Source: Neolewinella agarilytica (GTDB taxonomy: Bacteria; Bacteroidota; Bacteroidia; Chitinophagales; Saprospiraceae). Taken from it: a stretch of DNA of 64,000 nucleotides. Where the stretch lies: NCBI RefSeq assembly GCF_900110645.1, contig NZ_FOFB01000014.1, forward strand, positions 62,001 through 126,000, given 5' to 3'. The first letter of the stretch is position 1; each line of letters starts with the position of its first letter. The position numbers and the translations under genes are program-made. This document shows, piece by piece, positions 1-64,000 of this stretch. The notes under the pieces are model-generated. The model saw only the letters and a program-made list of their open reading frames with translations, had not been told where the DNA came from and made no database searches.

Positions 1-2
1 GA

Positions 3-305
3 GCCGAAGAATTACTGCTTCCTCTGGGTTTTTCTTCCGAAACGCTGGAACGAACGAAGTTTTTACTGGAGAAGAAAAACCTGAAGAAAGACCCCGATAC
101 ACAGACGCTGGAAGACGTGATCTGCCTGGTTTTTCTGGAGCATTACGCGGCGGACTTTGCCGCTGACCATCCCGAGGAAAAGGTGATCGACATTTTACAG
201 AAAACCTGGCGGAAAATGTCAGCTGACGGGCAGTCTGCGGCGCTCAAACTGGCGCTTCCGGCAGCCGTAGGCGAGTTGGTGAATAAGGCGCTGGGAAATG
301 AATAA
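3..305 (+). CDS. DUF4202 family protein, 3' end only
   Basis: The reading frame is open from the window edge to a TAA at 303-305, so only the C-terminal 100 residues are present. The block with LEDVICLVFLE, then HPEEKVIDILQKTWRKM, matches what I know of the DUF4202 C-terminus. DUF4202 is a family of unknown biochemical function that recurs in Bacteroidota nitrate/nitrite assimilation clusters. The last 8 bases overlap the start of the downstream NarX-like kinase, so the two genes are probably translationally coupled. The assignment is from motif memory; the function is unknown. Confidence 0.7.
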   Translation, partial: AEELLLPLGFSSETLERTKFLLEKKNLKKDPDTQTLEDVICLVFLEHYAADFAADHPEEKVIDILQKTWRKMSADGQSAALKLALPAAVGELVNKALGNE

Positions 306-2109
306 AACGGATCAGGAATCGGTAGACAGTAAGCTTTTTAACCGCCTCAGGAGTTCTTACCTGCTGGCGCTCAGCCTGATTGCACTGGCCTTGCTGGGGG
401 AGCATTTGCTGGTAGAAAGCTTTCTGACCGAACAGGCAAAAGACGCTAATATCATCAACGTTGCCGGTCGGCAGCGGATGCTGAGTCAGCGGATCGCCAA
501 GCTCAGTTTTCTGGAGAATGACCCGGCCAACCGTTCCCTGATGTCCGCTGAGCTTGCGGAGTGGACCAGCCGCCACGAGTGGCTTAAAGATCAATTAGCC
601 ACGGATCGGGTGCTGCCGCAGCTCGTTGCGCTGGACACCCTGATGGCGCAGATGAGCGAGCAGGTGCAGTCGGCCGGGCCAGGTATGCAAGACAAGGGCG
701 TGGGACCGCAGGATGCGATGGAAGTTGTGAAGCAGGGGCTGGCCGCCAGCGGGCTCAACGCCCGCTCGGAAACCTACCTGTCAAGAATGGACATGATCGT
801 CGGGGAAATCTCCGAAGCGGCCACTAACCGGGTGAATCGGCTACGAAATACCAAGAAGTGGATTACCCTGGCCGTAGGCATTGTCTTATTGCTGGAGCTA
901 CTGTTCATCTTTCAGCCCATCAGCCGCTTTGTCCGCCGTCAGTTTCTGGTGCTGGAGCAAGAGAAAGTGGCCCAGGCCGAGGCCCGGCAGTTAGCGGAAA
1001 TAGCGGTTCGGGAAAAGGCGGCCAGTCTGGGGAAGCTCTCCGCCTTAAACCAGGCCATTGACCGGGCAGCCCTGTTTGCCACCCTCCGGGCGGACGGCAG
1101 CATTCTCCACCTCAGCCGGAAGTTCGCCGAGTTACTGGCCCGGTCAGGCTCGGGGCCCGGGCGGGAATCCCTGAGCCATTTGCTACATCAGGAGGAAGGC
1201 CGGCAGGCCTTCTTTTCGGAGCTGATCACCGCTGCCCGTATTGGCGACTGGCAGGGAGAATGGCTAATCCGGAACCAACGGGGGGAAGAATACTGGCTCG
1301 ATGTCACGCTCCTCCCGGCCCGGCAGGAAGGAGAGGCCGAAGTATTTCTGCTGGCCAGCGATATCACCGCCCGTAAGGAGGCGCAACATTCTCTGGATGT
1401 ACTCAATCAGGAGAAAATGTCGGAAGAGATCGAACGGGGGAAACAACGCTCGCGCCAAATCGTGGAAACTCAGGAGAAGGAACGGCTGCGGGTAGCCCGG
1501 GACCTCCACGATGGTATTGGGCAAAAGCTGACGGCCCTGAAATTCAGCCTCGAAAGCCTGCGGCCCGATAAACCCCAACAGATCAAAGATCGGATTGAGC
1601 AACTGCGCGCGCTTAGCAAAGAGATCATCCTGGGCGTACGCCTGGCAACCTTTAACCTTACGCCACCAGAATTAATGGACTACGGCCTGGTGCCCGCCCT
1701 GGAAAAAATGGCCCGGGAGCTGAGCCGCCTTACCGGAGAGCGGATCGTTTTTCATAATGAAGATGTCGACTTTCGTCTGGAGGCTACTGCGGAAATTAAT
1801 TTGTATCGTACCGTTCAGGAAGCGGTCAATAATGCCGTGAAATACGCTAAGGCCAATTACATCCTCATCAGCCTCTCCGCAGGGCCGCAACTGCTGAGTG
1901 TCACCATTGATGATGACGGAGAGGGATTTGAACGGGAAGATCTGACCGAAAAAACGGATGGTTCCGGAATGGGGCTGAGCTTTATGGAAGAACGCGTCCG
2001 GAACCTGAATGGTAGAATCTTTCTGCGCAGTAACCCCGAAGGTGGTACCCGTATCAGTATAAATGTACCCTTGCCGGAGATTCTGGCGGACAGCGGAGAA
2101 GATAATTAA
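298..2109 (+). CDS. NarX-like nitrate/nitrite sensor histidine kinase
   Basis: This is an inner-membrane sensor kinase of 603 residues. It has a transmembrane helix at about 18-40, a periplasmic sensor with a P-box-like segment (NINVAGRQRMLSQR, about 52-65) like that of NarX/PilJ sensors, and a second helix at about 187-206. A coiled linker, a PAS domain (about 255-355) and a HisKA_3 helix with the phospho-acceptor at H404 (RDLHDGIGQ) follow. The ATPase has an N-box (QEAVNNAVKYA, about 507-517), DDDGEGF and GMGL. It overlaps the DUF4202 gene by 8 bases and is followed by its response regulator. It probably senses nitrate or nitrite and controls the assimilation genes; the ligand is inferred from the P-box and the context. 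Confidence 0.88.
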   Translation: MNKTDQESVDSKLFNRLRSSYLLALSLIALALLGEHLLVESFLTEQAKDANIINVAGRQRMLSQRIAKLSFLENDPANRSLMSAELAEWTSRHEWLKDQLATDRVLPQLVALDTLMAQMSEQVQSAGPGMQDKGVGPQDAMEVVKQGLAASGLNARSETYLSRMDMIVGEISEAATNRVNRLRNTKKWITLAVGIVLLLELLFIFQPISRFVRRQFLVLEQEKVAQAEARQLAEIAVREKAASLGKLSALNQAIDRAALFATLRADGSILHLSRKFAELLARSGSGPGRESLSHLLHQEEGRQAFFSELITAARIGDWQGEWLIRNQRGEEYWLDVTLLPARQEGEAEVFLLASDITARKEAQHSLDVLNQEKMSEEIERGKQRSRQIVETQEKERLRVARDLHDGIGQKLTALKFSLESLRPDKPQQIKDRIEQLRALSKEIILGVRLATFNLTPPELMDYGLVPALEKMARELSRLTGERIVFHNEDVDFRLEATAEINLYRTVQEAVNNAVKYAKANYILISLSAGPQLLSVTIDDDGEGFEREDLTEKTDGSGMGLSFMEERVRNLNGRIFLRSNPEGGTRISINVPLPEILADSGEDN

Positions 2110-2155
2110 TCCCATTTTTTGGCTATGTTACCCCGTAAATGAAAAGTCGATAATA

Positions 2156-2815
2156 ATGCCGATCAAGATAGTTTTAGTAGATGATCATGCCCTGGTAAGA
2201 GACGGAATAAAGTCTTTGCTCGAAGATGAAACAGACCTGTTGGTCACTGGTGAAGCCAGTGACGGCGAAGAAGCACTGGAGGTAGTTGCCCTGCTAAAGC
2301 CGGACCTGATAATTATGGACATTCGGATGCCGCGATTGGACGGTATCGCGGCCGTTCGGGCCCTCAAAAGCCGTGGGAATAACACACCCTGCCTGATGCT
2401 TTCTATGCACGACAGCGAGGAGTATGTCCTACAGTCCATCAAGGCCGGGGCTCACGGATATTTGCTGAAAGATGCCAGCCGGGATGAATTCCTCAAAGCA
2501 ATACATACCATTGACGGTGGGGAACGCTATTTCAGTGGGGACCTGTCTCACATCCTCTTGCGCCAAATCATCGGCAATAAGGGGGGAGGAACTACCGAAA
2601 CGACTGCCTCTCCCACTCCCCAGGTAAACGTAACCCGGCGGCAGCAGGAAATTCTAAAGCTCATTCCTGCTGGCTACACGAATCAGGAAATTGCCGATCA
2701 ACTTGGCCTCAGCCGCCGGACGGTGGAAACCCATCGCTATAAAATGATGGATGCACTCGGCGTGAATAATAAAGCGGATCTGATTCGTAAGGCGAAGGGG
2801 ATGGGGTTGATTTAG
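2156..2815 (+). CDS. NarL-type response regulator (receiver plus LuxR HTH)
   Basis: The product is 219 residues. An N-terminal receiver carries D9/D10, the phospho-acceptor D55 (LIIMDIRMPRLDG) and the conserved Lys in LLKDAS. The C-terminal LuxR/GerE helix-turn-helix reads TRRQQEILKLIPAGYTNQEI and then LSRRTVETH. I start it at ATG 2156, just before the receiver; the frame is open further upstream but adds no domain. It lies 46 bases after the kinase stop and is the likely partner. Likely targets are the divergent promoters around 13.9-14.1 kb (inference). Confidence 0.88.
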   Translation: MPIKIVLVDDHALVRDGIKSLLEDETDLLVTGEASDGEEALEVVALLKPDLIIMDIRMPRLDGIAAVRALKSRGNNTPCLMLSMHDSEEYVLQSIKAGAHGYLLKDASRDEFLKAIHTIDGGERYFSGDLSHILLRQIIGNKGGGTTETTASPTPQVNVTRRQQEILKLIPAGYTNQEIADQLGLSRRTVETHRYKMMDALGVNNKADLIRKAKGMGLI

Positions 2816-2978
2816 TGGTCGGGAACCGAGATTCGACACACCTTAAGCTTGTTATCGCGGCGCTATGCGGCACGGCCCGAACTCCACCGTAGCACGGCTA
2901 TGCTGAAGTTCGTTCCGCACCACCTAGCACCACGCTAACGGCGCTTAAGCTAGGTCGAATCTCAATCCCCGACCACTA
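2813..2978. repeat. 166-bp imperfect palindromic intergenic element
   Basis: The outer arms 2813-2837 and 2954-2978 are reverse complements with three mismatches in 25. The inner arms continue, with blocks such as AGTTCG, TAGC, TAAC and CTTAAG pairing in register, so most of the segment could fold into one long hairpin around a loop near 2885-2908. The left arm begins on the stop codon of the response regulator. It sits between convergent genes, so it could act as a bidirectional terminator or be a small non-autonomous palindromic element. No second copy was seen in this window. The remaining gap to 3083 shows nothing else. Confidence 0.75.
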
Positions 2979-3082
2979 GTGGATTGGTAGGTGTGAATTT
3001 CAGGCAAAACACTCGCCCAGTGGCTTTGCTAACGAAAAAATCAAATCTACCGGTTTTAATGCGGGGTATGAGCATTACAGCA

Positions 3083-3928
3083 CTAAAAATGTATGCGCAG
3101 CCGTACTTCCTCATAGTAAGTAATCAAGCCGTAGCCTCCCTCTATGTTTCCTGGTTGAGAAAGGTCGACTATCGGTAGCTCATTGGAACCTAATGGTAAA
3201 TTATTCACCCTTCTTACGTATTCAGAATAAGCAGATCCTTGAGGGCTAATTCTGTAGGCTACACATTCTATGCCCATCAACTCGATCAAAGTCGGTTCTG
3301 ATACTGTGGGAGGGGTTAGCAGGAAATCTTTATTAACCCGGAAATTACCTGAGACTTCTTCTTCTGGTAAAAAAGGTCTTCGTAAGTTGAATGTTGGGAA
3401 AAGTGTGTCTAAGGGTTCGTCTACTTCGAAAAAGCTACCGTCTGCTCTAATGCGATAGTAACCAAAGTTGAAAGACAAGCTATCGACCCATGGCTTCACT
3501 ACTAATTCTATAGTTTCATCATTGGCGGAGGAGACGCAAACAAATTCGTCAGGTAAGTTTGGACGTAAAGGAGGTGTGACTTCTGCTCTAACAGCAGGAT
3601 AATCAGGATGATTTATCCTGATTTCGTAAGTATTGTCAGCTCTTAAAATATGATCGCTTGTGCTTACGTACCGATTTTGATCGAAACGGAGGCTGTCCAC
3701 GATTTCTCCGTTTTCAGCTAAGAGCACGGTAGCATCGGGCAATGCATCTAAAGTGCCTGCTTCATTGAATCCAATACTATTGCCGACGAATAACTCGTAC
3801 GGGCGATCTAAAGACCAAAACCCATAGACGGTAATTCGTTTCTCAAAAGGAAAGTCGATATCGACCTCCTGAGGTAGTGGAACGCAACCACAGAACACAA
3901 GTGCAAGCAACATGATCGCTCTACTCAT
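3083..3928 (-). CDS. DUF4249 family outer-membrane lipoprotein
   Basis: The 281-residue protein has a short hydrophobic leader ending in a lipobox (LALVFCGC). The body has beta-rich text typical of DUF4249, including KRITVYGFWS near the N-terminus, NTYEIRINHPDYPAVRAEV in the middle and a Cys-containing segment near the C-terminus. DUF4249 proteins usually pair with a TonB-dependent receptor, and here the receptor ends 3 bases upstream on the same strand. A role as the surface partner of that receptor is inferred; the substrate is unknown. The gene is AT-rich compared with the nitrate genes on both sides. Confidence 0.8.
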   Translation of the reverse strand: MSRAIMLLALVFCGCVPLPQEVDIDFPFEKRITVYGFWSLDRPYELFVGNSIGFNEAGTLDALPDATVLLAENGEIVDSLRFDQNRYVSTSDHILRADNTYEIRINHPDYPAVRAEVTPPLRPNLPDEFVCVSSANDETIELVVKPWVDSLSFNFGYYRIRADGSFFEVDEPLDTLFPTFNLRRPFLPEEEVSGNFRVNKDFLLTPPTVSEPTLIELMGIECVAYRISPQGSAYSEYVRRVNNLPLGSNELPIVDLSQPGNIEGGYGLITYYEEVRLRIHF

Positions 3929-3931
3929 CAG

Positions 3932-6346
3932 TTATTGTTTACGTTTTAGTGAAAAATTCTTTTTAAAAGAAACATAAGGGAAAAATCCAAAAACGCCTTC
4001 AGAAAAAACTTGGGTATCTAATACGGGATTCGGGAACAGTCCATCTCGCGGCGGATTTCTTCTGGACCTCAAGCTGAAATTAATCGGGTTTACTTGATTA
4101 TATAGGTTGTAGACACCTGCGCTGAGTGTATTTTTGTGACTGTTTTTGCCATTCCATTTATAGTCAACCCCCATATCCATACGGTGGGCGGCGGGGAAGC
4201 GTGTATTATTTACTTGGTCGTATATGGGTATTAATCCAATGCCAGTAGTCGAGGGTACTCGGGCAATTGGTACTGTGTAAGCCAGGCCTGATTGGTAAAT
4301 AAATTGAGCATTAACAGTCCATCGATTATTTTTTAACGATTTGCTTAACCAAAAACTCAGAGAGTGGCGACGGTCAAATCGGGGAGAGAATGGCTGACCG
4401 GCATTAATGCGGGGGAATTCATTCACTGATCGGGCAAGAGTGTAGTTTATACCGATGATTAAGTTTGAGTTGTTGCTGTAATTGAGGGAAGTTTCTAAAC
4501 CGTAATTTTTAGCTTTCCCATCGGTAGCGCAACAGCGGTCGGGCGTGAATTGGGCGCCGGTGAAAAGATCCGCTAGATTTGCTGTAGACGCACGAACTAA
4601 ATTTGAGGCATAGCGGAGGTATAGCGCCTGGACTATACTTATGCGTTCACTAAGCGGATATTGCAAACTGATTTCTGCTCTGTTTGCCACGGCCGCAGGT
4701 GCCGCCTCAGAAGCCAAAAGCCATGAGTTTAATTCCCACGCTCCACCAAAGGAAGGCAGTGCATGGGCAAATTGTGCTATCCGCTCTGCTGTGAATTTTA
4801 CGGAAGTGCCAGAATTTATATTCTGCTGAATACTAAAGAATCCCGTAGGTAGGTGAATATTATATCCTTCAGACCAAAAGTTGTTTAGCTTCGCGCTAAA
4901 TGTTAGTTCGGTCTTGCCATTTGAATTATACAGTAAGTTGAAAAAAAGATTCGCGATGTATGCTTTTCTGGTGGAAGACAAGATGAATTCATTAAACACT
5001 TCCTCTTCAAGTACGACAGGTAAACTTTTTAGTTGTTTGAGGTTGGTGCCGAATTTAAGCTGGCCAAAACTGTAGTAGCGCTTGGTGAGCAAACGAAGCC
5101 CGAAATCCTCGACGAAGCCTTTGAGGGAAAATTGTGAAGAATCGATTGTTATCCCTGATGAATTTCTACTTTCCGAAGTTTCCGCAATTTGATAACTATA
5201 CATTGCGCCATAAAGCTGAGCTGTATTTGTCCACTTTGTTCCTTTAGTGTAGTCCCACTTAATGGAATATCCTCGATTATTCCAGCGCACTGTGTTGCGT
5301 TCACGAATATCAACTATTTCTGGATTGTTAGAAAAGCTACTCTGTTGGGCAAACAGGCCCAGGTCATGAGTCCAAAAGGCACGAGCCCAAATAGTAGATC
5401 TAGGATTTATTTCATGCCTCAGTGCTAGGTTGATGTCGCCTAATTCAATTAAGGTAGCGTTGGTTAAATTCTCTTTCTTGCTAAACAAGCTTAACAGGCT
5501 CAACGGAGATCCGCGTAAGCCGATCGCGACGGCCGTCCGTTTGCTGTTCATCCACGGGCCGTTATAATAAACACTGCTATTTATGGGGCCGATACCAAAA
5601 GAAAGTTGTGGCACATTGAAATCGGGTAACTTTGTTTTTGCATCTAATAAAGCACTTATACCGCTGCCTTTCTCTGCTGGCGCAGCAATTTTATGCACCG
5701 TGAAATTTTGTAACACGTCCGTGTTGAATATAGAAAAAAGAGGACCTACGTGGGTTTCATTGTAAATAGGTACTCCGTCAAGGAGCGTCAAGTTTTCTCC
5801 CGGTAGGCCTCCTCTTACGTGTAGGCGGCTATTCAACTCCCCGCCACTTTCTACTCCCGCAATACGTAGCGCGGCTCGTAGAGGATCCGCCTCTCCAAGC
5901 AAAGCAGGAACTGATCTGATTTGCTTTTCGTTGAGCGATACTACTGATCCGTCATTAGATGGTTGAGCAGTCACGGATATAGTGCTTAAGGAATTTTCCG
6001 CAGGATGAAGTAAAATGGTTTCGTCCTGGATTAGGTTTTGTAGATAGATGGTATCCGCCAAATACGACAAATGACTCGTTATCCAATAAGCCGAGTTTTT
6101 TGTTGAGAATCGGATGATACCTTCTTCATCACTTAATCCAACCGTCAGTCTTTGGTCGTCCAGCAAATATACGTTAGTGATTGGTTCTTGAGATATTGCG
6201 TCAAGAACGGTCAAAGTAGTGCTTTTTGATAAAGACTGGCTTCCTAATACCAGAGGACATAGCAGTAAAAAAGCCACACCCAGTTTAGCAATGCTAAACT
6301 GGATGTGACTTTTACCTTGGCGAATCTTGCTTGATTTAAAAATCAA
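3932..6346 (-). CDS. TonB-dependent receptor with carboxypeptidase-like N-domain
   Basis: The 804-residue protein has an N-terminal signal region, then a carboxypeptidase-regulatory-like beta domain (about 45-115) and a plug containing LHVRGGLPGENLTLLDGVPI (about 177-196). The C-terminal beta barrel has periodic aromatic strands and ends near PYVSFKKNFSLKRKQ. It should import an unidentified ligand through the outer membrane using TonB energy. It is transcribed before the DUF4249 gene with a 3-base gap. The low-GC composition contrasts with the adjacent nitrate genes and suggests different ancestry. Confidence 0.9.
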   Translation of the reverse strand: MIFKSSKIRQGKSHIQFSIAKLGVAFLLLCPLVLGSQSLSKSTTLTVLDAISQEPITNVYLLDDQRLTVGLSDEEGIIRFSTKNSAYWITSHLSYLADTIYLQNLIQDETILLHPAENSLSTISVTAQPSNDGSVVSLNEKQIRSVPALLGEADPLRAALRIAGVESGGELNSRLHVRGGLPGENLTLLDGVPIYNETHVGPLFSIFNTDVLQNFTVHKIAAPAEKGSGISALLDAKTKLPDFNVPQLSFGIGPINSSVYYNGPWMNSKRTAVAIGLRGSPLSLLSLFSKKENLTNATLIELGDINLALRHEINPRSTIWARAFWTHDLGLFAQQSSFSNNPEIVDIRERNTVRWNNRGYSIKWDYTKGTKWTNTAQLYGAMYSYQIAETSESRNSSGITIDSSQFSLKGFVEDFGLRLLTKRYYSFGQLKFGTNLKQLKSLPVVLEEEVFNEFILSSTRKAYIANLFFNLLYNSNGKTELTFSAKLNNFWSEGYNIHLPTGFFSIQQNINSGTSVKFTAERIAQFAHALPSFGGAWELNSWLLASEAAPAAVANRAEISLQYPLSERISIVQALYLRYASNLVRASTANLADLFTGAQFTPDRCCATDGKAKNYGLETSLNYSNNSNLIIGINYTLARSVNEFPRINAGQPFSPRFDRRHSLSFWLSKSLKNNRWTVNAQFIYQSGLAYTVPIARVPSTTGIGLIPIYDQVNNTRFPAAHRMDMGVDYKWNGKNSHKNTLSAGVYNLYNQVNPINFSLRSRRNPPRDGLFPNPVLDTQVFSEGVFGFFPYVSFKKNFSLKRKQ

Positions 6347-6451
6347 AGTTTCCTGGATTTAGTTTTAGATACACTCTTAGATATAGGGTGCTTCCTTGGA
6401 TTTTTACCACAGCTCCGATTCTTACGGAATTATTGATGGAACATCCTGGTT

Positions 6452-7582
6452 TTAGATGTCATCGTATCCAGAATTTTCACAGGTCCATGGACAACATGAA
6501 AAAGTAAATGACCTTTCGCTATTGTCATTGTCATCGCGTACGCCACTGGTAACATATCTAAGGTCGTAGTCGTAAATAAGATTTGCATCCCCAGGACTTA
6601 CAGGAGTTGTGAAAAAGTTAACGTTATAAGGGTTCCAGTTTGTAGTAATTGTTCTTACGTTCGATTGTGTCCATCCCCTTCCTGAGCCACGACTTCCGCC
6701 TGAATTAGAGGTGATTCCAACACCAAATGTGAACTTTAAAGTTGTTATTGCGCTAGTCCCTTGCCGCCAATTATTCCCCCATCGTGCTCTCGCCCAAGAT
6801 TTCTGTTCGCTATAATAACGATACCAAAATTGCCATTCGACTCCTGACTGAAACCCTCCTTGGTTTCTTACAAGCTTTTTTCCTACCCTAACTCCACCAA
6901 GAGAAGTAACTTTTTTACGATCTACCTCCGGACCTTCACTGAATCGTTGGATTTGATCTGGTTGACCGCTAGGTCTAGTACAGATCATGGACTTTGGCTG
7001 AGAACCAACTTGGTTGTAAGTTGCCTTTAAGACGATTATTCCTTTCTCGGGATCGGATTCCAAAGGTAGGTTCTCAAAATCAACTTCGAAAGTAGAGGGT
7101 AGGTGTATTTCTCTGTCTTTACGATAAATGATCATGTCATTTTCAATGATAACGGCACCTTGTTTATTTAAGAGAGCTCTTTGTGTACGGTCTGCGAATA
7201 CATTGAAAGGTAAGTCCTCGTGCATATACAATAAGCCCTCGTTTTCGTTCACGACTGACGAAAGTTCGTCGAACGGCATGTCTCCGTAGAGATAAGGAGC
7301 GAGCTTCGAGTTTAGGTGACGACGCATAGAGTGAAATGAAGTGTTGAACTCTATCTCGTCTAATTGTTCGTCGGAAATCTGTCTATCTTCATTAGAAGAT
7401 ACAGCGTCTTCTACTCTCAAGTAGGTAGATACATCAGGAAAGTGTAAAATGCCATTTTCGAGTGGTATAACTAACGCGCCGTTATCGGTAGGAAAGGAAA
7501 CGTATTCCTTGTTGTCTATAGAAGGCGACAAAAGTTCTTTTTCTTGACAGCCTGTTAGTAGAGAAAAGGACGCTAATAACAT
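6452..7582 (-). CDS. Hypothetical lipoprotein
   Basis: I do not recognise a family. The 376-residue product has a short leader with a lipobox (SLLTGC, Cys12). An acidic N-terminal half follows, with a segment like HEDLPFNVFADRTQRALLNK. The C-terminal half is rich in Trp, Arg, Gly and Ser (WQFWYRYYSEQKSWARARWG) and ends in a Cys-containing tail (SCCPWTCENSGYDD). It is probably anchored in the outer membrane or periplasm. It lies 105 bases upstream of the TonB receptor gene on the same strand and shares its AT-rich composition. The start at 7582 abuts an AT dinucleotide tract. Confidence 0.6.
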   Translation of the reverse strand: MLLASFSLLTGCQEKELLSPSIDNKEYVSFPTDNGALVIPLENGILHFPDVSTYLRVEDAVSSNEDRQISDEQLDEIEFNTSFHSMRRHLNSKLAPYLYGDMPFDELSSVVNENEGLLYMHEDLPFNVFADRTQRALLNKQGAVIIENDMIIYRKDREIHLPSTFEVDFENLPLESDPEKGIIVLKATYNQVGSQPKSMICTRPSGQPDQIQRFSEGPEVDRKKVTSLGGVRVGKKLVRNQGGFQSGVEWQFWYRYYSEQKSWARARWGNNWRQGTSAITTLKFTFGVGITSNSGGSRGSGRGWTQSNVRTITTNWNPYNVNFFTTPVSPGDANLIYDYDLRYVTSGVRDDNDNSERSFTFSCCPWTCENSGYDDI

Positions 7583-7597
7583 ATATATATATATATA
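7581..7597. repeat. (AT)8.5 dinucleotide tract at the start codon of the lipoprotein gene
   Basis: An uninterrupted alternating AT run of 17 bases touches the start codon of the lipoprotein gene (minus strand, ATG at 7582-7580). A second ATG lies upstream at 7602-7600, 20 bases away and out of frame. Loss of one AT unit would bring the two into frame. Confidence 0.7.
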
Positions 7598-7704
7598 CGC
7601 ATGTGATGGGTGTTGTGAGTTTAAGGCTTATTAATGGGTGTTATTTTGAATGAAAATTCAACTAAAAACAAACTCAAACTCAGTTTAATAGAGTTATATT
7701 TAAA

Positions 7705-7712
7705 CAAATATA
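7705..7712 (-). promoter_or_regulatory. Candidate Bacteroidota -7 element (TATATTTG)
   Basis: On the minus strand this reads TATATTTG, matching the TAnnTTTG consensus of Bacteroidota promoters. It lies 123 bases upstream of the lipoprotein start in a very AT-rich stretch (7583-7816). No convincing -33 TTTG is placed about 20 bases upstream, so confidence is limited. Nothing else was recognised in the gap. Confidence 0.35.
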
Positions 7713-7816
7713 TGGCGAAGAGTTCGTAAAATTAAATTTTTTCCACTATTTTGAAAAAAGTGAATAAGTTTCAATCTCTCATAAAGCAACTGTAAAGAAC
7801 CTGTGAGCCCTCAGCA

Positions 7817-8611
7817 TTAATGCTCCAAAAAGTCAATCAGGTGCTTCCGGTAAGTGTAGTAGTCCGGATGGTTGAGAATCTCCTTTCGGGCACGTGGGCG
7901 CTCAAAGCCAATGTCCAGAATATCACCGATCTGTGCCCTCGGTCCGGAGGTCATCATAATGACCCGGTCGGCCAGGAAGATCGCTTCGTCAACGTCGTGC
8001 GTAATCTGGATGGCGGTGATTTTTTCTTTGTCCCATATTTCCAGCAGGACGTCCTGGAGCTCGGCCTTCGTCAGCGAGTCGAGCATGCCGAAGGGCTCGT
8101 CCAGCAGTAGGATTTTGGGGCGCAGTGCGAATGCCCGCGCGATGCCTACCCGTTGTTGCATTCCCTGAGACAGGTCCGTTGCTCTTTTGTCCATGGCGTT
8201 GCCCAGCCCAACTTTATCGAGGTAGTAGGCGCAGATGTCTTTCAGCTCTTTTTTAGAAGCCTGGGGGAATACCTGTTTTACGCCCAGCAGCACGTTTTCC
8301 AGCGCCGTCATCCAGGGTAGCAGGCTGGGAGACTGGAAGATGACGCCCCGGTCAGGGCCGGGGCCGGAAACGGGAAATTCGTTGAGCAAAATATCTCCGC
8401 CGGAAATATCATTTAAGCCCGCAATCATCGTCAGTAAGGTCGTCTTCCCACAGCCCGAATGACCGATGATGGAGACAAACTCTTCTTTCATGATTTGTAG
8501 CTGGAGGTCTTCCAGTACGACATAGTCTCCCTTTGGGGTAGGGTAGATCTTCGTCAGGTCGCGCATGTTAAGAACTACGTCGCGAAGGGAGGAGTTGGGA
8601 TTCTGGGACAT
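7817..8611 (-). CDS. Nitrate/sulfonate-type ABC transporter ATP-binding protein (NrtD-like)
   Basis: The 264-residue ATPase has Walker A GHSGCGKTT (50-58), a signature LSQGM (147-151), Walker B KILLLDEP (166-173) and the switch His in ITHDVDEA (H205). It belongs to the NrtCD/SsuB/TauB group, probably energising nitrate import with the neighbouring permease and binding protein. It lacks the NrtA-like C-terminal regulatory domain of cyanobacterial NrtC. It is the last gene of the minus-strand nitrate-uptake operon and is separated from the preceding ATPase gene by a heptamer repeat. Confidence 0.87.
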   Translation of the reverse strand: MSQNPNSSLRDVVLNMRDLTKIYPTPKGDYVVLEDLQLQIMKEEFVSIIGHSGCGKTTLLTMIAGLNDISGGDILLNEFPVSGPGPDRGVIFQSPSLLPWMTALENVLLGVKQVFPQASKKELKDICAYYLDKVGLGNAMDKRATDLSQGMQQRVGIARAFALRPKILLLDEPFGMLDSLTKAELQDVLLEIWDKEKITAIQITHDVDEAIFLADRVIMMTSGPRAQIGDILDIGFERPRARKEILNHPDYYTYRKHLIDFLEH

Positions 8612-8637
8612 GGAGGGGGGAGTTGGGGGGGGGAGGA

Positions 8638-8782
8638 CAGGTTGCAGGTTGGGAGTTGCAGGTTGCAGGGGTCAGGTTACAGGTTGGGAGTTGCAGGTTG
8701 CAGGTTGCAAGGTTCAGGTTACAGGTTGGTTAGGTTACAACCCTGCAACTTGCAACTTGCAACCTGCAACCTGCAACCTGGT
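8638..8782. repeat. GGTTGCA heptamer tandem repeat with inverted second half
   Basis: From about 8641 to 8730 the sequence is a run of 7-base units, mostly GGTTGCA with variants GGTTACA, AGTTGCA and GGTTGGG. From about 8735 to 8780 the complementary units (ACTTGCA, ACCTGCA) follow, so the RNA could form a long stem. The array fills almost the whole gap between the two ATPase genes. A G-rich run at 8612-8637 precedes it. A related array lies at 54662-54718. Confidence 0.9.
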
Positions 8783-9658
8783 TCAAGACGCCCGCCGCAG
8801 CCAACCGAAGCTTCGTGTTCCTGGCTGGATGGGCTCCAGATCGGGCAGGGCCAGGTCCTGGTTGCGTTCGAGCTTGGCGGCTTCACCGAGCTGGACGAGG
8901 TAGTTGAGGATGCTGGTTCTTACCTTCTTGAAGTGAGGGTCGGTGTTGAGCGCCTTCTTATTGCGTGGGCGGGCCAGTTCAATCTTATACTCCGGCCCCA
9001 GGCCGGATTTTTCGCCGGGCTCAAGCGGGATGATGCGGTCGGCCATAAAGATGCCTTCGTCTACGTCGTTGGTGATCAGTACGGCGGTGCGTCGGTTCGC
9101 ACTCCAGATCTTGAGAATTTCTTCCTGCAGGTTACCCCGGGTGAGTGCATCGAGGGCACCCAGTGGTTCGTCCATCAGCAGCAGGTCGGGGTCAGTGGCC
9201 AGTACGCGGGCGATGCTGGTGCGTTGCTTCATGCCGCCGGAGAGTTCCTTGGGGCGCTTCTCCGAAGCAGGGGTCAGGTTCACCATTTCGATGAACTTGC
9301 GGATGTGTTCGTCGCGCTTATCCTTCGGCCAGTCGGGGTAAATCTCATTAACCGCCAGGGCTACGTTCTGGTAGACAGTAAACCAGGGCAGGAGGCTGTA
9401 ATTCTGGAAGATGATCCCGCGCTCCGGCGCGGGGCCGGTGATCGGCTCGCCGCGGTAAAGCACTTCTCCTTCAGAAGGAGAGACGAGACCCGTCATCATA
9501 TTTACCAGCGTCGTCTTACCGGAGCCCGTAAAGCCAACAATTGCGAGAAACTCTCCCTCTTCAATCTTGAGGTTGATATTCGACAGTACTTCGGTCTTAT
9601 TGTCACCTTCACCGTACCACTTGGATACGTTGCGGAACTCTATGATTGGAGTGGACAT
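8783..9658 (-). CDS. Second nitrate-type ABC transporter ATP-binding protein (NrtC/D-like)
   Basis: The 291-residue ATPase has Walker A GFTGSGKTT (42-50), signature LSGGM (139-143) and Walker B LLLMDEP (159-165). The position of the switch histidine reads ITNDVDEG, with Asn instead of His, unlike its partner at 7817-8611. With the permease it probably forms a heterodimeric transporter in which one ATP site is altered. The C-terminal extension beyond the usual core (about 240-291) has no recognised domain. It sits between the permease gene and the second ATPase gene in the same operon. Confidence 0.87.
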   Translation of the reverse strand: MSTPIIEFRNVSKWYGEGDNKTEVLSNINLKIEEGEFLAIVGFTGSGKTTLVNMMTGLVSPSEGEVLYRGEPITGPAPERGIIFQNYSLLPWFTVYQNVALAVNEIYPDWPKDKRDEHIRKFIEMVNLTPASEKRPKELSGGMKQRTSIARVLATDPDLLLMDEPLGALDALTRGNLQEEILKIWSANRRTAVLITNDVDEGIFMADRIIPLEPGEKSGLGPEYKIELARPRNKKALNTDPHFKKVRTSILNYLVQLGEAAKLERNQDLALPDLEPIQPGTRSFGWLRRAS

Positions 9659-9665
9659 GGGAGGA

Positions 9666-9772
9666 GTATTGTAGTATTGTAGTAATGTAGTTTTGTAGTA
9701 CTGTAGTAATGTAGGCGGGCAATCTCGTGCGGCAGCCGCTACACTACTACCGACTACATGACTACATTACTA
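9666..9772. repeat. TATTGTAG octamer tandem repeat with inverted second half
   Basis: Positions 9666-9714 are six or so 8-base units of the form TANTGTAG (TATTGTAG, TAATGTAG, TACTGTAG). After a GC-rich spacer, 9738-9772 carries the complementary units (CTACATTA, CTACATGA, CTACACTA). The array fills the gap between the permease gene and the first ATPase gene and could fold into an RNA hairpin. Confidence 0.88.
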
Positions 9773-10861
9773 TTAAGCCAGTGCTTTCTCAAAGGAAACC
9801 GACTGCTGGATGTAGTACATCACCCGGTCCAGCAGGAAGCCGATAAAGCCAATGACGAACATGGCGACGATGATTTTTGCGTTGGAGTCGTTCGCTCCGT
9901 TCTGGAATTCCTCCCAGACGAAAGAGCCGAGTCCGGGGCTCTGTGCCAGCAGTTCAATGGCGATCAGTACCATCCAGGCGACGGAAACGGTAATCCGGAG
10001 GCCCGTAAAAATCAGTGGGATGGCAGAGGGAAGAATGACTTTGAAGATCTTCTTGCCAATGCCCAGTTTGAGTACTTTAGCGACGTTGAGGTAGTCCTGG
10101 TTGACGGAGGAAACCCCTACGCTGGTGTTGACGAGCGTTGCCCACATGGAGCATAGGCCAACACTAACTGCGGAGATCAGGAAAGAAGTGTCCGAGTCAG
10201 AACCGAGCGTAAGCGTCTTCACAATCATGAAAACAAGCAGCAGCCAAACAACGGGAGACACCGGCTTAAACACCTGAATGAACCAGTTAAAGGCCGTGCG
10301 CAGATTTTCATTGAGCCCGATAATGATGCCGATGGGGACGGCAATGAAGAGTGCAATCAAAAAGCCTACGGCGACCGTCTTCAGGCTGGTGAAAATCTGG
10401 TCGACGAAACTCGGCCGGCCGGTGTAAGTGATCAGGTCAAGACCCTGCGCTTTGCGCTGGGCGTTAACGGCAGCTGTTTTAGCCTTAAAGGCGGCTTTGT
10501 CAGCACTAATGACCCGGTGATCAGCCAACAACAGGCTGGAGGCTTTCACCACTTCCGAAGGGGAGGGGAGGGTGTTGGGCTTACAACTAATGTCTCCGGA
10601 GGCAATACAAGCCTTCATTTTTTCAGCCTCTGCGGCTCCTTGTTCGGTCATCACCCGGTCAATCCGACTTTTTGCCTCTACGTTATAGAGATAGGTGGCG
10701 GAGAGCTGCCAGACCAACAGGAAAAGCAGCATGGAAGCCAGGGTAATGCCAGCAGACTTCGCCATGCCGGGAAGCTTAGCCCCCATACCTGACAGGGAAG
10801 GGAGAAAGCGGGTAAGACTGGCCGATTTTGCCGGAGTGGGGGCGGTAGTGGTCTGTGACAT
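9773..10861 (-). CDS. Nitrate-type ABC transporter permease (NrtB-like)
   Basis: The 362-residue inner-membrane protein is a BPD_transp_1 permease. A first helix lies at about 37-58. An unusually long soluble insert follows (about 60-150) with two Cys in KACIASGDISCK. The core helices come next, with the EAA-loop region near LPSAIPLIFTGLRITVSVAW. Usual NrtB/SsuC permeases are about 250-280 residues, so this one carries an extra N-terminal segment. It lies between the binding-protein gene and the ATPase genes, as expected for a nitrate or nitrite importer. Substrate specificity is inferred from the neighbouring nitrate reductase. Confidence 0.85.
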   Translation of the reverse strand: MSQTTTAPTPAKSASLTRFLPSLSGMGAKLPGMAKSAGITLASMLLFLLVWQLSATYLYNVEAKSRIDRVMTEQGAAEAEKMKACIASGDISCKPNTLPSPSEVVKASSLLLADHRVISADKAAFKAKTAAVNAQRKAQGLDLITYTGRPSFVDQIFTSLKTVAVGFLIALFIAVPIGIIIGLNENLRTAFNWFIQVFKPVSPVVWLLLVFMIVKTLTLGSDSDTSFLISAVSVGLCSMWATLVNTSVGVSSVNQDYLNVAKVLKLGIGKKIFKVILPSAIPLIFTGLRITVSVAWMVLIAIELLAQSPGLGSFVWEEFQNGANDSNAKIIVAMFVIGFIGFLLDRVMYYIQQSVSFEKALA

Positions 10862-10930
10862 TATTGTTTGTTTGAGGGTATTTTGAAATTATGGGGTGGG
10901 TAGGGATGCCTGCTTTTTTTAAAGACATCT

Positions 10931-10951
10931 CTTTGCACCTGCGTCAGCGCC
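10931..10951 (-). repeat. Dispersed 20-mer copy (intergenic)
   Basis: On the minus strand this reads GGCGCTGACGCAGGTGCAAA, one base different from the consensus seen elsewhere. It lies in the nrtA-nrtB gap beside the octamer array. Confidence 0.8.
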
Positions 10952-10955
10952 TTAT

Positions 10956-11069
10956 TAGTCAAGTAGTCAGAGAGTCAACTAGTCAAGCAGTCAGGGAGTC
11001 AAGCAGTCAAATAGTCATGTTCGGTAGCGGCTATTGGACTACTTGACTCCCCAGCTATTTGACTACTTA
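10956..11069. repeat. TAGTCAAG octamer tandem repeat with inverted second half
   Basis: Positions 10956-11018 hold about eight 8-base units of the type TAGTCAAG, CAGTCAGG and GAGTCAAC. After TTCGGTAGCGG the complementary units (CTACTTGA, CTATTTGA) run to 11069 and include the stop codon of the nrtA-like gene. The array could form a stem in the operon mRNA between the binding-protein and permease genes. Confidence 0.88.
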
Positions 11070-12434
11070 CTTCGCATCTTTATTACCGATGCTAAAGCTG
11101 TTGATGTAACCGATCGGATCTTTGCCGTCATAAGTAACACCATCGATGAAGTCGGCCGTGGCTGGCTTGTAGCCGTCGGTGTCCGGAATGTCCGAGGCGG
11201 GAATTTTACCTTCTGCAACCAGCGCTTCAGCGGCGCCTCTCCAGAGGTCGGGGCGGTAGACTTCGCGGATTTTCTCATCGTACCATTCACCAACTTTTGG
11301 CTCAGAAATCTGGCCCCAACGACGCATCTGGGTCAGGAACCATACACCGTCAGAGTAGAAGGGGTAAGTAGCGTTGTAGCGGTAGAATACATTGAAGTCA
11401 GGCATCTCGCGCTTGTCTCCTTTTTCGAATTCGAAGGTGCCGGTCATGGAGTTCGCCAGCACGATGGAGTCCGCACCTACGTACTCAGACTTTGCCAGGA
11501 TACCAACGGCAGCGGGGCGGTTGCCGGGCTCGTCCAGCCACTTTCCTGCGCGGATGAGGGCCTTGGTGATGGCTTTGGTCGTGTTGGGGTACTTCTCGGC
11601 AAAGTCTTTGCGCATGGCAAATACTTTTTCCGGGTTATTCTTCCATACGTCAGAGTTGGTCGTAACCGGAACGCCGATGCCTTTAAAGACGGCCTGCTGA
11701 TTCCAGGGCTCTCCCACACAGTAACCATAAATGGTGCCGGCTTCCAGGGTCGCGGGCATTTGAGGTGGCGGGGTAACGGAGAGTAAAACTTCGGCGTCTA
11801 CCTGACCCTGAATGTTGTCAGCGGTATACATGCCCGGGTTTACTCCTGCAGCAGCCAGCCAGTAACGAATCTCGTAGTTGTGAGTAGAAACCGGAAATAC
11901 CATGCCCATCTTGAAGGGCTTGCCCTCTGCGGCATAAGATTCAATAACGGGTTTGAGCGCTTCGGCGCTGATGGGGTGAGCGGGCTTACCGTCCGGGCCT
12001 TTAGGCACGTTGGGCTTCATTTTGTCCCACACATCGTTGGAGACCGTGATGCCGTTGCCATTGAGGTCCATGCTGAATGGGGTGATCAGTTCTGCCTGAC
12101 GACCGAAACCGGCACTGGCGGCGATGGGCTGTCCGGCGAGCATGTGCGCACCGTCAAGCTGTCCGTCGATAACACGATCAAGAATGTTTTTCCAGTTCGA
12201 TTGCGCTTCGACGCTTACGTAGAGGCCTTCGTCTTCGAAGTAACCGAGTTCTTTGGCGATGGCCAGCGGGGCCATGTCCGTCAGTTTGATGAAGCCGAAG
12301 GTTAATTGTGGCTTCTCAATCAATGCGGCGCCAGACGCAGGTGCCGTGGCCGTTGAAGAAGCAGTGGAGGCCGAATCACCGCCACAGGCAGTGAAGAGCA
12401 GGGCCAGGAAAAGTAGTGGGAGTAAATTTTTCAT
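11067..12434 (-). CDS. Nitrate ABC transporter substrate-binding lipoprotein (NrtA-like)
   Basis: The 455-residue protein has a lipoprotein leader with lipobox LLFTACGG (Cys17), then a Ser/Thr/Ala linker (about 19-38). The periplasmic binding domain contains [20 protein letters not shown], typical of the NrtA/CmpA/SsuA group, and an internal [16 protein letters not shown]. It probably captures nitrate or nitrite for the permease downstream. The linker carries a degenerate copy of the dispersed repeat. It lies after the porin gene in the minus-strand operon. Confidence 0.87.
12327..12345 (+). repeat. Degenerate copy of the dispersed 20-mer inside the nrtA-like linker
   Basis: GGCGCCAGACGCAGGTGCC resembles the consensus with one inserted base and a 3' mismatch. 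It encodes part of the linker just after the lipobox (residues about 30-36), a place tolerant of change. Confidence 0.45.
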
Positions 12435-12480
12435 TTTGGTTGGTTTTCCCCGGATTATGCCAGCGGCTTCATCCGGGTTT

Positions 12481-12522
12481 AAAACGCCAAGCGTTTTATT
12501 AAGCCCCTCTCCTCCGGAGAGG
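12481..12522. terminator. Two stacked hairpins between the porin and nrtA-like genes
   Basis: AAAACGC at 12481-12487 pairs with GCGTTTT at 12491-12497 around a 3-base loop. CCTCTCC at 12506-12512 pairs with GGAGAGG at 12516-12522. In the direction of transcription (minus) the first has a short T-rich tail, so it could be a partial terminator or an mRNA processing stem that sets the porin:binding-protein ratio. Confidence 0.5.
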
Positions 12523-12539
12523 AGTTGGGGAGAGGTTTC

Positions 12540-13850
12540 TTATTTCTTTTTCTTCTTCTTTTTCTCTTCTTCGGAGTCAAAGAGTGTCGGCTTAAAGGTG
12601 ATCATCGTCCAGGCCCACTGGTTGAATTTTTCGTTGCCGGCGCGCAGCGTGGTTAGCGTTTCCGTACCGAGAAGTGCGGAAGCACCTACGTGAAGCGTTA
12701 CCGCCGGAGCCAGCTTTTTGACGAAGACAGCATCCAGCTCAAAGCCCATGCTGCTGCCCAGTTCCTGCCCTTCGCCGTCAAGCTGACGGGAGCCGGTCAT
12801 AAACTGGTGGCCGTGTAAGAGAAGCGCTCCTTTACCTACCTTGAACTTCGTCTTCAGGTAGAGGTCAATTACGCCGACATTACCGTTGGCCGGCCCAACG
12901 AAGAAGTAATCCATCAAGCCGTTAAAAGCATGGTTGGTACCGTAATCCGGGCTGAAGTTGGTGATGTCGCTACTGTCGTCGTCATCGTCCTTACCGGAGA
13001 TGTACTCAAAACCCAGGGTGATCGGAGTGGCTTTGGTCGGCAGGGTGGCACTGGCTCCCGCCAGGAAGGCATTGACCTTATTGTCACCAATTTTTCCTGA
13101 CTGGTAGTACAGGTCAGCGGCCAGCATGACCTTGCCCGCTTTGATCCGGGGAATAATGCCAAAGGTCTGTTTGTTGGATACCGTACTGTCGGGGTTCTGA
13201 AGGGTAGCATTCAGAGCCAGCAGGGAGAGGCTCCCCTTTTTGTCGTCAAAGGTCTTGTTGTACCAGGCATACTGTAATGATTTGTAGTTGCCGGCAACGG
13301 AATAGAAGCTCGCGCCCGGTGCCTGAAGATAGGCGGGTTCCAGCCTGTCTTTGTCTGCGTTGAAGGCAAGCCCAACGTGTAGCTTCATCTTCTTTTCAGG
13401 GTCTTCCTTGATAAAGAGTAAAGCATCATGGCGCCGGCCCTGTTGGGCCCATTCCAAGCCGCCGAGGAAGCGCTGGTTGTCATAAGAGATGATCTGACGA
13501 CCGGCTTTCACCGAAAAGGTTTCGTTGACGAAGTATTGCCCCCAGGCTTCGCTGAGGAAGCTGGTGCCCGCGTCTTCCTTGAAAATTTGAGGAACTTCTC
13601 CCCAGATTCTTACGTCCTGAAGGGAAAAACGCATCGCATACTTTTCGTCTTTGAAGTCTACGTTAAGCCGACTACGCTGTTCGGTGAAAAAAGCAGGGTC
13701 GAAGCCGGAAGAGGTCGGTGTCTTGAAACCGTTCCTGAATTCCGTGCGGGGGCGGACCTCTGCGCTCAGCTTAAATTGAGCACTTACTGCCAATGGGCAG
13801 ACAAGTACCAGGGCCAGTAATAATAATGTAGTGAGTGAAGTTCCTTTCAT
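12540..13850 (-). CDS. Alginate-export-like outer-membrane porin, probable nitrate channel
   Basis: The 436-residue protein has a Sec signal peptide ending at VSA-QF, then repeated amphipathic beta strands. The segment AEVRPRTEFRNGF and then EQRSRLNVDF resembles the Alginate_exp/porin family found beside Bacteroidota nitrate transporters. The last strand appears to end in the aromatic of FKPTLF, but the protein continues with an acidic then poly-Lys tail (EEEKKKKKKK). It is first in the operon with NrtA/B/C/D-like genes, which suggests outer-membrane nitrate permeation (inference). I use the internal Met (MKGTSL) as start; the frame could begin 4 codons earlier at 13862. Confidence 0.78.
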   Translation of the reverse strand: MKGTSLTTLLLLALVLVCPLAVSAQFKLSAEVRPRTEFRNGFKTPTSSGFDPAFFTEQRSRLNVDFKDEKYAMRFSLQDVRIWGEVPQIFKEDAGTSFLSEAWGQYFVNETFSVKAGRQIISYDNQRFLGGLEWAQQGRRHDALLFIKEDPEKKMKLHVGLAFNADKDRLEPAYLQAPGASFYSVAGNYKSLQYAWYNKTFDDKKGSLSLLALNATLQNPDSTVSNKQTFGIIPRIKAGKVMLAADLYYQSGKIGDNKVNAFLAGASATLPTKATPITLGFEYISGKDDDDDSSDITNFSPDYGTNHAFNGLMDYFFVGPANGNVGVIDLYLKTKFKVGKGALLLHGHQFMTGSRQLDGEGQELGSSMGFELDAVFVKKLAPAVTLHVGASALLGTETLTTLRAGNEKFNQWAWTMITFKPTLFDSEEEKKKKKKK

Positions 13851-13862
13851 AAAGCAGGACAT

Positions 13863-14145
13863 TAAGAGGAGGGTGAGCGGATAAGGATTAAATAGTGGTT
13901 AAATCGCGCTCCATCGCTTGTATGAATTCCGATGATAAATCAAAAGTAAGTATTTCATTTGTAAACTACGTATTTTTGAGATAAAAATTAAGTATTTTAT
14001 TTCAATTTGCTGCTTATGTACTTATTGTCTACCTTTGTTATGGGCAATAAATACGTAATTGGCGTAGCGAAACATTATCCGTCCCCTTACTCCTTACTCC
14101 TTACTCCTTACTCCTTACCCCCTTACCTCTTACTCCTTACTCCCC
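13863..14145. promoter_or_regulatory. Divergent promoter region of nitrate uptake and nitrate reductase genes
   Basis: For the plus strand, TTTG at 14006-14009 and TACCTTTG at 14030-14037 are 20 bases apart, matching the Bacteroidota -33/-7 pattern. For the minus strand, CAAAAGTA at 13941-13948 gives TACTTTTG, a -7 candidate without a clear -33. The AT-rich core also holds palindromic TACGTA words near 13976 and 14052. The neighbouring NarXL-like pair is a plausible regulator, but I cannot identify its binding site. Confidence 0.6.
14087..14143 (+). repeat. TTACTCC heptamer tandem repeat in the nitrate reductase leader
   Basis: About eight 7-base units, mostly TTACTCC with one TTACCCC-type and one TTACCTC variant, run from 14087 to 3 bases before the ATG at 14146. 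The array therefore occupies the region where a ribosome-binding site would be. No purine-rich Shine-Dalgarno sequence is visible. Confidence 0.92.
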
Positions 14146-17100
14146 ATGCGCACCACTCAAGTCAAGACTACCTGTTCCTATTGTGGCGTCGGCTGCGGCA
14201 TCATTGCCGGAAAAGACGAACGGGGAGGCCTGACGGTGACCGGAGACCCGGATCACCCCGTTAATCAGGGAAAGCTCTGCTCCAAGGGCCGAAACCTTAA
14301 TTACGTAGTGCAGGACCACGCCGACCGCCTCCTCTATCCCGAAATGCGGTTGCACCGCAGCCACCCGCGTAGTCGCGTAACCTGGGAAAAGGCTATGCTT
14401 CGGGCAGCGGCTGTTTTCAAGTCCATTATTGCTAAGCACGGGCCGGACAGCGTTGGCTTCTACGTCTCCGGCCAATGCCTGACCGAAGAATACTATCTGG
14501 TCAATAAGCTCGTCAAGGGCTTCATCGGCACCAACAACATCGATACGAACTCCCGCCTGTGTATGTCATCGGCGGTAGTGGCTTATGCCAAAATGCTGGG
14601 CGAAGACCTGGTTCCCGTCGCTTACGAAGACCTGGAGGAATCCGACTGCCTTTTCGTTGCCGGAGCCAACCCCTCCTGGTGCCACCCCATTCTCTGGCGG
14701 CGGGTGGAAGCACATAAGGCAGCGAACCCGGAGGTGAAAATCATTGTCGTCGACCCCAGAAAAACAGACTCCTGTGCTATTGCTGACCTTCACCTGCAGC
14801 TCATTCCCGGCACCGATGTACTACTTTACCACGCCATTGCCCGGCAGTTATGGAATGATGGCCGGGTAGACCATGACTTCGTTCGTGATCATACGGAAGC
14901 CGGAGAGAACTACGTTCGGATACTGAAGTCCATCAACCTCCGCAAGGCCGCCAAAGCCTGCGGTGTGCCCCTGGAGCAAATTCGCCTGGCGGCTAAATAC
15001 ATCGGTAATGCCAAGGGCTTTATGACCATGTGGGCCATGGGCCTCAATCAGAGCAAGGTTGGCGTCGAAAAGAACGGCGCGCTTATCAATCTTCACCTGC
15101 TAACCGGACAGATCGGCAAACCCGGTGCCGGCCCCTTCAGCCTCACCGGGCAGCCCAATGCTATGGGCGGACGGGAAGTAGGCGGTATGGCCAGCCTGCT
15201 GGCCGCTCATCGGGTGCTGGCGGACCCGGCCGATCGGGCCGAAATTGCCAGCTATTGGGGGGTAGAGGAACTCCCCGCTCAGGCCGGACTATCGGCCACC
15301 CAAATGTTTGAAGCGCTGGAATCAGGAAAGCTGAAGGCCGTATGGGTCATCTGTACTAACCCCGTAGTGAGTATGCCCAATGCCAACCAGGTGGAGCGGG
15401 CGCTGAAGAAGGCAAAATTTGTTGTCGTACAAGACATCAGTAACCGCAGCGAGACGGCGGAGTACGCCGACCTCCTGCTCCCCGCCGCCGGCTGGCTCGA
15501 AAAGCCGGGGACCATGACGAACGCCGAGCGCCGGGTCTCCTACCTGGAGCCACTCGCCAAGCCGCCGGGCGAAGCCCGGCCGGACGCCGACATCCTCTGC
15601 GACTTCGCCCGCCACATGAACTACCCGGGCTTTAACTTCCAGAACGTAAGTGAAATCTATGACGAATACGCCCGTATGACTGCTGGCACCAACATCGACG
15701 TTAGCGGCCTGAGTCACCAGCGTCTTCGTGAGGAAGGAAGCTTTCAGTGGCCGGTACCCAGTGCCGATCACCCGGGGACGCCCCGATTGTTTACGGACCA
15801 TAAGTTCGCCACCCAGAGTGGTCGCGCGCGCTTTATGTCCACCATCAGCCACCTCAAACCTACTCCGGAGCCACCTTCGGACCGGCCCTTCATTCTTACC
15901 ACTGGCCGGCTTCGCGACCAGTGGCACACCATGACGCGAACGGGAAAGGTGGCCCGACTGCGCCGGCATCAGGATCAGCCCCTGTTGGAAATCCACCCGC
16001 TCGATGCTTTTGATCTTCGCTTGCAAGACGATCAGCTGGCTGTCGTTACCTCTTCCTTCGGAGAGGTAAGGGTTAAGGTGAAGCACAGCCGCGCGATCCG
16101 TCAAGGCGTTGTTTTCCTACCCATGCACTGGGGGAAAATTCTCAATGCTAACCGCAGCCGGACGAATAACCTGACCGACGATCAGATCGACCCGCACAGT
16201 AAACAGCCGAATTTCAAGTTTACCTACGTCAATGTTCAGGCTTACCAGAAGCCGGCCGAGCACGTCGTAGTGGTGGGGGCCGGAGCGGCGGCCTTCCGCT
16301 TCGTGTCCAGCTACCGGCAGCGCAATAAAACCGACCGAATTACGGTCATCAGCCGGGAACCCAATGCCTTCTACAACCGGGTGTTGCTACCGGAATACAT
16401 CAGCGACCACCTGCCCTGGGGGAAGCTGGAGAAGATGAACGCCAATCAGGAACGCGATCTCAATTTCGCGCTGCTGACGGAGACGAGTGTCGACCGCATT
16501 GACCGTGATCGCAGAGTAGTCATTACGGATGCGGGAAGAGAGGTAGCCTACGACCGCCTGATCATCGCTACCGGTAGCCGACCCTTCGTCCCTCGTGAGG
16601 TCCCCGTCAAGCTTCCCGGCGTATTCACGATGCGCCGGCGGGAGGATGCGGACAGATTAAAGAATTACCTGAGAGAAACGCAGGATGTTCTTGTCGGGAC
16701 CAACCACGTCCTGATTGTTGGTGGCGGCTTGCTGGGGCTTGAGATGGCTGCCGCCCTGCGCGAAATGGACGTCCATATTACCATTCTGCAGCGTTCCAAC
16801 CGCTTAATGGAAAGACAGCTGGACGCTACTGCCTCCCGACTGCTGGCCGGTGAAGTGGAAGCGCGGGGTATTCAGACTTACTTCCGCAACGAAGTAGACA
16901 CCGTCTTCAGTAAAGAGGGCTCCCGTCAGATGCGGGTAACCCTCAAAAGTGGTAAAGTACTTGATTGTTCCGCCATCGTTTTCGCCATCGGTACGCGGCC
17001 GAACCTGGAGATCGGCCAGGAGGCCGGGCTGGATTGTGGCCGGGGCATCATCGTTGATGATCGCCTGCGGAGCAACGACCCCGCCATCCATGCCATTGGC

Positions 17101-17670
17101 GAAGTGGCCGAGTGGGGCGGGCGGCGCTTTGGCATCACCGCCGCCGCTGAGCAACAAGCCGACGTGCTGGCCAACTACCTGGCCGGAGATCTCAGCGCCA
17201 TTTATTCCGGCTCCGTGCTGATGAATATCCTTAAATTCGAAGCCTTCGACCTGTGTAGCATTGGAGAGGTAAACCCCTCGGCCGATGACAACTCCTACGA
17301 AGAGATCGTCTTTCGCGATACCAGCCAGGGCTACTATAAAAAGTGCATCGTCCGAAATGACCGCCTTGTAGGGGCTATCCTGTTGGGCGACAAAAACGAA
17401 TTCGCCGAGTTCAGAGCCCTGATCGAAGATGGCATCGAGTTATCCGAAAAGCGGCAGGAACTGCTGCGGTCAGGGGAGGCGCGTGAACCATTAGTAGGCC
17501 GGGTAGTCTGCAGCTGCAACAATATAGGAAAGGGTAACCTGACCAAAGCCATTATGGAGGGGAATGATGACTTCAAAGCACTCTGTACGGCCACCGGAGC
17601 GGGGCTTGGCTGCGGCAGCTGTAAGGCGGAGGTTCAGGCTGTCTTAGAAGAAACACTGGTGGCTAAATAG
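14146..17670 (+). CDS. Assimilatory nitrate reductase fused to NirB-like FAD module and BFD iron-sulfur module
   Basis: The 1174-residue protein begins with a molybdopterin oxidoreductase domain. C10, C13, C17 and C45 should bind [4Fe-4S], and C139 (SRLCMSS) is the expected Mo ligand. A molydop-binding domain follows (about 570-690). From about 703 an FAD/NAD(P) module starts with VVVVGAGAAAFRF and has a second Rossmann motif GGGLLGLEMAAAL (about 859), as in NirB. The C-terminus (about 1118-1170) is a BFD-like [2Fe-2S] domain (VCSCNN, then GCGSC). It should reduce nitrate to nitrite in the cytoplasm, probably with NAD(P)H through the fused module. It is divergent from the uptake operon. Confidence 0.9.
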   Translation: MRTTQVKTTCSYCGVGCGIIAGKDERGGLTVTGDPDHPVNQGKLCSKGRNLNYVVQDHADRLLYPEMRLHRSHPRSRVTWEKAMLRAAAVFKSIIAKHGPDSVGFYVSGQCLTEEYYLVNKLVKGFIGTNNIDTNSRLCMSSAVVAYAKMLGEDLVPVAYEDLEESDCLFVAGANPSWCHPILWRRVEAHKAANPEVKIIVVDPRKTDSCAIADLHLQLIPGTDVLLYHAIARQLWNDGRVDHDFVRDHTEAGENYVRILKSINLRKAAKACGVPLEQIRLAAKYIGNAKGFMTMWAMGLNQSKVGVEKNGALINLHLLTGQIGKPGAGPFSLTGQPNAMGGREVGGMASLLAAHRVLADPADRAEIASYWGVEELPAQAGLSATQMFEALESGKLKAVWVICTNPVVSMPNANQVERALKKAKFVVVQDISNRSETAEYADLLLPAAGWLEKPGTMTNAERRVSYLEPLAKPPGEARPDADILCDFARHMNYPGFNFQNVSEIYDEYARMTAGTNIDVSGLSHQRLREEGSFQWPVPSADHPGTPRLFTDHKFATQSGRARFMSTISHLKPTPEPPSDRPFILTTGRLRDQWHTMTRTGKVARLRRHQDQPLLEIHPLDAFDLRLQDDQLAVVTSSFGEVRVKVKHSRAIRQGVVFLPMHWGKILNANRSRTNNLTDDQIDPHSKQPNFKFTYVNVQAYQKPAEHVVVVGAGAAAFRFVSSYRQRNKTDRITVISREPNAFYNRVLLPEYISDHLPWGKLEKMNANQERDLNFALLTETSVDRIDRDRRVVITDAGREVAYDRLIIATGSRPFVPREVPVKLPGVFTMRRREDADRLKNYLRETQDVLVGTNHVLIVGGGLLGLEMAAALREMDVHITILQRSNRLMERQLDATASRLLAGEVEARGIQTYFRNEVDTVFSKEGSRQMRVTLKSGKVLDCSAIVFAIGTRPNLEIGQEAGLDCGRGIIVDDRLRSNDPAIHAIGEVAEWGGRRFGITAAAEQQADVLANYLAGDLSAIYSGSVLMNILKFEAFDLCSIGEVNPSADDNSYEEIVFRDTSQGYYKKCIVRNDRLVGAILLGDKNEFAEFRALIEDGIELSEKRQELLRSGEAREPLVGRVVCSCNNIGKGNLTKAIMEGNDDFKALCTATGAGLGCGSCKAEVQAVLEETLVAK

Positions 17671-17719
17671 GAGGAAAATCCCGTTCGTAGTCTATTTTTA
17701 ATTATCGAAGTTCCAGAAA

Positions 17720-19156
17720 ATGTCCAACCCCAAACTGTACCGGATGCCCGTGAAGGGAGGCGTGCTCACGCCCGCCGAGATGCTACGCGTGATTAGCCTG
17801 GCCCGCGAGCTGGGGCTGGATGGCCTTCACTTTGGTTCCCGGCAGGATATCGTCCTGCCCATCTCTCCCGAACGCTTTGCTGCTGATGACCGATATGCGA
17901 ACATCGGCCTTGATCCCATTGCGGAGGGCAAGTCGGCCAACATCATCAGCTCCTACGTGACGGCAGACATCTTCACGAAAACGCCCTGGCTCACCAGTGC
18001 GACCTACCTCTACATCCTGGAGCAATTCCAGTTTTCGCCCCGTCTGGAGGTCAATATCACCGATCCGAAGCAGCGGATGGTACCGCTGTTTACCGGCCAC
18101 CTCAACTTCATCGCCTCGCCGGAAGAAGACTTCTGGTACCTCTACATTCAGCTTCCGGCCTGGGAGAACATGGAAACCTTCCCGGCGCTCATTCATAGTT
18201 GGGACATTGCCCGGGTCGTAATGGCGCTGGATCCGCACGGAGACACTTTGACGGATCTGGCGGCCTGTGTCGTCCGGGTTAACGATAAGCAGGAGCTAAA
18301 GACGAAGAATATTCAGAAAGATCTCACCGTACCTTTTTATCCCTTTCCCTACTACGAAGGGATGAACCGGCTGGACGATAAGCAATACTGGCTCGGTCTC
18401 TACTGGCGCAATAACTGGTACGACCTTGATTTTCTCGTCGCCACCTGCGAACTCTGTATGGAGCACCGGATCGGCAAGATTTGTATCACTCCCTGGAAAT
18501 CGTTTATCATCACGGGTATTCCCGAAGAGAAGCGGATCGAGTGGGAAAAATTACTGGGCCGGTTTGGTATCAACGCCCGGCACAGCAGCCTGGAGCTTAA
18601 CTGGCACCTGCCGGTCGGGAATCAGGAGGCGCTGCAACTGAAGCAGTATCTCGTGCGCGAATTTGACCGGCGGGACATCAGTACTTATGGTCTCACCTTC
18701 GGGGTGGCTTCGCCCTACGCCCGGCCCTTCACCAGCATCGTGGTGGAGCGGGAGAGTGGTCCGGATTTTATCGATGGTTTCGCCGTCCTTCCCGCCTACA
18801 ACCTGAAGTATGCCCGCAATTTCGACCCTAATTCCCAGGAGTATGTAGAGTACGCCCGAAGGGTAGACCGTACGGCGCTTGCTGAGTTAATGGTGGAGCT
18901 GAGTAAGCTTTATTTCGAGCAACTCAACGAAGACCGGGGCGAGGTCATCGGCGCCAAACGGCCCGTTGAAAAGGCCGTAAAGGAGCGGCCCTTTTACCAG
19001 TGTTCCAGCTGCCAGAGCCTCTACGATCCCGCTTTGGGAGACCCGGATCAGGGGATCCGGATCGGTACGGAGTTTGCCGATCTGCCCGATGATTACAGTT
19101 GCTGGACCTGCTCAGCGGGGAAGTCGGCTTTTCGGGGGCTGGTGATGGAGGTGTAG
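17720..19156 (+). CDS. Rubredoxin-tailed protein with nitrite/sulfite-reductase-like ferredoxin fold
   Basis: The 478-residue protein starts with a segment resembling the NIR/SIR ferredoxin-like half-domain (GGVLTPAEMLRVISLAREL, then GSRQDIVLPI). It ends with a rubredoxin domain (about 425-470) with YQCSSCQSLYDP and YSCWTCSAG as the two CxxC iron ligands. I do not see the four-Cys siroheme/[4Fe-4S] signature of active sulfite or nitrite reductases, so it is unlikely to reduce nitrite itself. It follows the nitrate reductase gene by 49 bases and may pass electrons to it or to a nitrite reductase elsewhere (inference). Confidence 0.7.
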   Translation: MSNPKLYRMPVKGGVLTPAEMLRVISLARELGLDGLHFGSRQDIVLPISPERFAADDRYANIGLDPIAEGKSANIISSYVTADIFTKTPWLTSATYLYILEQFQFSPRLEVNITDPKQRMVPLFTGHLNFIASPEEDFWYLYIQLPAWENMETFPALIHSWDIARVVMALDPHGDTLTDLAACVVRVNDKQELKTKNIQKDLTVPFYPFPYYEGMNRLDDKQYWLGLYWRNNWYDLDFLVATCELCMEHRIGKICITPWKSFIITGIPEEKRIEWEKLLGRFGINARHSSLELNWHLPVGNQEALQLKQYLVREFDRRDISTYGLTFGVASPYARPFTSIVVERESGPDFIDGFAVLPAYNLKYARNFDPNSQEYVEYARRVDRTALAELMVELSKLYFEQLNEDRGEVIGAKRPVEKAVKERPFYQCSSCQSLYDPALGDPDQGIRIGTEFADLPDDYSCWTCSAGKSAFRGLVMEV

Positions 19157-19157
19157 A

Positions 19158-19180
19158 GGGCGCAGCCGCAGGTGCAGGGG
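19158..19180 (+). repeat. Dispersed 20-mer copy, variant, just after a stop codon
   Basis: GGGCGCAGCCGCAGGTGCAG contains the exact core CGCAGGTGCA. It begins 1 base after the stop of the rubredoxin-tailed gene. Confidence 0.65.
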
Positions 19181-19339
19181 AGGGTAAATAAGCAATGGCC
19201 CTCTGACGATCCGGTAGGACCGCGTAGCAGCCCCGCAGGGAATCAAACCCCCTTAGCCCCGGACAAAGCGCGAGCCATCCATGTCGTCCCGACTGCGAAG
19301 CACGAGCCCCCATAGAACAAATACCCCCGAAAAACGTCT

Positions 19340-19544
19340 CCATACTTTAGCCAGGGCAGTCGCAAGCTCAAAGCCGAACGCTCAAAGGAACGTTTTATCC
19401 TACGCTGCGCTCCGGAAAACGTACGCTTCGAGGTTCTAATCTACCGTTTTAGGACCTCGAAGCGTGCTCAGCCATGGAGCCAGAGGCGGAATCGCTGAGT
19501 TCCTTTGAGCGTCCCGCGGGTGCGATTACCCCATACTTTAGCCA
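19340..19544. repeat. Palindromic element flanked by a 14-bp direct repeat
   Basis: CCATACTTTAGCCA occurs exactly at 19340-19353 and 19531-19544. Between the copies lies a palindrome. CGCTCAAAGGAAC at 19379-19391 pairs perfectly with 19499-19511, and 19423-19439 pairs with 19449-19465 (17 bp, one mismatch) around a 9-base loop. The organisation looks like a small inserted hairpin element with duplicated flanks. It fills much of the 400-bp gap (19157-19558); in the rest I see only one dispersed 20-mer. Confidence 0.7.
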
Positions 19545-19558
19545 ATCAAATCGCCAAC

Positions 19559-22066
19559 GTGAGGAACTTCGCACTACTTTGCCTTCTAACTTTCCTTTGC
19601 ACCAGCGTCCGCGCCCAAATCCCCGCCCGACCTACTTCGGGAGAGCTGCACGCAGAAATTCAAAAACTACAGGTACTCGGTTCAGCGCTGTACATGGCCG
19701 CTCACCCCGATGATGAGAACACGCGATTGATCGCCTACCTCGCCAACGTAGAAAAAGTGGAAACGGCTTACCTGAGCCTGACCCGTGGTGATGGCGGACA
19801 AAACCTCATCGCACCCGACATCCGCGAGCTGCTGGGGCTGACCCGCACGCAGGAATTGCTGGCCGCCCGCCGCACGGACGGCGGCACCCAGTTCTTCAGC
19901 CGGGCCAACGACTTCGGCTACTCGAAGCACCCCGACGAAACCTTCAATATCTGGGACAAGCAGGACGTACTTGCTGACGCCGTCTGGGTGATCCGTAAGT
20001 GGCGCCCCGATGTAATTGTGCTCCGCTTCGACCCCCGCGCGCCCGGTACCACCCACGGTCATCACACTGCCAGTGCCATTATTGGTCAGGAGGCCTTTGA
20101 CCTGGCCGGAGACCCGACGGCCTTCCCCGAGCAACTGAAATATGTGAAGCCCTGGCAACCCCGTCGCATTTACTGGAACGCCTACACCTGGCGTGGCGTA
20201 CCGGAGCATATGCGGCAAGACAAAATCATCAAAGTAGACGTTGGCACCTATCTACCCAAACTGGGCGAAGGCGTGGCTGAAATCGCGGCCCGCAGCCGCA
20301 GTCAGCACCGTAGCCAGGGCTTCGGCAGCGCCGGCAGCCGGGGCGAACAGATCGAGCAACTCGAGCTGCTCAAAGGAGACGACAAGGACGCCGAAGGCGA
20401 AGTGTTTGCTAACATCGACGTGAGCTGGAATCGCATCGGCGCCGGTCGGATCGGTCAGGCACTGCAGGCCATTGAACAGAACTTCAACTTCGATGACCCT
20501 TCGGCATCCGTACCAGCATTGCTGCGGGTGCGCGGTATGATTCGCGCGCTGCCCGACGGTTTCTGGAAAACTAAAAAGCTGGGAGAGCTGGATGAACTGA
20601 TTGCAAATGCCCTCGGCCTTTACCTTTTCGCTAAAACGGATGATCCCATCGCCACGGCCGGACAGGAGCTGGAGATAGACATCGAAGCCACCAACCGAAG
20701 CCAGCAGCCGGTGAAACTGATCGATTACTTCATCGATGGTACTCACATGACCCGGGCTGCCGTAGATCAGGAGCTGGCGGCTAACCGCCCCTTCCGGCAA
20801 ACGGACACGATTCAGGTGTTGACCGGGAAGGCCTCTTCTGGCCCCTACTGGCTGAAGGACTCCTGGAAACTTGGGATGTACACCGTGAAGGATCAGGCCC
20901 AGCGCGGTAAAGGGGAAAGTGATGATCCTCTGAATGCCGTCTTTACCCTGGACATTGCCGGAGAACAATTTGAATTCGTTCGGCCGGTCCGGCATGCCTT
21001 CACTGACCGGGTAATGGGCGAACAGGTGCAGCCGCTGGAAATCATGCCGCCAGTCTTCGGCGAGCTGGACAAAAGCAGCTACCTGTTCACGACCTCCGAG
21101 CCGACCACCATCCGCATCAAAGTAACCTCCGCCCGGGCTAACATCAGTGGTACGGTGGAGTTGTGTACACCGGAGAACTGGAGCGTTACCCCGAAAAACA
21201 AAACCTTCACCCTGACGCGGAAAGGGGAGGAGCAGTACTTTGAGTTTATGCTCACCCCGCCCGCCGATCAGGAGGAGGGGATGATCGTTCCGCTGATCAA
21301 ACTGGACGGCGAAGAAGACAGCGGCTACACCCGTAAGCTCATCAAGATCGAACATGACCATATTCCTACTCAGTTTGCTGATCTGGACGCCAGCGCGCCG
21401 GTTGCTAAGCTTGACCTGAAAGTTGCCGGCCGCAACATCGGTTACCTGCCCGGTGCCGGAGATGCCATCCCCGAGGCGCTGACCAACATCGGCCTCAACG
21501 TAACTACCCTGAACAAAGGAACCATCGCAACGGGAGACCTGAGCCGCTATGACGCTATCGTCGTCGGCATCCGCGCTTACAACACCGAGGCGGATATGCC
21601 GAATATGCAACCGCGCCTGCTGAAGTACGTGGAGAATGGAGGTACGCTGGTTGTTCAATACAACACCAGTCGCGGGCTCAAGCTGCCCATGACGGAAATC
21701 GGCCCTTATCCGCTGCAGCTCAGCCGTGACCGGACGACGGTGGAGGAAGCGCCCGTGCGCATTCTCGCCCCGGATCACCCCGTGCTGAACTACCCGAATA
21801 AAATTACCAGCAAAGACTTCGACGGCTGGGTACAGGAGCGCGGCCTCTACTTCCCCAATAACTGGGACGAACGCTACACCCCCATCATCAGCTCCAATGA
21901 CCCCGGCGAAGATCCCCACGATGGTGGCCTGCTGGTGGCGGAATATGGCAAAGGTCATTACGTCTACACGGGCTACAGCTTCTTCCGGGAACTGCCGGCG
22001 GGTGTGCCGGGTGCCTACCGCCTGTTTGCTAATTTGGTGGGGCTGGGGAATGAGGTGCGGCCGTAG
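19559..22066 (+). CDS. PIG-L/LmbE family deacetylase, long secreted form
   Basis: The 835-residue protein has a PIG-L domain at about 40-290 with the metal-binding AAHPDDEN and, later, HGHHTASA. A long beta-rich C-terminal region includes a ThuA/GATase-like segment (ADMPNMQPRLLKYVENGG, then TLVVQYN). I choose GTG 19559, which yields MRNFALLCLLTFLCTSVRAQ, a clear Sec signal peptide; a TTG at 19505 is in frame but falls inside the palindrome. PIG-L enzymes hydrolyse N-acetyl groups of sugars; the long secreted Bacteroidota forms are not well characterised. A dispersed-repeat copy encodes the end of the signal peptide. Confidence 0.82.
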   Translation: MRNFALLCLLTFLCTSVRAQIPARPTSGELHAEIQKLQVLGSALYMAAHPDDENTRLIAYLANVEKVETAYLSLTRGDGGQNLIAPDIRELLGLTRTQELLAARRTDGGTQFFSRANDFGYSKHPDETFNIWDKQDVLADAVWVIRKWRPDVIVLRFDPRAPGTTHGHHTASAIIGQEAFDLAGDPTAFPEQLKYVKPWQPRRIYWNAYTWRGVPEHMRQDKIIKVDVGTYLPKLGEGVAEIAARSRSQHRSQGFGSAGSRGEQIEQLELLKGDDKDAEGEVFANIDVSWNRIGAGRIGQALQAIEQNFNFDDPSASVPALLRVRGMIRALPDGFWKTKKLGELDELIANALGLYLFAKTDDPIATAGQELEIDIEATNRSQQPVKLIDYFIDGTHMTRAAVDQELAANRPFRQTDTIQVLTGKASSGPYWLKDSWKLGMYTVKDQAQRGKGESDDPLNAVFTLDIAGEQFEFVRPVRHAFTDRVMGEQVQPLEIMPPVFGELDKSSYLFTTSEPTTIRIKVTSARANISGTVELCTPENWSVTPKNKTFTLTRKGEEQYFEFMLTPPADQEEGMIVPLIKLDGEEDSGYTRKLIKIEHDHIPTQFADLDASAPVAKLDLKVAGRNIGYLPGAGDAIPEALTNIGLNVTTLNKGTIATGDLSRYDAIVVGIRAYNTEADMPNMQPRLLKYVENGGTLVVQYNTSRGLKLPMTEIGPYPLQLSRDRTTVEEAPVRILAPDHPVLNYPNKITSKDFDGWVQERGLYFPNNWDERYTPIISSNDPGEDPHDGGLLVAEYGKGHYVYTGYSFFRELPAGVPGAYRLFANLVGLGNEVRP
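19594..19615 (-). repeat. Dispersed 20-mer copy encoding a signal-peptide end
   Basis: On the minus strand this reads GGCGCGGACGCTGGTGCAAA, one base off consensus. In the plus-strand gene it encodes residues 12-19 (LCTSVRAQ), ending at the likely signal-peptidase site. Confidence 0.78.
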
Positions 22067-22076
22067 GGGGTAATCC

Positions 22077-22100
22077 GGGCGCACACGCAGGTGCAAGGAA
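22077..22100 (+). repeat. Dispersed 20-mer copy after the PIG-L gene
   Basis: GGCGCACACGCAGGTGCAAG lies 11 bases after the stop codon. A short hairpin (AGAGCAA at 22109-22115 with TTGCTCT at 22120-22126) follows it and may help end transcription, although it lacks a T tract. Confidence 0.75.
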
Positions 22101-22149
22101 AGGCTGGGAGAGCAAGGTTTTGCTCTGCATATCTCCCCGCTTTTAGCCG

Positions 22150-22209
22150 CTGCGTCCTTCTGCTGCTTCTGTCCTCTTCTGCGTGAAAAATGTCTGTCGC
22201 GAAGCGACC
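22150..22209 (+). repeat. CTGCGTCC...CTGCGTGAA intergenic repeat, copy 1
   Basis: The block runs from CTGCGTCC through TTCTGCGTGAA to the palindromic GTCGCGAAGCGAC. A shorter related copy lies at 54770-54815. It sits between convergent genes. Confidence 0.6.
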
Positions 22210-22232
22210 CGGGAAACCATATTTTACCGCCC

Positions 22233-25172
22233 CTAAAACCGCACCCGATACCCCAAACTCACCCCAATCAGGGAATAACTCGTCTGATAGCCAGCAACCG
22301 CCGGGTCTTCAAAGCTACCCAAGCCCTGTATGCGGAGGCCAGCCGTTAGTGCGTTCTTTTCACTTAGCTGATATTCCCCGCTGAATTGCAGAAGAAGGCC
22401 TACTCCCATCCGCCTGGAGAAGAAGTGGTTGCCGCCTACGGAGCGGTAACCATCTGCCGTGCGGAGGTGAGCACTACCGCCACTGCTGAGGTTGAGGGTC
22501 GGGCCGGCTTCCAGCATCATGCTGTACTTGCTGCCCTTGAAGCGGTAGCCCAGTAAGAGGGGGATGTCCAGGCTCGTCACAGAGTTGTAGTACCTGGCTT
22601 TCGTCGTGATGGTCTGGGGTACCTGAACGGTTCCTATCTGTTCGGTGCGGCTGCCGTCAGGGTTCTCGATAATGGTAACTACCCCGGTTTGGCTGACCGT
22701 CGTCTGTTCAGTAGACTCAGAACTGATCTTACTATTGATCCTGGAATAACTGATACCGGACCGCAGACTGAGGCCATTGGGGCGGTGATGACCGGCTAGC
22801 GCCTGAAAGGTGAGACCCTCCAAAGATTTTTCGTCCTGATTACTGCCGGAGTCTCCGCTTCCCCCTCCGGAGCGGAGCGGGAGGCTAATGGCCAGCATGG
22901 GTTCGGCGGTCCAGTAGGGCTGCGGGCGTAGCTTCCGTAGTCTTCTTCTTTCGGCTCTGGCGAGCCGGCGGGCGTCCCGGCGGGCGAGTCGGGCGGCGAG
23001 ACGTTCCGCCCGGCGGGCTTCTCTCAGGGCCATTCGCTCGCTTTTCCTGGCGAGTCGGTCTGCACGACGGGCTTCCTGAAGGGCCAGTCGATCGGCTTTC
23101 CGGGAAAGACGGTCGGCCCGGCGCTCTGCGAGTAGTTGTTCTCTGCGGGCTTTTTGGGCCGCTTTGCTGGCACTCCGTTCCGCTAATAGCTGGCGTTTGC
23201 GGGCTTGTTTTTCGGCCCGGCTGGCTAGGAGTGATGCCTTACGGGCGTCTTTGTCTATACTACGCTGTTTTCGTTTGGCGAGGAGTAATTGCCTGCGGGC
23301 GTTTTTATCTGCACTGCGTTGCTCCCGTTTGGCCAGGGCGTCAGCTTGCAGTTGTCGACGATCTTCAGCCATGGCCAGTTTACGTTCACGGCTGGCGATT
23401 TTACGATCAATGGCGGCCTGACGTCGGGCTTCGCGTTCGGCGGCTGCAAACCGGGCCCGGTTTCGCTTGTTGATTTCCCGCGCTTGCTTTTCCATTACTT
23501 TGGCAACCCGTAGCAGGCTGTCTCTGGTTATGGCGTCGCGCCGTTGTCGTTCCTTTTGCGCAACGGCCCGTTGCGTTTGGACAGCTTTTTGAACTCGCTC
23601 CGCTTTTTGACGCTCTTCTTCGGCTCTGGCTTCGAGTGCTATTCTGGCTGCTTTTTCTGCAGCTTTCTGTTTCTCGGCCACTTTTTTCATACGCTCTTTT
23701 TCTGCCTGGGCTACTGCTGCAGCTTCCGCTTCCTCCCGAAGAAGCTGAACGGTAGATGGAGTTCCTTTCTCCGCATTGGTTCGAGGTAAAGACGGACGTT
23801 CCGCTCTTTTAGCTTCCAGCCTGGCCAGCCGTGCGGCTTCCTTTTCGGCTTCTTCTTCGCGTCTCCTCTCTTCCTGGGCTAGTCTGGCCACTCGCTGCTG
23901 TTCGGCTCTCTGTTCTTCTTTGGCTCGTTTTGCTGCCGCCAGGGCAGCCTCTTTTGCGGCCTTCCTGGCCTTTCTTTCCTGGCGGGCGTCCGCAATGGCT
24001 TGTCTTTCAGCTTCTTCACGCTCCTTTTCGGCTCTCTTTTCTTCCCGCGCGGCTATTCGTTCGGCTTCCCGGTCTGCCTCAAGCCGGCTTTCAATTCCTT
24101 CTCTCTTTTTCCTCCTTCGCTCAGCCAGTTCCTCCGCAGCTTTACGTTTTCTTTCCAGTAGTACCTCCTTCTCTGCCTCGAGTTGCTCTTTTTTTAGCTT
24201 TCGGGCTTCCATGGCCAGACGTTCTGCTTCTGCTTCTTCAGCGGCCAACTCGGCCGCCAGGCGAGCTTGTTCTTCCCGTTCAATCTCTAATGCTGCCAGT
24301 CGTGCTGCTTCCTTTTTTTCAGCCATGCGCTGTTCGGCTTCCTCCCGGGCTTGCCGGGCAGTCATTTCTCTGGCGGCTGCTTGCTCAAGGGCCAGTCGTT
24401 TGTTGGTAGTTTCCTGTGCTTTTGCCCTGAGCGCTTCCAGCCGCTCCTGTTTTTCGGCTTCTGCCAGCCGATAGGCTTCCAGCCTGGCGGCTTCCTCTTC
24501 GGGAGAAAGCTCAGTGTAAGTAGGAACTGTTCCCGTGCGGGTGCCTTCAATAGATTCGGCAGCGTTAGTTACGGCAAGGGTGGATTTTTTATTGACCTGT
24601 AGTTTTTCTGCGGCAATGCGGCGACGCTCGGCCCGGGTGGCTTCCAGTTCGGCCATTTTGGCCTCCAGCCTGGCATCGGCCTCCCGTTGCCGTTCGAGGA
24701 AAGCCAGCTGTTGTGGGGTAAGACCGCTGGCTGGCTTAGACTCAGTAATCGCAATAGAAGTATCCTTAGTGCCGGAATAAAAAACCGTCAGTGGGTTGTT
24801 CTCGGGATCGTTGATCACCAGCATCAACAGGTTGGGCATTACAACTGCCGGTGGAAAGTGCTCCGGTGAATTCAGGGAAGCCAGGGGAGACGGCCCTGTC
24901 GTTGTACTCGCGGTATCGATGATAAATGATAAAGGAGCGACACCAAGTCGTTCCGAGGCTTTTTTCTCCGTAGGGGGAGTTTTTGTTGATAGTAAAAGAA
25001 AAAAGCCCATACCTGCCGCACCGATCAGGCAGAGGAGCCAGAAAGGCAGCCCTGGTCCGCTTCGTTGGGCTAATCGGGGTTCTACTTTGTCCCACAAAGC
25101 ATCCGTATCCACGGGGGTTGTGTGCTGCTGTAGCGACTGGCGTATCTTATTTTCAAATGGTCTATTCAGCAT
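22233..25172 (-). CDS. Trans-envelope protein: inner-membrane segment, very long charged helix, C-terminal beta barrel
   Basis: The 979-residue protein has a soluble N-terminus (1-42, with DALWDKVEPRLAQR as in sigma-linked Bacteroidota membrane proteins). One transmembrane helix lies at about 43-62. About 600 residues rich in Arg, Lys, Glu and Ala follow (about 150-750), with short breaks near 195-225 and 475-490; the last third is strongly basic (DRLARKSERMALREARRAER). The C-terminal part (about 755-979) is an OMP_b-brl-like barrel ending in YRVRF. Its start overlaps the ECF sigma gene by 11 bases, so it may regulate that sigma factor. Function is inferred only from context. Confidence 0.72.
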   Translation of the reverse strand: MLNRPFENKIRQSLQQHTTPVDTDALWDKVEPRLAQRSGPGLPFWLLCLIGAAGMGFFLLLSTKTPPTEKKASERLGVAPLSFIIDTASTTTGPSPLASLNSPEHFPPAVVMPNLLMLVINDPENNPLTVFYSGTKDTSIAITESKPASGLTPQQLAFLERQREADARLEAKMAELEATRAERRRIAAEKLQVNKKSTLAVTNAAESIEGTRTGTVPTYTELSPEEEAARLEAYRLAEAEKQERLEALRAKAQETTNKRLALEQAAAREMTARQAREEAEQRMAEKKEAARLAALEIEREEQARLAAELAAEEAEAERLAMEARKLKKEQLEAEKEVLLERKRKAAEELAERRRKKREGIESRLEADREAERIAAREEKRAEKEREEAERQAIADARQERKARKAAKEAALAAAKRAKEEQRAEQQRVARLAQEERRREEEAEKEAARLARLEAKRAERPSLPRTNAEKGTPSTVQLLREEAEAAAVAQAEKERMKKVAEKQKAAEKAARIALEARAEEERQKAERVQKAVQTQRAVAQKERQRRDAITRDSLLRVAKVMEKQAREINKRNRARFAAAEREARRQAAIDRKIASRERKLAMAEDRRQLQADALAKREQRSADKNARRQLLLAKRKQRSIDKDARKASLLASRAEKQARKRQLLAERSASKAAQKARREQLLAERRADRLSRKADRLALQEARRADRLARKSERMALREARRAERLAARLARRDARRLARAERRRLRKLRPQPYWTAEPMLAISLPLRSGGGSGDSGSNQDEKSLEGLTFQALAGHHRPNGLSLRSGISYSRINSKISSESTEQTTVSQTGVVTIIENPDGSRTEQIGTVQVPQTITTKARYYNSVTSLDIPLLLGYRFKGSKYSMMLEAGPTLNLSSGGSAHLRTADGYRSVGGNHFFSRRMGVGLLLQFSGEYQLSEKNALTAGLRIQGLGSFEDPAVAGYQTSYSLIGVSLGYRVRF

Positions 25173-25719
25173 GACGCAGACCTGTTTTTTGGTGGAGTAA
25201 AATGGCCTGAAGAAGCTTACGGCTGCGGGCGTAATAGGATCTGCTGGTCACTTCAGTGATACCCAGCATCTGCGCAATTTCCCGATGACGGTAACCCTCC
25301 ACGGCATATAAGTTGAAGACATGACGGAAGCCCTCAGGCAGAGTAGCTACGCACCGCATAATGTCTTCGGCCGCTAACCGGTCAATAACGTCGGGGTCGA
25401 CGGGGGAGTCCATCGAGATGGGCTCCATACAGACTTCCCGCCGCATCCATTTACGATCCAGGCGATTCAGAGCGGTAGTGACCACTACTCTTCTCATCCA
25501 TCCTTCAAAGGAGCCGCTTTCTTTATATTGATCAATACGTGTTAAAATTTTCACCAAACTGTCTTGCAGTACGTCCTGAGCATGAGCATGATCGGGAACG
25601 TACCGTAAGGCAATAGTGAAAAGCTGGGGGCTGAAACGCTCCACCAGCTCTTTTTGGAAACTTCGTTGACCAAGACGACAACCCTCAATGAGGGTTGCTA
25701 TGGTCATTGGCCGTTTCAT
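25162..25719 (-). CDS. ECF-family RNA polymerase sigma factor
   Basis: The 185-residue protein has region 2 (about 25-95, including HAQDVLQDSLVKILTRI and GWMRRVVVTTALNRLDRK) and region 4 (about 120-180, with LPEGFRHVFNLYAVEGYRHR, EIAQMLGI and SRSYYARSRKLL). It lies between an upstream lipoprotein gene (4-base overlap) and the trans-envelope gene (11-base overlap), so all three are likely co-translated. It should direct RNA polymerase to an unknown regulon, probably envelope-related. The nearby Met5 is an alternative start. Confidence 0.88.
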   Translation of the reverse strand: MKRPMTIATLIEGCRLGQRSFQKELVERFSPQLFTIALRYVPDHAHAQDVLQDSLVKILTRIDQYKESGSFEGWMRRVVVTTALNRLDRKWMRREVCMEPISMDSPVDPDVIDRLAAEDIMRCVATLPEGFRHVFNLYAVEGYRHREIAQMLGITEVTSRSYYARSRKLLQAILLHQKTGLRHAE

Positions 25720-27515
25720 AAATTTATGCGGAAGCTGGCAGTAACGCTAAGGTTTACAGCTTCAACCGACTGGCTGGCGTCATTCTGTAAATTCATCGTG
25801 GCGTCGAAACTGCCTTCGAATACATCACCATCGGCAGAAACGGAAGACCCAATAAGGTTCAGCATCTGGTCGGGGTCAACGTAGACCCGCCCTTCACCGT
25901 AATCCTGGCCTGGCTCAAGTCGGTAAACCGCCCCCATGGCATCGGCCGCAGCGAAGGCGCCCGTAGCGGGATCGCTGAAGTTCAGAAAAAGGCTGTACTC
26001 CTCTCCATTTAGCGTGCCGGCGGCTCGGACTAACCAATTGAAGTTACCGTTCTCCGGCCAGTAAATGGGGGCTAGTTCGGTGATGGGAATATCCGTCCCG
26101 TCGATGGTGAGGGTAAAGAATTCATCAGCGTCAAGCTCACCACAAACCACCAGCTGCTGGGGGGCAAAATCATCGGCGGGACGACGGTAAACGGGGGATG
26201 CCGCGCGGTAGTCACGGGTAAAGGCTTGTACCAATACTTCATCATCATCACAGTTGATGAGGGAGACGATGGTGGAACCATCACTTTGAGCGGCGAAATA
26301 TTTTCCACCATTACCGCCATATCCATTGGCCCAGATTTCGGCCAACTCCAGGTCGGGCGTGCCTGCACTGCCACAGCTGGTCAGGCTACCAGCAAAAGCG
26401 CTATTGGACAAGTCAATCACGATGTCGCCGAGCTCTCTTGATGTGCTGACTGGAACGGGGTCAAAAGGAACCACAATTACTTCTCCGGTACAAGAGTCCT
26501 TAACCTGGAACTCCAGAGCAGCATCGGCAGCGACCCAGGCGCAGAACTCACCATTACAGTCGATCCGGGCGGTATAGCAGGTTAGTCCACCTACTAGGTT
26601 CACCGCGAAGGGCGAGTGAGTTAGCGGGAAGCCTCCAGCATCCACAAAACGGCCACAAATTCTCGCTGCAGGGCGGGGTACGTCACAGTTGTAAGTGCCA
26701 CCAACGTTGATGAAGACAATGTAGCAGTCGGGGCCAAGAGTAGCAAAGCCATCCGGAAGCCAGAACCCATCGGGGTCAAGAACCCAGAATGGAATATCAT
26801 CAGGACCTAGCGGAACGGTAGCGGACTTGAGTGGGAAGCGGACTTCGGCGGGGGTGGATTCATCAAGGGTTAGCGGATCTCCGTCGGGAGACTCCAGCGC
26901 AACATCCATCATACCAAAGCTCTCCAGATTTGCCAGTTCACCATTTTCTAATTGTGCGAGGACGTTTCCGGGGCTATTGAGCATTTCATCAGCATCTTCC
27001 GGGGCATCGTGGTTAACGTATACTTCAACGGGCCCTTCATAGGGGGATCCATCGGCAGTAGTAGCGATGGTGTTTGGGGCCAGCATAACGGAGAATCCAT
27101 CGGCTATCTGAATAATTCCACCGGTAGTAAGGTCGATCTCACCAGCCTTTACCTTAGGCTCGAGAACAAACGTTTCCACCAGTTCACCGTCTCCGGCGGG
27201 CATCAGGAGCCGGCGCTCCGGCCAGTGGCCGGGGCTGGTAACGGTTACCAGTGTGCCATCAGAGCTCAGCTGGCCTGCGTCAATAGTATAGGAACCGTCA
27301 GGGTTGAGGCGGCCCGCTGCGCCAAGACCAGTGATGTCTACGTCGGAAAGCATTTCGCCGGATTGCGTGATTACAACCGTCGTGACCGTCGCCGTGATAA
27401 CCGTGGGCGGAGGGATATCGCCCGTCTCGGTCGTGATGATCTCTCCTTCTTCCCGACAGCCACTAATGACGAAAAACAAAGCCAGAAGAACAAACAGGTA
27501 ATTCGAGGAACGCAT
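25716..27515 (-). CDS. Large surface or periplasmic lipoprotein upstream of the sigma gene
   Basis: The 599-residue protein has a lipobox FFVISGC (Cys20). An N-terminal beta sandwich resembling carboxypeptidase-regulatory domains follows (about 40-110), then a region with GGIIQIADGFSVMLAPNTI reminiscent of FAM171-type extracellular domains, and further Cys-containing beta-rich modules. It is acidic and contains no enzyme motif that I recognise. Its stop codon overlaps the sigma start (ATGA), so it is the first gene of the three-gene operon. It could be the stress or ligand sensor for the sigma factor (speculative). The 265-base gap upstream (27516-27780) shows no clear promoter. Confidence 0.65.
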   Translation of the reverse strand: MRSSNYLFVLLALFFVISGCREEGEIITTETGDIPPPTVITATVTTVVITQSGEMLSDVDITGLGAAGRLNPDGSYTIDAGQLSSDGTLVTVTSPGHWPERRLLMPAGDGELVETFVLEPKVKAGEIDLTTGGIIQIADGFSVMLAPNTIATTADGSPYEGPVEVYVNHDAPEDADEMLNSPGNVLAQLENGELANLESFGMMDVALESPDGDPLTLDESTPAEVRFPLKSATVPLGPDDIPFWVLDPDGFWLPDGFATLGPDCYIVFINVGGTYNCDVPRPAARICGRFVDAGGFPLTHSPFAVNLVGGLTCYTARIDCNGEFCAWVAADAALEFQVKDSCTGEVIVVPFDPVPVSTSRELGDIVIDLSNSAFAGSLTSCGSAGTPDLELAEIWANGYGGNGGKYFAAQSDGSTIVSLINCDDDEVLVQAFTRDYRAASPVYRRPADDFAPQQLVVCGELDADEFFTLTIDGTDIPITELAPIYWPENGNFNWLVRAAGTLNGEEYSLFLNFSDPATGAFAAADAMGAVYRLEPGQDYGEGRVYVDPDQMLNLIGSSVSADGDVFEGSFDATMNLQNDASQSVEAVNLSVTASFRINL

Positions 27516-27780
27516 ATTTTAGGGGTTTACTTATGGAATAGACCGGAACGAAGGACAAAACGTTAGAGTAAAATAGGTTTTTTTTGAAAATCGTTCTCTG
27601 GCAAGACGCTTTCCCTAAAGGCAGATCCAACATTTATCGGGCTTTCCCGTCATATTTCAGAGATGCGTTGCCAAACGTTGTTTTTCATCGATCTTGCTTA
27701 ATCCCCTCTGTTGCTGAAGGCAATGCTTCTTCAGTGATCAGGGCTTCAAAGCTCTGTGCAGTATCAGATCTGGCTTATGC

Positions 27781-29100
27781 TCAGGGCCGCTCCCATCCCG
27801 CCCGATACACCCGCGCCAAAAGTGCCGTCGCCTCCTCATCACCTGCAATGACTTTTCGTTCCGGATCATAAGAAAGTGGCCGCTCCAGCGAACACGCCAG
27901 ATTCGCCAAAATACAGGATGCCGTAGAAATATGCCCTTCCTGTAAGCTGGCTACCGGACTAGTCCCTTGCTCAATGGCTTCCAGCCAGTTGCGGAGGTGG
28001 GCTCGCGTGGCGGGGGCTACGTGGAGCTCGATGCCTTCCTCCGTCACATCCTCCGGGAATTGTTCCCGTTCATAGCTGACGTCTACCCGAACGGGAGCTC
28101 CCTTCAGCGGTCGCCATTCATACTTTTTGGTGTCAGCAATAAGGACTCCTTTTTCACCATAGAGCGTAAAGGACCATGGCCATTCTTTGTCTGGCGCACG
28201 GCCCCAGCTGCGGTGCGTCCAGTGGCAATTGAGTTTCCGTTCGGGATACTCGAAAACGGCCGTTTGGGTGTCAGTGGTGGTTGCGTCAGCCTCGGTTTGC
28301 ACGTATACGCCCCCCTGGCTGCTTACCCGGGCTGGCCAGCCCAGGCCAAGGAGCCAGCGGACGGCATCATAATAATGGACGCACATATCCCCAACGATGC
28401 CATTACCGTATTCCTCAAAGGCTCGCCAGCGGCGGTGCGGGCGGCCTTTGTAGGGCAGGAGAGGGGCCGGCCCACTCCAGCGGTCGTAGTCGAAGCCTTC
28501 CGGCACGCTGGTCGGTTGACGCACCGCCTTATCCCGCATCGGGTAATAACAACTCATCTCAACGTGGTGTACCTCCCCCAGCAGGCCACGGTCAATGTAT
28601 CGCTCCTTCATATCAATCAGGTGGGGAGTACTCCTGCGTTGCAGCGCTACCTGAATGACCTGGTCGGGGTGCTGGCGCGCAGCGGCAAGTATGGCTTCCC
28701 CTTCCCGAATATCCCGACTCACGGGTTTCTGTAAGTACAGGTGGCAGCCTGCCTTGAGGCAGTCGATGGCGTGTAGCGCATGCCAGTGGTCGGGGCTTTC
28801 AATCAGCACCAAACCTGGCTGTTCCCGGGCCAGTAATTCTTCGTGTTTTTGGTAGAGGCGGGGCCTCTGTTTGGGGTGTCTGCTTTGCAACATAGCCAGG
28901 GCAAGATCGAGTTGTTGCTGGTCGGGATCACAGAGGCCCACGACCTCCACATCAGCGACCTGAAGCAGGCGCAGCAGGTCCATCTTTCCGTACCAGCCTG
29001 CACCGATGAGGGCTACCTTTTTTTGGCGCGGACGCAGGTGCAAAGGAAGTCCAGGGAAAAGCAGTGCTTGGGCGGTGGCGAGAAATTGTCGGCGTTGCAT
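27781..29100 (-). CDS. Gfo/Idh/MocA family oxidoreductase, exported
   Basis: The 439-residue protein starts with a twin-Arg-like leader (MQRRQFLATAQALLFPG). It then has an NAD(P)-binding Rossmann fold (KVALIGAGWYGK), the family motif QKPVSRD (usual EKP, here QKP) and a C-terminal substrate domain with GDMCVHYYDAVRWLLG. Exported members in Bacteroidota usually act on sugars or inositol-like compounds, with the cofactor carried through the Tat system. The true substrate cannot be told. The leader carries a perfect copy of the dispersed repeat. It stands alone between unlike genes. Confidence 0.82.
   Translation of the reverse strand: MQRRQFLATAQALLFPGLPLHLRPRQKKVALIGAGWYGKMDLLRLLQVADVEVVGLCDPDQQQLDLALAMLQSRHPKQRPRLYQKHEELLAREQPGLVLIESPDHWHALHAIDCLKAGCHLYLQKPVSRDIREGEAILAAARQHPDQVIQVALQRRSTPHLIDMKERYIDRGLLGEVHHVEMSCYYPMRDKAVRQPTSVPEGFDYDRWSGPAPLLPYKGRPHRRWRAFEEYGNGIVGDMCVHYYDAVRWLLGLGWPARVSSQGGVYVQTEADATTTDTQTAVFEYPERKLNCHWTHRSWGRAPDKEWPWSFTLYGEKGVLIADTKKYEWRPLKGAPVRVDVSYEREQFPEDVTEEGIELHVAPATRAHLRNWLEAIEQGTSPVASLQEGHISTASCILANLACSLERPLSYDPERKVIAGDEEATALLARVYRAGWERP
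29025..29046 (+). repeat. Dispersed 20-mer copy, perfect, inside an export signal
   Basis: GGCGCGGACGCAGGTGCAAA matches the consensus exactly. In the minus-strand gene it encodes about residues 19-26 (HLRPRQK), just after the hydrophobic core of the leader. Confidence 0.82.
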
Positions 29101-29193
29101 GATCGTAAGTTAAGGCTTGCAGCCGAACGACGGAAGCGTAGACGGTCAGAGGGCCACGTCGCTTTGCTCCTGGTCTGCTATTTTATGAATAGC

Positions 29194-29577
29194 TTATTCC
29201 TTCTGCTCGGCACGCCCATTCCGGTTTTTATACCTGGGGCCGGTAATCCTTTCTTTCGTGGGAGGAGGGACTTCTACGGCACCAACAGCAGGCTTCCGGT
29301 TCTTATAGGCCGGGCCGGATACAATGGCCTTAGTCGCCCTTACCCGGCGCCCTACTCCGGCTGCGCGGTTCAGCTTCAGGTTTCTGCCCGCGGCCCGATG
29401 GCTTTTGTAAGCCGGCCCACGGAGTTGTTGCCTGTTGGCAGGTTTGATTTTCTTGATGGGGTCAGGAGGTGTTACCGGATAATTCGTCAGGCTATGGTTC
29501 ATTGCCGGCAACGCATTACACAGTAAAGGGGAAAGGAGAAGGGTTAACAGGAGGCCTGTTTTATTTCTTATGGACAT
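29194..29577 (-). CDS. Small basic secreted protein with three GPAYKN-type repeats
   Basis: The 127-residue protein has a signal peptide (LLLTLLLSPLLCNALPA). The rest is Lys, Arg and Pro rich. Three similar words recur at about 24-47-residue spacing: LRGPAYKSHR, VSGPAYKNRK and ITGPRYKNRN. I do not recognise a family. The high charge and the repeats suggest binding to a polyanion or to the cell wall or surface (speculation). It is divergent from the formylglycine-enzyme-like gene, and the gap 29578-29839 holds a possible TAAATTTG element at 29591-29598. Confidence 0.6.
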   Translation of the reverse strand: MSIRNKTGLLLTLLLSPLLCNALPAMNHSLTNYPVTPPDPIKKIKPANRQQLRGPAYKSHRAAGRNLKLNRAAGVGRRVRATKAIVSGPAYKNRKPAVGAVEVPPPTKERITGPRYKNRNGRAEQKE

Positions 29578-29839
29578 TGTGTGGTGAAATTAAATTTGGT
29601 TAAATGGCTCAAATGTGAAAATAGCTACTATTTTTCAGAAAGGAAAGTGTTTTGGCTTATTAAGCTTGGGCAGTAGTGTCCGGGGGCGATTGGACCTTCC
29701 CGTCGGCGCTGTTCCTCTAAGCTTCTCCCGTACCTGCACATTTGGCAGACTCTGTGACCACGACCCCGCCCTGAAAACTTTTTTCTTGCTGATGAACCCT
29801 TGCTCTTTGACGGTGTACCCCCACCCAAACACGCTTTTC

Positions 29840-31891
29840 ATGCGCCTATTCTTCTGCCTTTTCGTCGTTTTGACCGGCTCATATTCTGCGGAAGCCGGAA
29901 CCGACATTGCCAATGGGCACCTCCTTTCTCCAGCCCCCTTTGTCGACCTTCTGCACGCCCGCCACGACGGCGACTTCTACGATCGTCAGGCCCGCGAATG
30001 GGAAGCCCTCGCCTATGGCGACTGTGCCACCGATGAAACCTGGTTCCACTACTACAAAACGGCCCACTACAGCAACCGCTTTGGTTCCGGTTACTATGAC
30101 CTCGCCGCCATCTTTACTGCTGCCGAAAAAGCCTGCGACCCCGAAGGCTTCGAGATGCTGTACATGACGCACACGAATTTTCGGGATGGCGAAATTCGCT
30201 GGGATAAACTACTGGCCGCCCACGAAAAATCTCCCGACCGCCACGAGGCTTACCTCGCTCTGGCGACCTACTATGAAGTCAACGGTCTGCTAACAGAACG
30301 GGAAGCCATTCTCGAAAAACTACACCAGGCAGACCCCATCCCCGCCGGCGTCATGGAATATGGCTACAACCAACTGATGTCCGTTGCGCCCAACGGAATT
30401 CTGATTACCCACGGTGATACGGATACCTACCCCGGCTGGCTGTTACAATCTGCTTACGGCGTGCGGCCGGATGTTCAGATCATCTGCCTGCCTTTGTTGC
30501 TTGGGTTCAACGACTATCGCCGGGAGCTTATGGGCAAAGAGCTGACCTGGGAGGATCAGGATGAATTATTGATTCAGGTCATCAATGACTTCGCTGACCG
30601 CCCGGAGCCCCTCCACATCGCCGCCACGGCCAGCTACCTCAAAGAGCTCCGGCAAAAGGATCTCTACCTTACCGGCCTCGCTTTCCGCTACAGTAATACG
30701 CCGGTGGATAATATCGGCCTCCTCGCTCAAAATTACCGCTCCAACTGGCGCCTTGAACAACTGCGCCAGCCTCTTGCTGACGGCCCCGTTCAGGCCGTCG
30801 CGGACCAGCTTAACCAGAACTATATCCCCGCACTGCTGGAACTGTACACACTGCAGCAAAAGGATCTGGCAAACCACCTTGAAGGGCTACTTCCACTGCT
30901 GGAAACAATCGCGGAACGTGTGGGCAAAACCGGAGAACTGGCCCAATATCTCCGGGCCGACGACCCTCCTCAGCTGGCCAGTAAAGAGCACGGTTTGCGA
31001 GCAAAAAATATCCACAAGGGTGCTGTTTACGTACCTGGCGGAATACTATTCCAAGGTGCTTCGAAAGAGAAAGAACAAGTATCCATCAATGGCTTCTGGA
31101 TGCAGACCACTGAGGTGAGCAACGGCTCCTATCAGCTTTTTCTGGAAGACTTGCTACGGCAGCGTAAGTTTGCTATGCTTGATTCTGCCGCCGTCGCTAA
31201 GTTCAAACCGGAAGATATTAAGACCTTCTTTCCTGAAAAAATTGATCTGAGCAAAGCGGGTATTCATCTTACGGGTAGTGATCCTGCTTTTCAGGAGTAT
31301 CCCGTGGTTAACGTCAGCCGCCGTGCGGTGGAGCTCTACGCAATCTGGCTAGCCCAGGTCTATAACCAGGACCCGAAACGCATTGATGGCAAAAACGTAC
31401 GATTTCGCCTGCCTACGGCGGAGGAATTCGAGTATGCCGGCCGGGGCGGAAAATTACACGCGCCTTACCCCTGGGGTGGGCCCTATACCCGCAATTCCAA
31501 AGGGTGTTACCTGGCGAACTTCAATACGCTCTTGCCAGAACATTTAACGAGTAATAAATATGTGGATATTAACGGCCAGGTTATGGAATCCTCAGAATCT
31601 CAAGAAGCCCGTAAAGCCAGACTTGATGCACGGTTAGCTGAGGAAAAGCCCTGTGGAGATGGAACGGAAGACGGTGGCCTGCTCACCGTTCATGTTGACG
31701 CCTATTTTCCGAATGATTTTGGCCTCTATAACATGAGTGGAAATGCCGGAGAAATGATTGCTGATGAAGGGAAAACAATGGGCGGCAGTTGGCTGCACAA
31801 AGATTATTATATGCAACTTTCGATCATTAAAGAGCAAACTATGCCTCATCCCTCCACCGGCTTCCGCCTCGTGATGGAGTATGTTGATTGA
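29840..31891 (+). CDS. Secreted protein with C-terminal formylglycine-generating-enzyme-like domain
   Basis: The 683-residue protein has a Sec signal peptide (MRLFFCLFVVLTGSYSAEA); I start at ATG 29840 because the frame upstream to 29615 has no leader-like sequence. An alpha-helical, TPR-like region runs from about 40 to 390. The FGE-sulfatase fold (about 420-683) shows VPGGILFQG, WMQTTEVSNGSYQLF, FRLPTAEEFEYAGRGG, SGNAGEMI and STGFRLVMEY. Members either oxidise a Cys to formylglycine or are non-catalytic; no sulfatase gene is nearby. Its stop codon is 45 bases before the likely sigma start. Confidence 0.8.
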   Translation: MRLFFCLFVVLTGSYSAEAGTDIANGHLLSPAPFVDLLHARHDGDFYDRQAREWEALAYGDCATDETWFHYYKTAHYSNRFGSGYYDLAAIFTAAEKACDPEGFEMLYMTHTNFRDGEIRWDKLLAAHEKSPDRHEAYLALATYYEVNGLLTEREAILEKLHQADPIPAGVMEYGYNQLMSVAPNGILITHGDTDTYPGWLLQSAYGVRPDVQIICLPLLLGFNDYRRELMGKELTWEDQDELLIQVINDFADRPEPLHIAATASYLKELRQKDLYLTGLAFRYSNTPVDNIGLLAQNYRSNWRLEQLRQPLADGPVQAVADQLNQNYIPALLELYTLQQKDLANHLEGLLPLLETIAERVGKTGELAQYLRADDPPQLASKEHGLRAKNIHKGAVYVPGGILFQGASKEKEQVSINGFWMQTTEVSNGSYQLFLEDLLRQRKFAMLDSAAVAKFKPEDIKTFFPEKIDLSKAGIHLTGSDPAFQEYPVVNVSRRAVELYAIWLAQVYNQDPKRIDGKNVRFRLPTAEEFEYAGRGGKLHAPYPWGGPYTRNSKGCYLANFNTLLPEHLTSNKYVDINGQVMESSESQEARKARLDARLAEEKPCGDGTEDGGLLTVHVDAYFPNDFGLYNMSGNAGEMIADEGKTMGGSWLHKDYYMQLSIIKEQTMPHPSTGFRLVMEYVD

Positions 31892-31936
31892 CCGTTAGTA
31901 CTATCATATTCTCACTACTACCAAACTACCACTACT

Positions 31937-32482
31937 ATAAAAACAGACCGCCAACTCCTCCTCCGCGCCGCCAACGGCGACCAAAGTGCCTTCAGGGCGC
32001 TCTACCTGCGGTATGGGAAACGGCTGTATGGCTACTTCCTTCTCCGGGTGGGGGGAGACCGGGAGCAAGCCGAAGACCTGAAGCAGCAGGTCTTCCTGCG
32101 CTTGCTGGAGAGCCGTGCTTTCCGGGAGGCGGAAACTGGGCCGGAGGATATCTCTTCACTCCTTTTCACTATTGCGGCCAACCTGCTGAAGAATGTGTAC
32201 CGGAGCCAGGAGCGGCAGCAACGGCGGGAGGCGGCCTATCGGGATATTCGCCGGGCTAATGACAGCACCGAAGAACCCAGGATTGAGAGCCGGCGCGTAG
32301 CGCTGGCCATTGAGCGGCTGCCGGAACATCAGCGGCTGTGCGTAGAGCTGCGCTTCCGTAAGGGGCTCTCCACGGAAGAGGTTGCAGAAGCCCTCAATTG
32401 TGCGCCCGGAACGGTGAAAAGCCGACTGCACTACGGGCTCAAGAAGCTCGCCGAAATTTTAAACGCCACAACGATTAACTGA
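31937..32482 (+). CDS. ECF-family sigma factor with apparent ATA start
   Basis: Read from ATA 31937, the frame encodes a normal ECF N-terminus (MKTDRQLLLRAANGDQSAF), region 2 (EQAEDLKQQVFLRLLE) and region 4 (LPEHQRLCVELRF, then KGLSTEEVAEALNCAPGTVK). No ATG, GTG or TTG occurs in this frame between the preceding in-frame stop (31889-31891) and GTG 32048, and starting at GTG would delete half of region 2. A TTG at 31888 overlaps the upstream stop but is in another frame; a one-base loss in the A5 run at 31939-31943 would join it. The stop overlaps the next gene's ATG by one base. Confidence 0.78.
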   Translation: MKTDRQLLLRAANGDQSAFRALYLRYGKRLYGYFLLRVGGDREQAEDLKQQVFLRLLESRAFREAETGPEDISSLLFTIAANLLKNVYRSQERQQRREAAYRDIRRANDSTEEPRIESRRVALAIERLPEHQRLCVELRFRKGLSTEEVAEALNCAPGTVKSRLHYGLKKLAEILNATTIN

Positions 32483-33069
32483 TGGAGTATCTGGACTATT
32501 TAGCGGATTATACTTACGACGAGCTGCCACAGTCCGTCCGCTCCTCCATCAGTCGGGAGGCCTACGCCGAGCGCCGGCAGATGGTGCTGGCCGTGCAGGA
32601 ACCCGAAGAGACGGCGCTTCCCCCTGCACTAGCCGCGGCTTTTACGGCGCATACGCAGGTGCAAGGGCAGGCTGCAGGGAGCAATGTCCGCTGGCTGCCC
32701 TGGCTGGCGGCTGCGGGCTGGCTGCTCTTTCTGGGGGCAAGTGGCTTGCTCTTGCTCCGCGAGCCCGAAACATTGCTCGTTGAAAAAACCACCACTGCAC
32801 CTGCGGCAGCGGCCCCTGCTGAGCTTGCCGAAGTACCAGAAATCATTTATTCCACCGACACGCTTTATCAGACCGTCATTCGCTATCGCGACCGGATAGA
32901 AACCGTGATTGTTCACGATACGGTTTATCAGGAGCTCGCCGTTGACCGCTTAGTCTATCTGACGGATACTCTTTATCTCCCTGCTGCCGATCCTGCACTA
33001 CCGGTTAGTGGAAGCAGTAGTTTAGCGGGTAAGAAGAAGGTATTGAGCTTCTTATTTGCCACGGAATAA
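32482..33069 (+). CDS. Single-pass membrane protein coupled to the sigma factor, putative anti-sigma
   Basis: The 195-residue protein has a cytoplasmic-looking N-terminus (DYTYDELPQSVRSSISREAY), a Pro/Ala linker and one transmembrane helix at about 70-92. A periplasmic tail with similar words follows (STDTLYQTVI, HDTVYQEL, LTDTLYLP). The position immediately after a sigma gene, with overlapping TGATG, suggests an anti-sigma role, but no ZAS or FecR domain is visible. The linker contains a copy of the dispersed repeat (residues about 55-62), and a weaker core match lies at 32793-32813 in the Ala-rich stretch after the helix. Confidence 0.6.
   Translation: MEYLDYLADYTYDELPQSVRSSISREAYAERRQMVLAVQEPEETALPPALAAAFTAHTQVQGQAAGSNVRWLPWLAAAGWLLFLGASGLLLLREPETLLVEKTTTAPAAAAPAELAEVPEIIYSTDTLYQTVIRYRDRIETVIVHDTVYQELAVDRLVYLTDTLYLPAADPALPVSGSSSLAGKKKVLSFLFATE
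32646..32667 (+). repeat. Dispersed 20-mer copy in the sigma-partner linker
   Basis: GGCGCATACGCAGGTGCAAG keeps the exact core CGCAGGTGCA and encodes AHTQVQG. Confidence 0.72.
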
Positions 33070-33294
33070 AAAAATCAGGGCTCACTAAAACCGATGGCCG
33101 GATAGTTTTCGTAGGTACTGTAAGTGAAGCGGATCCCCGGGGCTTCGGGCGGGTTGTTCCAGCAATTCTCCGGAAGACTTTTGTTGAAAATACGAACATG
33201 AGTATTTCCCGATCCGTTACACCAATGCGCGCATATACCGGAAGGGGATTAATCTTTCCTTCGATTCGACTTTAAACCAAACCAAACCAAAATC

Positions 33295-34311
33295 ATGACT
33301 AAATTTTTTGCTTCGAGCAAGCTGCTGATGCTGCTGCTCGCCCTCACCGCTGTGTCTTTTACTTCCTGTGACGATGATGATGACGAGATTCTCGGCATTG
33401 ATCTCGGAGACGATGGCGTCCTCGTTCTTTCCTCCAACACCAGCGGGCTGGTAGGAGTGGTAGACGTGGAAGACAGCCCCCTTGAAATTGAAACTTTTAC
33501 CGCTGCAGGTATGGATTCTGACGGCATTTTTTACCGCGACAGCGATGACATTGTGTATCAGGTAAACCGTAGTAACAACACCCTGGTGAGTTATGAAGAT
33601 GTGCTCGACGATATGGACGAAGACGATGGAGTTCAGGTGGAGAGCGAAAGTTCTTCAGACTTCACTAACGGTCGCGGGCTGGCAGTAGTAGGGCGTCAAT
33701 ACGTGGTTGCTCAGGATGCCAGCGACGCAAACAACAATACCAACGGCTTTGTGATCTACGAAGATACCAATGACGACGGCCTTAACCGCCTGCGTACCTT
33801 CACGACGAGCATTAACACCTGGGGGCTTCAATACATCGGCGATGATATGTATGCCGTAGTTGATAACTCAGACAGCATTGCCATCTTCAATGATTTCTTC
33901 GGTAATGCCGACAATGCCATGATAGAACCTGATAGCTACATCCGCATTGACGGGCTGGTGCGTACGCACGGCATTCAGTACGATGAAGACGAAGACATTA
34001 TGATCCTGACGGACGTAGGTGATGCAGACAGCGACAGTGACGGTGCCCTGTTCATCATCAAGAACTTCAGCTCCTTCAACGGTACAACCGCTACTGCTGC
34101 GGACTACACGAAGATCAGTGGCAACAACACCCTGCTGGGTAACCCGGTAGACGTGGATTATGACGAAGACACCGACCGCATCTACGTAGCGGAGCGTAAG
34201 CGCGACGGTGGTCTGCTACTGGTGTTTTCAGCAAACGACACCGGTGATGTTGCTCCAACGAGCTCACTTGAGTTTGCCGGTATCTCGGCTCTATGGCTAA
34301 ACCGTGACTAA
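33295..34311 (+). CDS. Acidic lipoprotein, probable beta-propeller-like fold
   Basis: The 338-residue protein has a lipobox SFTSC (near residue 25), then a run of Asp (DDDDDE). Repeated sheet-like units such as GLVGVVDVEDSP, NGRGLAVVGRQYVVAQD and GLQYIGDDMYAVVDNSD suggest a propeller. It is strongly acidic and probably binds Ca2+ (inference). No family was recognised with certainty. It is followed by a good intrinsic terminator, so it looks monocistronic. The upstream gap 33070-33294 shows only a short AAACC pentamer repeat just before the ATG. Confidence 0.6.
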   Translation: MTKFFASSKLLMLLLALTAVSFTSCDDDDDEILGIDLGDDGVLVLSSNTSGLVGVVDVEDSPLEIETFTAAGMDSDGIFYRDSDDIVYQVNRSNNTLVSYEDVLDDMDEDDGVQVESESSSDFTNGRGLAVVGRQYVVAQDASDANNNTNGFVIYEDTNDDGLNRLRTFTTSINTWGLQYIGDDMYAVVDNSDSIAIFNDFFGNADNAMIEPDSYIRIDGLVRTHGIQYDEDEDIMILTDVGDADSDSDGALFIIKNFSSFNGTTATAADYTKISGNNTLLGNPVDVDYDEDTDRIYVAERKRDGGLLLVFSANDTGDVAPTSSLEFAGISALWLNRD

Positions 34312-34350
34312 GAGAAAGTAATTCGAAAACAAATATTTTGAACAACTCAC

Positions 34351-34389
34351 AGCTCCTCTCCGCAATTAGCCGGAGAGGGGCTTTTTGTT
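34351..34389 (+). terminator. Intrinsic terminator after the acidic lipoprotein gene
   Basis: AGCTCCTCTCCG pairs with CGGAGAGGGGCT (one mismatch) around a short loop, followed by TTTTTGTTTT. Confidence 0.85.
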
Positions 34390-34404
34390 TTCTGACCTGA
34401 AGCT

Positions 34405-34436
34405 AAAAAAAGCCCCTCCGCCAAAGCGAAGGGGCC
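34405..34436 (-). terminator. Intrinsic terminator, minus strand
   Basis: On the minus strand GCCCCTTCG pairs with CGGAGGGGC (one mismatch) and is followed by seven T. It lies downstream of the acyl-CoA dehydrogenase gene. With the preceding element it separates convergent transcripts. Confidence 0.8.
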
Positions 34437-34528
34437 AAAACATTCAATCTGGTTAGAACTTCCGGCCGTGCAATTGTTGGTTTGGTGGTAAGCCAGGTGG
34501 CCGGAGCTTTTTTAGATAGACGACATTC

Positions 34529-36328
34529 TTACAGGGCATATTCGTTTGCCTTGATGCAGTGATCCGCTACGATCCGGCGCAGCGCTTTCACGTTCTGTGG
34601 TGGGTAGCTGGTAAAGCGGCGGATACCGTTGGCGAAGGTGGTCAGCAGATCTCCTTCGGCGAAACCAGCCACGGCGTCAAGGCCATTCTTGGCAATGCGC
34701 GCGTTGGCGTCGTGTACGTAAACTTTCAGTACCGCGTCGAGTAATTCCTGTGGCTGAGTAGCCTTGCCCGTTTTCCGGAGTTTCTGCAGGCGGAGGAGGG
34801 TAGACTCTGCATTGAGCAGGTCCGCCAGCATATCAGATACGTTCATCACGATCTCCTGCTCTTCCTTGAGGTCGAGCTTGCCGTCCATCTGAGCTTTGGC
34901 GGCGGCGCCGACAACCATCAGGATGGCTTTTTTGAAGTCGCCTACCGCCTTGACCTCCGCACCGTAGGGGCCGTCGGGAATGCTGGTATCAGCTGGCGTA
35001 GCCAGCTCTTTCTGCACGGCCCATGCCGGAGAGACGATGTCGATAGCTCCCTTCATTGCCCGGCGCATGAGCTGGGAAACGCTGAGCAGACGGTTAATTT
35101 CGTTGGTGCCTTCGTAGATGCGGTTAATACGCGCATCACGGTACATCCGCGGTGCGAGGGTTTCCTCGCTGTAGCCCATGCCACCATGAATCTGGAGGAC
35201 TTCGTCAACGGTGTAATCCAATAGTTCAGAACCGATGAATTTCAGCAGGGCACACTCAATGGCGTACTCCTCGGCGCTGAGGCGCTTGGCTTCGGCGTAA
35301 GATTTGCCGTCAGCTTTGTGGCTGGTGTTGGCGTCCTGAATCTGCTGGCTTACGCGGTAAAGAGAGGACTCTCCCACGAAGATGCGGATAGCTGCTTCCG
35401 CAATTTTGTGTTTGATCGCACCGAAATTGGCGATCGGCTGGCCAAACTGAATCCGCTCGTTAGCATATTTAATGCCAACACTAAGGGCGCCACGGGCACC
35501 ACCTACACTTAGTGCGTGCAGCTTGAAACGACCTACATTGAGTACGTTGAAAGCAATGAGGTGACCCTTTCCGATTTCACCCAGGAAGGCGTCCGCCGGA
35601 ATCCGGCAGTTCTCGAAAAAGACCTGGCGGGTGGAACTACCCTTGATGCCCAGTTTGTCTTCTTCCGCGCCCAGCGTAATGCCGGGTAAGTTGGAGGGCA
35701 CAATGAAACCGGTAAACTTGTCACCATCCGCTTGTGCGAAAACGATGAATACGTCGGCGAAGCCGGCGTTCGAGATCCACATCTTCTGGCCGTTCAGTAC
35801 CCACTCGTCGCCGTCGCGCATCGCCGTCGTCTTCGCGCCGGTGGCGTCAGAACCGGAGCTGGGCTCCGTAAGGCAGTAGGCCGCCTTCAACTCGCCACTG
35901 ATCAGGCGGGGAAGCCACTCTTCTTTTTGCGCTTCCGTACCGTAGTAAAGGATGGGCAACATCCCGATTCCGGTATGTGCCGCGAAAGAAACCGTAAAGG
36001 AACCGGAGCTGGCACCCAGTACGTCGCAAATCAGCGTATTGGTGTTGGTGTCCATCTCCATGCCACCGTAGGCCTCGGGCATGTGACTACCCAGGAGGCC
36101 GAGGTCGGCCATCTTATTGAGCAGCTTGACGGCGATATTGTCTTCCTGCTTCTCAATCTTGTCGAGGTTAGGGATGATTTCCTGATCAACGAAGTCTCTC
36201 ATCATCTGCTTCACCATGAGTTGCTCCTCATTAAATTCCTCGGGAGAGAAGATGGAGTCAGGGCTAGCGTCGGCAACGAGAAATTCTCCGCCTTTCAATA
36301 CTTTCTTAGCTTCCAGAACTGTGGACAT
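34529..36328 (-). CDS. Acyl-CoA dehydrogenase, long form
   Basis: The 599-residue flavoenzyme has the acyl-CoA dehydrogenase N, middle and C domains (about 30-430). Its motifs include AYCLTEPSSGSDA and the catalytic-base region RINRIYEGTNEINRLL. A roughly 150-residue helical C-terminal extension resembles very-long-chain enzymes. It should oxidise acyl-CoA to enoyl-CoA and pass electrons to ETF in beta-oxidation. It appears to be a single-gene unit with two matching palindromes upstream, the first only 24 bases before the start codon, suggesting repression by a fatty-acid-type regulator (inference). Confidence 0.92.
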   Translation of the reverse strand: MSTVLEAKKVLKGGEFLVADASPDSIFSPEEFNEEQLMVKQMMRDFVDQEIIPNLDKIEKQEDNIAVKLLNKMADLGLLGSHMPEAYGGMEMDTNTNTLICDVLGASSGSFTVSFAAHTGIGMLPILYYGTEAQKEEWLPRLISGELKAAYCLTEPSSGSDATGAKTTAMRDGDEWVLNGQKMWISNAGFADVFIVFAQADGDKFTGFIVPSNLPGITLGAEEDKLGIKGSSTRQVFFENCRIPADAFLGEIGKGHLIAFNVLNVGRFKLHALSVGGARGALSVGIKYANERIQFGQPIANFGAIKHKIAEAAIRIFVGESSLYRVSQQIQDANTSHKADGKSYAEAKRLSAEEYAIECALLKFIGSELLDYTVDEVLQIHGGMGYSEETLAPRMYRDARINRIYEGTNEINRLLSVSQLMRRAMKGAIDIVSPAWAVQKELATPADTSIPDGPYGAEVKAVGDFKKAILMVVGAAAKAQMDGKLDLKEEQEIVMNVSDMLADLLNAESTLLRLQKLRKTGKATQPQELLDAVLKVYVHDANARIAKNGLDAVAGFAEGDLLTTFANGIRRFTSYPPQNVKALRRIVADHCIKANEYAL

Positions 36329-36351
36329 GATGGGACTTTGTTTTTTGTTTT

Positions 36352-36429
36352 AGCGAATTTTCGCTGCGAAGTTACGGGATAGAGCTTAGCCGATCAAGGG
36401 AATGAGGAATAATTTAGCGAAAATTCGCT
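36352..36429. promoter_or_regulatory. Pair of 14-bp palindromic operators upstream of acyl-CoA dehydrogenase
   Basis: AGCGAATTTTCGCT at 36352-36365 and its exact reverse complement AGCGAAAATTCGCT at 36416-36429 lie 64 bases centre to centre. That puts them on about the same helical face. The shared flanks (TTTAGCG..CGCTG) extend the similarity. They probably bind a dimeric repressor of beta-oxidation, perhaps TetR-like (inference). Confidence 0.75.
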
Positions 36430-36955
36430 GATAGGTGCCTCTTTCCGTGTTTGCGTGTTGGAACTTCAATACTGCGGGTTTCGCTTGCCGTTTTGAGAAA
36501 AAGCTTATCATGAATCACTAAGACCAAGTCAAACTGTATTTGTTGATGCGCGACATATAACCTTTACCTCAATCAGCAGTACGAAAGACGCTTTGCCACA
36601 TTTCCGTTGTTCAATACGTTAATATTATTGATTGATAATGTGATAATGTATGTACTTGTCTAAGTGTAAATACTTTTGTACTTTCGCTTTTGTACTAACG
36701 ATGCGTTGTGTGAGAAGGACCAAAATTTTGTTATGCCTTCTTGTTAGATATTCTAATTTCTTGGAACTAAGGCTAAACCTAATCACTATCATTGGTCAGC
36801 TTTATGTTGTATCACATTTTCGTCGAAAATGGCGGGCCTGCTCATTGATTTGGCCTTAATTGTTGGCTAAATTTATCGTACTTGATCTGAGTTTTCGCAT
36901 CTGAAGCAAAACATTAATAGATGGCGATCCATCAACACCGTTAAACCTTATAACC
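36430..36955 (+). promoter_or_regulatory. AT-rich intergenic region with candidate promoter of the lipoprotein cluster
   Basis: TACTTTTG at 36671-36678 fits TAnnTTTG, but no ideal -33 is seen and it is 285 bases from the ATG at 36956. I found no RNA gene or supported small ORF here; the 69-codon frame at 36650 has no supporting feature. Confidence 0.35.
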
Positions 36956-38518
36956 ATGAAGCATAACTTCTCGATTACCTTTCTAAGCTTTGTCTTATTT
37001 TTCATGTTTAGTTGTATTGAAAAAGATAGCTTGATTCCAAACTCAGACTTTAGCGATACAGTTGAATTCATCAATGTGAATAATCTTCATCAATCAGTAG
37101 TTGCGAATGGCAGAGCTGTAATCGATACTTCGTTATTCAATATCTCTTCGTTAAGCCCTAAGTTGCAAGATCGATTGGCAGGTATCAAGTATCAGTATAC
37201 TAAGTCCATTGACGGTTTAGATCCTGCTAAGACGGGCTACCCTGTTTGGGGTGGCATCATGGGGAACGAAGCTGTTAGTATTATACCCACCGTCAGGCCA
37301 AATTTGAACCTCTCTTATGAATTTTTAGTTGTCTTCGAGAATGAACTGGAGGAGCAAAAAATAGCCTACGTTAGTGGTGTGGAACAAGACGATTTTGTTC
37401 ATTTAATTAATATTCTCAACTATCCAATCCTGACAGAAGCTTCGCGGGAAGACCTTTATGGACTGGGAGGTACAACCATTTTAGGAATAGATATCATAGA
37501 TGGAGGAGGGGTGTCAGAAGGTGGGCAACCAGGAAATGACCCCACACACGAGTGTTATGTAGCGACATTTATATCAAGAGATTGTCTGTCTGTTTCGCAA
37601 GACGGAGTCGGAGAACTCTGTTGTAAATGTGAGACTAACGTAACAACTACAAGAGGGTGTAGAGTTATTGCTGGAGAAGGTGGCGGCGGTGTTTCTGGGG
37701 GGAGTGATACTGGTGGCGGTGGTATTGGTGGCAGTAATGGAACTGGTGGTGGTGGGCCGAACATTGGCGATCAGGTTCGAAGGCATCTTGATAGCTTAAG
37801 GAATGAAGCGCCGGACCAAATTATTAATAATGTAGACTGTCAGCAAGAACCCTGTCTTTGTGAGGTGATCAATAAGTATGCTGAAAATCCAAATCTTTTT
37901 GAAAACCTGAGTAATGAAGTTTCTCAGATGATACGAAGTATATTTGAAATACCAAATTTTCAGAGTATTACTATTACGACAACTGCGGTAGAGGGGACTA
38001 CGTTGGGCTCTAACGAAATAGCAAGACATACCCCCATATCTGCAGGAAATTTCCCCTTGGCAGGAATTGCTCATAGTGAAATCATATTCAATAGTAATTA
38101 TCAACTCAATTGTACACAAGTGCACTTAGCTGCAACGCTATTGCATGAATCTATGAACGCCTACATTGATGCTCAAAGATTGGCTTTAACCTCGACAGAT
38201 TTTAATCGATTGTATCCTTTGTTCTCAACTGGCTTTAATTTAAATGATTCCCACCATAGAACAATAGCAGATATGTACATCGGGGAACTCTCTCGTAGTT
38301 TACGTCATATGTTTCCAGATCCAAAATTGACGGATGAATTTATTGAAGCATTGACATGGCAAGGGTTAGAAAATACTCCTGCTTATAGTGCCCTTGTTTC
38401 ATTAAAACCACCTGGATTTGAACAAAGAGTTCAGGACATTAATAGAATAGCATCTTGTCAGGGATATCCACACTCTCCTCAAGAACTTAATGCAATGGGG
38501 CTAGTGTCTTGTTTTTAA
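36956..38518 (+). CDS. Hypothetical lipoprotein with a Gly-rich hinge and degenerate zincin motif
   Basis: The 520-residue protein has a lipobox FFMFSC (Cys20), an N-terminal domain (about 25-190) of unknown type and a Cys-rich patch. A long Gly/Ser hinge follows (about 239-265), and then a helical C-terminal domain. The C-terminal domain has LLHESMNAYIDA (H397, E398, then N401), similar to HExxH zincin helices of Bacteroidota proteins but with the second His replaced by Asn, and a later HHRTIADMY. It may be a toxin-like or inactive protease domain displayed on the surface. Two duplicated small exported genes follow. The cluster is AT-rich. Confidence 0.55.
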   Translation: MKHNFSITFLSFVLFFMFSCIEKDSLIPNSDFSDTVEFINVNNLHQSVVANGRAVIDTSLFNISSLSPKLQDRLAGIKYQYTKSIDGLDPAKTGYPVWGGIMGNEAVSIIPTVRPNLNLSYEFLVVFENELEEQKIAYVSGVEQDDFVHLINILNYPILTEASREDLYGLGGTTILGIDIIDGGGVSEGGQPGNDPTHECYVATFISRDCLSVSQDGVGELCCKCETNVTTTRGCRVIAGEGGGGVSGGSDTGGGGIGGSNGTGGGGPNIGDQVRRHLDSLRNEAPDQIINNVDCQQEPCLCEVINKYAENPNLFENLSNEVSQMIRSIFEIPNFQSITITTTAVEGTTLGSNEIARHTPISAGNFPLAGIAHSEIIFNSNYQLNCTQVHLAATLLHESMNAYIDAQRLALTSTDFNRLYPLFSTGFNLNDSHHRTIADMYIGELSRSLRHMFPDPKLTDEFIEALTWQGLENTPAYSALVSLKPPGFEQRVQDINRIASCQGYPHSPQELNAMGLVSCF

Positions 38519-38538
38519 ACTACAACGAAATGATAATA

Positions 38539-39006
38539 ATGACTTATACTAAACCTCGCTACATCGTTGTTTTACTGGGACTTTTTACCTGCTTTCCCCT
38601 TTTGGGGCAACCCAAACTTGATCAAAATTTTCTGCTTAATGCTTTCAATAGTCTTAGTCCGGTTGAGCGTTTTCATTCAACTCGCACGGATGATTTCATC
38701 ACCTATTTCACATTCCACCCAGTGTCAAGATCTAATGGTGCCGTAAGATTTTATCTGTCGAGCACCTTTACCGATGAAAACGGAAAAACGATAGTGGAAT
38801 CGGGGCGGATAATAGAGATGTCTGAAGTACTCCTTCCTGACGAACCGCTACAGCTAATTGTGCAGCCAGTTGTTATTTACTTAAACTGTTATGAATTTTC
38901 GCGAAATGACATGAAGCCTAGCACTAAATTTTTAAAAGAGGAACTGAATACTTGGAGAGCTTGTGGTTATAGTGTTCAACAGCCTACAAAAATTACCAAA
39001 GGGTAG
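38539..39006 (+). CDS. Small exported protein, first of a tandem pair
   Basis: The 155-residue protein has a signal peptide (YIVVLLGLFTCFPLLGQ) and a compact domain with TYFTFHPVSRSNGAV, STFTDENGKTIVESGRII and RACGY. It is about half identical to the next gene. I chose ATG 38539 by alignment with that paralogue; ATG 38530 is also possible. I know of no family. As a small periplasmic protein repeated behind a larger lipoprotein gene, it could be an immunity protein or accessory factor (speculation). Confidence 0.6.
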   Translation: MTYTKPRYIVVLLGLFTCFPLLGQPKLDQNFLLNAFNSLSPVERFHSTRTDDFITYFTFHPVSRSNGAVRFYLSSTFTDENGKTIVESGRIIEMSEVLLPDEPLQLIVQPVVIYLNCYEFSRNDMKPSTKFLKEELNTWRACGYSVQQPTKITKG

Positions 39007-39606
39007 CAACACTGACAAGGATCAAGCTCAGGATTTGCCAAGACAATGAAATAGTAAAATTAGTTAAACAATAGGAAAGTAAGACTAATCGCTTTCTTTT
39101 AGGATGACATGAAAATACTAACTAATATTTACTGTAACGTATTGTTTCTAGGGATTTTCACCTGCTTGCCTCTCTTCGGGCAACCCGAACTTGATCAAAA
39201 ATTTTGGTTTGAGGCTTTTAAAAGCCTGAGATCAACTGAGCGTTTCCGATCATCCCTAAGCCGGGTGGACAACTTTGCGACCTATTTTACATTTCACCCG
39301 GTATCAAAGTCGAATGGTATTGTAAGTATGTATTTAACGAGTACCTTTACCGATGAGAATGGAAATATGGTAGTCGAATTGGGGCGGATAATTGAGTTGC
39401 CTGAAACTCTCCTTCCTGCCGAGCCCATACAGTTGATCATACAGCCAACGGTGATTTATATCAATAGCGATAGTCTTTTTCGAAATGAAATGAATTTTAT
39501 CGATAGATTTCCGGAAAGTGAGCTAGAGCGTTGGAAAGCTTGTGGCTATAATATTAAGAAGCCCGAACAGATCATAAGATCAACACAACACTGATAAGGA
39601 TCAAGC
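39007..39606. repeat. Direct repeat marking a tandem gene duplication
   Basis: CAACACTGACAAGGATCAAGC at 39007-39027 recurs with one change at 39586-39606, 579 bases later, in each case at the 3' end of one of the paired genes. This shows that the duplicated unit included the 3' flank as well as the coding part. Confidence 0.75.
39109..39594 (+). CDS. Small exported protein, second of a tandem pair
   Basis: The 161-residue protein has a signal peptide (VLFLGIFTCLPLFGQ) and the same domain as its upstream paralogue (TYFTFHPVSKSNGIV, STFTDENGNMVVELGRII, KACGY). The two are most alike in the central block and diverge near the C-terminus. The role is unknown. It ends the AT-rich cluster; the next gene, an MFS transporter, returns to the higher-GC background. 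Confidence 0.6.
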   Translation: MKILTNIYCNVLFLGIFTCLPLFGQPELDQKFWFEAFKSLRSTERFRSSLSRVDNFATYFTFHPVSKSNGIVSMYLTSTFTDENGNMVVELGRIIELPETLLPAEPIQLIIQPTVIYINSDSLFRNEMNFIDRFPESELERWKACGYNIKKPEQIIRSTQH

Positions 39607-39699
39607 CATTATGTGTTTCTATCCGACAGTTCACATTAAAAAACTAGAAAGGGGTGAGGCTGCGCGCCCAAATCACCGGAGAACTATCGATCTTGCCCC

Positions 39700-40887
39700 A
39701 TGTCCCGCTCCGTCCTCCCCCTCATCGTCCTGGCTCAATTCTGCTGTACTTCTGTCTGGTTCGCGGGCAATGCCGTGATGACGGATATGGTGGCAGCCTA
39801 CAGCCTTGGCCCGGCGGCCCTGGGCAGTCTTACCTCCGCCATACAATTCGGCTTCATCTGCGGTACACTGGTCTTTGCCATATTGGCCATCGCCGATCGC
39901 TTTTCGCCCAGTCGGGTCTTTATGGTGTCCGCTTTGGTAGCAGCGGGGATGAATGTTTGCCCGACGGTGGAGGGTAACACGCTTGCGACTTTGTTGGTCA
40001 GCCGGTTTGTGACCGGCTTTTGCTTGGCGGGAATTTATCCGGTAGGGATGAAGATCGCGTCGGATTATTTCGATAAAGGCCTGGGCAGATCATTAGGCTA
40101 CCTGGTGGGGGCCTTAGTGTTGGGGACGGCCTTTCCGCACCTGCTGCGAAGTTTTGAAGGGGTACTTCCCTGGCGGTTCGTGTTTGTGCTTACTTCCGGA
40201 ATTGCTGCTATTGGCGGACTGCTGATCGGGGTTTTGGTTCCGGACGGGCCACATCGCCGTTCGGGCCAGCGGCCGGAGTTGATGGCCTTCACCCAGGTCT
40301 TTCAGAAGCAGGATTTTCGCCGGGCCGCCTTTGGCTACTTCGGGCATATGTGGGAACTCTACACTTTCTGGGCTTTTGTTCCGCTATTGATCACGGCCTA
40401 CTCTCTGCAGCAGGCATCCCTTAGCCTGAACGTGCCGCTGCTTTCTTTTGGCATCATTGCGGTTGGCGGAGTGGCTTGCGTTTTGGGCGGCTATTTATCC
40501 GAACGCTTTGGCGTTCGGTCAGTAGCGCGTTCCGCCCTCAGTCTGTCCGGAATCTGCTGTTTGTTACTCCCCGTCTTTTTTCTTCTGGCTCCCTTACCTC
40601 TGTTTCTTACACTACTATTCTTTTGGGGGATGGTGGTGGTGATGGATTCTCCCCTCTTTTCCACCCTTGTTGCCCAAAGTGCTGATCCATCCCTGAAAGG
40701 CACCGCCCTGACCATCGTTAACTGCCTCGGCTTTGGGCTTACGATTGTCAGTATTCAGCTACTGTCTTACCTCCTGAAGCAAGTGGAGGTAATCTGGATT
40801 TACCCCTTGTTGGCGATGGGGCCGCTGCTGGGAGTAATAGCAACTTCGTCCGCCAGTAACCGTCTCCGGAAGGCCAATGTTAACTAG
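39700..40887 (+). CDS. MFS transporter
   Basis: The 395-residue inner-membrane protein has about 12 hydrophobic helices. Between helices 2 and 3 it has IADRFSPSRVF, the position of the usual MFS loop motif. It resembles the CynX/NarK-like small-anion group only loosely, so the substrate is left open. It stands alone between the AT-rich cluster and a barrel gene. The start is ATG 39700 just before the first helix. Confidence 0.8.
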   Translation: MSRSVLPLIVLAQFCCTSVWFAGNAVMTDMVAAYSLGPAALGSLTSAIQFGFICGTLVFAILAIADRFSPSRVFMVSALVAAGMNVCPTVEGNTLATLLVSRFVTGFCLAGIYPVGMKIASDYFDKGLGRSLGYLVGALVLGTAFPHLLRSFEGVLPWRFVFVLTSGIAAIGGLLIGVLVPDGPHRRSGQRPELMAFTQVFQKQDFRRAAFGYFGHMWELYTFWAFVPLLITAYSLQQASLSLNVPLLSFGIIAVGGVACVLGGYLSERFGVRSVARSALSLSGICCLLLPVFFLLAPLPLFLTLLFFWGMVVVMDSPLFSTLVAQSADPSLKGTALTIVNCLGFGLTIVSIQLLSYLLKQVEVIWIYPLLAMGPLLGVIATSSASNRLRKANVN

Positions 40888-41361
40888 AGTTTAAAGATTA
40901 TTCGTTCAGGCAACGTTTCCTTTAGTCATGCCGTTATCAGGGTACCTATTAATTCTCCTACACCCTTTTTTATTAACACCTGATGCGTTTACACAATAAT
41001 GTGATGCTCGTCGCGCAATTGCCGGCAACCATTCGCTTGCTGTTTCGGCAGGCCATCCTTCCTTTTCCGTTTACCACAGGACAGTATGTTCTGAGGTTTT
41101 GCTTAGCCAAAACAGGACTTCCCGACGCCGCCCTTGTCAGGAAGAAACCCCGGTTTACCCATTACCCATTGCAGTGCAGCCTTTTTTGATTTTTTCCCGG
41201 AAAAAACAAGTGTTGACTGTCACAATCCCCATTAAAACCGCTTATAAGGTTTTAGTAAGCTGAGAATAGCATAACAACAGGAGTACGGAAGTTCTTCCAG
41301 AATTATGAATTTTTCCTGCTCTCCCGTCCATATTATAAATAATACCCTTAACACCCTCATC
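40888..41361. other. Intergenic region, 474 bases
   Basis: An inverted repeat AAAACC (41234-41239) / GGTTTT (41248-41253) and a smaller one around 41094-41112 (GTTTTG / CAAAAC) are visible. A 68-codon frame at 40983 shows no supporting feature. I see no RNA gene. Confidence 0.4.
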
Positions 41362-42057
41362 ATGCGCTTTATCTCTATTACCCTAGTCTGTTTTTTTACG
41401 CTTATCATATCTTCCTTAGCCGCCCAGACCACAGTTGGAATGCGCGTTCTTAGTGGTACCTCATCACTTACTTCTGCACAGGACGTATTGCCCAGTAATC
41501 TGGGGACGCATAGCCGGGTCGCCGGTTCTACCTTCGGTCTGGTGGTGGAGCGTGACCTGACTTATCATGTCAGTCTTCGGTCTGGTGTCCAGCAAACCCA
41601 GCGCGGAACTACCTTGCAGCAGGGGACGATACCTAAACTGCTGGGAGCCTCCCTTCCGCTCAATTACGAAGCCCGAATCCGTATGAGTTACGTAGAGGTT
41701 CCCCTTGCTCTTAAGTTCAGCGTTCCCATCGCTCAACAGCAGGTGGAGCTCTTCGGCTGGGGTGGAGCTACGGCCGGTTATGCACTGGCGGGCAGCGTTC
41801 GTTCGCGTTCAACAACGTCTATGAATTTTCAGCTGGCTACCTCAAAACTGGACATGGTGAACTACGCTTTCCCCCGTTTTCACCTCGGCTATACGGGCGG
41901 ACTGGGCTTCGGCCTTAACCTGGGGGAGACGCTTCAGTTCCGGCTGGAGGCTGAGTACAACCGAAGCGCCAAAAAGAAGGCCATGCTAACACCCGAAAGC
42001 GGGGAGCACGAATACCAGATATTGCACTTTGGTGCGGGGATGGTGTTCCGGCTGTAG
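41362..42057 (+). CDS. PorT-like outer-membrane beta-barrel protein
   Basis: The 231-residue protein has a signal peptide (MRFISITLVCFFTLIISSLAAQ) and OMP_b-brl_2-type strands. Recognisable segments are LRSGVQQTQRGTTL, IRMSYVEVPLALKF and YTGGLGFGLNLG. I start at ATG 41362 rather than 41305 because the signal peptide begins there. It resembles the barrel encoded at 45683-46378, so the two are paralogues. Such small barrels are abundant in Bacteroidota and mostly of unknown function. Confidence 0.75.
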   Translation: MRFISITLVCFFTLIISSLAAQTTVGMRVLSGTSSLTSAQDVLPSNLGTHSRVAGSTFGLVVERDLTYHVSLRSGVQQTQRGTTLQQGTIPKLLGASLPLNYEARIRMSYVEVPLALKFSVPIAQQQVELFGWGGATAGYALAGSVRSRSTTSMNFQLATSKLDMVNYAFPRFHLGYTGGLGFGLNLGETLQFRLEAEYNRSAKKKAMLTPESGEHEYQILHFGAGMVFRL

Positions 42058-42115
42058 CGATTTTTTCCCTGATGAAAAATCGGAGCAGAGGCAAAGTAAG
42101 GGTGGCAGCGCAGAT

Positions 42116-43054
42116 TCATTTCTGCGCTGTCACCAGTACCTCGTAAGAGGAATACCTTCTGGCCCACTTGCCCGCGGAGATGCTCATGGCCGAAGCCAGG
42201 CCGTCCGCTATCATAGCGTTCGGCCCAATGACGGTAATGATGGCCTGGTGGGTTACTCCATAGCCCGTTCGCGGATCAATGAGGTGGCTGTAGCGCCTGC
42301 CAGCGTGCTCCAGAAAACGGTAGGTATCTCCGGAAGTAGCAACGGCAATGTTTTTCAGCGATCTCTTTTGTTGGCTGCCCGGGAAATCAATAACCCACCC
42401 ATCGGGTTGATCCGGTGGGCAATCACCGAGGAGGAGGTCTCCGCCACCGTCGAGGAGGAAGGCCGTGAAGCCCGCTTCCTGAAGTAGCTGGCCGACAACA
42501 TCCAGTGCGTAGCCCTTGGCGACGCCCCCAAGGTCGAGTTTTATATCACTGCGCCGGAGGCGAAGACACCCTTTCCTTGCTGTTTTCAGGTCTTTCCATT
42601 GCACCTGCGTGCGCGCCGCAAAAATGTCTTCTTCCTCCGGGAGTTCCTGCTGCCGGAACGCCCGCCGCCAGAGCTTCGTCAACGGCCCTGCCGTCGGGTC
42701 ATAAGCTCCCTTACTGTGCCGGGCCAGCTGCTTGCTAAAGCAAAGTACGGTGTATAAATCAGGTGACACCTTCTGCCAGTCCGTTTGGCCCGTCAGTTTA
42801 TTCAGCTCACTGCCCGACCGGTAATCACTCATGCTTTGCTCCAGGGCATCCACCTTGGCGAAGCATTGACGCACTGCGAATGATAAGCCGCTCGTGTCCT
42901 TCGCTGAGATCGTGATGCGAAACTCGGTACCCATGGCGGGATGGGTGAAGGTGTACTGCGGTTGCGCGCACAATAAGCCGGCCTCCCAGATCAATACCAG
43001 GGCCAAATAAGGAGTAAGTAAGTGCCAAGGCCGGGGCCAGGTCAAGTAGCGCAT
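42116..43054 (-). CDS. ApbE-like FAD:protein FMN transferase
   Basis: The 312-residue protein has an N-terminal membrane or signal segment (LLTPYLALVLIWEAGLLCAQ). ApbE motifs follow: MGTEFRITI, LDLGGVAKGYALD, FLLDGGGDLLLG and HLIDPRTGYGV. ApbE enzymes attach FMN to Ser/Thr of exported redox proteins, using FAD. No obvious flavinylation target is adjacent. The gene starts 7 bases after the stop of the Gfo/Idh/MocA gene on the same strand. A copy of the dispersed repeat encodes residues about 146-153 (AARTQVQW) in a loop. Confidence 0.88.
   Translation of the reverse strand: MRYLTWPRPWHLLTPYLALVLIWEAGLLCAQPQYTFTHPAMGTEFRITISAKDTSGLSFAVRQCFAKVDALEQSMSDYRSGSELNKLTGQTDWQKVSPDLYTVLCFSKQLARHSKGAYDPTAGPLTKLWRRAFRQQELPEEEDIFAARTQVQWKDLKTARKGCLRLRRSDIKLDLGGVAKGYALDVVGQLLQEAGFTAFLLDGGGDLLLGDCPPDQPDGWVIDFPGSQQKRSLKNIAVATSGDTYRFLEHAGRRYSHLIDPRTGYGVTHQAIITVIGPNAMIADGLASAMSISAGKWARRYSSYEVLVTAQK
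42596..42617 (-). repeat. Dispersed 20-mer copy inside the apbE-like gene
   Basis: On the minus strand GGCGCGCACGCAGGTGCAAT keeps the exact core and encodes RTQVQ in frame, in a loop between conserved ApbE motifs. Confidence 0.75.
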
Positions 43055-43061
43055 ATCTTCC

Positions 43062-44375
43062 CTACCAAACCCGCGTCTCCCCGGGCACGGGAACGGGGTA
43101 GAACCCTGACTCCAATGGTTGAACCGGTGGCGGAGCATTAAAGTCAAACTGCCCGGGGGAAAGGTCGAGTTTAGAGGCCATAGCTTTGTTCCAGCTCACC
43201 TCCTGTCCGGAATAAGTGGCCATACGGCCCAGTATAGCCGTCAGGGTACTTTTGGCTCCGTTCTCCGCATCCGCGAACTTGTATTCACCCTTCGCGACGG
43301 CTTCAAACAGGACGTCGTGCTCCGTCTGATAAGGGTTGGGATCGCGGCGGGCGTTGTGGTTGAGCAGGGCGTAGCCACTTTTTGTCATGATCTTCCCGGG
43401 TGCCGGTGCGCTTCCGTTGGTACCCACAAAAGCTTCGGTCACCTTGTTGGCACAGCCCTTCCAGTGGCGGCACTGGCTAATCATCTTGCTGCCGTCTTCG
43501 TAGGTGTATTCTACGAAGTGATGGTCAAAAATTTCGCCATGTTCTTTGCCATTGCGCATGTGGCGACCACCGTAGCCCGAGGCCATGACGGGGTAAGCCT
43601 GCTTAACCCAGTTGCCTACATCGAGGTTGTGAATGTGCTGTTCGTTGATGTGATCGCCGCAGAGCCAGTTGAAGTAATACCAGTTGCGCATCTGATATTC
43701 CATTTCGGTTTGTCCTTCTTCACGTGGGCGAACCCAAACACCGCCACTGTTCCAGTAAACGTAGCTCGCGGTGATGTCTCCAATTACCCCATTTTGCAGC
43801 ATATCCACCCAGCCTTCCGTGTAGAGTTTCTGGTAATGACGTTGCAGGCCGACGACTACATTGAGCTTCTTTTGCTTAGCGATTTCGGCCGCTGCAAGTA
43901 CCTTGCGGACACCGGGACCATCTACGGCCAGTGGCTTTTCCATAAATACGTGCTTATTTGCATTCACGGCCGCTTCAAAGTGGATCGGCCGAAAGCCCGG
44001 AGGGGTAGCGATGATGACGACATCGCAAAGCTCAATAACTTTCTGATAGCCATCAAAGCCGACGAACTTGTGCTCTTCGGAGACGCTGAGCCGGTCAGCG
44101 GCCAGGTCGTTGTCTTCGAGCTGGCCGGCAATATTTTTGTGACTCCTGTCCAGCCGGTCGCGGAAGGCGTCCGCCATGGCAACCAGACGAACATTCTGGC
44201 TCGTGCTCAGTGCCTGGGTGGCAGCGCCGGTGCCTCTGCCTCCGCAGCCGATAAGGCCAATACGAATGACGTCATCTACGGAGTTGTGAACGCCCGCAGC
44301 GAGAGAAGAGGAAATGGCCAGACCGCCGGCGAGGGCGGTGGTTTTTTTGAGGAAGGAACGGCGGGAGTTTGGCAT
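43062..44375 (-). CDS. Gfo/Idh/MocA family oxidoreductase with Tat signal
   Basis: The 437-residue protein has a Tat leader (RRSFLKKTTALAGGLAIS), a Rossmann motif (IRIGLIGCGGRGTGAA), the catalytic-region motif FMEKPLAVDGPG and a substrate domain with GDHINEQHIHNLDVGNW. Members of this secreted group in Bacteroidota act on unknown sugar-like compounds, with NAD(P) bound before export. It lies upstream of apbE on the same strand and is 119 bases from the FGE-like gene upstream. It is not closely similar to the family member at 27781-29100 in leader or flanking sequence. Confidence 0.86.
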   Translation of the reverse strand: MPNSRRSFLKKTTALAGGLAISSSLAAGVHNSVDDVIRIGLIGCGGRGTGAATQALSTSQNVRLVAMADAFRDRLDRSHKNIAGQLEDNDLAADRLSVSEEHKFVGFDGYQKVIELCDVVIIATPPGFRPIHFEAAVNANKHVFMEKPLAVDGPGVRKVLAAAEIAKQKKLNVVVGLQRHYQKLYTEGWVDMLQNGVIGDITASYVYWNSGGVWVRPREEGQTEMEYQMRNWYYFNWLCGDHINEQHIHNLDVGNWVKQAYPVMASGYGGRHMRNGKEHGEIFDHHFVEYTYEDGSKMISQCRHWKGCANKVTEAFVGTNGSAPAPGKIMTKSGYALLNHNARRDPNPYQTEHDVLFEAVAKGEYKFADAENGAKSTLTAILGRMATYSGQEVSWNKAMASKLDLSPGQFDFNAPPPVQPLESGFYPVPVPGETRVW

Positions 44376-44494
44376 GATCGGATGTTTTTATGGGTAAGGC
44401 CGGGACTTCACCCGGTGGTTGTGATCCCCGGACTACGCAATCGACTATGTCGATAAGCTTCATCCGGTGTTAAGGAGGTTTGACTCCTTCGGAG

Positions 44495-45391
44495 TCAGTC
44501 GATGATAGCTTTTATAAAGAAGTCTTCGACTTCTTTTGGGCCCGGTTGATCGGCGGGGGAAACGATGCGGAAGCCCAGAAAAGGGCTGTCGGCGTTCCAC
44601 CATTTGGATTTTGGTATCTGGGGGTCGCGGGCCTGCCATTTGGCGGAGGACTTTTCCCGCACGCGGCAACCGGCGTCGGCGATATCCATATCAAAATGAC
44701 CGCCACGAACGCCGCGGCTGTGCTTTCTGGTGGGTTCGATCCAGGGATCGACAGTGGCCTTAGTGATCTGCTCGAAATAATCACTGGCGTAGTGATCGAG
44801 CGTCCATTCACTTACGTTGCCGAGCATGTCGTAGAGCCCCCATGCGTTGGGTTTCTTTTCGCCGGTTTTATGGAAGGCTTCTTCACTGTTTTCGAAAAAC
44901 CAGCCATAATCGGGGCGTTCATCGAGTTCGGGCTCTTCGGTATCCGCCAGGCAAGCGTACTCCCATTCCGCTTCGGTAGGCAGGCGGAAAAAACGCCCGG
45001 TTTTTTGGTAGAGCCACTCGCAGTAGCGCAGAGCGGCTTGTTGGGTAGTATTCACCTGAGGGTAGCCACCACGGGTGCCCATCCCGTAAGTAAAATCCAG
45101 ATAGGGTGGGGAAGGACGAGTGATGGCATCAGCGTCGTAGTCGTCTGTTGTGGCTTCGTTGTTGTCGTTGTCCCGCCGTTGGAAAAGGCGAAAAGCGTCA
45201 TGGGTTACTTCATGGCTGCCGATGGCAAAGGCAGAAAGCGTGACAAGCTGGCCCCGGGGACCCATCTTAAAATCACCACCGGGGAGATGCACCATCGTGA
45301 AGGTGACCTCACTGCCCGGGATGTTGACCGAATCAACGGATTGCCCGTAAAGCAGTGTATGACAAAGCAAAAAAATAAACAGAGCGCGCAA
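44495..45391 (-). CDS. Formylglycine-generating-enzyme/SUMF1-like secreted protein
   Basis: The 298-residue protein has a signal peptide (ALFIFLLCHTLLYGQ). The FGE-sulfatase fold shows VHLPGGDFKMG, GSHEVTHDAFRLFQ, FFRLPTEAEWEYACLADTEE, NAWGLYDMLGNVSEWT, GVRGGHFD and FLGFRIV. Cys residues are present at ACLADTE and AGCRVRE, but I cannot confirm that they form the catalytic pair. It may modify a protein or be a non-catalytic member. It is upstream of the Tat oxidoreductase and apbE genes on the same strand. Confidence 0.85.
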   Translation of the reverse strand: MRALFIFLLCHTLLYGQSVDSVNIPGSEVTFTMVHLPGGDFKMGPRGQLVTLSAFAIGSHEVTHDAFRLFQRRDNDNNEATTDDYDADAITRPSPPYLDFTYGMGTRGGYPQVNTTQQAALRYCEWLYQKTGRFFRLPTEAEWEYACLADTEEPELDERPDYGWFFENSEEAFHKTGEKKPNAWGLYDMLGNVSEWTLDHYASDYFEQITKATVDPWIEPTRKHSRGVRGGHFDMDIADAGCRVREKSSAKWQARDPQIPKSKWWNADSPFLGFRIVSPADQPGPKEVEDFFIKAIID

Positions 45392-45522
45392 GATCGTGAA
45401 TTGGGTTGAGGGGATAAGATACGGATTAATGGGATTGGTTGAGAGTCTTCTACCTTCCTATTCGGGGCTACTGTGCGGTAAGCGTTCAGCTTCGAGCTTG
45501 TGTTTGCCCTGCTTTCCTGTTC

Positions 45523-45547
45523 GGCGCAGACGCAGGTGCGAAAAAGG
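45523..45547 (+). repeat. Dispersed 20-mer copy, intergenic
   Basis: GGCGCAGACGCAGGTGCGAA lies in the gap between divergent genes (45392-45682) and differs from the core by the last base (G for A). Confidence 0.65.
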
Positions 45548-45682
45548 CCTGAAAGGCAAGGAGGCTCATTTACCGGAACTTTTTGGCGGAAAAGTAAGTG
45601 TCTTAACAAGCCTTAACCCGTCTTAACACCTCCATGACGAATTCCGGACGGTTTATTGCGTTATAGCCGTCAAACCAACAAA

Positions 45683-46378
45683 ATGAACTACACTATGCGT
45701 AGCCTTTTCACCTTTTTACTGCTGGCAGCTTTTAGTACTGCGGCTTTTGCTCAGTTTCAGATTGGCTTCCGCGCCGGATATGGCTTTTCTGACCTGCGTG
45801 CTGACAGCGAATTAGACATTGTAGCGGATCAATTTGAGAATGCATCTTCCCTTTCTACCGGTCTTTATTTAGAATATGCCTTTAGTGAAGTGGTTAGCCT
45901 GCGCTCCGGCCTGGAACTTAGCCGGCGGGGAACTACCCTCAATCTTTCGGAAGATCTCGAGGTGTTTGGTGCCTCTCTCCCCTTTGGCGCCTCGGCCAAA
46001 ACCCGTTTCTCTTACATTGATGTGCCCTTACAGGTACAGGTACACCTTCCCACGGAAGGAATCATCAAGCCCTACGTTTTTGGTGGTGCTTCCTTCGGCC
46101 TGGCTACCGGTGGTAACATCCGCACGACGGCCAAAGCGATCATCGAGTTTAACCTGATGACCACCTCCATTGACCTCGATGCCATTAATTACGAACGCTT
46201 CCACGTGGCTGCCGTTGGCGGCCTCGGCGCCCGGGCCCAGCTGGCGCCTAATTTCTCCGCCTTCGTGGAAGGCCGCTTCGAGCAGAGCCTGACGGAACCT
46301 TATGATGTACCCGTCATTGCCGCTAAAACGGGCTTTAAAGGGCTGAATTTCGGTGCCGGAGTAGCTTTTGCACTTTAA
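45683..46378 (+). CDS. PorT-like outer-membrane beta-barrel protein
   Basis: The 231-residue protein has a signal peptide (MRSLFTFLLLAAFSTAAFAQ) and barrel strands such as FQIGFRAGYGFSDL, LRSGLELSRRGTTL and FSYIDVPLQVQVHL. I start at ATG 45683 (MNYTMRS); ATG 45695 is also possible. It is a paralogue of the gene at 41362-42057, with the RRGTTL and FGASLP motifs shared. A strong terminator follows. Confidence 0.76.
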   Translation: MNYTMRSLFTFLLLAAFSTAAFAQFQIGFRAGYGFSDLRADSELDIVADQFENASSLSTGLYLEYAFSEVVSLRSGLELSRRGTTLNLSEDLEVFGASLPFGASAKTRFSYIDVPLQVQVHLPTEGIIKPYVFGGASFGLATGGNIRTTAKAIIEFNLMTTSIDLDAINYERFHVAAVGGLGARAQLAPNFSAFVEGRFEQSLTEPYDVPVIAAKTGFKGLNFGAGVAFAL

Positions 46379-46402
46379 ATATAAGCAGTTACCGGAAGGA
46401 TG

Positions 46403-46459
46403 ACGACCGGCCATCAGTCATGAGGTGCAATGCCTCATGACTGATGGCCGGTCGTTTTT
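46403..46459 (+). terminator. Strong intrinsic terminator with 23-bp perfect stem
   Basis: Arms 46403-46425 and 46433-46455 are perfectly complementary around a 7-base loop, followed by a T run (46455-46459). It ends the barrel transcript. The long perfect stem may also act on the minus strand. The rest of the gap to 46746 shows nothing that I recognise. Confidence 0.93.
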
Positions 46460-46745
46460 CGTTGATAGAAGGGCTGGTGCTCCGATCCGGTTTGACGATG
46501 CCTTTACTTAGAGCCAGATCGTACTTCCTGTTTGCACGGAACGCTCTCGCCCTGGGAGGGGAACTACATCATGTATGCTCTCTCCCAATATATTTTTTCT
46601 CCCTTACCGAAGGATTTAATCCAAAGCGGGGTCTAACCGTCAAAACCACCATCACATATAGCCGGAAGTTTACCTTTTCTACATTTTAGTCAGTTCCTCA
46701 TTGTTCGAAAACCATCGCGAGGACTGATTGGTAAATATCTGGTGA

Positions 46746-47954
46746 ATGTTTCGTATTCCTTTTTCGTTTGTGTTGCCCTCCTTGCTGTGCCTGCTACTTT
46801 TTTGTAGTTGTCAGGAAGATGATCCGCTGGACATGACTGACCTCAACCCCGTAACGGGAGAAGAAGGCGTGGAAACCATTTTTGATGGTACACTGGACCT
46901 GAGCGACCCATTTAATTATGGCAGTCAGTCAATACCCGGCTATATCAATCGGGATAATACCGACGGTAATGAGATTACCGACGAAGGAGCCACTCTGGGT
47001 CGTGTGCTTTTTTATGACCAGGCCCTCTCGGCCAACAACACGATTTCCTGCGCCAGCTGTCATGTGCAGGAATTAGCCTTTGGAGATGACGCTGTTGCTT
47101 CCGTCGGTGTTTCGGGCACAACTGCCCGGCACAGCATGCGCTTAATTAATGCCCGTTTTGGAAATGAGGAGCGCTTTTTTTGGGATGAACGGGCCAATAG
47201 CCTGGAAACTCAGGCCACTATGCCCATTCGGGACCATGTCGAAATGGGCTTTAGTGGTGAAGACGGTGACCCCACCTTCGGAGAGCTTATCGAACGCATG
47301 AGTGGACTTGAGTACTACAACGAGTTATTCGCCAATGCCTTTGGCAGTAGTGAGATTACGGAAGACCGGATGCAGGATGCATTGGCTCAGTTTATCCGCA
47401 GTATCCAGTCTTTTGACAGTAAGTTCGATGCCGGACGAGCGGCCGTTGGAAACAACGGAGCGAATTTTCCCAATTTTACGGAGGAAGAGAATCGGGGTAA
47501 ACAGCTCTTCTTAGCAGATGCACAACTAGACCGAACCGGCACCCGTGTCGGAGGAGGCTTAGGTTGTGGAGATTGTCATCAGGCACCAGAGTTTTCCATT
47601 CTGCCGGGGTCGGGGAACAATGGGGTCATAACTTCTATTCTGGCGGAAGGACCGGAGTTGGACATCACCCGTTCTCCGACCTTGCGGGACCTTTACCGGC
47701 CTGATGGAGCAGAAAACGGACCCTTTATGCATGACGGTTCTTTGGCAACCATTAACGACGTTATCGACCATTACAACAGTATTCCTGCGGTGAACCGAGG
47801 ACTGGACCGTCGGCTTTCTTCCGGTGGCAACCCGCAGCGACTAAACATCACGGCAGATGAGCGTGCTGCTCTGGTCGCTTTCCTGAAAACGCTGGGCGGA
47901 ACTGCTGTATATACGGATGAACGCTGGAGTGACCCCTTTGAGAGCAGGGAGTAA
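46746..47954 (+). CDS. Di-heme cytochrome c peroxidase family lipoprotein
   Basis: The 402-residue protein has a lipobox LLFCSC (near residue 21) and two heme c sites, CASCH (in NNTISCASCH) and CGDCH (in GGLGCGDCH). The family text LGRVLFYDQALSANNTIS is followed by FWDERANSLETQA. It probably reduces H2O2 with electrons from a cytochrome in the periplasm, or is a MauG/SoxR-like diheme enzyme. It is downstream of the terminator and probably monocistronic. Confidence 0.9.
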   Translation: MFRIPFSFVLPSLLCLLLFCSCQEDDPLDMTDLNPVTGEEGVETIFDGTLDLSDPFNYGSQSIPGYINRDNTDGNEITDEGATLGRVLFYDQALSANNTISCASCHVQELAFGDDAVASVGVSGTTARHSMRLINARFGNEERFFWDERANSLETQATMPIRDHVEMGFSGEDGDPTFGELIERMSGLEYYNELFANAFGSSEITEDRMQDALAQFIRSIQSFDSKFDAGRAAVGNNGANFPNFTEEENRGKQLFLADAQLDRTGTRVGGGLGCGDCHQAPEFSILPGSGNNGVITSILAEGPELDITRSPTLRDLYRPDGAENGPFMHDGSLATINDVIDHYNSIPAVNRGLDRRLSSGGNPQRLNITADERAALVAFLKTLGGTAVYTDERWSDPFESRE

Positions 47955-47986
47955 GCGGGGGCAGGGCAAACGCATACTCGATGACG

Positions 47987-48009
47987 GGCGCTCACCGCAG
48001 GTGCAAAGG
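47987..48009 (+). repeat. Dispersed 20-mer copy, variant, after the peroxidase gene
   Basis: GGCGCTCACCGCAGGTGCAA contains the exact core CGCAGGTGCA with one inserted base between the halves. Confidence 0.65.
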
Positions 48010-48102
48010 AGGGTAGTGGTCAGCGCTTTGTGGTAAACGAGACTGGTACAGACGCAACCCTTTGGGGCCAGTGTTGGTTACCAACAAACCAACTGACCTG
48101 CT

Positions 48103-49995
48103 TTGACCGATACCCAAAAAACTGAACTTACTCACCTCCGTCACCTCGTTCAACTGGAACGGGACGAAGAGCGGAAGCTACACCTTGAAGTCATTCAGGC
48201 TATGCCCCTGGTTAAACGGGTGGCGAAGGGCTACAGCTGGTACCCCCTGCAGGTGACCGAAACTGGCTACGGAATTGGCGGACGGCCTACGGTTACGGTA
48301 GTCCGGGAAGGAGAGGAGAGTCACCAATTTCGTTCCGGAACCTCGATCAATTTATTCACCACCCAACCGATGGCGAATGGCCCGCAACGTTCCGGGGTCA
48401 TCCACTACGTGAAGAAGAATAAGATGAAGATCGTCCTGGGGGGCGAAGACCTGCCCGACTGGCTGCAGTCCGGCGGGGTAGGGGTTGACCTGATGTTTGA
48501 CGAGCGGACCTACGTGGAAATGGACCGCGCCCTGCAGACGCTGGAAACCGTGGAAGGGGGCCGGGTCAAAGAACTTCGCGACGTAATCATGGGCGTCCGC
48601 CCCGCCGAACACCGACCGGTAAAAGACGAGGCCGTCGCTCACCTGGCCCACCTCAATGACAGCCAACGCAGCGCCGTTGCCCGTGTCGTCGGAGCTGATC
48701 ATCTGGCCTTAATTCACGGCCCGCCGGGAACGGGTAAAACGACCACCCTCGTCGCCGCCGTCGGCGAACTGGTCAAGACTGAAGACCGTATCCTCTTCTG
48801 CACGCCTTCCAACTCCGCCGCCGATCTGGTGACCCTCCGGCTGGCGGAAATGGGCCTGAAGGTCGTCCGAACCGGAAACATCAGCCGTGTGGAAGAAGAC
48901 GTCATGCGCCATACGCTCGATTTGCAGATCGCCGACCATCCCGATACCGCTCAGGTTAAAAAGCTCCGCAAAGAGGCTGCTGATCTCCGCAAAAAAGCGG
49001 GTAAAAAGAAAGGCCGTGATAAAGGTCTCCTTTACCGGGATGCCGGCCGACTGAGCGGCTGGGCGCGGCAGCTCGAAGATCGAACCCTTGACCACGTACT
49101 CGATACGGCACAAGTTGTTGTCTGTACGCTCGTTGGCGCAGCAGCTTCCCTGCTTAGCAAGCATACCTTCAAGACCTGCATCATCGATGAGGCCGCGCAG
49201 GCGCTGGAGCCTGCAACCTGGATTCCCATCCTTAAGGCGAACCGGGTTGTTTTGGCCGGAGACCCCTTTCAGTTGCCTCCTACGGTGAAGAACCGGGAAG
49301 CAGAAAAGAAGGGCTTTAGTGTGACCTTGTTGGAGAAGTGCCTGGAGAAAAGACCCGACGAAGGGGCGCTACTCACTACTCAATACCGTATGAATACGCC
49401 CATCATGGGCTTCAGCAATGACTATTTCTACGACGGGCAGCTGGTAGCGGCCGAGTTGGTAGCTAACCGGACACTGCCCAGTGTCCCGCTTGGGGAATCT
49501 GTAGTGTTTATCGATACTGCAGGAACCGGTTTTGAGGAAAAATTACACCCCCGTTTTAAAAGCCGGTATAATGACGGAGAGACGGATATTCTAATCGAGC
49601 ATATGCTGGATTTGCGGAGTGCCGTTCCGCCGGAGGACGAACTTCCCTCCGTTGCCGTCATCACGCCCTACCGGCAACAGGTAGTGCAGGCCGAAGATCG
49701 GCTGGAAACCGAAGGCCGGTTGGCGGATTTCCCCCTGACAATTAACACCGTTGACGGCTTTCAGGGGCGTGAAAGAGACGTCGTCTACCTCTCCCTGGTA
49801 CGCTCCAACGAAAAAGGAGAAATTGGCTTTCTCTCCGACTATCGCCGCATGAACGTTGCCCTGACGCGTGCCCGGAAATACCTCGTTGTTATCGGGGACA
49901 GTGCTACAGTTGGGCATGACCCATTCTTCGCCAGGTTTCTGAAGTACGTAGAAGACCATGGCCTCTATCAGACAGCCTGGGAGTACATGAAATAG
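48103..49995 (+). CDS. SF1B DNA/RNA helicase, SMUBP2/IGHMBP2-like
   Basis: The 630-residue ATPase has Walker A GPPGTGKTT (206-214), motif II IIDEAAQALEPA (about 360), the Q-containing QYRMN (about 427) and the late motif VDGFQGRERDVVYLSLVRSN. A C-terminal ALTRARKYLVVIGD completes the SF1 core. The N-terminal about 170 residues contain an OB/1B-like insertion. The start used is TTG 48103; the next in-frame Met (near residue 34) would cut the N-terminus. It may unwind nucleic acid in repair or RNA metabolism; the specific role is unknown. Confidence 0.9.
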   Translation: MTDTQKTELTHLRHLVQLERDEERKLHLEVIQAMPLVKRVAKGYSWYPLQVTETGYGIGGRPTVTVVREGEESHQFRSGTSINLFTTQPMANGPQRSGVIHYVKKNKMKIVLGGEDLPDWLQSGGVGVDLMFDERTYVEMDRALQTLETVEGGRVKELRDVIMGVRPAEHRPVKDEAVAHLAHLNDSQRSAVARVVGADHLALIHGPPGTGKTTTLVAAVGELVKTEDRILFCTPSNSAADLVTLRLAEMGLKVVRTGNISRVEEDVMRHTLDLQIADHPDTAQVKKLRKEAADLRKKAGKKKGRDKGLLYRDAGRLSGWARQLEDRTLDHVLDTAQVVVCTLVGAAASLLSKHTFKTCIIDEAAQALEPATWIPILKANRVVLAGDPFQLPPTVKNREAEKKGFSVTLLEKCLEKRPDEGALLTTQYRMNTPIMGFSNDYFYDGQLVAAELVANRTLPSVPLGESVVFIDTAGTGFEEKLHPRFKSRYNDGETDILIEHMLDLRSAVPPEDELPSVAVITPYRQQVVQAEDRLETEGRLADFPLTINTVDGFQGRERDVVYLSLVRSNEKGEIGFLSDYRRMNVALTRARKYLVVIGDSATVGHDPFFARFLKYVEDHGLYQTAWEYMK

Positions 49996-50034
49996 CCAAC
50001 TAACCTCCAGTGAAGATGGTCGATTCGATCATTG

Positions 50035-50075
50035 TGGACGTGAGAATCAGACAAAAATGAAGATTCCCACGTCCA
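50035..50075. terminator. Hairpin between convergent genes
   Basis: TGGACGTGAGAATC pairs with GATTCCCACGTCCA (one mismatch) around a 13-base loop. It lacks a T tract but lies between two converging genes, so it may act as a two-way terminator. Confidence 0.6.
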
Positions 50076-50116
50076 AAATGTCGGTCCGGACCCTCAAAGC
50101 CGGTTAACGCTTGTTT

Positions 50117-50746
50117 TTAAAGAAACATTTCCTCCAGGGGCAGCCGGACTTTAGCGGCGTGCTGGGTTGGGTCTTCAGCGGAGCGGTAACCAACGGGCGC
50201 GATGACCGCAGCGGTGAGCCCCTTTTCCTTAAGGCCAAGCAACTCATCGTACTGCGCCGGGTCGAAACCTTCCATCGGGCAGGCGTCAATGCGGAGTTCG
50301 GCAGCAGCCGCCATTAATGTGCCCAAGGCAATGTAGGCCTGTCGGCGGTTCCAGCCTTGAATAAATTCGGGATCCTTGTCCGCAATGCTGTTTTTCATAA
50401 AGTCACCGTAGCCGGAGAGTGCCTCGTAGGGGAGGCCACGGATGGCAGCTGTACGACGCACGTAGTCATCGATGTATTCAGCTGTCATATCCAGTTTGCT
50501 GGCGAAGACAAAAACATGACTGCTCTCTTCGAGCTGGGGCTGATCCCAGCTGGCGGCCCGGAGCTTCGTTTTTAGCGCCGGGTCGTCGATTACCATCACC
50601 CGGAAGGGCTGTAAACCGAAAGAGGTAGCCGTCAGGTTAATGGATTCCTTCAGGCTTGCAATGTCCTCTGCGCTGACTTTTTTGTCGGTGTCAAAGCTTT
50701 TAGTAGCGTAGCGCCACTTGAGGGATTCAATGAAATGGTGAGACAT
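50117..50746 (-). CDS. NAD(P)H-dependent nitroreductase-family flavoenzyme
   Basis: The 209-residue protein is of the NfsB-like nitroreductase family. It has the N-terminal FMN phosphate site (KWRYATKSFD), SFGLQPFRVMVIDD and the C-terminal GLTAAVIAPVGYRSAED. Such enzymes reduce nitro compounds or quinones with NAD(P)H. It is 86 bases downstream of the pirin gene and probably shares its promoter, which fits an electrophile or quinone response (inference). Confidence 0.9.
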   Translation of the reverse strand: MSHHFIESLKWRYATKSFDTDKKVSAEDIASLKESINLTATSFGLQPFRVMVIDDPALKTKLRAASWDQPQLEESSHVFVFASKLDMTAEYIDDYVRRTAAIRGLPYEALSGYGDFMKNSIADKDPEFIQGWNRRQAYIALGTLMAAAAELRIDACPMEGFDPAQYDELLGLKEKGLTAAVIAPVGYRSAEDPTQHAAKVRLPLEEMFL

Positions 50747-50780
50747 AAATTATTGTTTTTCTTTTGAGTTAACGTTTTGC

Positions 50781-50807
50781 GGCGCGGGGCCGCAGGTGCA
50801 GTGAAAG
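50781..50807 (+). repeat. Dispersed 20-mer copy, variant, between pirin and nitroreductase genes
   Basis: GGCGCGGGGCCGCAGGTGCA contains the exact core CGCAGGTGCA. Confidence 0.6.
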
Positions 50808-50832
50808 TCCCTTTTTAATAGCAGTGGAAGTT

Positions 50833-51555
50833 TTAGGCCTGGGTCCGCTCCATGGGGATTTCCATCAGTAAGACCTTCGCGTCATTGGTGGCAGTAATGT
50901 GCAGACTATCCGTGTCCCAGACACCCATTCCGTCTCGTCTGCTGAGTTCTTGATCTCCAATTGTCAGGCTGCCTTCCAGCAGGAAGACGTAGACCCCGTT
51001 TCCTTTCTTTTTTAAATTATAGTCGATCTTTTTCCCTGTTGTTAGTTCACCGAGGTGAAACCAGGCATCTTGATTTATCTGTACGCCCTCGTCTTCAGCA
51101 AAAGGGGAAACAATCTGGTAAAGCTGGTTCTGCAGAGAGGACTTTTCCAGTGTAATCTGACTGTAATTCGGGGTGATGTTTTTCGTTTTCGGGAAAACCC
51201 AGATCTGCAGAAAGCTCACGGATTCCTGTTTGCTGGCGTTCATTTCACTGTGCGTAATCCCGGTTCCGGCACTCATCGCCTGAATGTCACCCTGACGGAT
51301 TACGGCCACGTTACCCATCGAGTCTTCATGTTGTAAATCACCGGAAAGCGGAATCGAGATGATCTCCATATTCTCGTGCGGATGTCGTCCGAATCCACGC
51401 CCTGCTGCTACCTCGTCATCATTCAAAACCCTTAGCGTGCCGAAGTGCATACGCTCAGGGTTATAATAGTTGGCGAAACTGAAAGTATGGTAAGACCTCA
51501 ACCATCCATGGTCTGCGAGCCCGCGACTATCCGCTTTATGAAGAACAGTTTTCAT
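50833..51555 (-). CDS. Pirin family protein (YhhW-like)
   Basis: The 240-residue double cupin has the metal-site residues H58 and H60 (GRHPHENMEI) and H102/E104 (GITHSEMN). Members such as YhhW show quercetinase-like activity; others are stress-linked. It is first in a two-gene unit with a nitroreductase, and a perfect 22-bp palindrome lies 9 bases before its start codon. Confidence 0.9.
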   Translation of the reverse strand: MKTVLHKADSRGLADHGWLRSYHTFSFANYYNPERMHFGTLRVLNDDEVAAGRGFGRHPHENMEIISIPLSGDLQHEDSMGNVAVIRQGDIQAMSAGTGITHSEMNASKQESVSFLQIWVFPKTKNITPNYSQITLEKSSLQNQLYQIVSPFAEDEGVQINQDAWFHLGELTTGKKIDYNLKKKGNGVYVFLLEGSLTIGDQELSRRDGMGVWDTDSLHITATNDAKVLLMEIPMERTQA

Positions 51556-51564
51556 TTGTATGAA

Positions 51565-51586
51565 ATTTAATGTACGTACATTAAAT
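51565..51586. promoter_or_regulatory. Perfect 22-bp palindromic operator upstream of pirin
   Basis: The half-site ATTTAATGTAC is followed by its exact reverse complement (centre TGTACGTACA). It abuts the pirin start codon, so binding of a dimeric repressor would block transcription of pirin and the nitroreductase. HxlR, TetR or MarR families are possible; no regulator gene is adjacent. Confidence 0.8.
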
Positions 51587-51822
51587 GCGTTAGAGTTTAT
51601 AAAGTTCTAAGCGTTTTCGTTACTACGCGATGGTAAAGGAGATGTTTTATTTTCTGAGCTTAATGGCTCGTTTTGTGGGCGGTTACCCTGGCCGGCGGCC
51701 TGATTTTTTGGCTCATTGAAACTATTTTCTCCCGGAAGCTTGTTCAAAAGTGTACCGCGCATTACTTTTGCGCTCGCTCCGGAAGAATGGTGGCCATCAA
51801 AAGTCATATTCTTTCATCCACT

Positions 51823-51907
51823 GCCCAGATGGTGGAATTGGTAGACACGCCAGCTTGAGGGGCTGGTGTCCATTGCGGACGTGCAGGTTCGACTCCTGTT
51901 CTGGGCA
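51823..51907 (+). tRNA. tRNA-Leu (anticodon GAG)
   Basis: Acceptor arms GCCCAGA (51823-51829) and TCTGGGC (51900-51906) pair exactly. The D-loop region has TGGTAGACAC, the anticodon stem CCAGC/GCTGG frames the loop TTGAGGG (anticodon GAG), the variable arm is long as in tRNA-Leu, and the T-arm has GGTTCGACTCC. The discriminator base is A, and no CCA is encoded. A hairpin terminator follows. Confidence 0.95.
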
Positions 51908-51913
51908 CTTTTT

Positions 51914-51946
51914 AAAGACTCCGTACTCATTCAGTGCGGAGTCTTT
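51914..51946 (+). terminator. Terminator of the tRNA-Leu gene
   Basis: AAAGACTCCG pairs perfectly with CGGAGTCTTT and is followed by CTTGTTTT. Confidence 0.85.
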
Positions 51947-52029
51947 CTTGTTTTGGTAAGTTCCATCCGGTCGTAAGCCGATTTTGTCCGTACCTTGCAA
52001 CTCCTACTTTCTGCCACCCACCACGACCT

Positions 52030-52848
52030 ATGGTTTATCCCATCCTTAAACAAGCCCGCGCCTCCGGCAAAAAGCTACTGGCTGTCCTGATTGATCCGGA
52101 CAAAGCCAGACGGGATAATCTGCAACAGTTAGCGGATTATGCTAATGATGGTCTGATTGATGTATTCCTTTGGGGAGGCAGTCTGGTCAATGCTCCGCAG
52201 TCAGAATATTATTTGAAGCTTTTGCGGGCAAGCGCAAACACGACTCCCGTTGTACTCTTTCCTGGTTCGGTATACCAGCTGGATGAACAGGCGGACGCTT
52301 TATTACTTCTGTCGCTTATCTCTGGCCGTAATCCGGATCTGTTGATTGGCCGCCAGGTTCTTGTGGCTGGTCGCATCAAAAGAATGAATCTGGAGGCCAT
52401 CGCAACAGGCTATATCCTCATTGATGGTGGACGTCCTACCTCTGTTTCTTACATGAGTGGTACGACGCCGATTCCAGCTGATAAACCCGCTATTGCTGCA
52501 GCCACCGCCCTGGCGGGTGAACAGCTAGGCATGAAGCTTATCTATATGGATGCTGGCAGCGGAGCGCAAAAACCCGTCTCGGAGGCCATTATTCACGGTG
52601 TCCGCAAAGAGGTCGACCTGCCCATCGTTGTTGGTGGAGGTATCCGCACGCCGGAGCGGGCTGTGCAGGCGCTCGATGCAGGCGCTGATATGATCGTAGT
52701 CGGTAATGCGCTGGAAAAAGATAGTGGCTGGCTTCCAGAACTTGCTGCTGCCGTGCGTTCCGCCTCGCAGGAAGACTCCGATGAAGCGGATGAAGGACAG
52801 GGGCACGCCAGTTTCGCTCCCGATACTTCGAGAACCGGCACACACTAG
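52030..52848 (+). CDS. Geranylgeranylglyceryl/heptaprenylglyceryl phosphate synthase family (PcrB-like)
   Basis: The 272-residue TIM-barrel protein has LLAVLIDPDKA near the N-terminus, GYILIDGG, KLIYMDAGSGAQ and VVGGGIRTPERAVQ for phosphate and prenyl binding. Bacteroidota carry GGGP-synthase-type enzymes whose physiological lipid is still uncertain. I start at ATG 52030; the upstream extension to 51934 overlaps the tRNA terminator. It appears to be monocistronic. Confidence 0.87.
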   Translation: MVYPILKQARASGKKLLAVLIDPDKARRDNLQQLADYANDGLIDVFLWGGSLVNAPQSEYYLKLLRASANTTPVVLFPGSVYQLDEQADALLLLSLISGRNPDLLIGRQVLVAGRIKRMNLEAIATGYILIDGGRPTSVSYMSGTTPIPADKPAIAAATALAGEQLGMKLIYMDAGSGAQKPVSEAIIHGVRKEVDLPIVVGGGIRTPERAVQALDAGADMIVVGNALEKDSGWLPELAAAVRSASQEDSDEADEGQGHASFAPDTSRTGTH

Positions 52849-52882
52849 GGGCTGACCCTGTTATCAACCAGCGGCCCAAACG

Positions 52883-54625
52883 CTAGAACACACTCACATA
52901 GCCCAGGTGCACCTTCGGCGCGCCAAGGTCGAGCGGAATACCATTGCTTTTGCCCAGGGCAAGGCTCAGCCCGAATACGCCTGCACGGGTTTCAAAATTG
53001 ACCCCGGCACCAAAGCCGAGCGGGTAATCAATTTTCAGGTCCGGTCGGGCTTTATCTCTGGAGTTTACCCGGCCGGCATCAACAAAGCCGTAGAGAAAAG
53101 CATTCCCGCCAAGCAGCAGGCGGAATTCGGCCGTAGCCAGGAGGTAGTCTCGGGCAAAGACCGATTGTTCGTCAAAACCACGTAGCAGTCGGGCACCACC
53201 GATCCGGAACTGTTCATTGGGCAGTACGTCTTCCGCAGTAAAAAGCCCCGCTCCCCTTAAGCCCAGATAAATGACCGTTCCCGCCAACGGATCGAAGTAG
53301 GCCTCCAGACTGCCCTCTATTTTAAGTTGGGTGCTGCGGACGTTGAGGCTGTCGGATTCCACCACATCCAGTAAGCGGCGGAAGCCCGCCGCCACACTAA
53401 CATCCGCTGCGTAGCCGGAGCGGGGGCTGAAGCGCCGGTCCGTCCGGTTACGTCGGGCCTGCAGCCCGAAAAAAGAGCGACTCACGCCCAGGGTGTCCGG
53501 CAGCTCGCCTGTTATGGGAGTGCTTTCTCCCGTTTCGCCAGGGACGATCGTCCGCCGGTTTTCCCAAAAGGCGGACAGCTTGTCGTTGCCCTCCCGCAGA
53601 TAATTTGCGGCCAGGCGCCAATTGAGGTTCAGGAAGGAAGAGTCCCGGCGGTAAAGGTCAAGCTCCCCTTCGAAGCCGAAAGGAAGGTTAAGCAGAAAGG
53701 GATATTCCAGGGCTACGGCCAGTTCCTGTGTTTGTGGTCGTAGTTGCTCAAAGCGAACGGCAATGCGTTCGCCCTGTCCCAGCCCGTTGTAAAGTTCTCC
53801 GTTCAATTCTCCGGTAATGAGCAGGCCATCATCGGCGCCGCTACCGGGGAGTACACCAATGACGAAGTCAAAGCGGCTGGCGGGTTTGCGCGTGAGCTGA
53901 AGATCGAAGTAGGCCAGGCTGTCCAGAAAACTGATCGTTGGTGCCCCCTTTACGTTGACATAGGGCAGTTGCTGCAGCGAGCGTCCTATACGTTTTACCC
54001 GTTTCTGGTTGAAGGGGTCTCCGGGGCGTAAGCCCAGGTAGCGGGCCAGAAACTCAGGCTTAACGCGTGCGCCTTCGGCCACGCGTATTTCCCCGACGAC
54101 GACCCTCGGGCCCGGGCTCACGTTGATGCTGGCGGATAGCTGCCCGGGGGCAAGCCAGGAAATGCTGTCCAGTGCCACCGAGGCGAAGGGGTAGCCATCG
54201 TCAGCGGCTTGTACAACCAGACTGTCGCGCAGGGCCGTCCACAACTCGGGGGCAAGTGGCCGGCCGGCGCGGAAGCGCCGCTCCCGGTACCCCGCCTTTC
54301 TGGCCCAGGCAAGGCTTTGGGCATTGGCCGGTGGCCGCAGCTCCGCCCAGCTGTAAGCAGGGCCACGGTGGGCGATGGCGAGCAGCGTATCCCCTTCACC
54401 CTTGTGAAGACTATCAATGGAGGCTTCCCAGTGCGCTTTGGCGCGCTGCCGGGCGACCCACTCAGCGAGGTAAACAGCCATTTCACTGCTGTCCGGAAAC
54501 TCCCGTGGGGCATCCGACCAACCTTCTTCAGGCCTGCTCAGCAGAAGGGTAGGGGAGTTTCTCTGGCCACTGGCCATCCCCTGCACCTGCGTCAGCGCCC
54601 AAAAAAGGAGTAGGAATCGGATCAT
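52883..54625 (-). CDS. BamA/TamA-like outer-membrane protein with POTRA region
   Basis: The 580-residue protein has a signal peptide (MIRFLLLFWALTQVQGMA), a POTRA-like region (about 165-240, with VVVGEIRVAEGARVKPEF and YLGLRPGDPFNQKRV) and an Omp85-type barrel. The barrel includes RFSPRSGYAADVSV and ends LGAPKVHLGYVSVF. I use ATG 54625; the frame is open to 54724, but that part reads the GGTTGCA repeat. It may insert or secrete outer-membrane proteins. A copy of the dispersed repeat encodes the signal-peptide core. Confidence 0.8.
   Translation of the reverse strand: MIRFLLLFWALTQVQGMASGQRNSPTLLLSRPEEGWSDAPREFPDSSEMAVYLAEWVARQRAKAHWEASIDSLHKGEGDTLLAIAHRGPAYSWAELRPPANAQSLAWARKAGYRERRFRAGRPLAPELWTALRDSLVVQAADDGYPFASVALDSISWLAPGQLSASINVSPGPRVVVGEIRVAEGARVKPEFLARYLGLRPGDPFNQKRVKRIGRSLQQLPYVNVKGAPTISFLDSLAYFDLQLTRKPASRFDFVIGVLPGSGADDGLLITGELNGELYNGLGQGERIAVRFEQLRPQTQELAVALEYPFLLNLPFGFEGELDLYRRDSSFLNLNWRLAANYLREGNDKLSAFWENRRTIVPGETGESTPITGELPDTLGVSRSFFGLQARRNRTDRRFSPRSGYAADVSVAAGFRRLLDVVESDSLNVRSTQLKIEGSLEAYFDPLAGTVIYLGLRGAGLFTAEDVLPNEQFRIGGARLLRGFDEQSVFARDYLLATAEFRLLLGGNAFLYGFVDAGRVNSRDKARPDLKIDYPLGFGAGVNFETRAGVFGLSLALGKSNGIPLDLGAPKVHLGYVSVF
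54578..54599 (-). repeat. Dispersed 20-mer copy in the BamA-like signal peptide
   Basis: On the minus strand GGCGCTGACGCAGGTGCAGG keeps the exact core. It encodes ALTQVQG in the BamA-like gene, about residues 9-16. Confidence 0.75.
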
Positions 54626-54661
54626 CGGTAGGGTAACGGTTGGGGAGGGGTGGCTGTTGTT

Positions 54662-54718
54662 AGGTTGCAGGTTACAGGTTGTAAGTTGCAGGTTGCAAGG
54701 TTCCAGGTTGCAAGGTGC
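54662..54718. repeat. GGTTGCA heptamer tandem repeat, second locus
   Basis: About eight units of GGTTGCA, GGTTACA, AGTTGCA and similar form the upstream region of the BamA-like gene. The unit is the same as at 8638-8782, 46 kb away, but here only one arm is present. Confidence 0.85.
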
Positions 54719-54769
54719 GGCCATGGGAGCTGGATATTTGGGATTTTAGAATACTCCCTCTGCGTCCCT

Positions 54770-54815
54770 CTCCTCCTTCCGCGTACGTCTGCGTGAACCT
54801 AGTCGCGCAGCGACC
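54770..54815 (+). repeat. CTGCGTCC...CTGCGTGAA intergenic repeat, copy 2
   Basis: The block runs CTGCGTCCCTCTCCTCC to GTCTGCGTGAA and ends with GTCGCGCAGCGAC. It is related to 22150-22209 and lies just upstream of the BamA-like gene's array. Confidence 0.6.
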
Positions 54816-54848
54816 TTGTCCGCACGAAAAAATGTCGCAAATCGCCCC

Positions 54849-56609
54849 CTACTCCCGCCGCAAACTCCGCGCCACATTACTCAGCAAAATCATCCCTGTC
54901 AGCAAAAGTGCCACCCGCGCCACCAGGTCTCCAAAGCGCACAAATGGCGTGATGGCATCGTTGAGCTGCATCTCTCCACGTAAGTAAACAGCTTCGTCAT
55001 ACCGGGTTTTACTAATGATCTTACCCCGCTGATCGATAAACGCGCAGATGCCCGTATTGGCGGAGCGGACCACCGACCGGCGCGTCTCAATGGCCCGCAA
55101 ACTGCTAAACCAAAGGTGCTGCCGGTGCCCGGCGGTGTTGTCCCACCAACCATCGTTCGTAACGACGAAAATGGCCTGAGCACCTTCACGGATGTAATCG
55201 GTAAAGTACTCCCCAAAGACGGATTCGTAGCAGATAACGGGGGCAATTTTAGCCGTCGGTGAGGTCATCGGTAGTCGTCGGTCCTGGGTGCCGCGCCCGG
55301 CCACGGTACCCCCCAGCTGGTTGACCCAGTCTTCGAGAAACCAGAAAATTTTGCGGAAGGGGAAGCTCTCCGCTCCAGGCACGAATACCCCTTTTTTGTA
55401 GAGCTGGGGTTCGCTGTCGCCCTGGAGATCCAGCTGTACGGCAGCGTTCAGCGCTTCCAGTGCGACGAGGCTGCCATCACGTCGGGGGATGTAGCGAACG
55501 GCCGGAGTGACGGCTTCTCCTTCAGCGAAAATGTAATAGCCACTGATGCCGGTCATCAGGTAGTGCGCCCCCTTGCCGTCCAGGCCTGCCTGCAGCCGTC
55601 GGAGGGTGGATTGGCTCGCCAGATCATTCACCTCAATATTGTCAAAACTGGTTTCGGGGTAGACCAGGTAATCTACCGGCCCTTCCTCCAGTGCCGCCAG
55701 GCTTAGGCGGAGAAAGGTGTCAAGCTGGGAGTTGACGTCGTTGGAAAATTTTTCGAAGTGCGGCTCAAAATTCGGCTGGATCGAGGCCACCTTGATCGTG
55801 TCGCCCGCCGGAGCAGAGTAGGTCGCATAGCGAAGCAGGGAACCAACTATGGGGAACAATGCGATGGCCAGTGGGAGCAAGGCTTTTTTGGGCGCTGACG
55901 CCGGTGCCGTGTACCATTTAAAGGCAAGGTAATTGCAGCCCAGGACCCAGGCGGAACCGCCCAGTGCACCCGTTACTTCATACCACTGCACGAGCGAGGG
56001 TAACTGCGCAAAACCGTTACCAAGCGTCAGCCAGGGCCAGTTCAGCGACCAATTATAGTGCAGGTATTCAAAGGATAACCAGCAGACGGCGAAGGCCAGA
56101 AAGGCAATGCGGGGTGATTTTCGGCTCGTCCAGTGAAACGCCAGCCAGGGCAGCGTCATCAGCAAACTGTTGGCGATAATGGCAAACAAACCTGCCGCCA
56201 GACCAGTATTCGTTACCCAGTAAGTCGCCAGGATGTTAAATAACAGAAAGGCACTGAAGCCGTGCCAGAATACCCGGCCGTAGCCCGCTTTTTCCTCCGT
56301 TAGCTTACCGTGCAACACAAACATGGGAACGAACCCGATCAGTAGTAAAAACGGAAAGGGCAGCAGGCCCGGGAAGCCGAAGCCCAGCAATAAACCCGTC
56401 AATGTGCTGTACAGATTGTTCGGCCGGTAAACACCCTTCCGACGGAAGGTGGCCAGCAGGGTAACTCCGCCATAAAGGGTGAGGAATAAAAACAGCGGAG
56501 CAAACCCCCAGAGCTTTTCTTCGGTAAACCGCAGGTACATACTTCCTCCGATGAGCGCGGAAATAAGGAGCAGTGCAAAAGCAATGTAGCGACGGGCGGC
56601 GTGGGACAT
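54849..56609 (-). CDS. lnt: Apolipoprotein N-acyltransferase
   Basis: The 586-residue protein has several N-terminal membrane helices and a C-terminal nitrilase-type domain. The triad is Glu in VYPETSFDN, Lys in YKKGVFVPGAE and Cys in VICYESVFGE. It should acylate the N-terminal Cys of lipoproteins in the inner membrane. I start at ATG 56609 just before the first helix; the upstream frame to 56762 adds a Cys- and Lys-rich segment without support. A weak dispersed-repeat match lies at 55891-55909 in a loop. Confidence 0.9.
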   Translation of the reverse strand: MSHAARRYIAFALLLISALIGGSMYLRFTEEKLWGFAPLFLFLTLYGGVTLLATFRRKGVYRPNNLYSTLTGLLLGFGFPGLLPFPFLLLIGFVPMFVLHGKLTEEKAGYGRVFWHGFSAFLLFNILATYWVTNTGLAAGLFAIIANSLLMTLPWLAFHWTSRKSPRIAFLAFAVCWLSFEYLHYNWSLNWPWLTLGNGFAQLPSLVQWYEVTGALGGSAWVLGCNYLAFKWYTAPASAPKKALLPLAIALFPIVGSLLRYATYSAPAGDTIKVASIQPNFEPHFEKFSNDVNSQLDTFLRLSLAALEEGPVDYLVYPETSFDNIEVNDLASQSTLRRLQAGLDGKGAHYLMTGISGYYIFAEGEAVTPAVRYIPRRDGSLVALEALNAAVQLDLQGDSEPQLYKKGVFVPGAESFPFRKIFWFLEDWVNQLGGTVAGRGTQDRRLPMTSPTAKIAPVICYESVFGEYFTDYIREGAQAIFVVTNDGWWDNTAGHRQHLWFSSLRAIETRRSVVRSANTGICAFIDQRGKIISKTRYDEAVYLRGEMQLNDAITPFVRFGDLVARVALLLTGMILLSNVARSLRRE

Positions 56610-56824
56610 GGGGCAAAGGTAGGCTTGTAGTTTGATAGTCTTGAGGGCTCCGCGTTTGACAGCTGTCATTTTGGATTCCCCCACACAAAAGAACAATAGT
56701 CTTTGATCAGATGACTGGGCTTGATTTTGATTGTAACGGTGCTTTTTAAGGCATTTTGACAAATCTACTTCACTAATAGCCGGCGTAAAAGTTTATCTCA
56801 TTGGCAGCGTATGATCAAGAAACG

Positions 56825-56887
56825 TGATTTGTGCCACAAATCAGGTGATTTGTACGCTGGGCCGAGACCGGAAGGAAACTACCTTTG
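56825..56887 (+). promoter_or_regulatory. Three TGATTTG half-sites and a TACCTTTG promoter element
   Basis: TGATTTG occurs at 56825-56831 and 56846-56852, 21 bases apart, and its reverse complement CAAATCA at 56837-56843. The two direct sites 21 bp (two helical turns) apart fit AraC-type binding. TACCTTTG at 56880-56887 matches the -7 element and would give a start of transcription near 56894. No good -33 is present, as is common for activated promoters (inference). Confidence 0.65.
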
Positions 56888-56915
56888 TTTTATCCTCAAA
56901 GGTTTTAACCCACTC

Positions 56916-57965
56916 ATGAGCAAACCCGGACGACATAGACAAGCGGATAATAGTCCTACTTGCCGCAGGACTTTCCTGAAGCGTAACGGGTTAGGACTCA
57001 TCGGTGTTTTACTGGCAACCGACCTCTCGGCGCTACATCAAACAGAAGAAAATATGACTACAGAGCATACAAACGAAGACCACAACTATGAGGTCATTAT
57101 CATCGGTGGTAGCTATGCCGGGCTTTCGGCCGGACTGGCCATGGGCCGATCCATACGGAAAACACTGATCATTGATGGTGGAAAGCCCTGTAACCGGCAA
57201 ACGCCGCATACACACAACTTCATTACCCATGACGGTGACAGACCCCACGCCGTTGCTGCTGATGCGAAGCGGGATGTACTCAAGTATCCTACTGTAAGCT
57301 TCGTAAACAGCCTGGTAACAAAGGTAAAGGGTAGTGACGGGGCATTTGAACTCACAACGACTGATGGCAATGTGTATCTGGCGCAAAAAATCCTCTTTGC
57401 TACCGGCGTGAAAGACATTATGCCCGCTATCCCCGGTCTGGCTGAATCCTGGGGCATCAGCGTCATCCACTGTCCGTATTGCCATGGTTATGAGGTGCGG
57501 TCAAAACGGACAGGCATTCTGGCAAATAGTCCGGCGGTAAAGGAATTCGTAAAGATGATTCTTAACTGGACGGATCAACTTACCCTCTTTACGAATGGCC
57601 CGGCAGACTTTCCGGTGGAGGAAGTGACAGCTCTCGGAGTAGACGTGGTAACGAAAGTTATTTCCGACATAGACCATGCCGAAGGCTACATTAACCATCT
57701 GAACTTCTCTGACGGAAGTAAATTTGAGCTGGACGCACTCTATTACCGCGCAGCCTTAGAACAGCACTGTAAGGCACCCGAAGAAATGGGATGTGTAATC
57801 ACGGATACTGGTCACATCGAAGTTAATCAGTTTCAACAAACCTCTGTGCCTGGTGTCTATGCCGCCGGAGACATGGCTTCGCCCTTTCGCGCGGTGAGCC
57901 TCGCCACTGCTCAGGGAACAGTGGCCGGAGCAATGATGAACCACGAACTTATCAATGCTCACTAA
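56916..57965 (+). CDS. Thioredoxin-reductase-like FAD oxidoreductase, possibly Tat-exported
   Basis: The protein has an FAD-binding GGSYAGLSAGLAMGR, the redox motif CPYC (HCPYCHGYE) and a C-terminal NAD/FAD motif (VYAAGDMASP). From ATG 56916 (349 residues) the N-terminus contains RRTFLKRNGLGLIG, resembling a twin-Arg signal; ATG 57054 would give a cytosolic form. It probably transfers electrons to a disulfide partner. It is followed 11 bases later by an AraC-type regulator gene. Confidence 0.8.
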   Translation: MSKPGRHRQADNSPTCRRTFLKRNGLGLIGVLLATDLSALHQTEENMTTEHTNEDHNYEVIIIGGSYAGLSAGLAMGRSIRKTLIIDGGKPCNRQTPHTHNFITHDGDRPHAVAADAKRDVLKYPTVSFVNSLVTKVKGSDGAFELTTTDGNVYLAQKILFATGVKDIMPAIPGLAESWGISVIHCPYCHGYEVRSKRTGILANSPAVKEFVKMILNWTDQLTLFTNGPADFPVEEVTALGVDVVTKVISDIDHAEGYINHLNFSDGSKFELDALYYRAALEQHCKAPEEMGCVITDTGHIEVNQFQQTSVPGVYAAGDMASPFRAVSLATAQGTVAGAMMNHELINAH

Positions 57966-57976
57966 GCCCTTGTCTA

Positions 57977-58816
57977 ATGCCCACCAGCAACTACCTGAAG
58001 ATTAGTACACTCCGGGAGCTTGCGGAAATTGCCGCTGGCCAGGGGGTAGTACAACCCAGAGACGAATACCAACTCATTTTCTTACACTCTGGTAAGGTTT
58101 CTTTGACGCTCAGTGAAAAAAAGTATCTCCTGAAGGGGAGGACCCTGTCGTTTCTGGCCCCTGGTCAGCACTTTGCCATCAACGATTATTCCGACGGGAC
58201 GAATGGCATCGTGCTCACTTTCGATACCGATTACTTTTTACTCTGCCTTAAGAATCAGATTAAACTCTGTTTTTATCCTTTTTTTCAGTTCAGTAGCTAC
58301 CCCGTTCTTAAACTCACCACCGTAGAATGGAAAAGTCTGAGCGCAATCAGGGAGAAAATTGCTTTTGAGTATCGTAACCGGAAATCGTTAAATGACGACC
58401 TGTTGTGCCGATTGCAGCTGAACATCTTACTGATCGAAATTGAAAGAATCTACACTGCCAATAAGCTCACGGACGAGGCACCGATTTCCCGAAGACATGC
58501 TATCACGGCCAAGTTCAAACAATTGGTAGACGATAATTTTCTGACCCTCCGTGGGGTCAGCGACTACGCGGATAAGCTTTACCTGTCCACTACCTACCTC
58601 AGCGATACCGTCAAGCGTGTCACCGGCCGACCGGCCAGTGCCTTGATCTACGACCGATTGATCGAGGAAATCAAGGGAGAGTTAGTGCAGACAGAAGATA
58701 CCATCAACCAAATCGCTTCCCGCCTGGCGTTTAACGACGTTTCCTATCTGTGCCGGTTTTTTAAGAAACATACCGGGATGAGCCCGCAGCAATTTCGGCA
58801 GACGAATCACTTTTAA
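57977..58816 (+). CDS. AraC-family transcriptional regulator
   Basis: The 279-residue protein has an N-terminal cupin-like sensor (about 20-100) and a C-terminal AraC HTH (about 190-275: RGVSDYADKLYLSTTYLSD, INQIASRLAFNDVSYLCRF, GMSPQQFRQTNHF). It lies 11 bases after the reductase gene and likely regulates it. The TGATTTG half-sites at 56825-56852 are the best candidate sites (inference). Confidence 0.88.
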   Translation: MPTSNYLKISTLRELAEIAAGQGVVQPRDEYQLIFLHSGKVSLTLSEKKYLLKGRTLSFLAPGQHFAINDYSDGTNGIVLTFDTDYFLLCLKNQIKLCFYPFFQFSSYPVLKLTTVEWKSLSAIREKIAFEYRNRKSLNDDLLCRLQLNILLIEIERIYTANKLTDEAPISRRHAITAKFKQLVDDNFLTLRGVSDYADKLYLSTTYLSDTVKRVTGRPASALIYDRLIEEIKGELVQTEDTINQIASRLAFNDVSYLCRFFKKHTGMSPQQFRQTNHF

Positions 58817-58990
58817 TCGATTATCTGATGGTTGGGGCACTAATCTTTTCATCAGTATACGCTGGTTTTCGGCTCAAGTGGACTACTGCTTACGGCAGGA
58901 GTCAGTGTAAATAAAGGAGCTGAAGTAGGGCGTTTAATCAACGGAAGAACGTTTTGCCAAACGTAGCGACCATCAAAACATCAAAGTAGC

Positions 58991-59716
58991 TTACCCCATC
59001 ACTGCCCGCAGCACCTCCAGCGAATTAATCTCCCGCATCCCCTCCACGTGGTGACGGTAAAAGCGAACGAGGTCCGTTAGCAGGCTCTGTCGGTTCTCCC
59101 GGGTGGAGGAAATGGCTGCCAGCTCTTCCCGGTGGGCGTGGAGAAGCCGGAACATCAGCTCGGCTTTTTGGTTGTCGAGGTATTCCGTGTGGCCGGGGAA
59201 TCCGGCGATGAATTGCCCTTCTTTCAGGTCGAAGAGCGGTGTCTCGGCCGAGTATTGCCCCGAAGGCAGAAAACCCAGGTGAGCGGAGAGCTCCAGCAGA
59301 AAGTGCAGGTGGATGGTGGCGATCGGCCCTTCGGTCGTATCCAGAAAGACGAAGCTGTCGTAGAGGAATTGAAACAAGGCCGGATTGTCTTCCTGTTCCC
59401 GGATGGTATTCCGGGCGACCTCCAGCATGAAGAGGCCTACCGTGCCACGCATCACGTCGAAGGGAATTCGGGTGTAAACGTAGGCCGGGCGAACTTCCTT
59501 CAGCCGCGTCATGTCTTTTCCCTCGCGTTCGTAGGCCACCAGATCCACCAGATTCAGTGGCTGTACCAGACTGGCCGGTGTTTGGCTACGGGCCTTGCGT
59601 ACGCCCCCAACAATATACTTACGTATTCCCCGCTCCTCGGTGTATACTTCCAGAATCAGGCTCGAGTCGCCGTATTTGATGGCACGTAGTATGAGGCCAC
59701 GGGTTTTTAAGAGCAT
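58991..59716 (-). CDS. recO: DNA repair protein RecO
   Basis: The 241-residue protein has an OB-fold N-terminus (TRGLILRAIKYGDSSLILEV, then YTEERGIRKYIVGG) and a helical RecO C-terminal domain. Recombination mediator RecO works with RecR in RecA loading. It appears to be a single gene. The upstream gap 58817-58990 shows no clear signal. Confidence 0.85.
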   Translation of the reverse strand: MLLKTRGLILRAIKYGDSSLILEVYTEERGIRKYIVGGVRKARSQTPASLVQPLNLVDLVAYEREGKDMTRLKEVRPAYVYTRIPFDVMRGTVGLFMLEVARNTIREQEDNPALFQFLYDSFVFLDTTEGPIATIHLHFLLELSAHLGFLPSGQYSAETPLFDLKEGQFIAGFPGHTEYLDNQKAELMFRLLHAHREELAAISSTRENRQSLLTDLVRFYRHHVEGMREINSLEVLRAVMG

Positions 59717-59783
59717 GATTGGAGGGACGGTTAGATCAGAGAAGTAACACGAGTGGCGACGACGAGGTTGTGAATCTGTTTCA

Positions 59784-61619
59784 TTAGATCTTCCGCAACA
59801 AGCAGGCCCAGTCTCCTTTGCCCGGAGCGGTCAGTTTCAGCTGGCCACCAGCTGCCTGGGGCTCCTGCTCCATGAGCCGGCTACCGTCAGCTGCTGCGGG
59901 GTCAAACCAGTGGACAGAGAAATTGCCACTCACAGCGCTGAGGTCGAGACTGGCGGTTCCGCCGTAGGGCAGGTGAACGAGGTAAGTCTCTCCACTTTTC
60001 GCCAGGCAGCGCACGGGCGCACTAACGAGTTCTTCCATCGGGCTCATCTCGTGGAAAGGTACATGCTCCGTGAAGAAGTCGATCGTCCGGCTCGTCCAGC
60101 CCCAGGCGCGGTCTCGGCTGCGCCAGTCTTCCGTGTTGAGGTCGTTATTTTCGTTGTAGGCACCGAAGTACCACTCCACCCCTGCGCCGCCAGCCATCAG
60201 GTTGCCCCAGAGCGTGAGAGCCCGGAGGCTATCCTGGTTGTTCAGCGCCGGGTTAGGACTGAAGCCCGCGTCGGGGTCCAGGCCCCGCCACCAGGGGCCG
60301 ACTTCGTCAAGGCTCATAATCCAGGGAGATTGAGCAGCCTCACTGCGTTGGATCCACTTTTTGGTTACTTCATAGGCAGAGTAGGGGTTTCCAATTTGGA
60401 TGGACAAGCCGTTGAGCTGCTTATTCCCCAGCAGAGGTTCATAAATTTCCGCAAAAGCGGCCTCATGAGGGTGGGTATGTAAAACGATATAGCCCTGATA
60501 GGGGTCATTATTGGCCAGCCAGGCGATCTCAGCTTTCTGCTGGGCGTTATTCTGATGGGTTTTTGACCAGTCGTTGGGGCCATTCTCTTCGCCCAGGTTC
60601 CAGGTCACTGCGCGGTGATGGCCAAAGCGGGCGATGAGCTCGCGGAAGTAGAGCTTCCGCATCGGGCCGGTGTCTCCATTATCGAGCAAGGTCTCGTTTT
60701 CGGTCTCCTGCAGCACGAAGTGGAGGTTCATGCCCAGGTCATCCGCATGCTGAAATACCCGTTCCCATTGGGCGAGTTTGCTCACGTCGTAGCGGTCAAA
60801 AGTCTTATGGTCCACAAAGGGCCAGACGTCCTTACCGTCGCCATTGATGTTTAGCGTCAGGAAGTAGATGCTGTTGATGCCCCTGGCTGCCAGATAGCTG
60901 ATGGCGCCGAGAATTCCCTTGCCTTTACCGTCGCCCCAGGTTGGGCTTCCGGAGGTAAAGTCTGCTTCGTGAGAGGTGAAGTGATGCAGGCCCTCGGTTT
61001 TGTTTTCGCCGTCCCGAAACGTATTGCTGTGCCGGTAGGTGCCATCAAAGTCGGCGTAGCCGAGCAGGTTTTCGGGGCTGTCAGCTCCGCCCTTCAGGAA
61101 GTATTTTCCCGTCTCGGCCCACTGTAGATAGCGCGGGTGAGTACGAACGAGACGCCCTCTTTCCCCAGCGGCGGGTGGCCCTACGAAGAGCGTGCCCGTT
61201 TGGTTGCCTACTTCTATGCGTTCACCGCTGGTTTGCTGGTCGTTGTACACGATGTCTTCTCCCTTTCGCATCACGGCTTCCCAGCGCCAGGCGCCTTCGT
61301 GGGCGGGGCGAAAGTTTACGGCCCAGACATTGCCACCCTCGGCGCTGCTGTTGGCCGCATCGCCGTCAGCGGCGTAGTAACCGGGGACGGTGAAGACAGA
61401 ATCGTTGAGGAAAAAATTTACGTCGAGCCGATAATCCCGAAACGGGTTCTCAGCGGCGTCTTCACTGCTTTGCGGGCCCGTAAACTGAATATTGACGTTT
61501 TGCCATTTTGGGGTGACCAAATCGGCATTTTTGGCTGTCGTTGGCGGCACTTCGGGCTGGCAGGCTGATAATAGCCCGGCGATTAGAAAAAGAAGGGTAA
61601 AGTGAAATGGTGTAGACAT
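59784..61619 (-). CDS. DUF5060/apiosidase-like glycoside hydrolase lipoprotein
   Basis: The 611-residue protein has a lipobox (LLSAC, start ATG 61619) and an N-terminal DUF5060-like beta domain (about 40-150, with NFFLNDSVFTVPGYY and AHEGAWRWEA). A TIM-barrel follows with RTHPRYLQWAETGKYFLKGG, AVTWNLGEENGPNDW and MSLDEVGPWWRG. Related enzymes cleave plant or algal polysaccharides; the substrate is unknown. The in-frame ATG at 61679 would add 20 residues before the lipobox leader. Confidence 0.8.
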   Translation of the reverse strand: MSTPFHFTLLFLIAGLLSACQPEVPPTTAKNADLVTPKWQNVNIQFTGPQSSEDAAENPFRDYRLDVNFFLNDSVFTVPGYYAADGDAANSSAEGGNVWAVNFRPAHEGAWRWEAVMRKGEDIVYNDQQTSGERIEVGNQTGTLFVGPPAAGERGRLVRTHPRYLQWAETGKYFLKGGADSPENLLGYADFDGTYRHSNTFRDGENKTEGLHHFTSHEADFTSGSPTWGDGKGKGILGAISYLAARGINSIYFLTLNINGDGKDVWPFVDHKTFDRYDVSKLAQWERVFQHADDLGMNLHFVLQETENETLLDNGDTGPMRKLYFRELIARFGHHRAVTWNLGEENGPNDWSKTHQNNAQQKAEIAWLANNDPYQGYIVLHTHPHEAAFAEIYEPLLGNKQLNGLSIQIGNPYSAYEVTKKWIQRSEAAQSPWIMSLDEVGPWWRGLDPDAGFSPNPALNNQDSLRALTLWGNLMAGGAGVEWYFGAYNENNDLNTEDWRSRDRAWGWTSRTIDFFTEHVPFHEMSPMEELVSAPVRCLAKSGETYLVHLPYGGTASLDLSAVSGNFSVHWFDPAAADGSRLMEQEPQAAGGQLKLTAPGKGDWACLLRKI

Positions 61620-61726
61620 GCATGATGGGTGTTGAGGAACGAAAGGTAGCTTTTTTGATCGTAATCCTGTTTCTGGCAATTTGAGCTTGGAAAGCGCCTA
61701 TCTTGTGCGCTCAAACTACTTGTTTT

Positions 61727-62215
61727 ATGCGTTACCTCTTCGTTTTATCTCTTGTGTTTATTCTTTTTTCCTGCAAAAGCGACGCGCCCGACGGTGAGCT
61801 GACGGCGCCCGAAACTTCTGCTCCGGCTCCGGGAGTAAATCCCATTCCTGCCATCACGGGGAGTGAATCAATGCAGCCGGGTGAGCTGGCCGATTTTTCT
61901 CAGGTCAGTGAGGCTTGCAGCTGCAGGCTTCGGCTGGACTCTGCCGAAGGAGAGGATGATCTCTTTTTCGCCTTTAACCTGAAGGACGGCCCCGGAATTA
62001 TCAGCCTCAACGGAGAGCGGCAGGTCGTACAACGAGGGGCTAGCCTGAGCTCCGGCAGCGGTAATGAAAGCTACCTGCACCAGAACGATCGTTACCGGAT
62101 CCAGACTTCATTGACTGATGAAGGAGGAACGGAGCAGTCCGGTCGCGTAAAGATCACCAACCTGGAAACGGAGGAGAAAACCATCGTTCGCGTGGTGGGG
62201 AACTGCCAGTGCTAG
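61727..62215 (+). CDS. Small hypothetical lipoprotein
   Basis: The 162-residue protein has a lipobox LFSC (Cys16), then a Pro/Ser/Thr linker and a small beta domain with two Cys in EACSCRLRL and a C-terminal GNCQC. I do not recognise a family. It begins 107 bases from the DUF5060 gene on the opposite strand (divergent). Confidence 0.6.
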   Translation: MRYLFVLSLVFILFSCKSDAPDGELTAPETSAPAPGVNPIPAITGSESMQPGELADFSQVSEACSCRLRLDSAEGEDDLFFAFNLKDGPGIISLNGERQVVQRGASLSSGSGNESYLHQNDRYRIQTSLTDEGGTEQSGRVKITNLETEEKTIVRVVGNCQC

Positions 62216-62303
62216 ATAAGTAGTGGGCAGAGGCTCCAGCTCCGACCGCGAAGGGGGCCGAAGGTTCCCGGAGCAAACACCAGGCTCCTATTCCCAAAAG
62301 CAG

Positions 62304-62367
62304 CCTTTGCACCCGCGTCCGCGCCGCCTCATATCAGGTAACTATCTGGCGCGGACGCAGGTGCAAA
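62304..62367. repeat. Inverted pair of dispersed 20-mers
   Basis: The minus-strand copy at 62304-62325 (GGCGCGGACGCGGGTGCAAA) and the plus-strand copy at 62348-62367 (GGCGCGGACGCAGGTGCAAA) differ at one base. They form a roughly 20-bp stem with a 22-base loop between the convergent genes of the small lipoprotein and modC. No T tract follows. The remaining gap (62216-62303) shows nothing else. Confidence 0.85.
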
Positions 62368-62389
62368 CAATGGTTGAAAATAGCCGTGT

Positions 62390-63280
62390 TTACCGGCGCT
62401 GGCCTATTTTGTATCCCGCGTCGGTAAGCTCAATGATTAATTCATCCCCCACCTGCCATCCGGCAACGGTATCCGCTGCTGCCGTCAGGCGCAGCTGCGC
62501 CTGCGGCCAGACGGGGTAGCTCACGGCCACTTCAAGAGTCGCCGTGTCATCCCGGATGATAACCGACAAAAGTGTCGCCACCATCTGTAGTGTTGCTGCC
62601 TTAAGGTCAGGGAAAAGAATTTCCTGCGGGCTACCCGTTCGAACTATCTTCCCTTCCCGCATCTCCAGAACCCGGTCGGCCAGTTGGAGGATCTCCCGGC
62701 TGTCATGGCTAACCAGGATCGTCGTTAGCCCCAGGCTCCGGTGCCATTGCTGCAGGTGGTCACTTAATCGCCGCCGCAAGGATGGGTCGAGGGCAGATAG
62801 CGGCTCATCCAGCAGAAGAATATCCGGTTGTTGAACTAAGGCCCTGGCCAGCGCCACCCGCTGCTGCTGTCCTCCGGAAAGCGTCGCCGGTTTTTGCCCG
62901 GCCAGTGCGCCGAGCTCCATTACGTCCAGCTGTTCATCGACCTTGCTGTCAGCCTCTCCTTTCCGTAAGGCAAAGCGGAGATTTTCCCGTACCGTCATGT
63001 TGGGAAACAGGGCGTAATCCTGAAATACATAACCAATGTTCCGCTGCCCGGGAGGCAGATTAATCCCTGCTTCAGCATCGAACCAGGCCTTACCGTTAAC
63101 CCTGATCTGGCCCGACTGCGGACTAAGCAAGCCCGCCAGCATCCGCAGGGTGGAAGTTTTTCCCGCACCGGAGGGCCCGTAAAGCGTCACCAACTCTCCC
63201 CGTTCAACCCTTAGGTCGAGTTGCAGCAGCATCTCTCCTCCGGCGGCGTTCAGACTTTTGCGAACTTGTAGGGAAATCAT
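62390..63280 (-). CDS. modC: Molybdate ABC transporter ATP-binding protein
   Basis: The 296-residue ATPase has Walker A GPSGAGKTS (35-43), signature LSGGQQQR, Walker B DILLLDEP and H in VSHDSREI. A C-terminal TOBE-like segment (about 225-290) binds oxyanion. The adjacent permease gene confirms a mod-type transporter. Molybdate could be needed for the nitrate reductase cofactor. It is 56 bases downstream of the permease gene. Confidence 0.88.
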   Translation of the reverse strand: MISLQVRKSLNAAGGEMLLQLDLRVERGELVTLYGPSGAGKTSTLRMLAGLLSPQSGQIRVNGKAWFDAEAGINLPPGQRNIGYVFQDYALFPNMTVRENLRFALRKGEADSKVDEQLDVMELGALAGQKPATLSGGQQQRVALARALVQQPDILLLDEPLSALDPSLRRRLSDHLQQWHRSLGLTTILVSHDSREILQLADRVLEMREGKIVRTGSPQEILFPDLKAATLQMVATLLSVIIRDDTATLEVAVSYPVWPQAQLRLTAAADTVAGWQVGDELIIELTDAGYKIGQRR

Positions 63281-63336
63281 TATCAGGAAATCGTAAGTGT
63301 AGCAAGATGACAGTAGCGTTCAGGAAGGCAAAACGC

Positions 63337-64000
63337 TCAGCGTTTCAATAGCCTCTTCCCTGTGGGGAGGGGGTTTCCATTGCGTCCATTCACCCAATAC
63401 ACCCCCAGTAATACTAAGAAGCTAACGGCAAACAGGATAAGGGAATAGGCATTTGCCGCCTCATAGTTCATGGCCTCCACCTCATCGTAGATCGCGATGG
63501 AAGCAACCCTCGTTTGACCCGGGATGTTGCCACCAATCATGAGTACCACCCCGAACTCTCCTACGGTATGGGCGAAGGACAAAACCAGCCCGGTCAGCAT
63601 CGCCGGCCGGATGTTGGGAAGTTGTACCCGGCGGAGAATCTCCCACCGGGACTTTCCCATCAGGCGGGCGGCATCGATGAGAGAATCAGGCAATGCTGTA
63701 AGCCCGGATTGCAGCGGGTGGACCATAAACGGTAAGCTGTAAATCACGGAGGCCAGCACCAGCCCCCCGAAGGAAAACACCAATCGGAGCCCTAATGTCT
63801 CTTCCAACCAGCTGCCAAAGGCATTGCCCGGGCTAAAGGCGATTAAAAAATAGAAGCCCAGCACCGTTGGCGGTAGAACCAGCGGCATACTGATCAGGGT
63901 CTCCGCAACAGACTTAAAGCGGGAGGTACTGCGCGCCAGCCACCAGGCCAGCGGCAGGCCGACCACAAAAAGTACCGCCGTGGTGACGGTGGCGAGCTGC
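63337..64000 (-). CDS. modB: Molybdate ABC transporter permease, 5' end outside window
   Basis: The frame reads from the window edge to 63337 (221 residues seen). It has the ModB/CysT pattern: VVGLPLAWWLARSTSRFK, PLVLPPTVLGFYFLIAFSPG, SLPFMVHPLQSGL and the EAA-loop text SRWEILRRVQLPNIRPAML. The N-terminus and any modA lie beyond the window. It should form the inner-membrane channel energised by modC. Confidence 0.86.
   Translation of the reverse strand, partial: QLATVTTAVLFVVGLPLAWWLARSTSRFKSVAETLISMPLVLPPTVLGFYFLIAFSPGNAFGSWLEETLGLRLVFSFGGLVLASVIYSLPFMVHPLQSGLTALPDSLIDAARLMGKSRWEILRRVQLPNIRPAMLTGLVLSFAHTVGEFGVVLMIGGNIPGQTRVASIAIYDEVEAMNYEAANAYSLILFAVSFLVLLGVYWVNGRNGNPLPTGKRLLKR

Follow-up and report, generated by a model that had tools for sequence, protein, structure and literature searches.

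The window analysed here, a 64-kb stretch of the 6.22-Mb, 74-contig host genome G000 (G000:C25:62001-126000), encodes among others an NMT1-like protein, ApbE, Lnt and an Omp85-family protein, and both its genes and its intergenic gaps carry copies of a bipartite repeat word composed of GGCGC, a spacer of 3 bases (also 4-5) and CGC-N-GGTGCA (Table 1). A reading of this DNA from its letters alone (hereafter the sequence-only reading) had reported about 16 copies of a dispersed 20-base word in both orientations, and all 16 places are recovered once a spacer of 3, 4 or 5 bases is allowed; 13 of these copies have the 3-base spacer, two the 4-base and one the 5-base spacer. The 10-base core CGCAGGTGCA was found exactly 11 times in the window, as that reading had stated, against a mean of 0.15 in shuffled sequence, and the 20-mer, when as many as 3 mismatches are allowed, gave 10 matches against 0.00 in the shuffles.

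Table 1. The 16 copies of the repeat word in the window, with their strand, spacer, mismatches and setting
Position	Strand	Spacer (bases)	Mismatches	Setting
10934..10951	-	3	0 in 14 fixed bases	Intergenic
12327..12345	+	4	1	Within NMT1-like gene 11067-12434 (-)
19159..19176	+	3	0	2 bases past stop codon of gene 17720-19156
19598..19615	-	3	0 in fixed bases	Antisense, near start of predicted gene 19520-22066
22078..22095	+	3	0	11 bases past stop of gene ending 22066
29025..29042	+	3	0	Upstream of predicted start of oxidoreductase gene (28983, - strand)
32646..32663	+	3	0	Within gene 32482-33069 (no Pfam match); convergent pair with 32796
32796..32813	-	3	1	Convergent partner of 32646
42600..42617	-	3	0	Within ApbE gene, predicted 42116-42934 (-)
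45523..45540	+	3	1	Intergenic by gene prediction
47987..48005	+	4	0	32 bases past stop of gene ending 47954
50781..50800	+	5	0	
54582..54599	-	3	0	Near N-terminus (signal peptide by eye) of Omp85-family gene 52883-54724
55891..55908	+	3	1	Lnt gene 54849-56762 (-), between two Pfam domains
62308..62325	-	3	0 in fixed bases	Divergent pair with 62348
62348..62365	+	3	0	Divergent partner of 62308

The strict part of the word, GGCGC-N3-CGC-N-GGTGCA, is a long, non-palindromic consensus with 14 fixed bases in its 3-base-spacer form, the variable positions being 6-8 and 12 of 18 bases. Beyond it a weaker tail (roughly RDG-N-AAGGTT, with GCA about ten bases further on) is over-represented, as is a T-rich flank upstream of the word. 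Among the 191 right halves CGCNGGTGCA in 864 kb of G000, the left half GGCGN stands at a 3-base spacer in 118, a 5-base spacer in 33 and a 4-base spacer in 12; a control with the left half reversed yielded 0-11 matches at most spacings and 61 at spacing 1, the latter because they are produced by the word's own bases.

Throughout the host genome exact copies of GGCGCNNNCGCNGGTGC number 1,004, of which 521 are forward and 483 reverse, while its reversed pattern is found twice; for GGCGCNNACGCAGGTGCA the corresponding counts are 346 and 0. In the 864 kb of G000 the 14-base form was found 113, 40 and 26 times with 0, 1 and 2 mismatches, respectively, as against 0, 2 and 10 times for the reversed word, the perfect form being the commonest and outnumbering the near copies. 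Within genes we observed 54 exact copies where eight codon-preserving shuffles gave 0-3, and 26 one-mismatch copies where they gave 1-7; since the shuffling of synonymous codons leaves so few, codon usage alone is excluded. Both the genome-wide count and the codon-preserving control had been proposed by the sequence-only reading, and the word stands out clearly in each. The strict form has a density of about 1 per 6 kb in G000 and its copies are spread more evenly than at random, with a variance-to-mean ratio of 0.72 per 10-kb interval (86 intervals, 192 copies). Nine of these intervals are free of copies and have a mean GC content of 0.468, compared with 0.527 in the 63 intervals with at least two copies, a scarcity in low-GC DNA that may reflect acquired DNA or just the high GC content of the word itself. 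Two large stretches lack the 3-base-spacer word, namely C26:144-164 kb and C24:48-70 kb; ten of their proteins were scanned and include an aromatic amino acid lyase and ketoacyl synthases, and a glycosyltransferase and a GDP-mannose dehydratase, and both stretches look like acquired islands.

We then examined orthologous sites in related genomes, a comparison likewise put forward by the sequence-only reading, in 36 comparisons at 12 G000 sites (2 in L119, 8 in L124 and 2 in the window), a site being included where a BLAST alignment of at least 300 bases spans it, such that the results apply to alignable DNA only. Of these, 27 comparisons with genomes of the same dialect (G002, G004, G005, G007, G009, G014 and G018) were counted and nine were omitted (G003, G006, G008, G011, G013, G015, G016, G017 and G019; eight of them at the linker site 55891), all nine being gapped at the site even though G013 and G019 share the broad spelling. 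The site is ungapped in 24 of the 27, and the word is kept with at most one mismatch in 21 of those 24 and lost in the remaining three (2, 2 and 6 mismatches). Across the 24, with the three gapped comparisons excluded, identity reaches 0.929 for the fixed bases, compared with 0.731 for the flanks and 0.677 for the four free positions. A mid-gene copy on contig C27 (L124:4949-4966) lies inside an aminotransferase class I/II domain identified by Pfam, and five congeners keep all of its fixed bases or all but one while differing at the free positions. Similarly, G009, the congener closest to the host, has the 50781 copy at the corresponding place on its contig L031, with no insertion and with two substitutions in 20 bases, both at free positions. 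Congeners also carry words absent from G000 in gapped intergenic alignments (around L124:4490-4540). At most alignable sites the word thus persists in place and without an insertion, and we infer that its copies originate by point substitution.

Genes in the 864 kb of G000 were predicted with a simple purpose-made coding model (562 genes). Of 153 copies with at most one mismatch, 80 fall within genes, 36 of them in sense and 44 in antisense orientation, 71 lie in intergenic gaps (46 co-directional, 19 divergent and 6 convergent) and two are unplaced. Copy density is highest in divergent gaps (0.67 per kb), followed by co-directional gaps (0.48), convergent gaps (0.24) and predicted genes (about 0.11). 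Copies on the strand of the gene peak 250 to 50 bases before gene starts, and those on the opposite strand from 150 bases before to 100 bases after them; same-strand copies peak again within 50 bases after stops, where they number 15 versus 5 opposite-strand ones. Where two copies lie less than 300 bases apart, convergent pairs account for 16 of 21 in G000, 7 of 12 in G010, 2 of 7 in G013 and the single pair in G001. The copies just past stop codons prompted us to consider a terminator or 3'-end signal, which the gap densities rule out because convergent gaps, with 6 copies in 24.8 kb, are the sparsest of the intergenic classes, whereas divergent gaps, with 19 in 28.2 kb, are the densest; a pure promoter-flanking site is weakened by the 80 copies within genes. 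Of the copies that the sequence-only reading placed inside genes, some lie at or before likely gene starts, with that at 29025 outside the predicted gene. Its description of such copies as falling in signal peptides, linkers or loops fails as a genome-wide rule, given the copy within the aminotransferase domain on C27.

To trace the word beyond the host, a Lewinella-like member of the Saprospirales, we used a genus sample of 21 genomes (G000-G020) and, as a comparison, 19 genomes outside the genus. PcrB encoded in the window has its best match (92%) on a contig of an uncultured Lewinella MAG, which also contains the G009 contig-51 sequence without a single difference; Lewinella and Neolewinella sequences follow at 70-78%, along with two of Bacteroidia/Saprospiraceae at 71%. 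A de novo word search in eight genomes revealed an enriched word of similar make in seven and a differing AT-rich word in G010; the words recovered from G006, G008 and G015 are provisional, being drawn from 120-200 kb each, and that of G003 is supported by a whole-genome count. The spelling GGCGCNNNCGCNGGTGC is present in 510-1,213 copies in G000, G002, G004, G005, G007, G009, G013, G014, G018 and G019, in intermediate numbers (175-245) in G008, G011, G012, G015, G016 and G020, for which no clear spelling of their own was established, and in at most 35 copies in G001, G003, G006, G010 and G017; outside the genus it totals 8 copies in 19 genomes, the reversed controls giving 0-10 per genome. 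The spelling GGCGGGNNCGCNGGAGC occurs 345 times in G003 and 231 times in G017, with at most 9 copies in each of the other 19 genus genomes and a total of 2 outside the genus; GCGNCGGAGCGCAGGT occurs 372 times in G001, 84 in G006, 73 in G015 and 35 in G000, with at most 29 in the rest and none outside the genus; and CAAAGTAGCAATG occurs 393 times in G010 and at most once in any other genome. These four spellings are each abundant in different lineages and scarce or absent in most others. In a tree of a single gene, Omp85 (21 rows), G003 and G017 are sisters (100/98), as are G001 and G006 (100/100), G010 forms a long outlying branch, and the ten high-copy genomes fall into two groups (100/99 and 94/95), a single clade not being recovered. 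The spellings are congruent with this one-gene tree, with the G001/G006 spelling also found in lower numbers in G015 and G000. At the Omp85 site itself (L142), a single site, G003 carries an exact fit to its own spelling, a match to which signal-peptide coding may contribute.

We also searched for the machinery that such a word might serve. The PilT family (TIGR01420) has no match in any of the 21 genus genomes, while 13 of 14 control genomes match; given the absence of this ATPase, an outer-membrane uptake step in the genus would need to be independent of the type IV pilus. The inner-membrane channel ComEC (PF03772) is present in all 21 genus genomes and is non-discriminating because it is also found in 16 of the 19 genomes outside the genus. 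The matches listed in our literature search include no report of competence in the genus, nor one that describes uptake sequences or a recurrent word for Lewinella or the Saprospirales, the latter being weak evidence as preprints and most subscription papers were outside its scope; for the Bacteroidota, candidate k-mers are listed in one paper (PMC7965970). A scan of IMG/VR for GGCGCNGACGCAGGTGCA returned 35 stretches, 16 of which bear, by eye, the host-type word together with its flank. Thirteen of these are linked by BLAST (L360, L363, L364, L365, L369, L371, L374, L375, L377, L379, L382, L388 and L389), the others being L361 and L372, which belong to one contig, and L380; the remaining 19 look like chance or unrelated matches. 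Five of ten proteins scanned from L364 and L361 matched a PHROG, the families represented including the large terminase subunit in L364 and tail fibres in both, and a comparison of eight phage-contig proteins with the bacterial stretches gave zero matches.

To our knowledge, the uptake sequences described to date come from two families of Proteobacteria, both of which use type IV pili. The uptake sequence (USS) of the Pasteurellaceae has weaker flanks around a strict core, an arrangement shared by the word described here; HIP1 of cyanobacteria is a short palindrome, and the long, non-palindromic word shares with it the property of being highly repeated in place. Riemerella columbina, like the genus studied here, belongs to the Bacteroidota. 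The Neisseriaceae DUS resemble the word in their very many copies (almost 1,500 in Neisseria; PMC2346458) and in dialects that are congruent with phylogeny (PMC3630211), whereas the word is longer and bipartite with a variable spacer, is less dense and occurs in another phylum. The Pasteurellaceae USS, reported in PMC2346458 to lie mostly at the 3' ends of reading frames with its complement at their 5' ends, shares the gene-end orientation bias and is unrelated in sequence. Unlike both of these systems, the word comes from a genus in which no PilT-family ATPase was found. R. columbina is reported in PMC7965970 to prefer its own DNA in transformation, with own DNA outcompeting foreign; the k-mers listed there are A/T-rich, unlike our word, and the authors assign them no function. 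The likeness to DUS or HIP1 suggested by the sequence-only reading holds for the pattern (genome-wide, with a perfect-match peak, non-polar, in place and in dialects), and PilT, the retraction ATPase of the type IV pilus, is missing.

Several other explanations were weighed against this evidence. A miniature mobile element or its remnants, which the sequence-only reading had also entertained, would agree with a word that, like REP/BIME and MITE repeats, is dispersed in both orientations, often intergenic and present in some close inverted pairs; moreover, the orthology sample consists of alignable DNA, and the congener words without a G000 counterpart lie in gapped alignments. However, the mostly colinear orthologous sites in alignable DNA, at which the fixed bases are kept better than their surroundings, together with the variation of the bases between the fixed ones, the 3-5 base spacer and the lineage-dependent spelling, lead us to reject spread by such an element as highly improbable. 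An origin as a by-product of coding, through codon usage and through signal peptides with A-x-A-Q at their end, finds some support at the Omp85 site, where 14 of 20 congeners have a sequence differing from the word at no more than 2 bases. There the word lies in one reading frame at all 15 loci examined (14 congeners and G000), in what looks by eye like a signal peptide, and low-copy species encode ARAQV or similar. Such a coincidence may account for this site in low-copy species, and the by-product may explain single sites, but as a general cause it is rejected and we find it barely credible: for the bulk of copies it is contradicted by the codon-preserving shuffles, by the 71 of 153 intergenic copies and by the nearly equal use of the two strands. 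A Chi-like recombination or repair signal, spread by biased repair rather than uptake, would likewise be expected to yield in-place copies and a perfect-match peak. Chi and KOPS are polar along the replichore, whereas the word shows no orientation bias when set against GC skew: across five stretches of G000, G013 and G001 the locally G-rich strand carries 96 copies and the opposite strand 105 (p 0.57), and on C27 a stretch of 400 kb whose skew is negative in 19 of 20 windows divides its copies into 41 on the + and 43 on the - strand. Chi and KOPS themselves are rejected on this polarity, and, the word being also far longer than known Chi sites, we regard a Chi-like signal as improbable.

The genomic pattern, with its perfect-match peak, in-place upkeep, lineage spellings, lack of polarity and gene-end bias, is that of uptake sequences. 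Based on this, we propose that the word is a candidate self-DNA recognition site, most likely acting either in sequence-specific DNA uptake or at a subsequent stage of transformation, and we put the chances of this at about even. In such a system a protein of each lineage, perhaps a single reader, would bind that lineage's own spelling, and conspecific DNA would consequently enter and recombine more often; uptake bias together with selection would keep the copies perfect, with new ones arising by point substitution, and the outer-membrane step would be independent of the type IV pilus. Against uptake, the known uptake-sequence mechanism is unavailable in the absence of the PilT family from the entire genus sample, six genomes have intermediate counts and a phage-like contig group bears the word; in addition, the strict form is rarer than the DUS of Neisseria, given the copy number cited in PMC2346458. 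The clustering on both sides of gene starts and the convergent pairs of G000 could suit a protein bound to the chromosome, and the principal alternative is that an abundant protein, either nucleoid-associated or a global regulator, binds the word around promoters and gene ends, with protein and site co-evolving by lineage. Consistent with this are the many intergenic copies, their higher density in gaps, above all divergent ones, than in predicted genes, and the strand-dependent peaks around gene starts. On the other hand, more than half of the copies are genic, including that in the aminotransferase domain kept in five congeners, the convergent pairing is missing in G013, and a gene-end bias has also been reported for uptake sequences (PMC2346458). 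Sites that hold about 14 fixed bases, number about 1,000 and peak at the perfect match are furthermore unlike the regulator sites known to us. In light of these points we consider a chromosomal binding protein to be somewhat unlikely, if a serious contender.

Returning to self-DNA recognition, we tentatively suggest, at somewhat less than even chances, that the genus possesses a Bacteroidota uptake-sequence system operating without a type IV pilus and in at least four dialects, with a receptor and machine that would differ from, and be convergent with, those of the Neisseriaceae and Pasteurellaceae, and that phages may carry the word of their host. If true, this would represent an independent, convergent case in which a marine Bacteroidota genus lacking a PilT-family ATPase bears the signature of uptake sequences complete with dialects. 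It would offer a handle on DNA uptake by pilus-less Bacteroidota, and would point to a limit on gene exchange among closely related species that sequence alone reveals. Even with a chromosomal protein as the reader, it would be unusual for a site of about 14 fixed bases to stay perfect in about 1,000 copies and to change its spelling between lineages.

Among the matches listed, several convergent word pairs (close copies of the dispersed word that face each other) on contigs of the host genome, G000, for example C20 and C21, lie 76-85 bases apart. The word in its host type is also present in related phage-like contigs from IMG/VR, including L360, L364, L369, L371, L375, L377 and L382 among others, and its position falls on the same residue of a 153-aa frame in both L364 and L369.

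Other repeats occur in the window and elsewhere in the host genome. The two copies of a tandem duplication share 70% likeness. The GTTGCAGGTTGCAGG-type dispersed repeat has many similar stretches in G000 and in three other genomes of the genus (G002, G004 and G009), and the window also has short AGTCAAGCAGTCA-type repeats. Words of the TAGTC/GTAGT type are enriched in stretches from two further genomes, G013 and G001. On host contig C27, a CRISPR-like array spans the end of one locus (L125) and the start of another (L126); its 28-base repeat core is present without mismatch 57 times, mostly at intervals of 72-75 bases.

Repeats and word pairs in the window and on other host contigs
Feature	Location	Positions	Offset
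Tandem duplication	window	38548-38984 and 39121-39563	~575 bases
GTTGCAGGTTGCAGG-type dispersed repeat	window	8617-8795 and 54647-54709	
AGTCAAGCAGTCA-type short repeats	window	10960-11060	
Convergent word pair	G000 C20	39874/39953	
Convergent word pair	G000 C21	94118/94196	
CRISPR-like array	G000 C27	299962-304234
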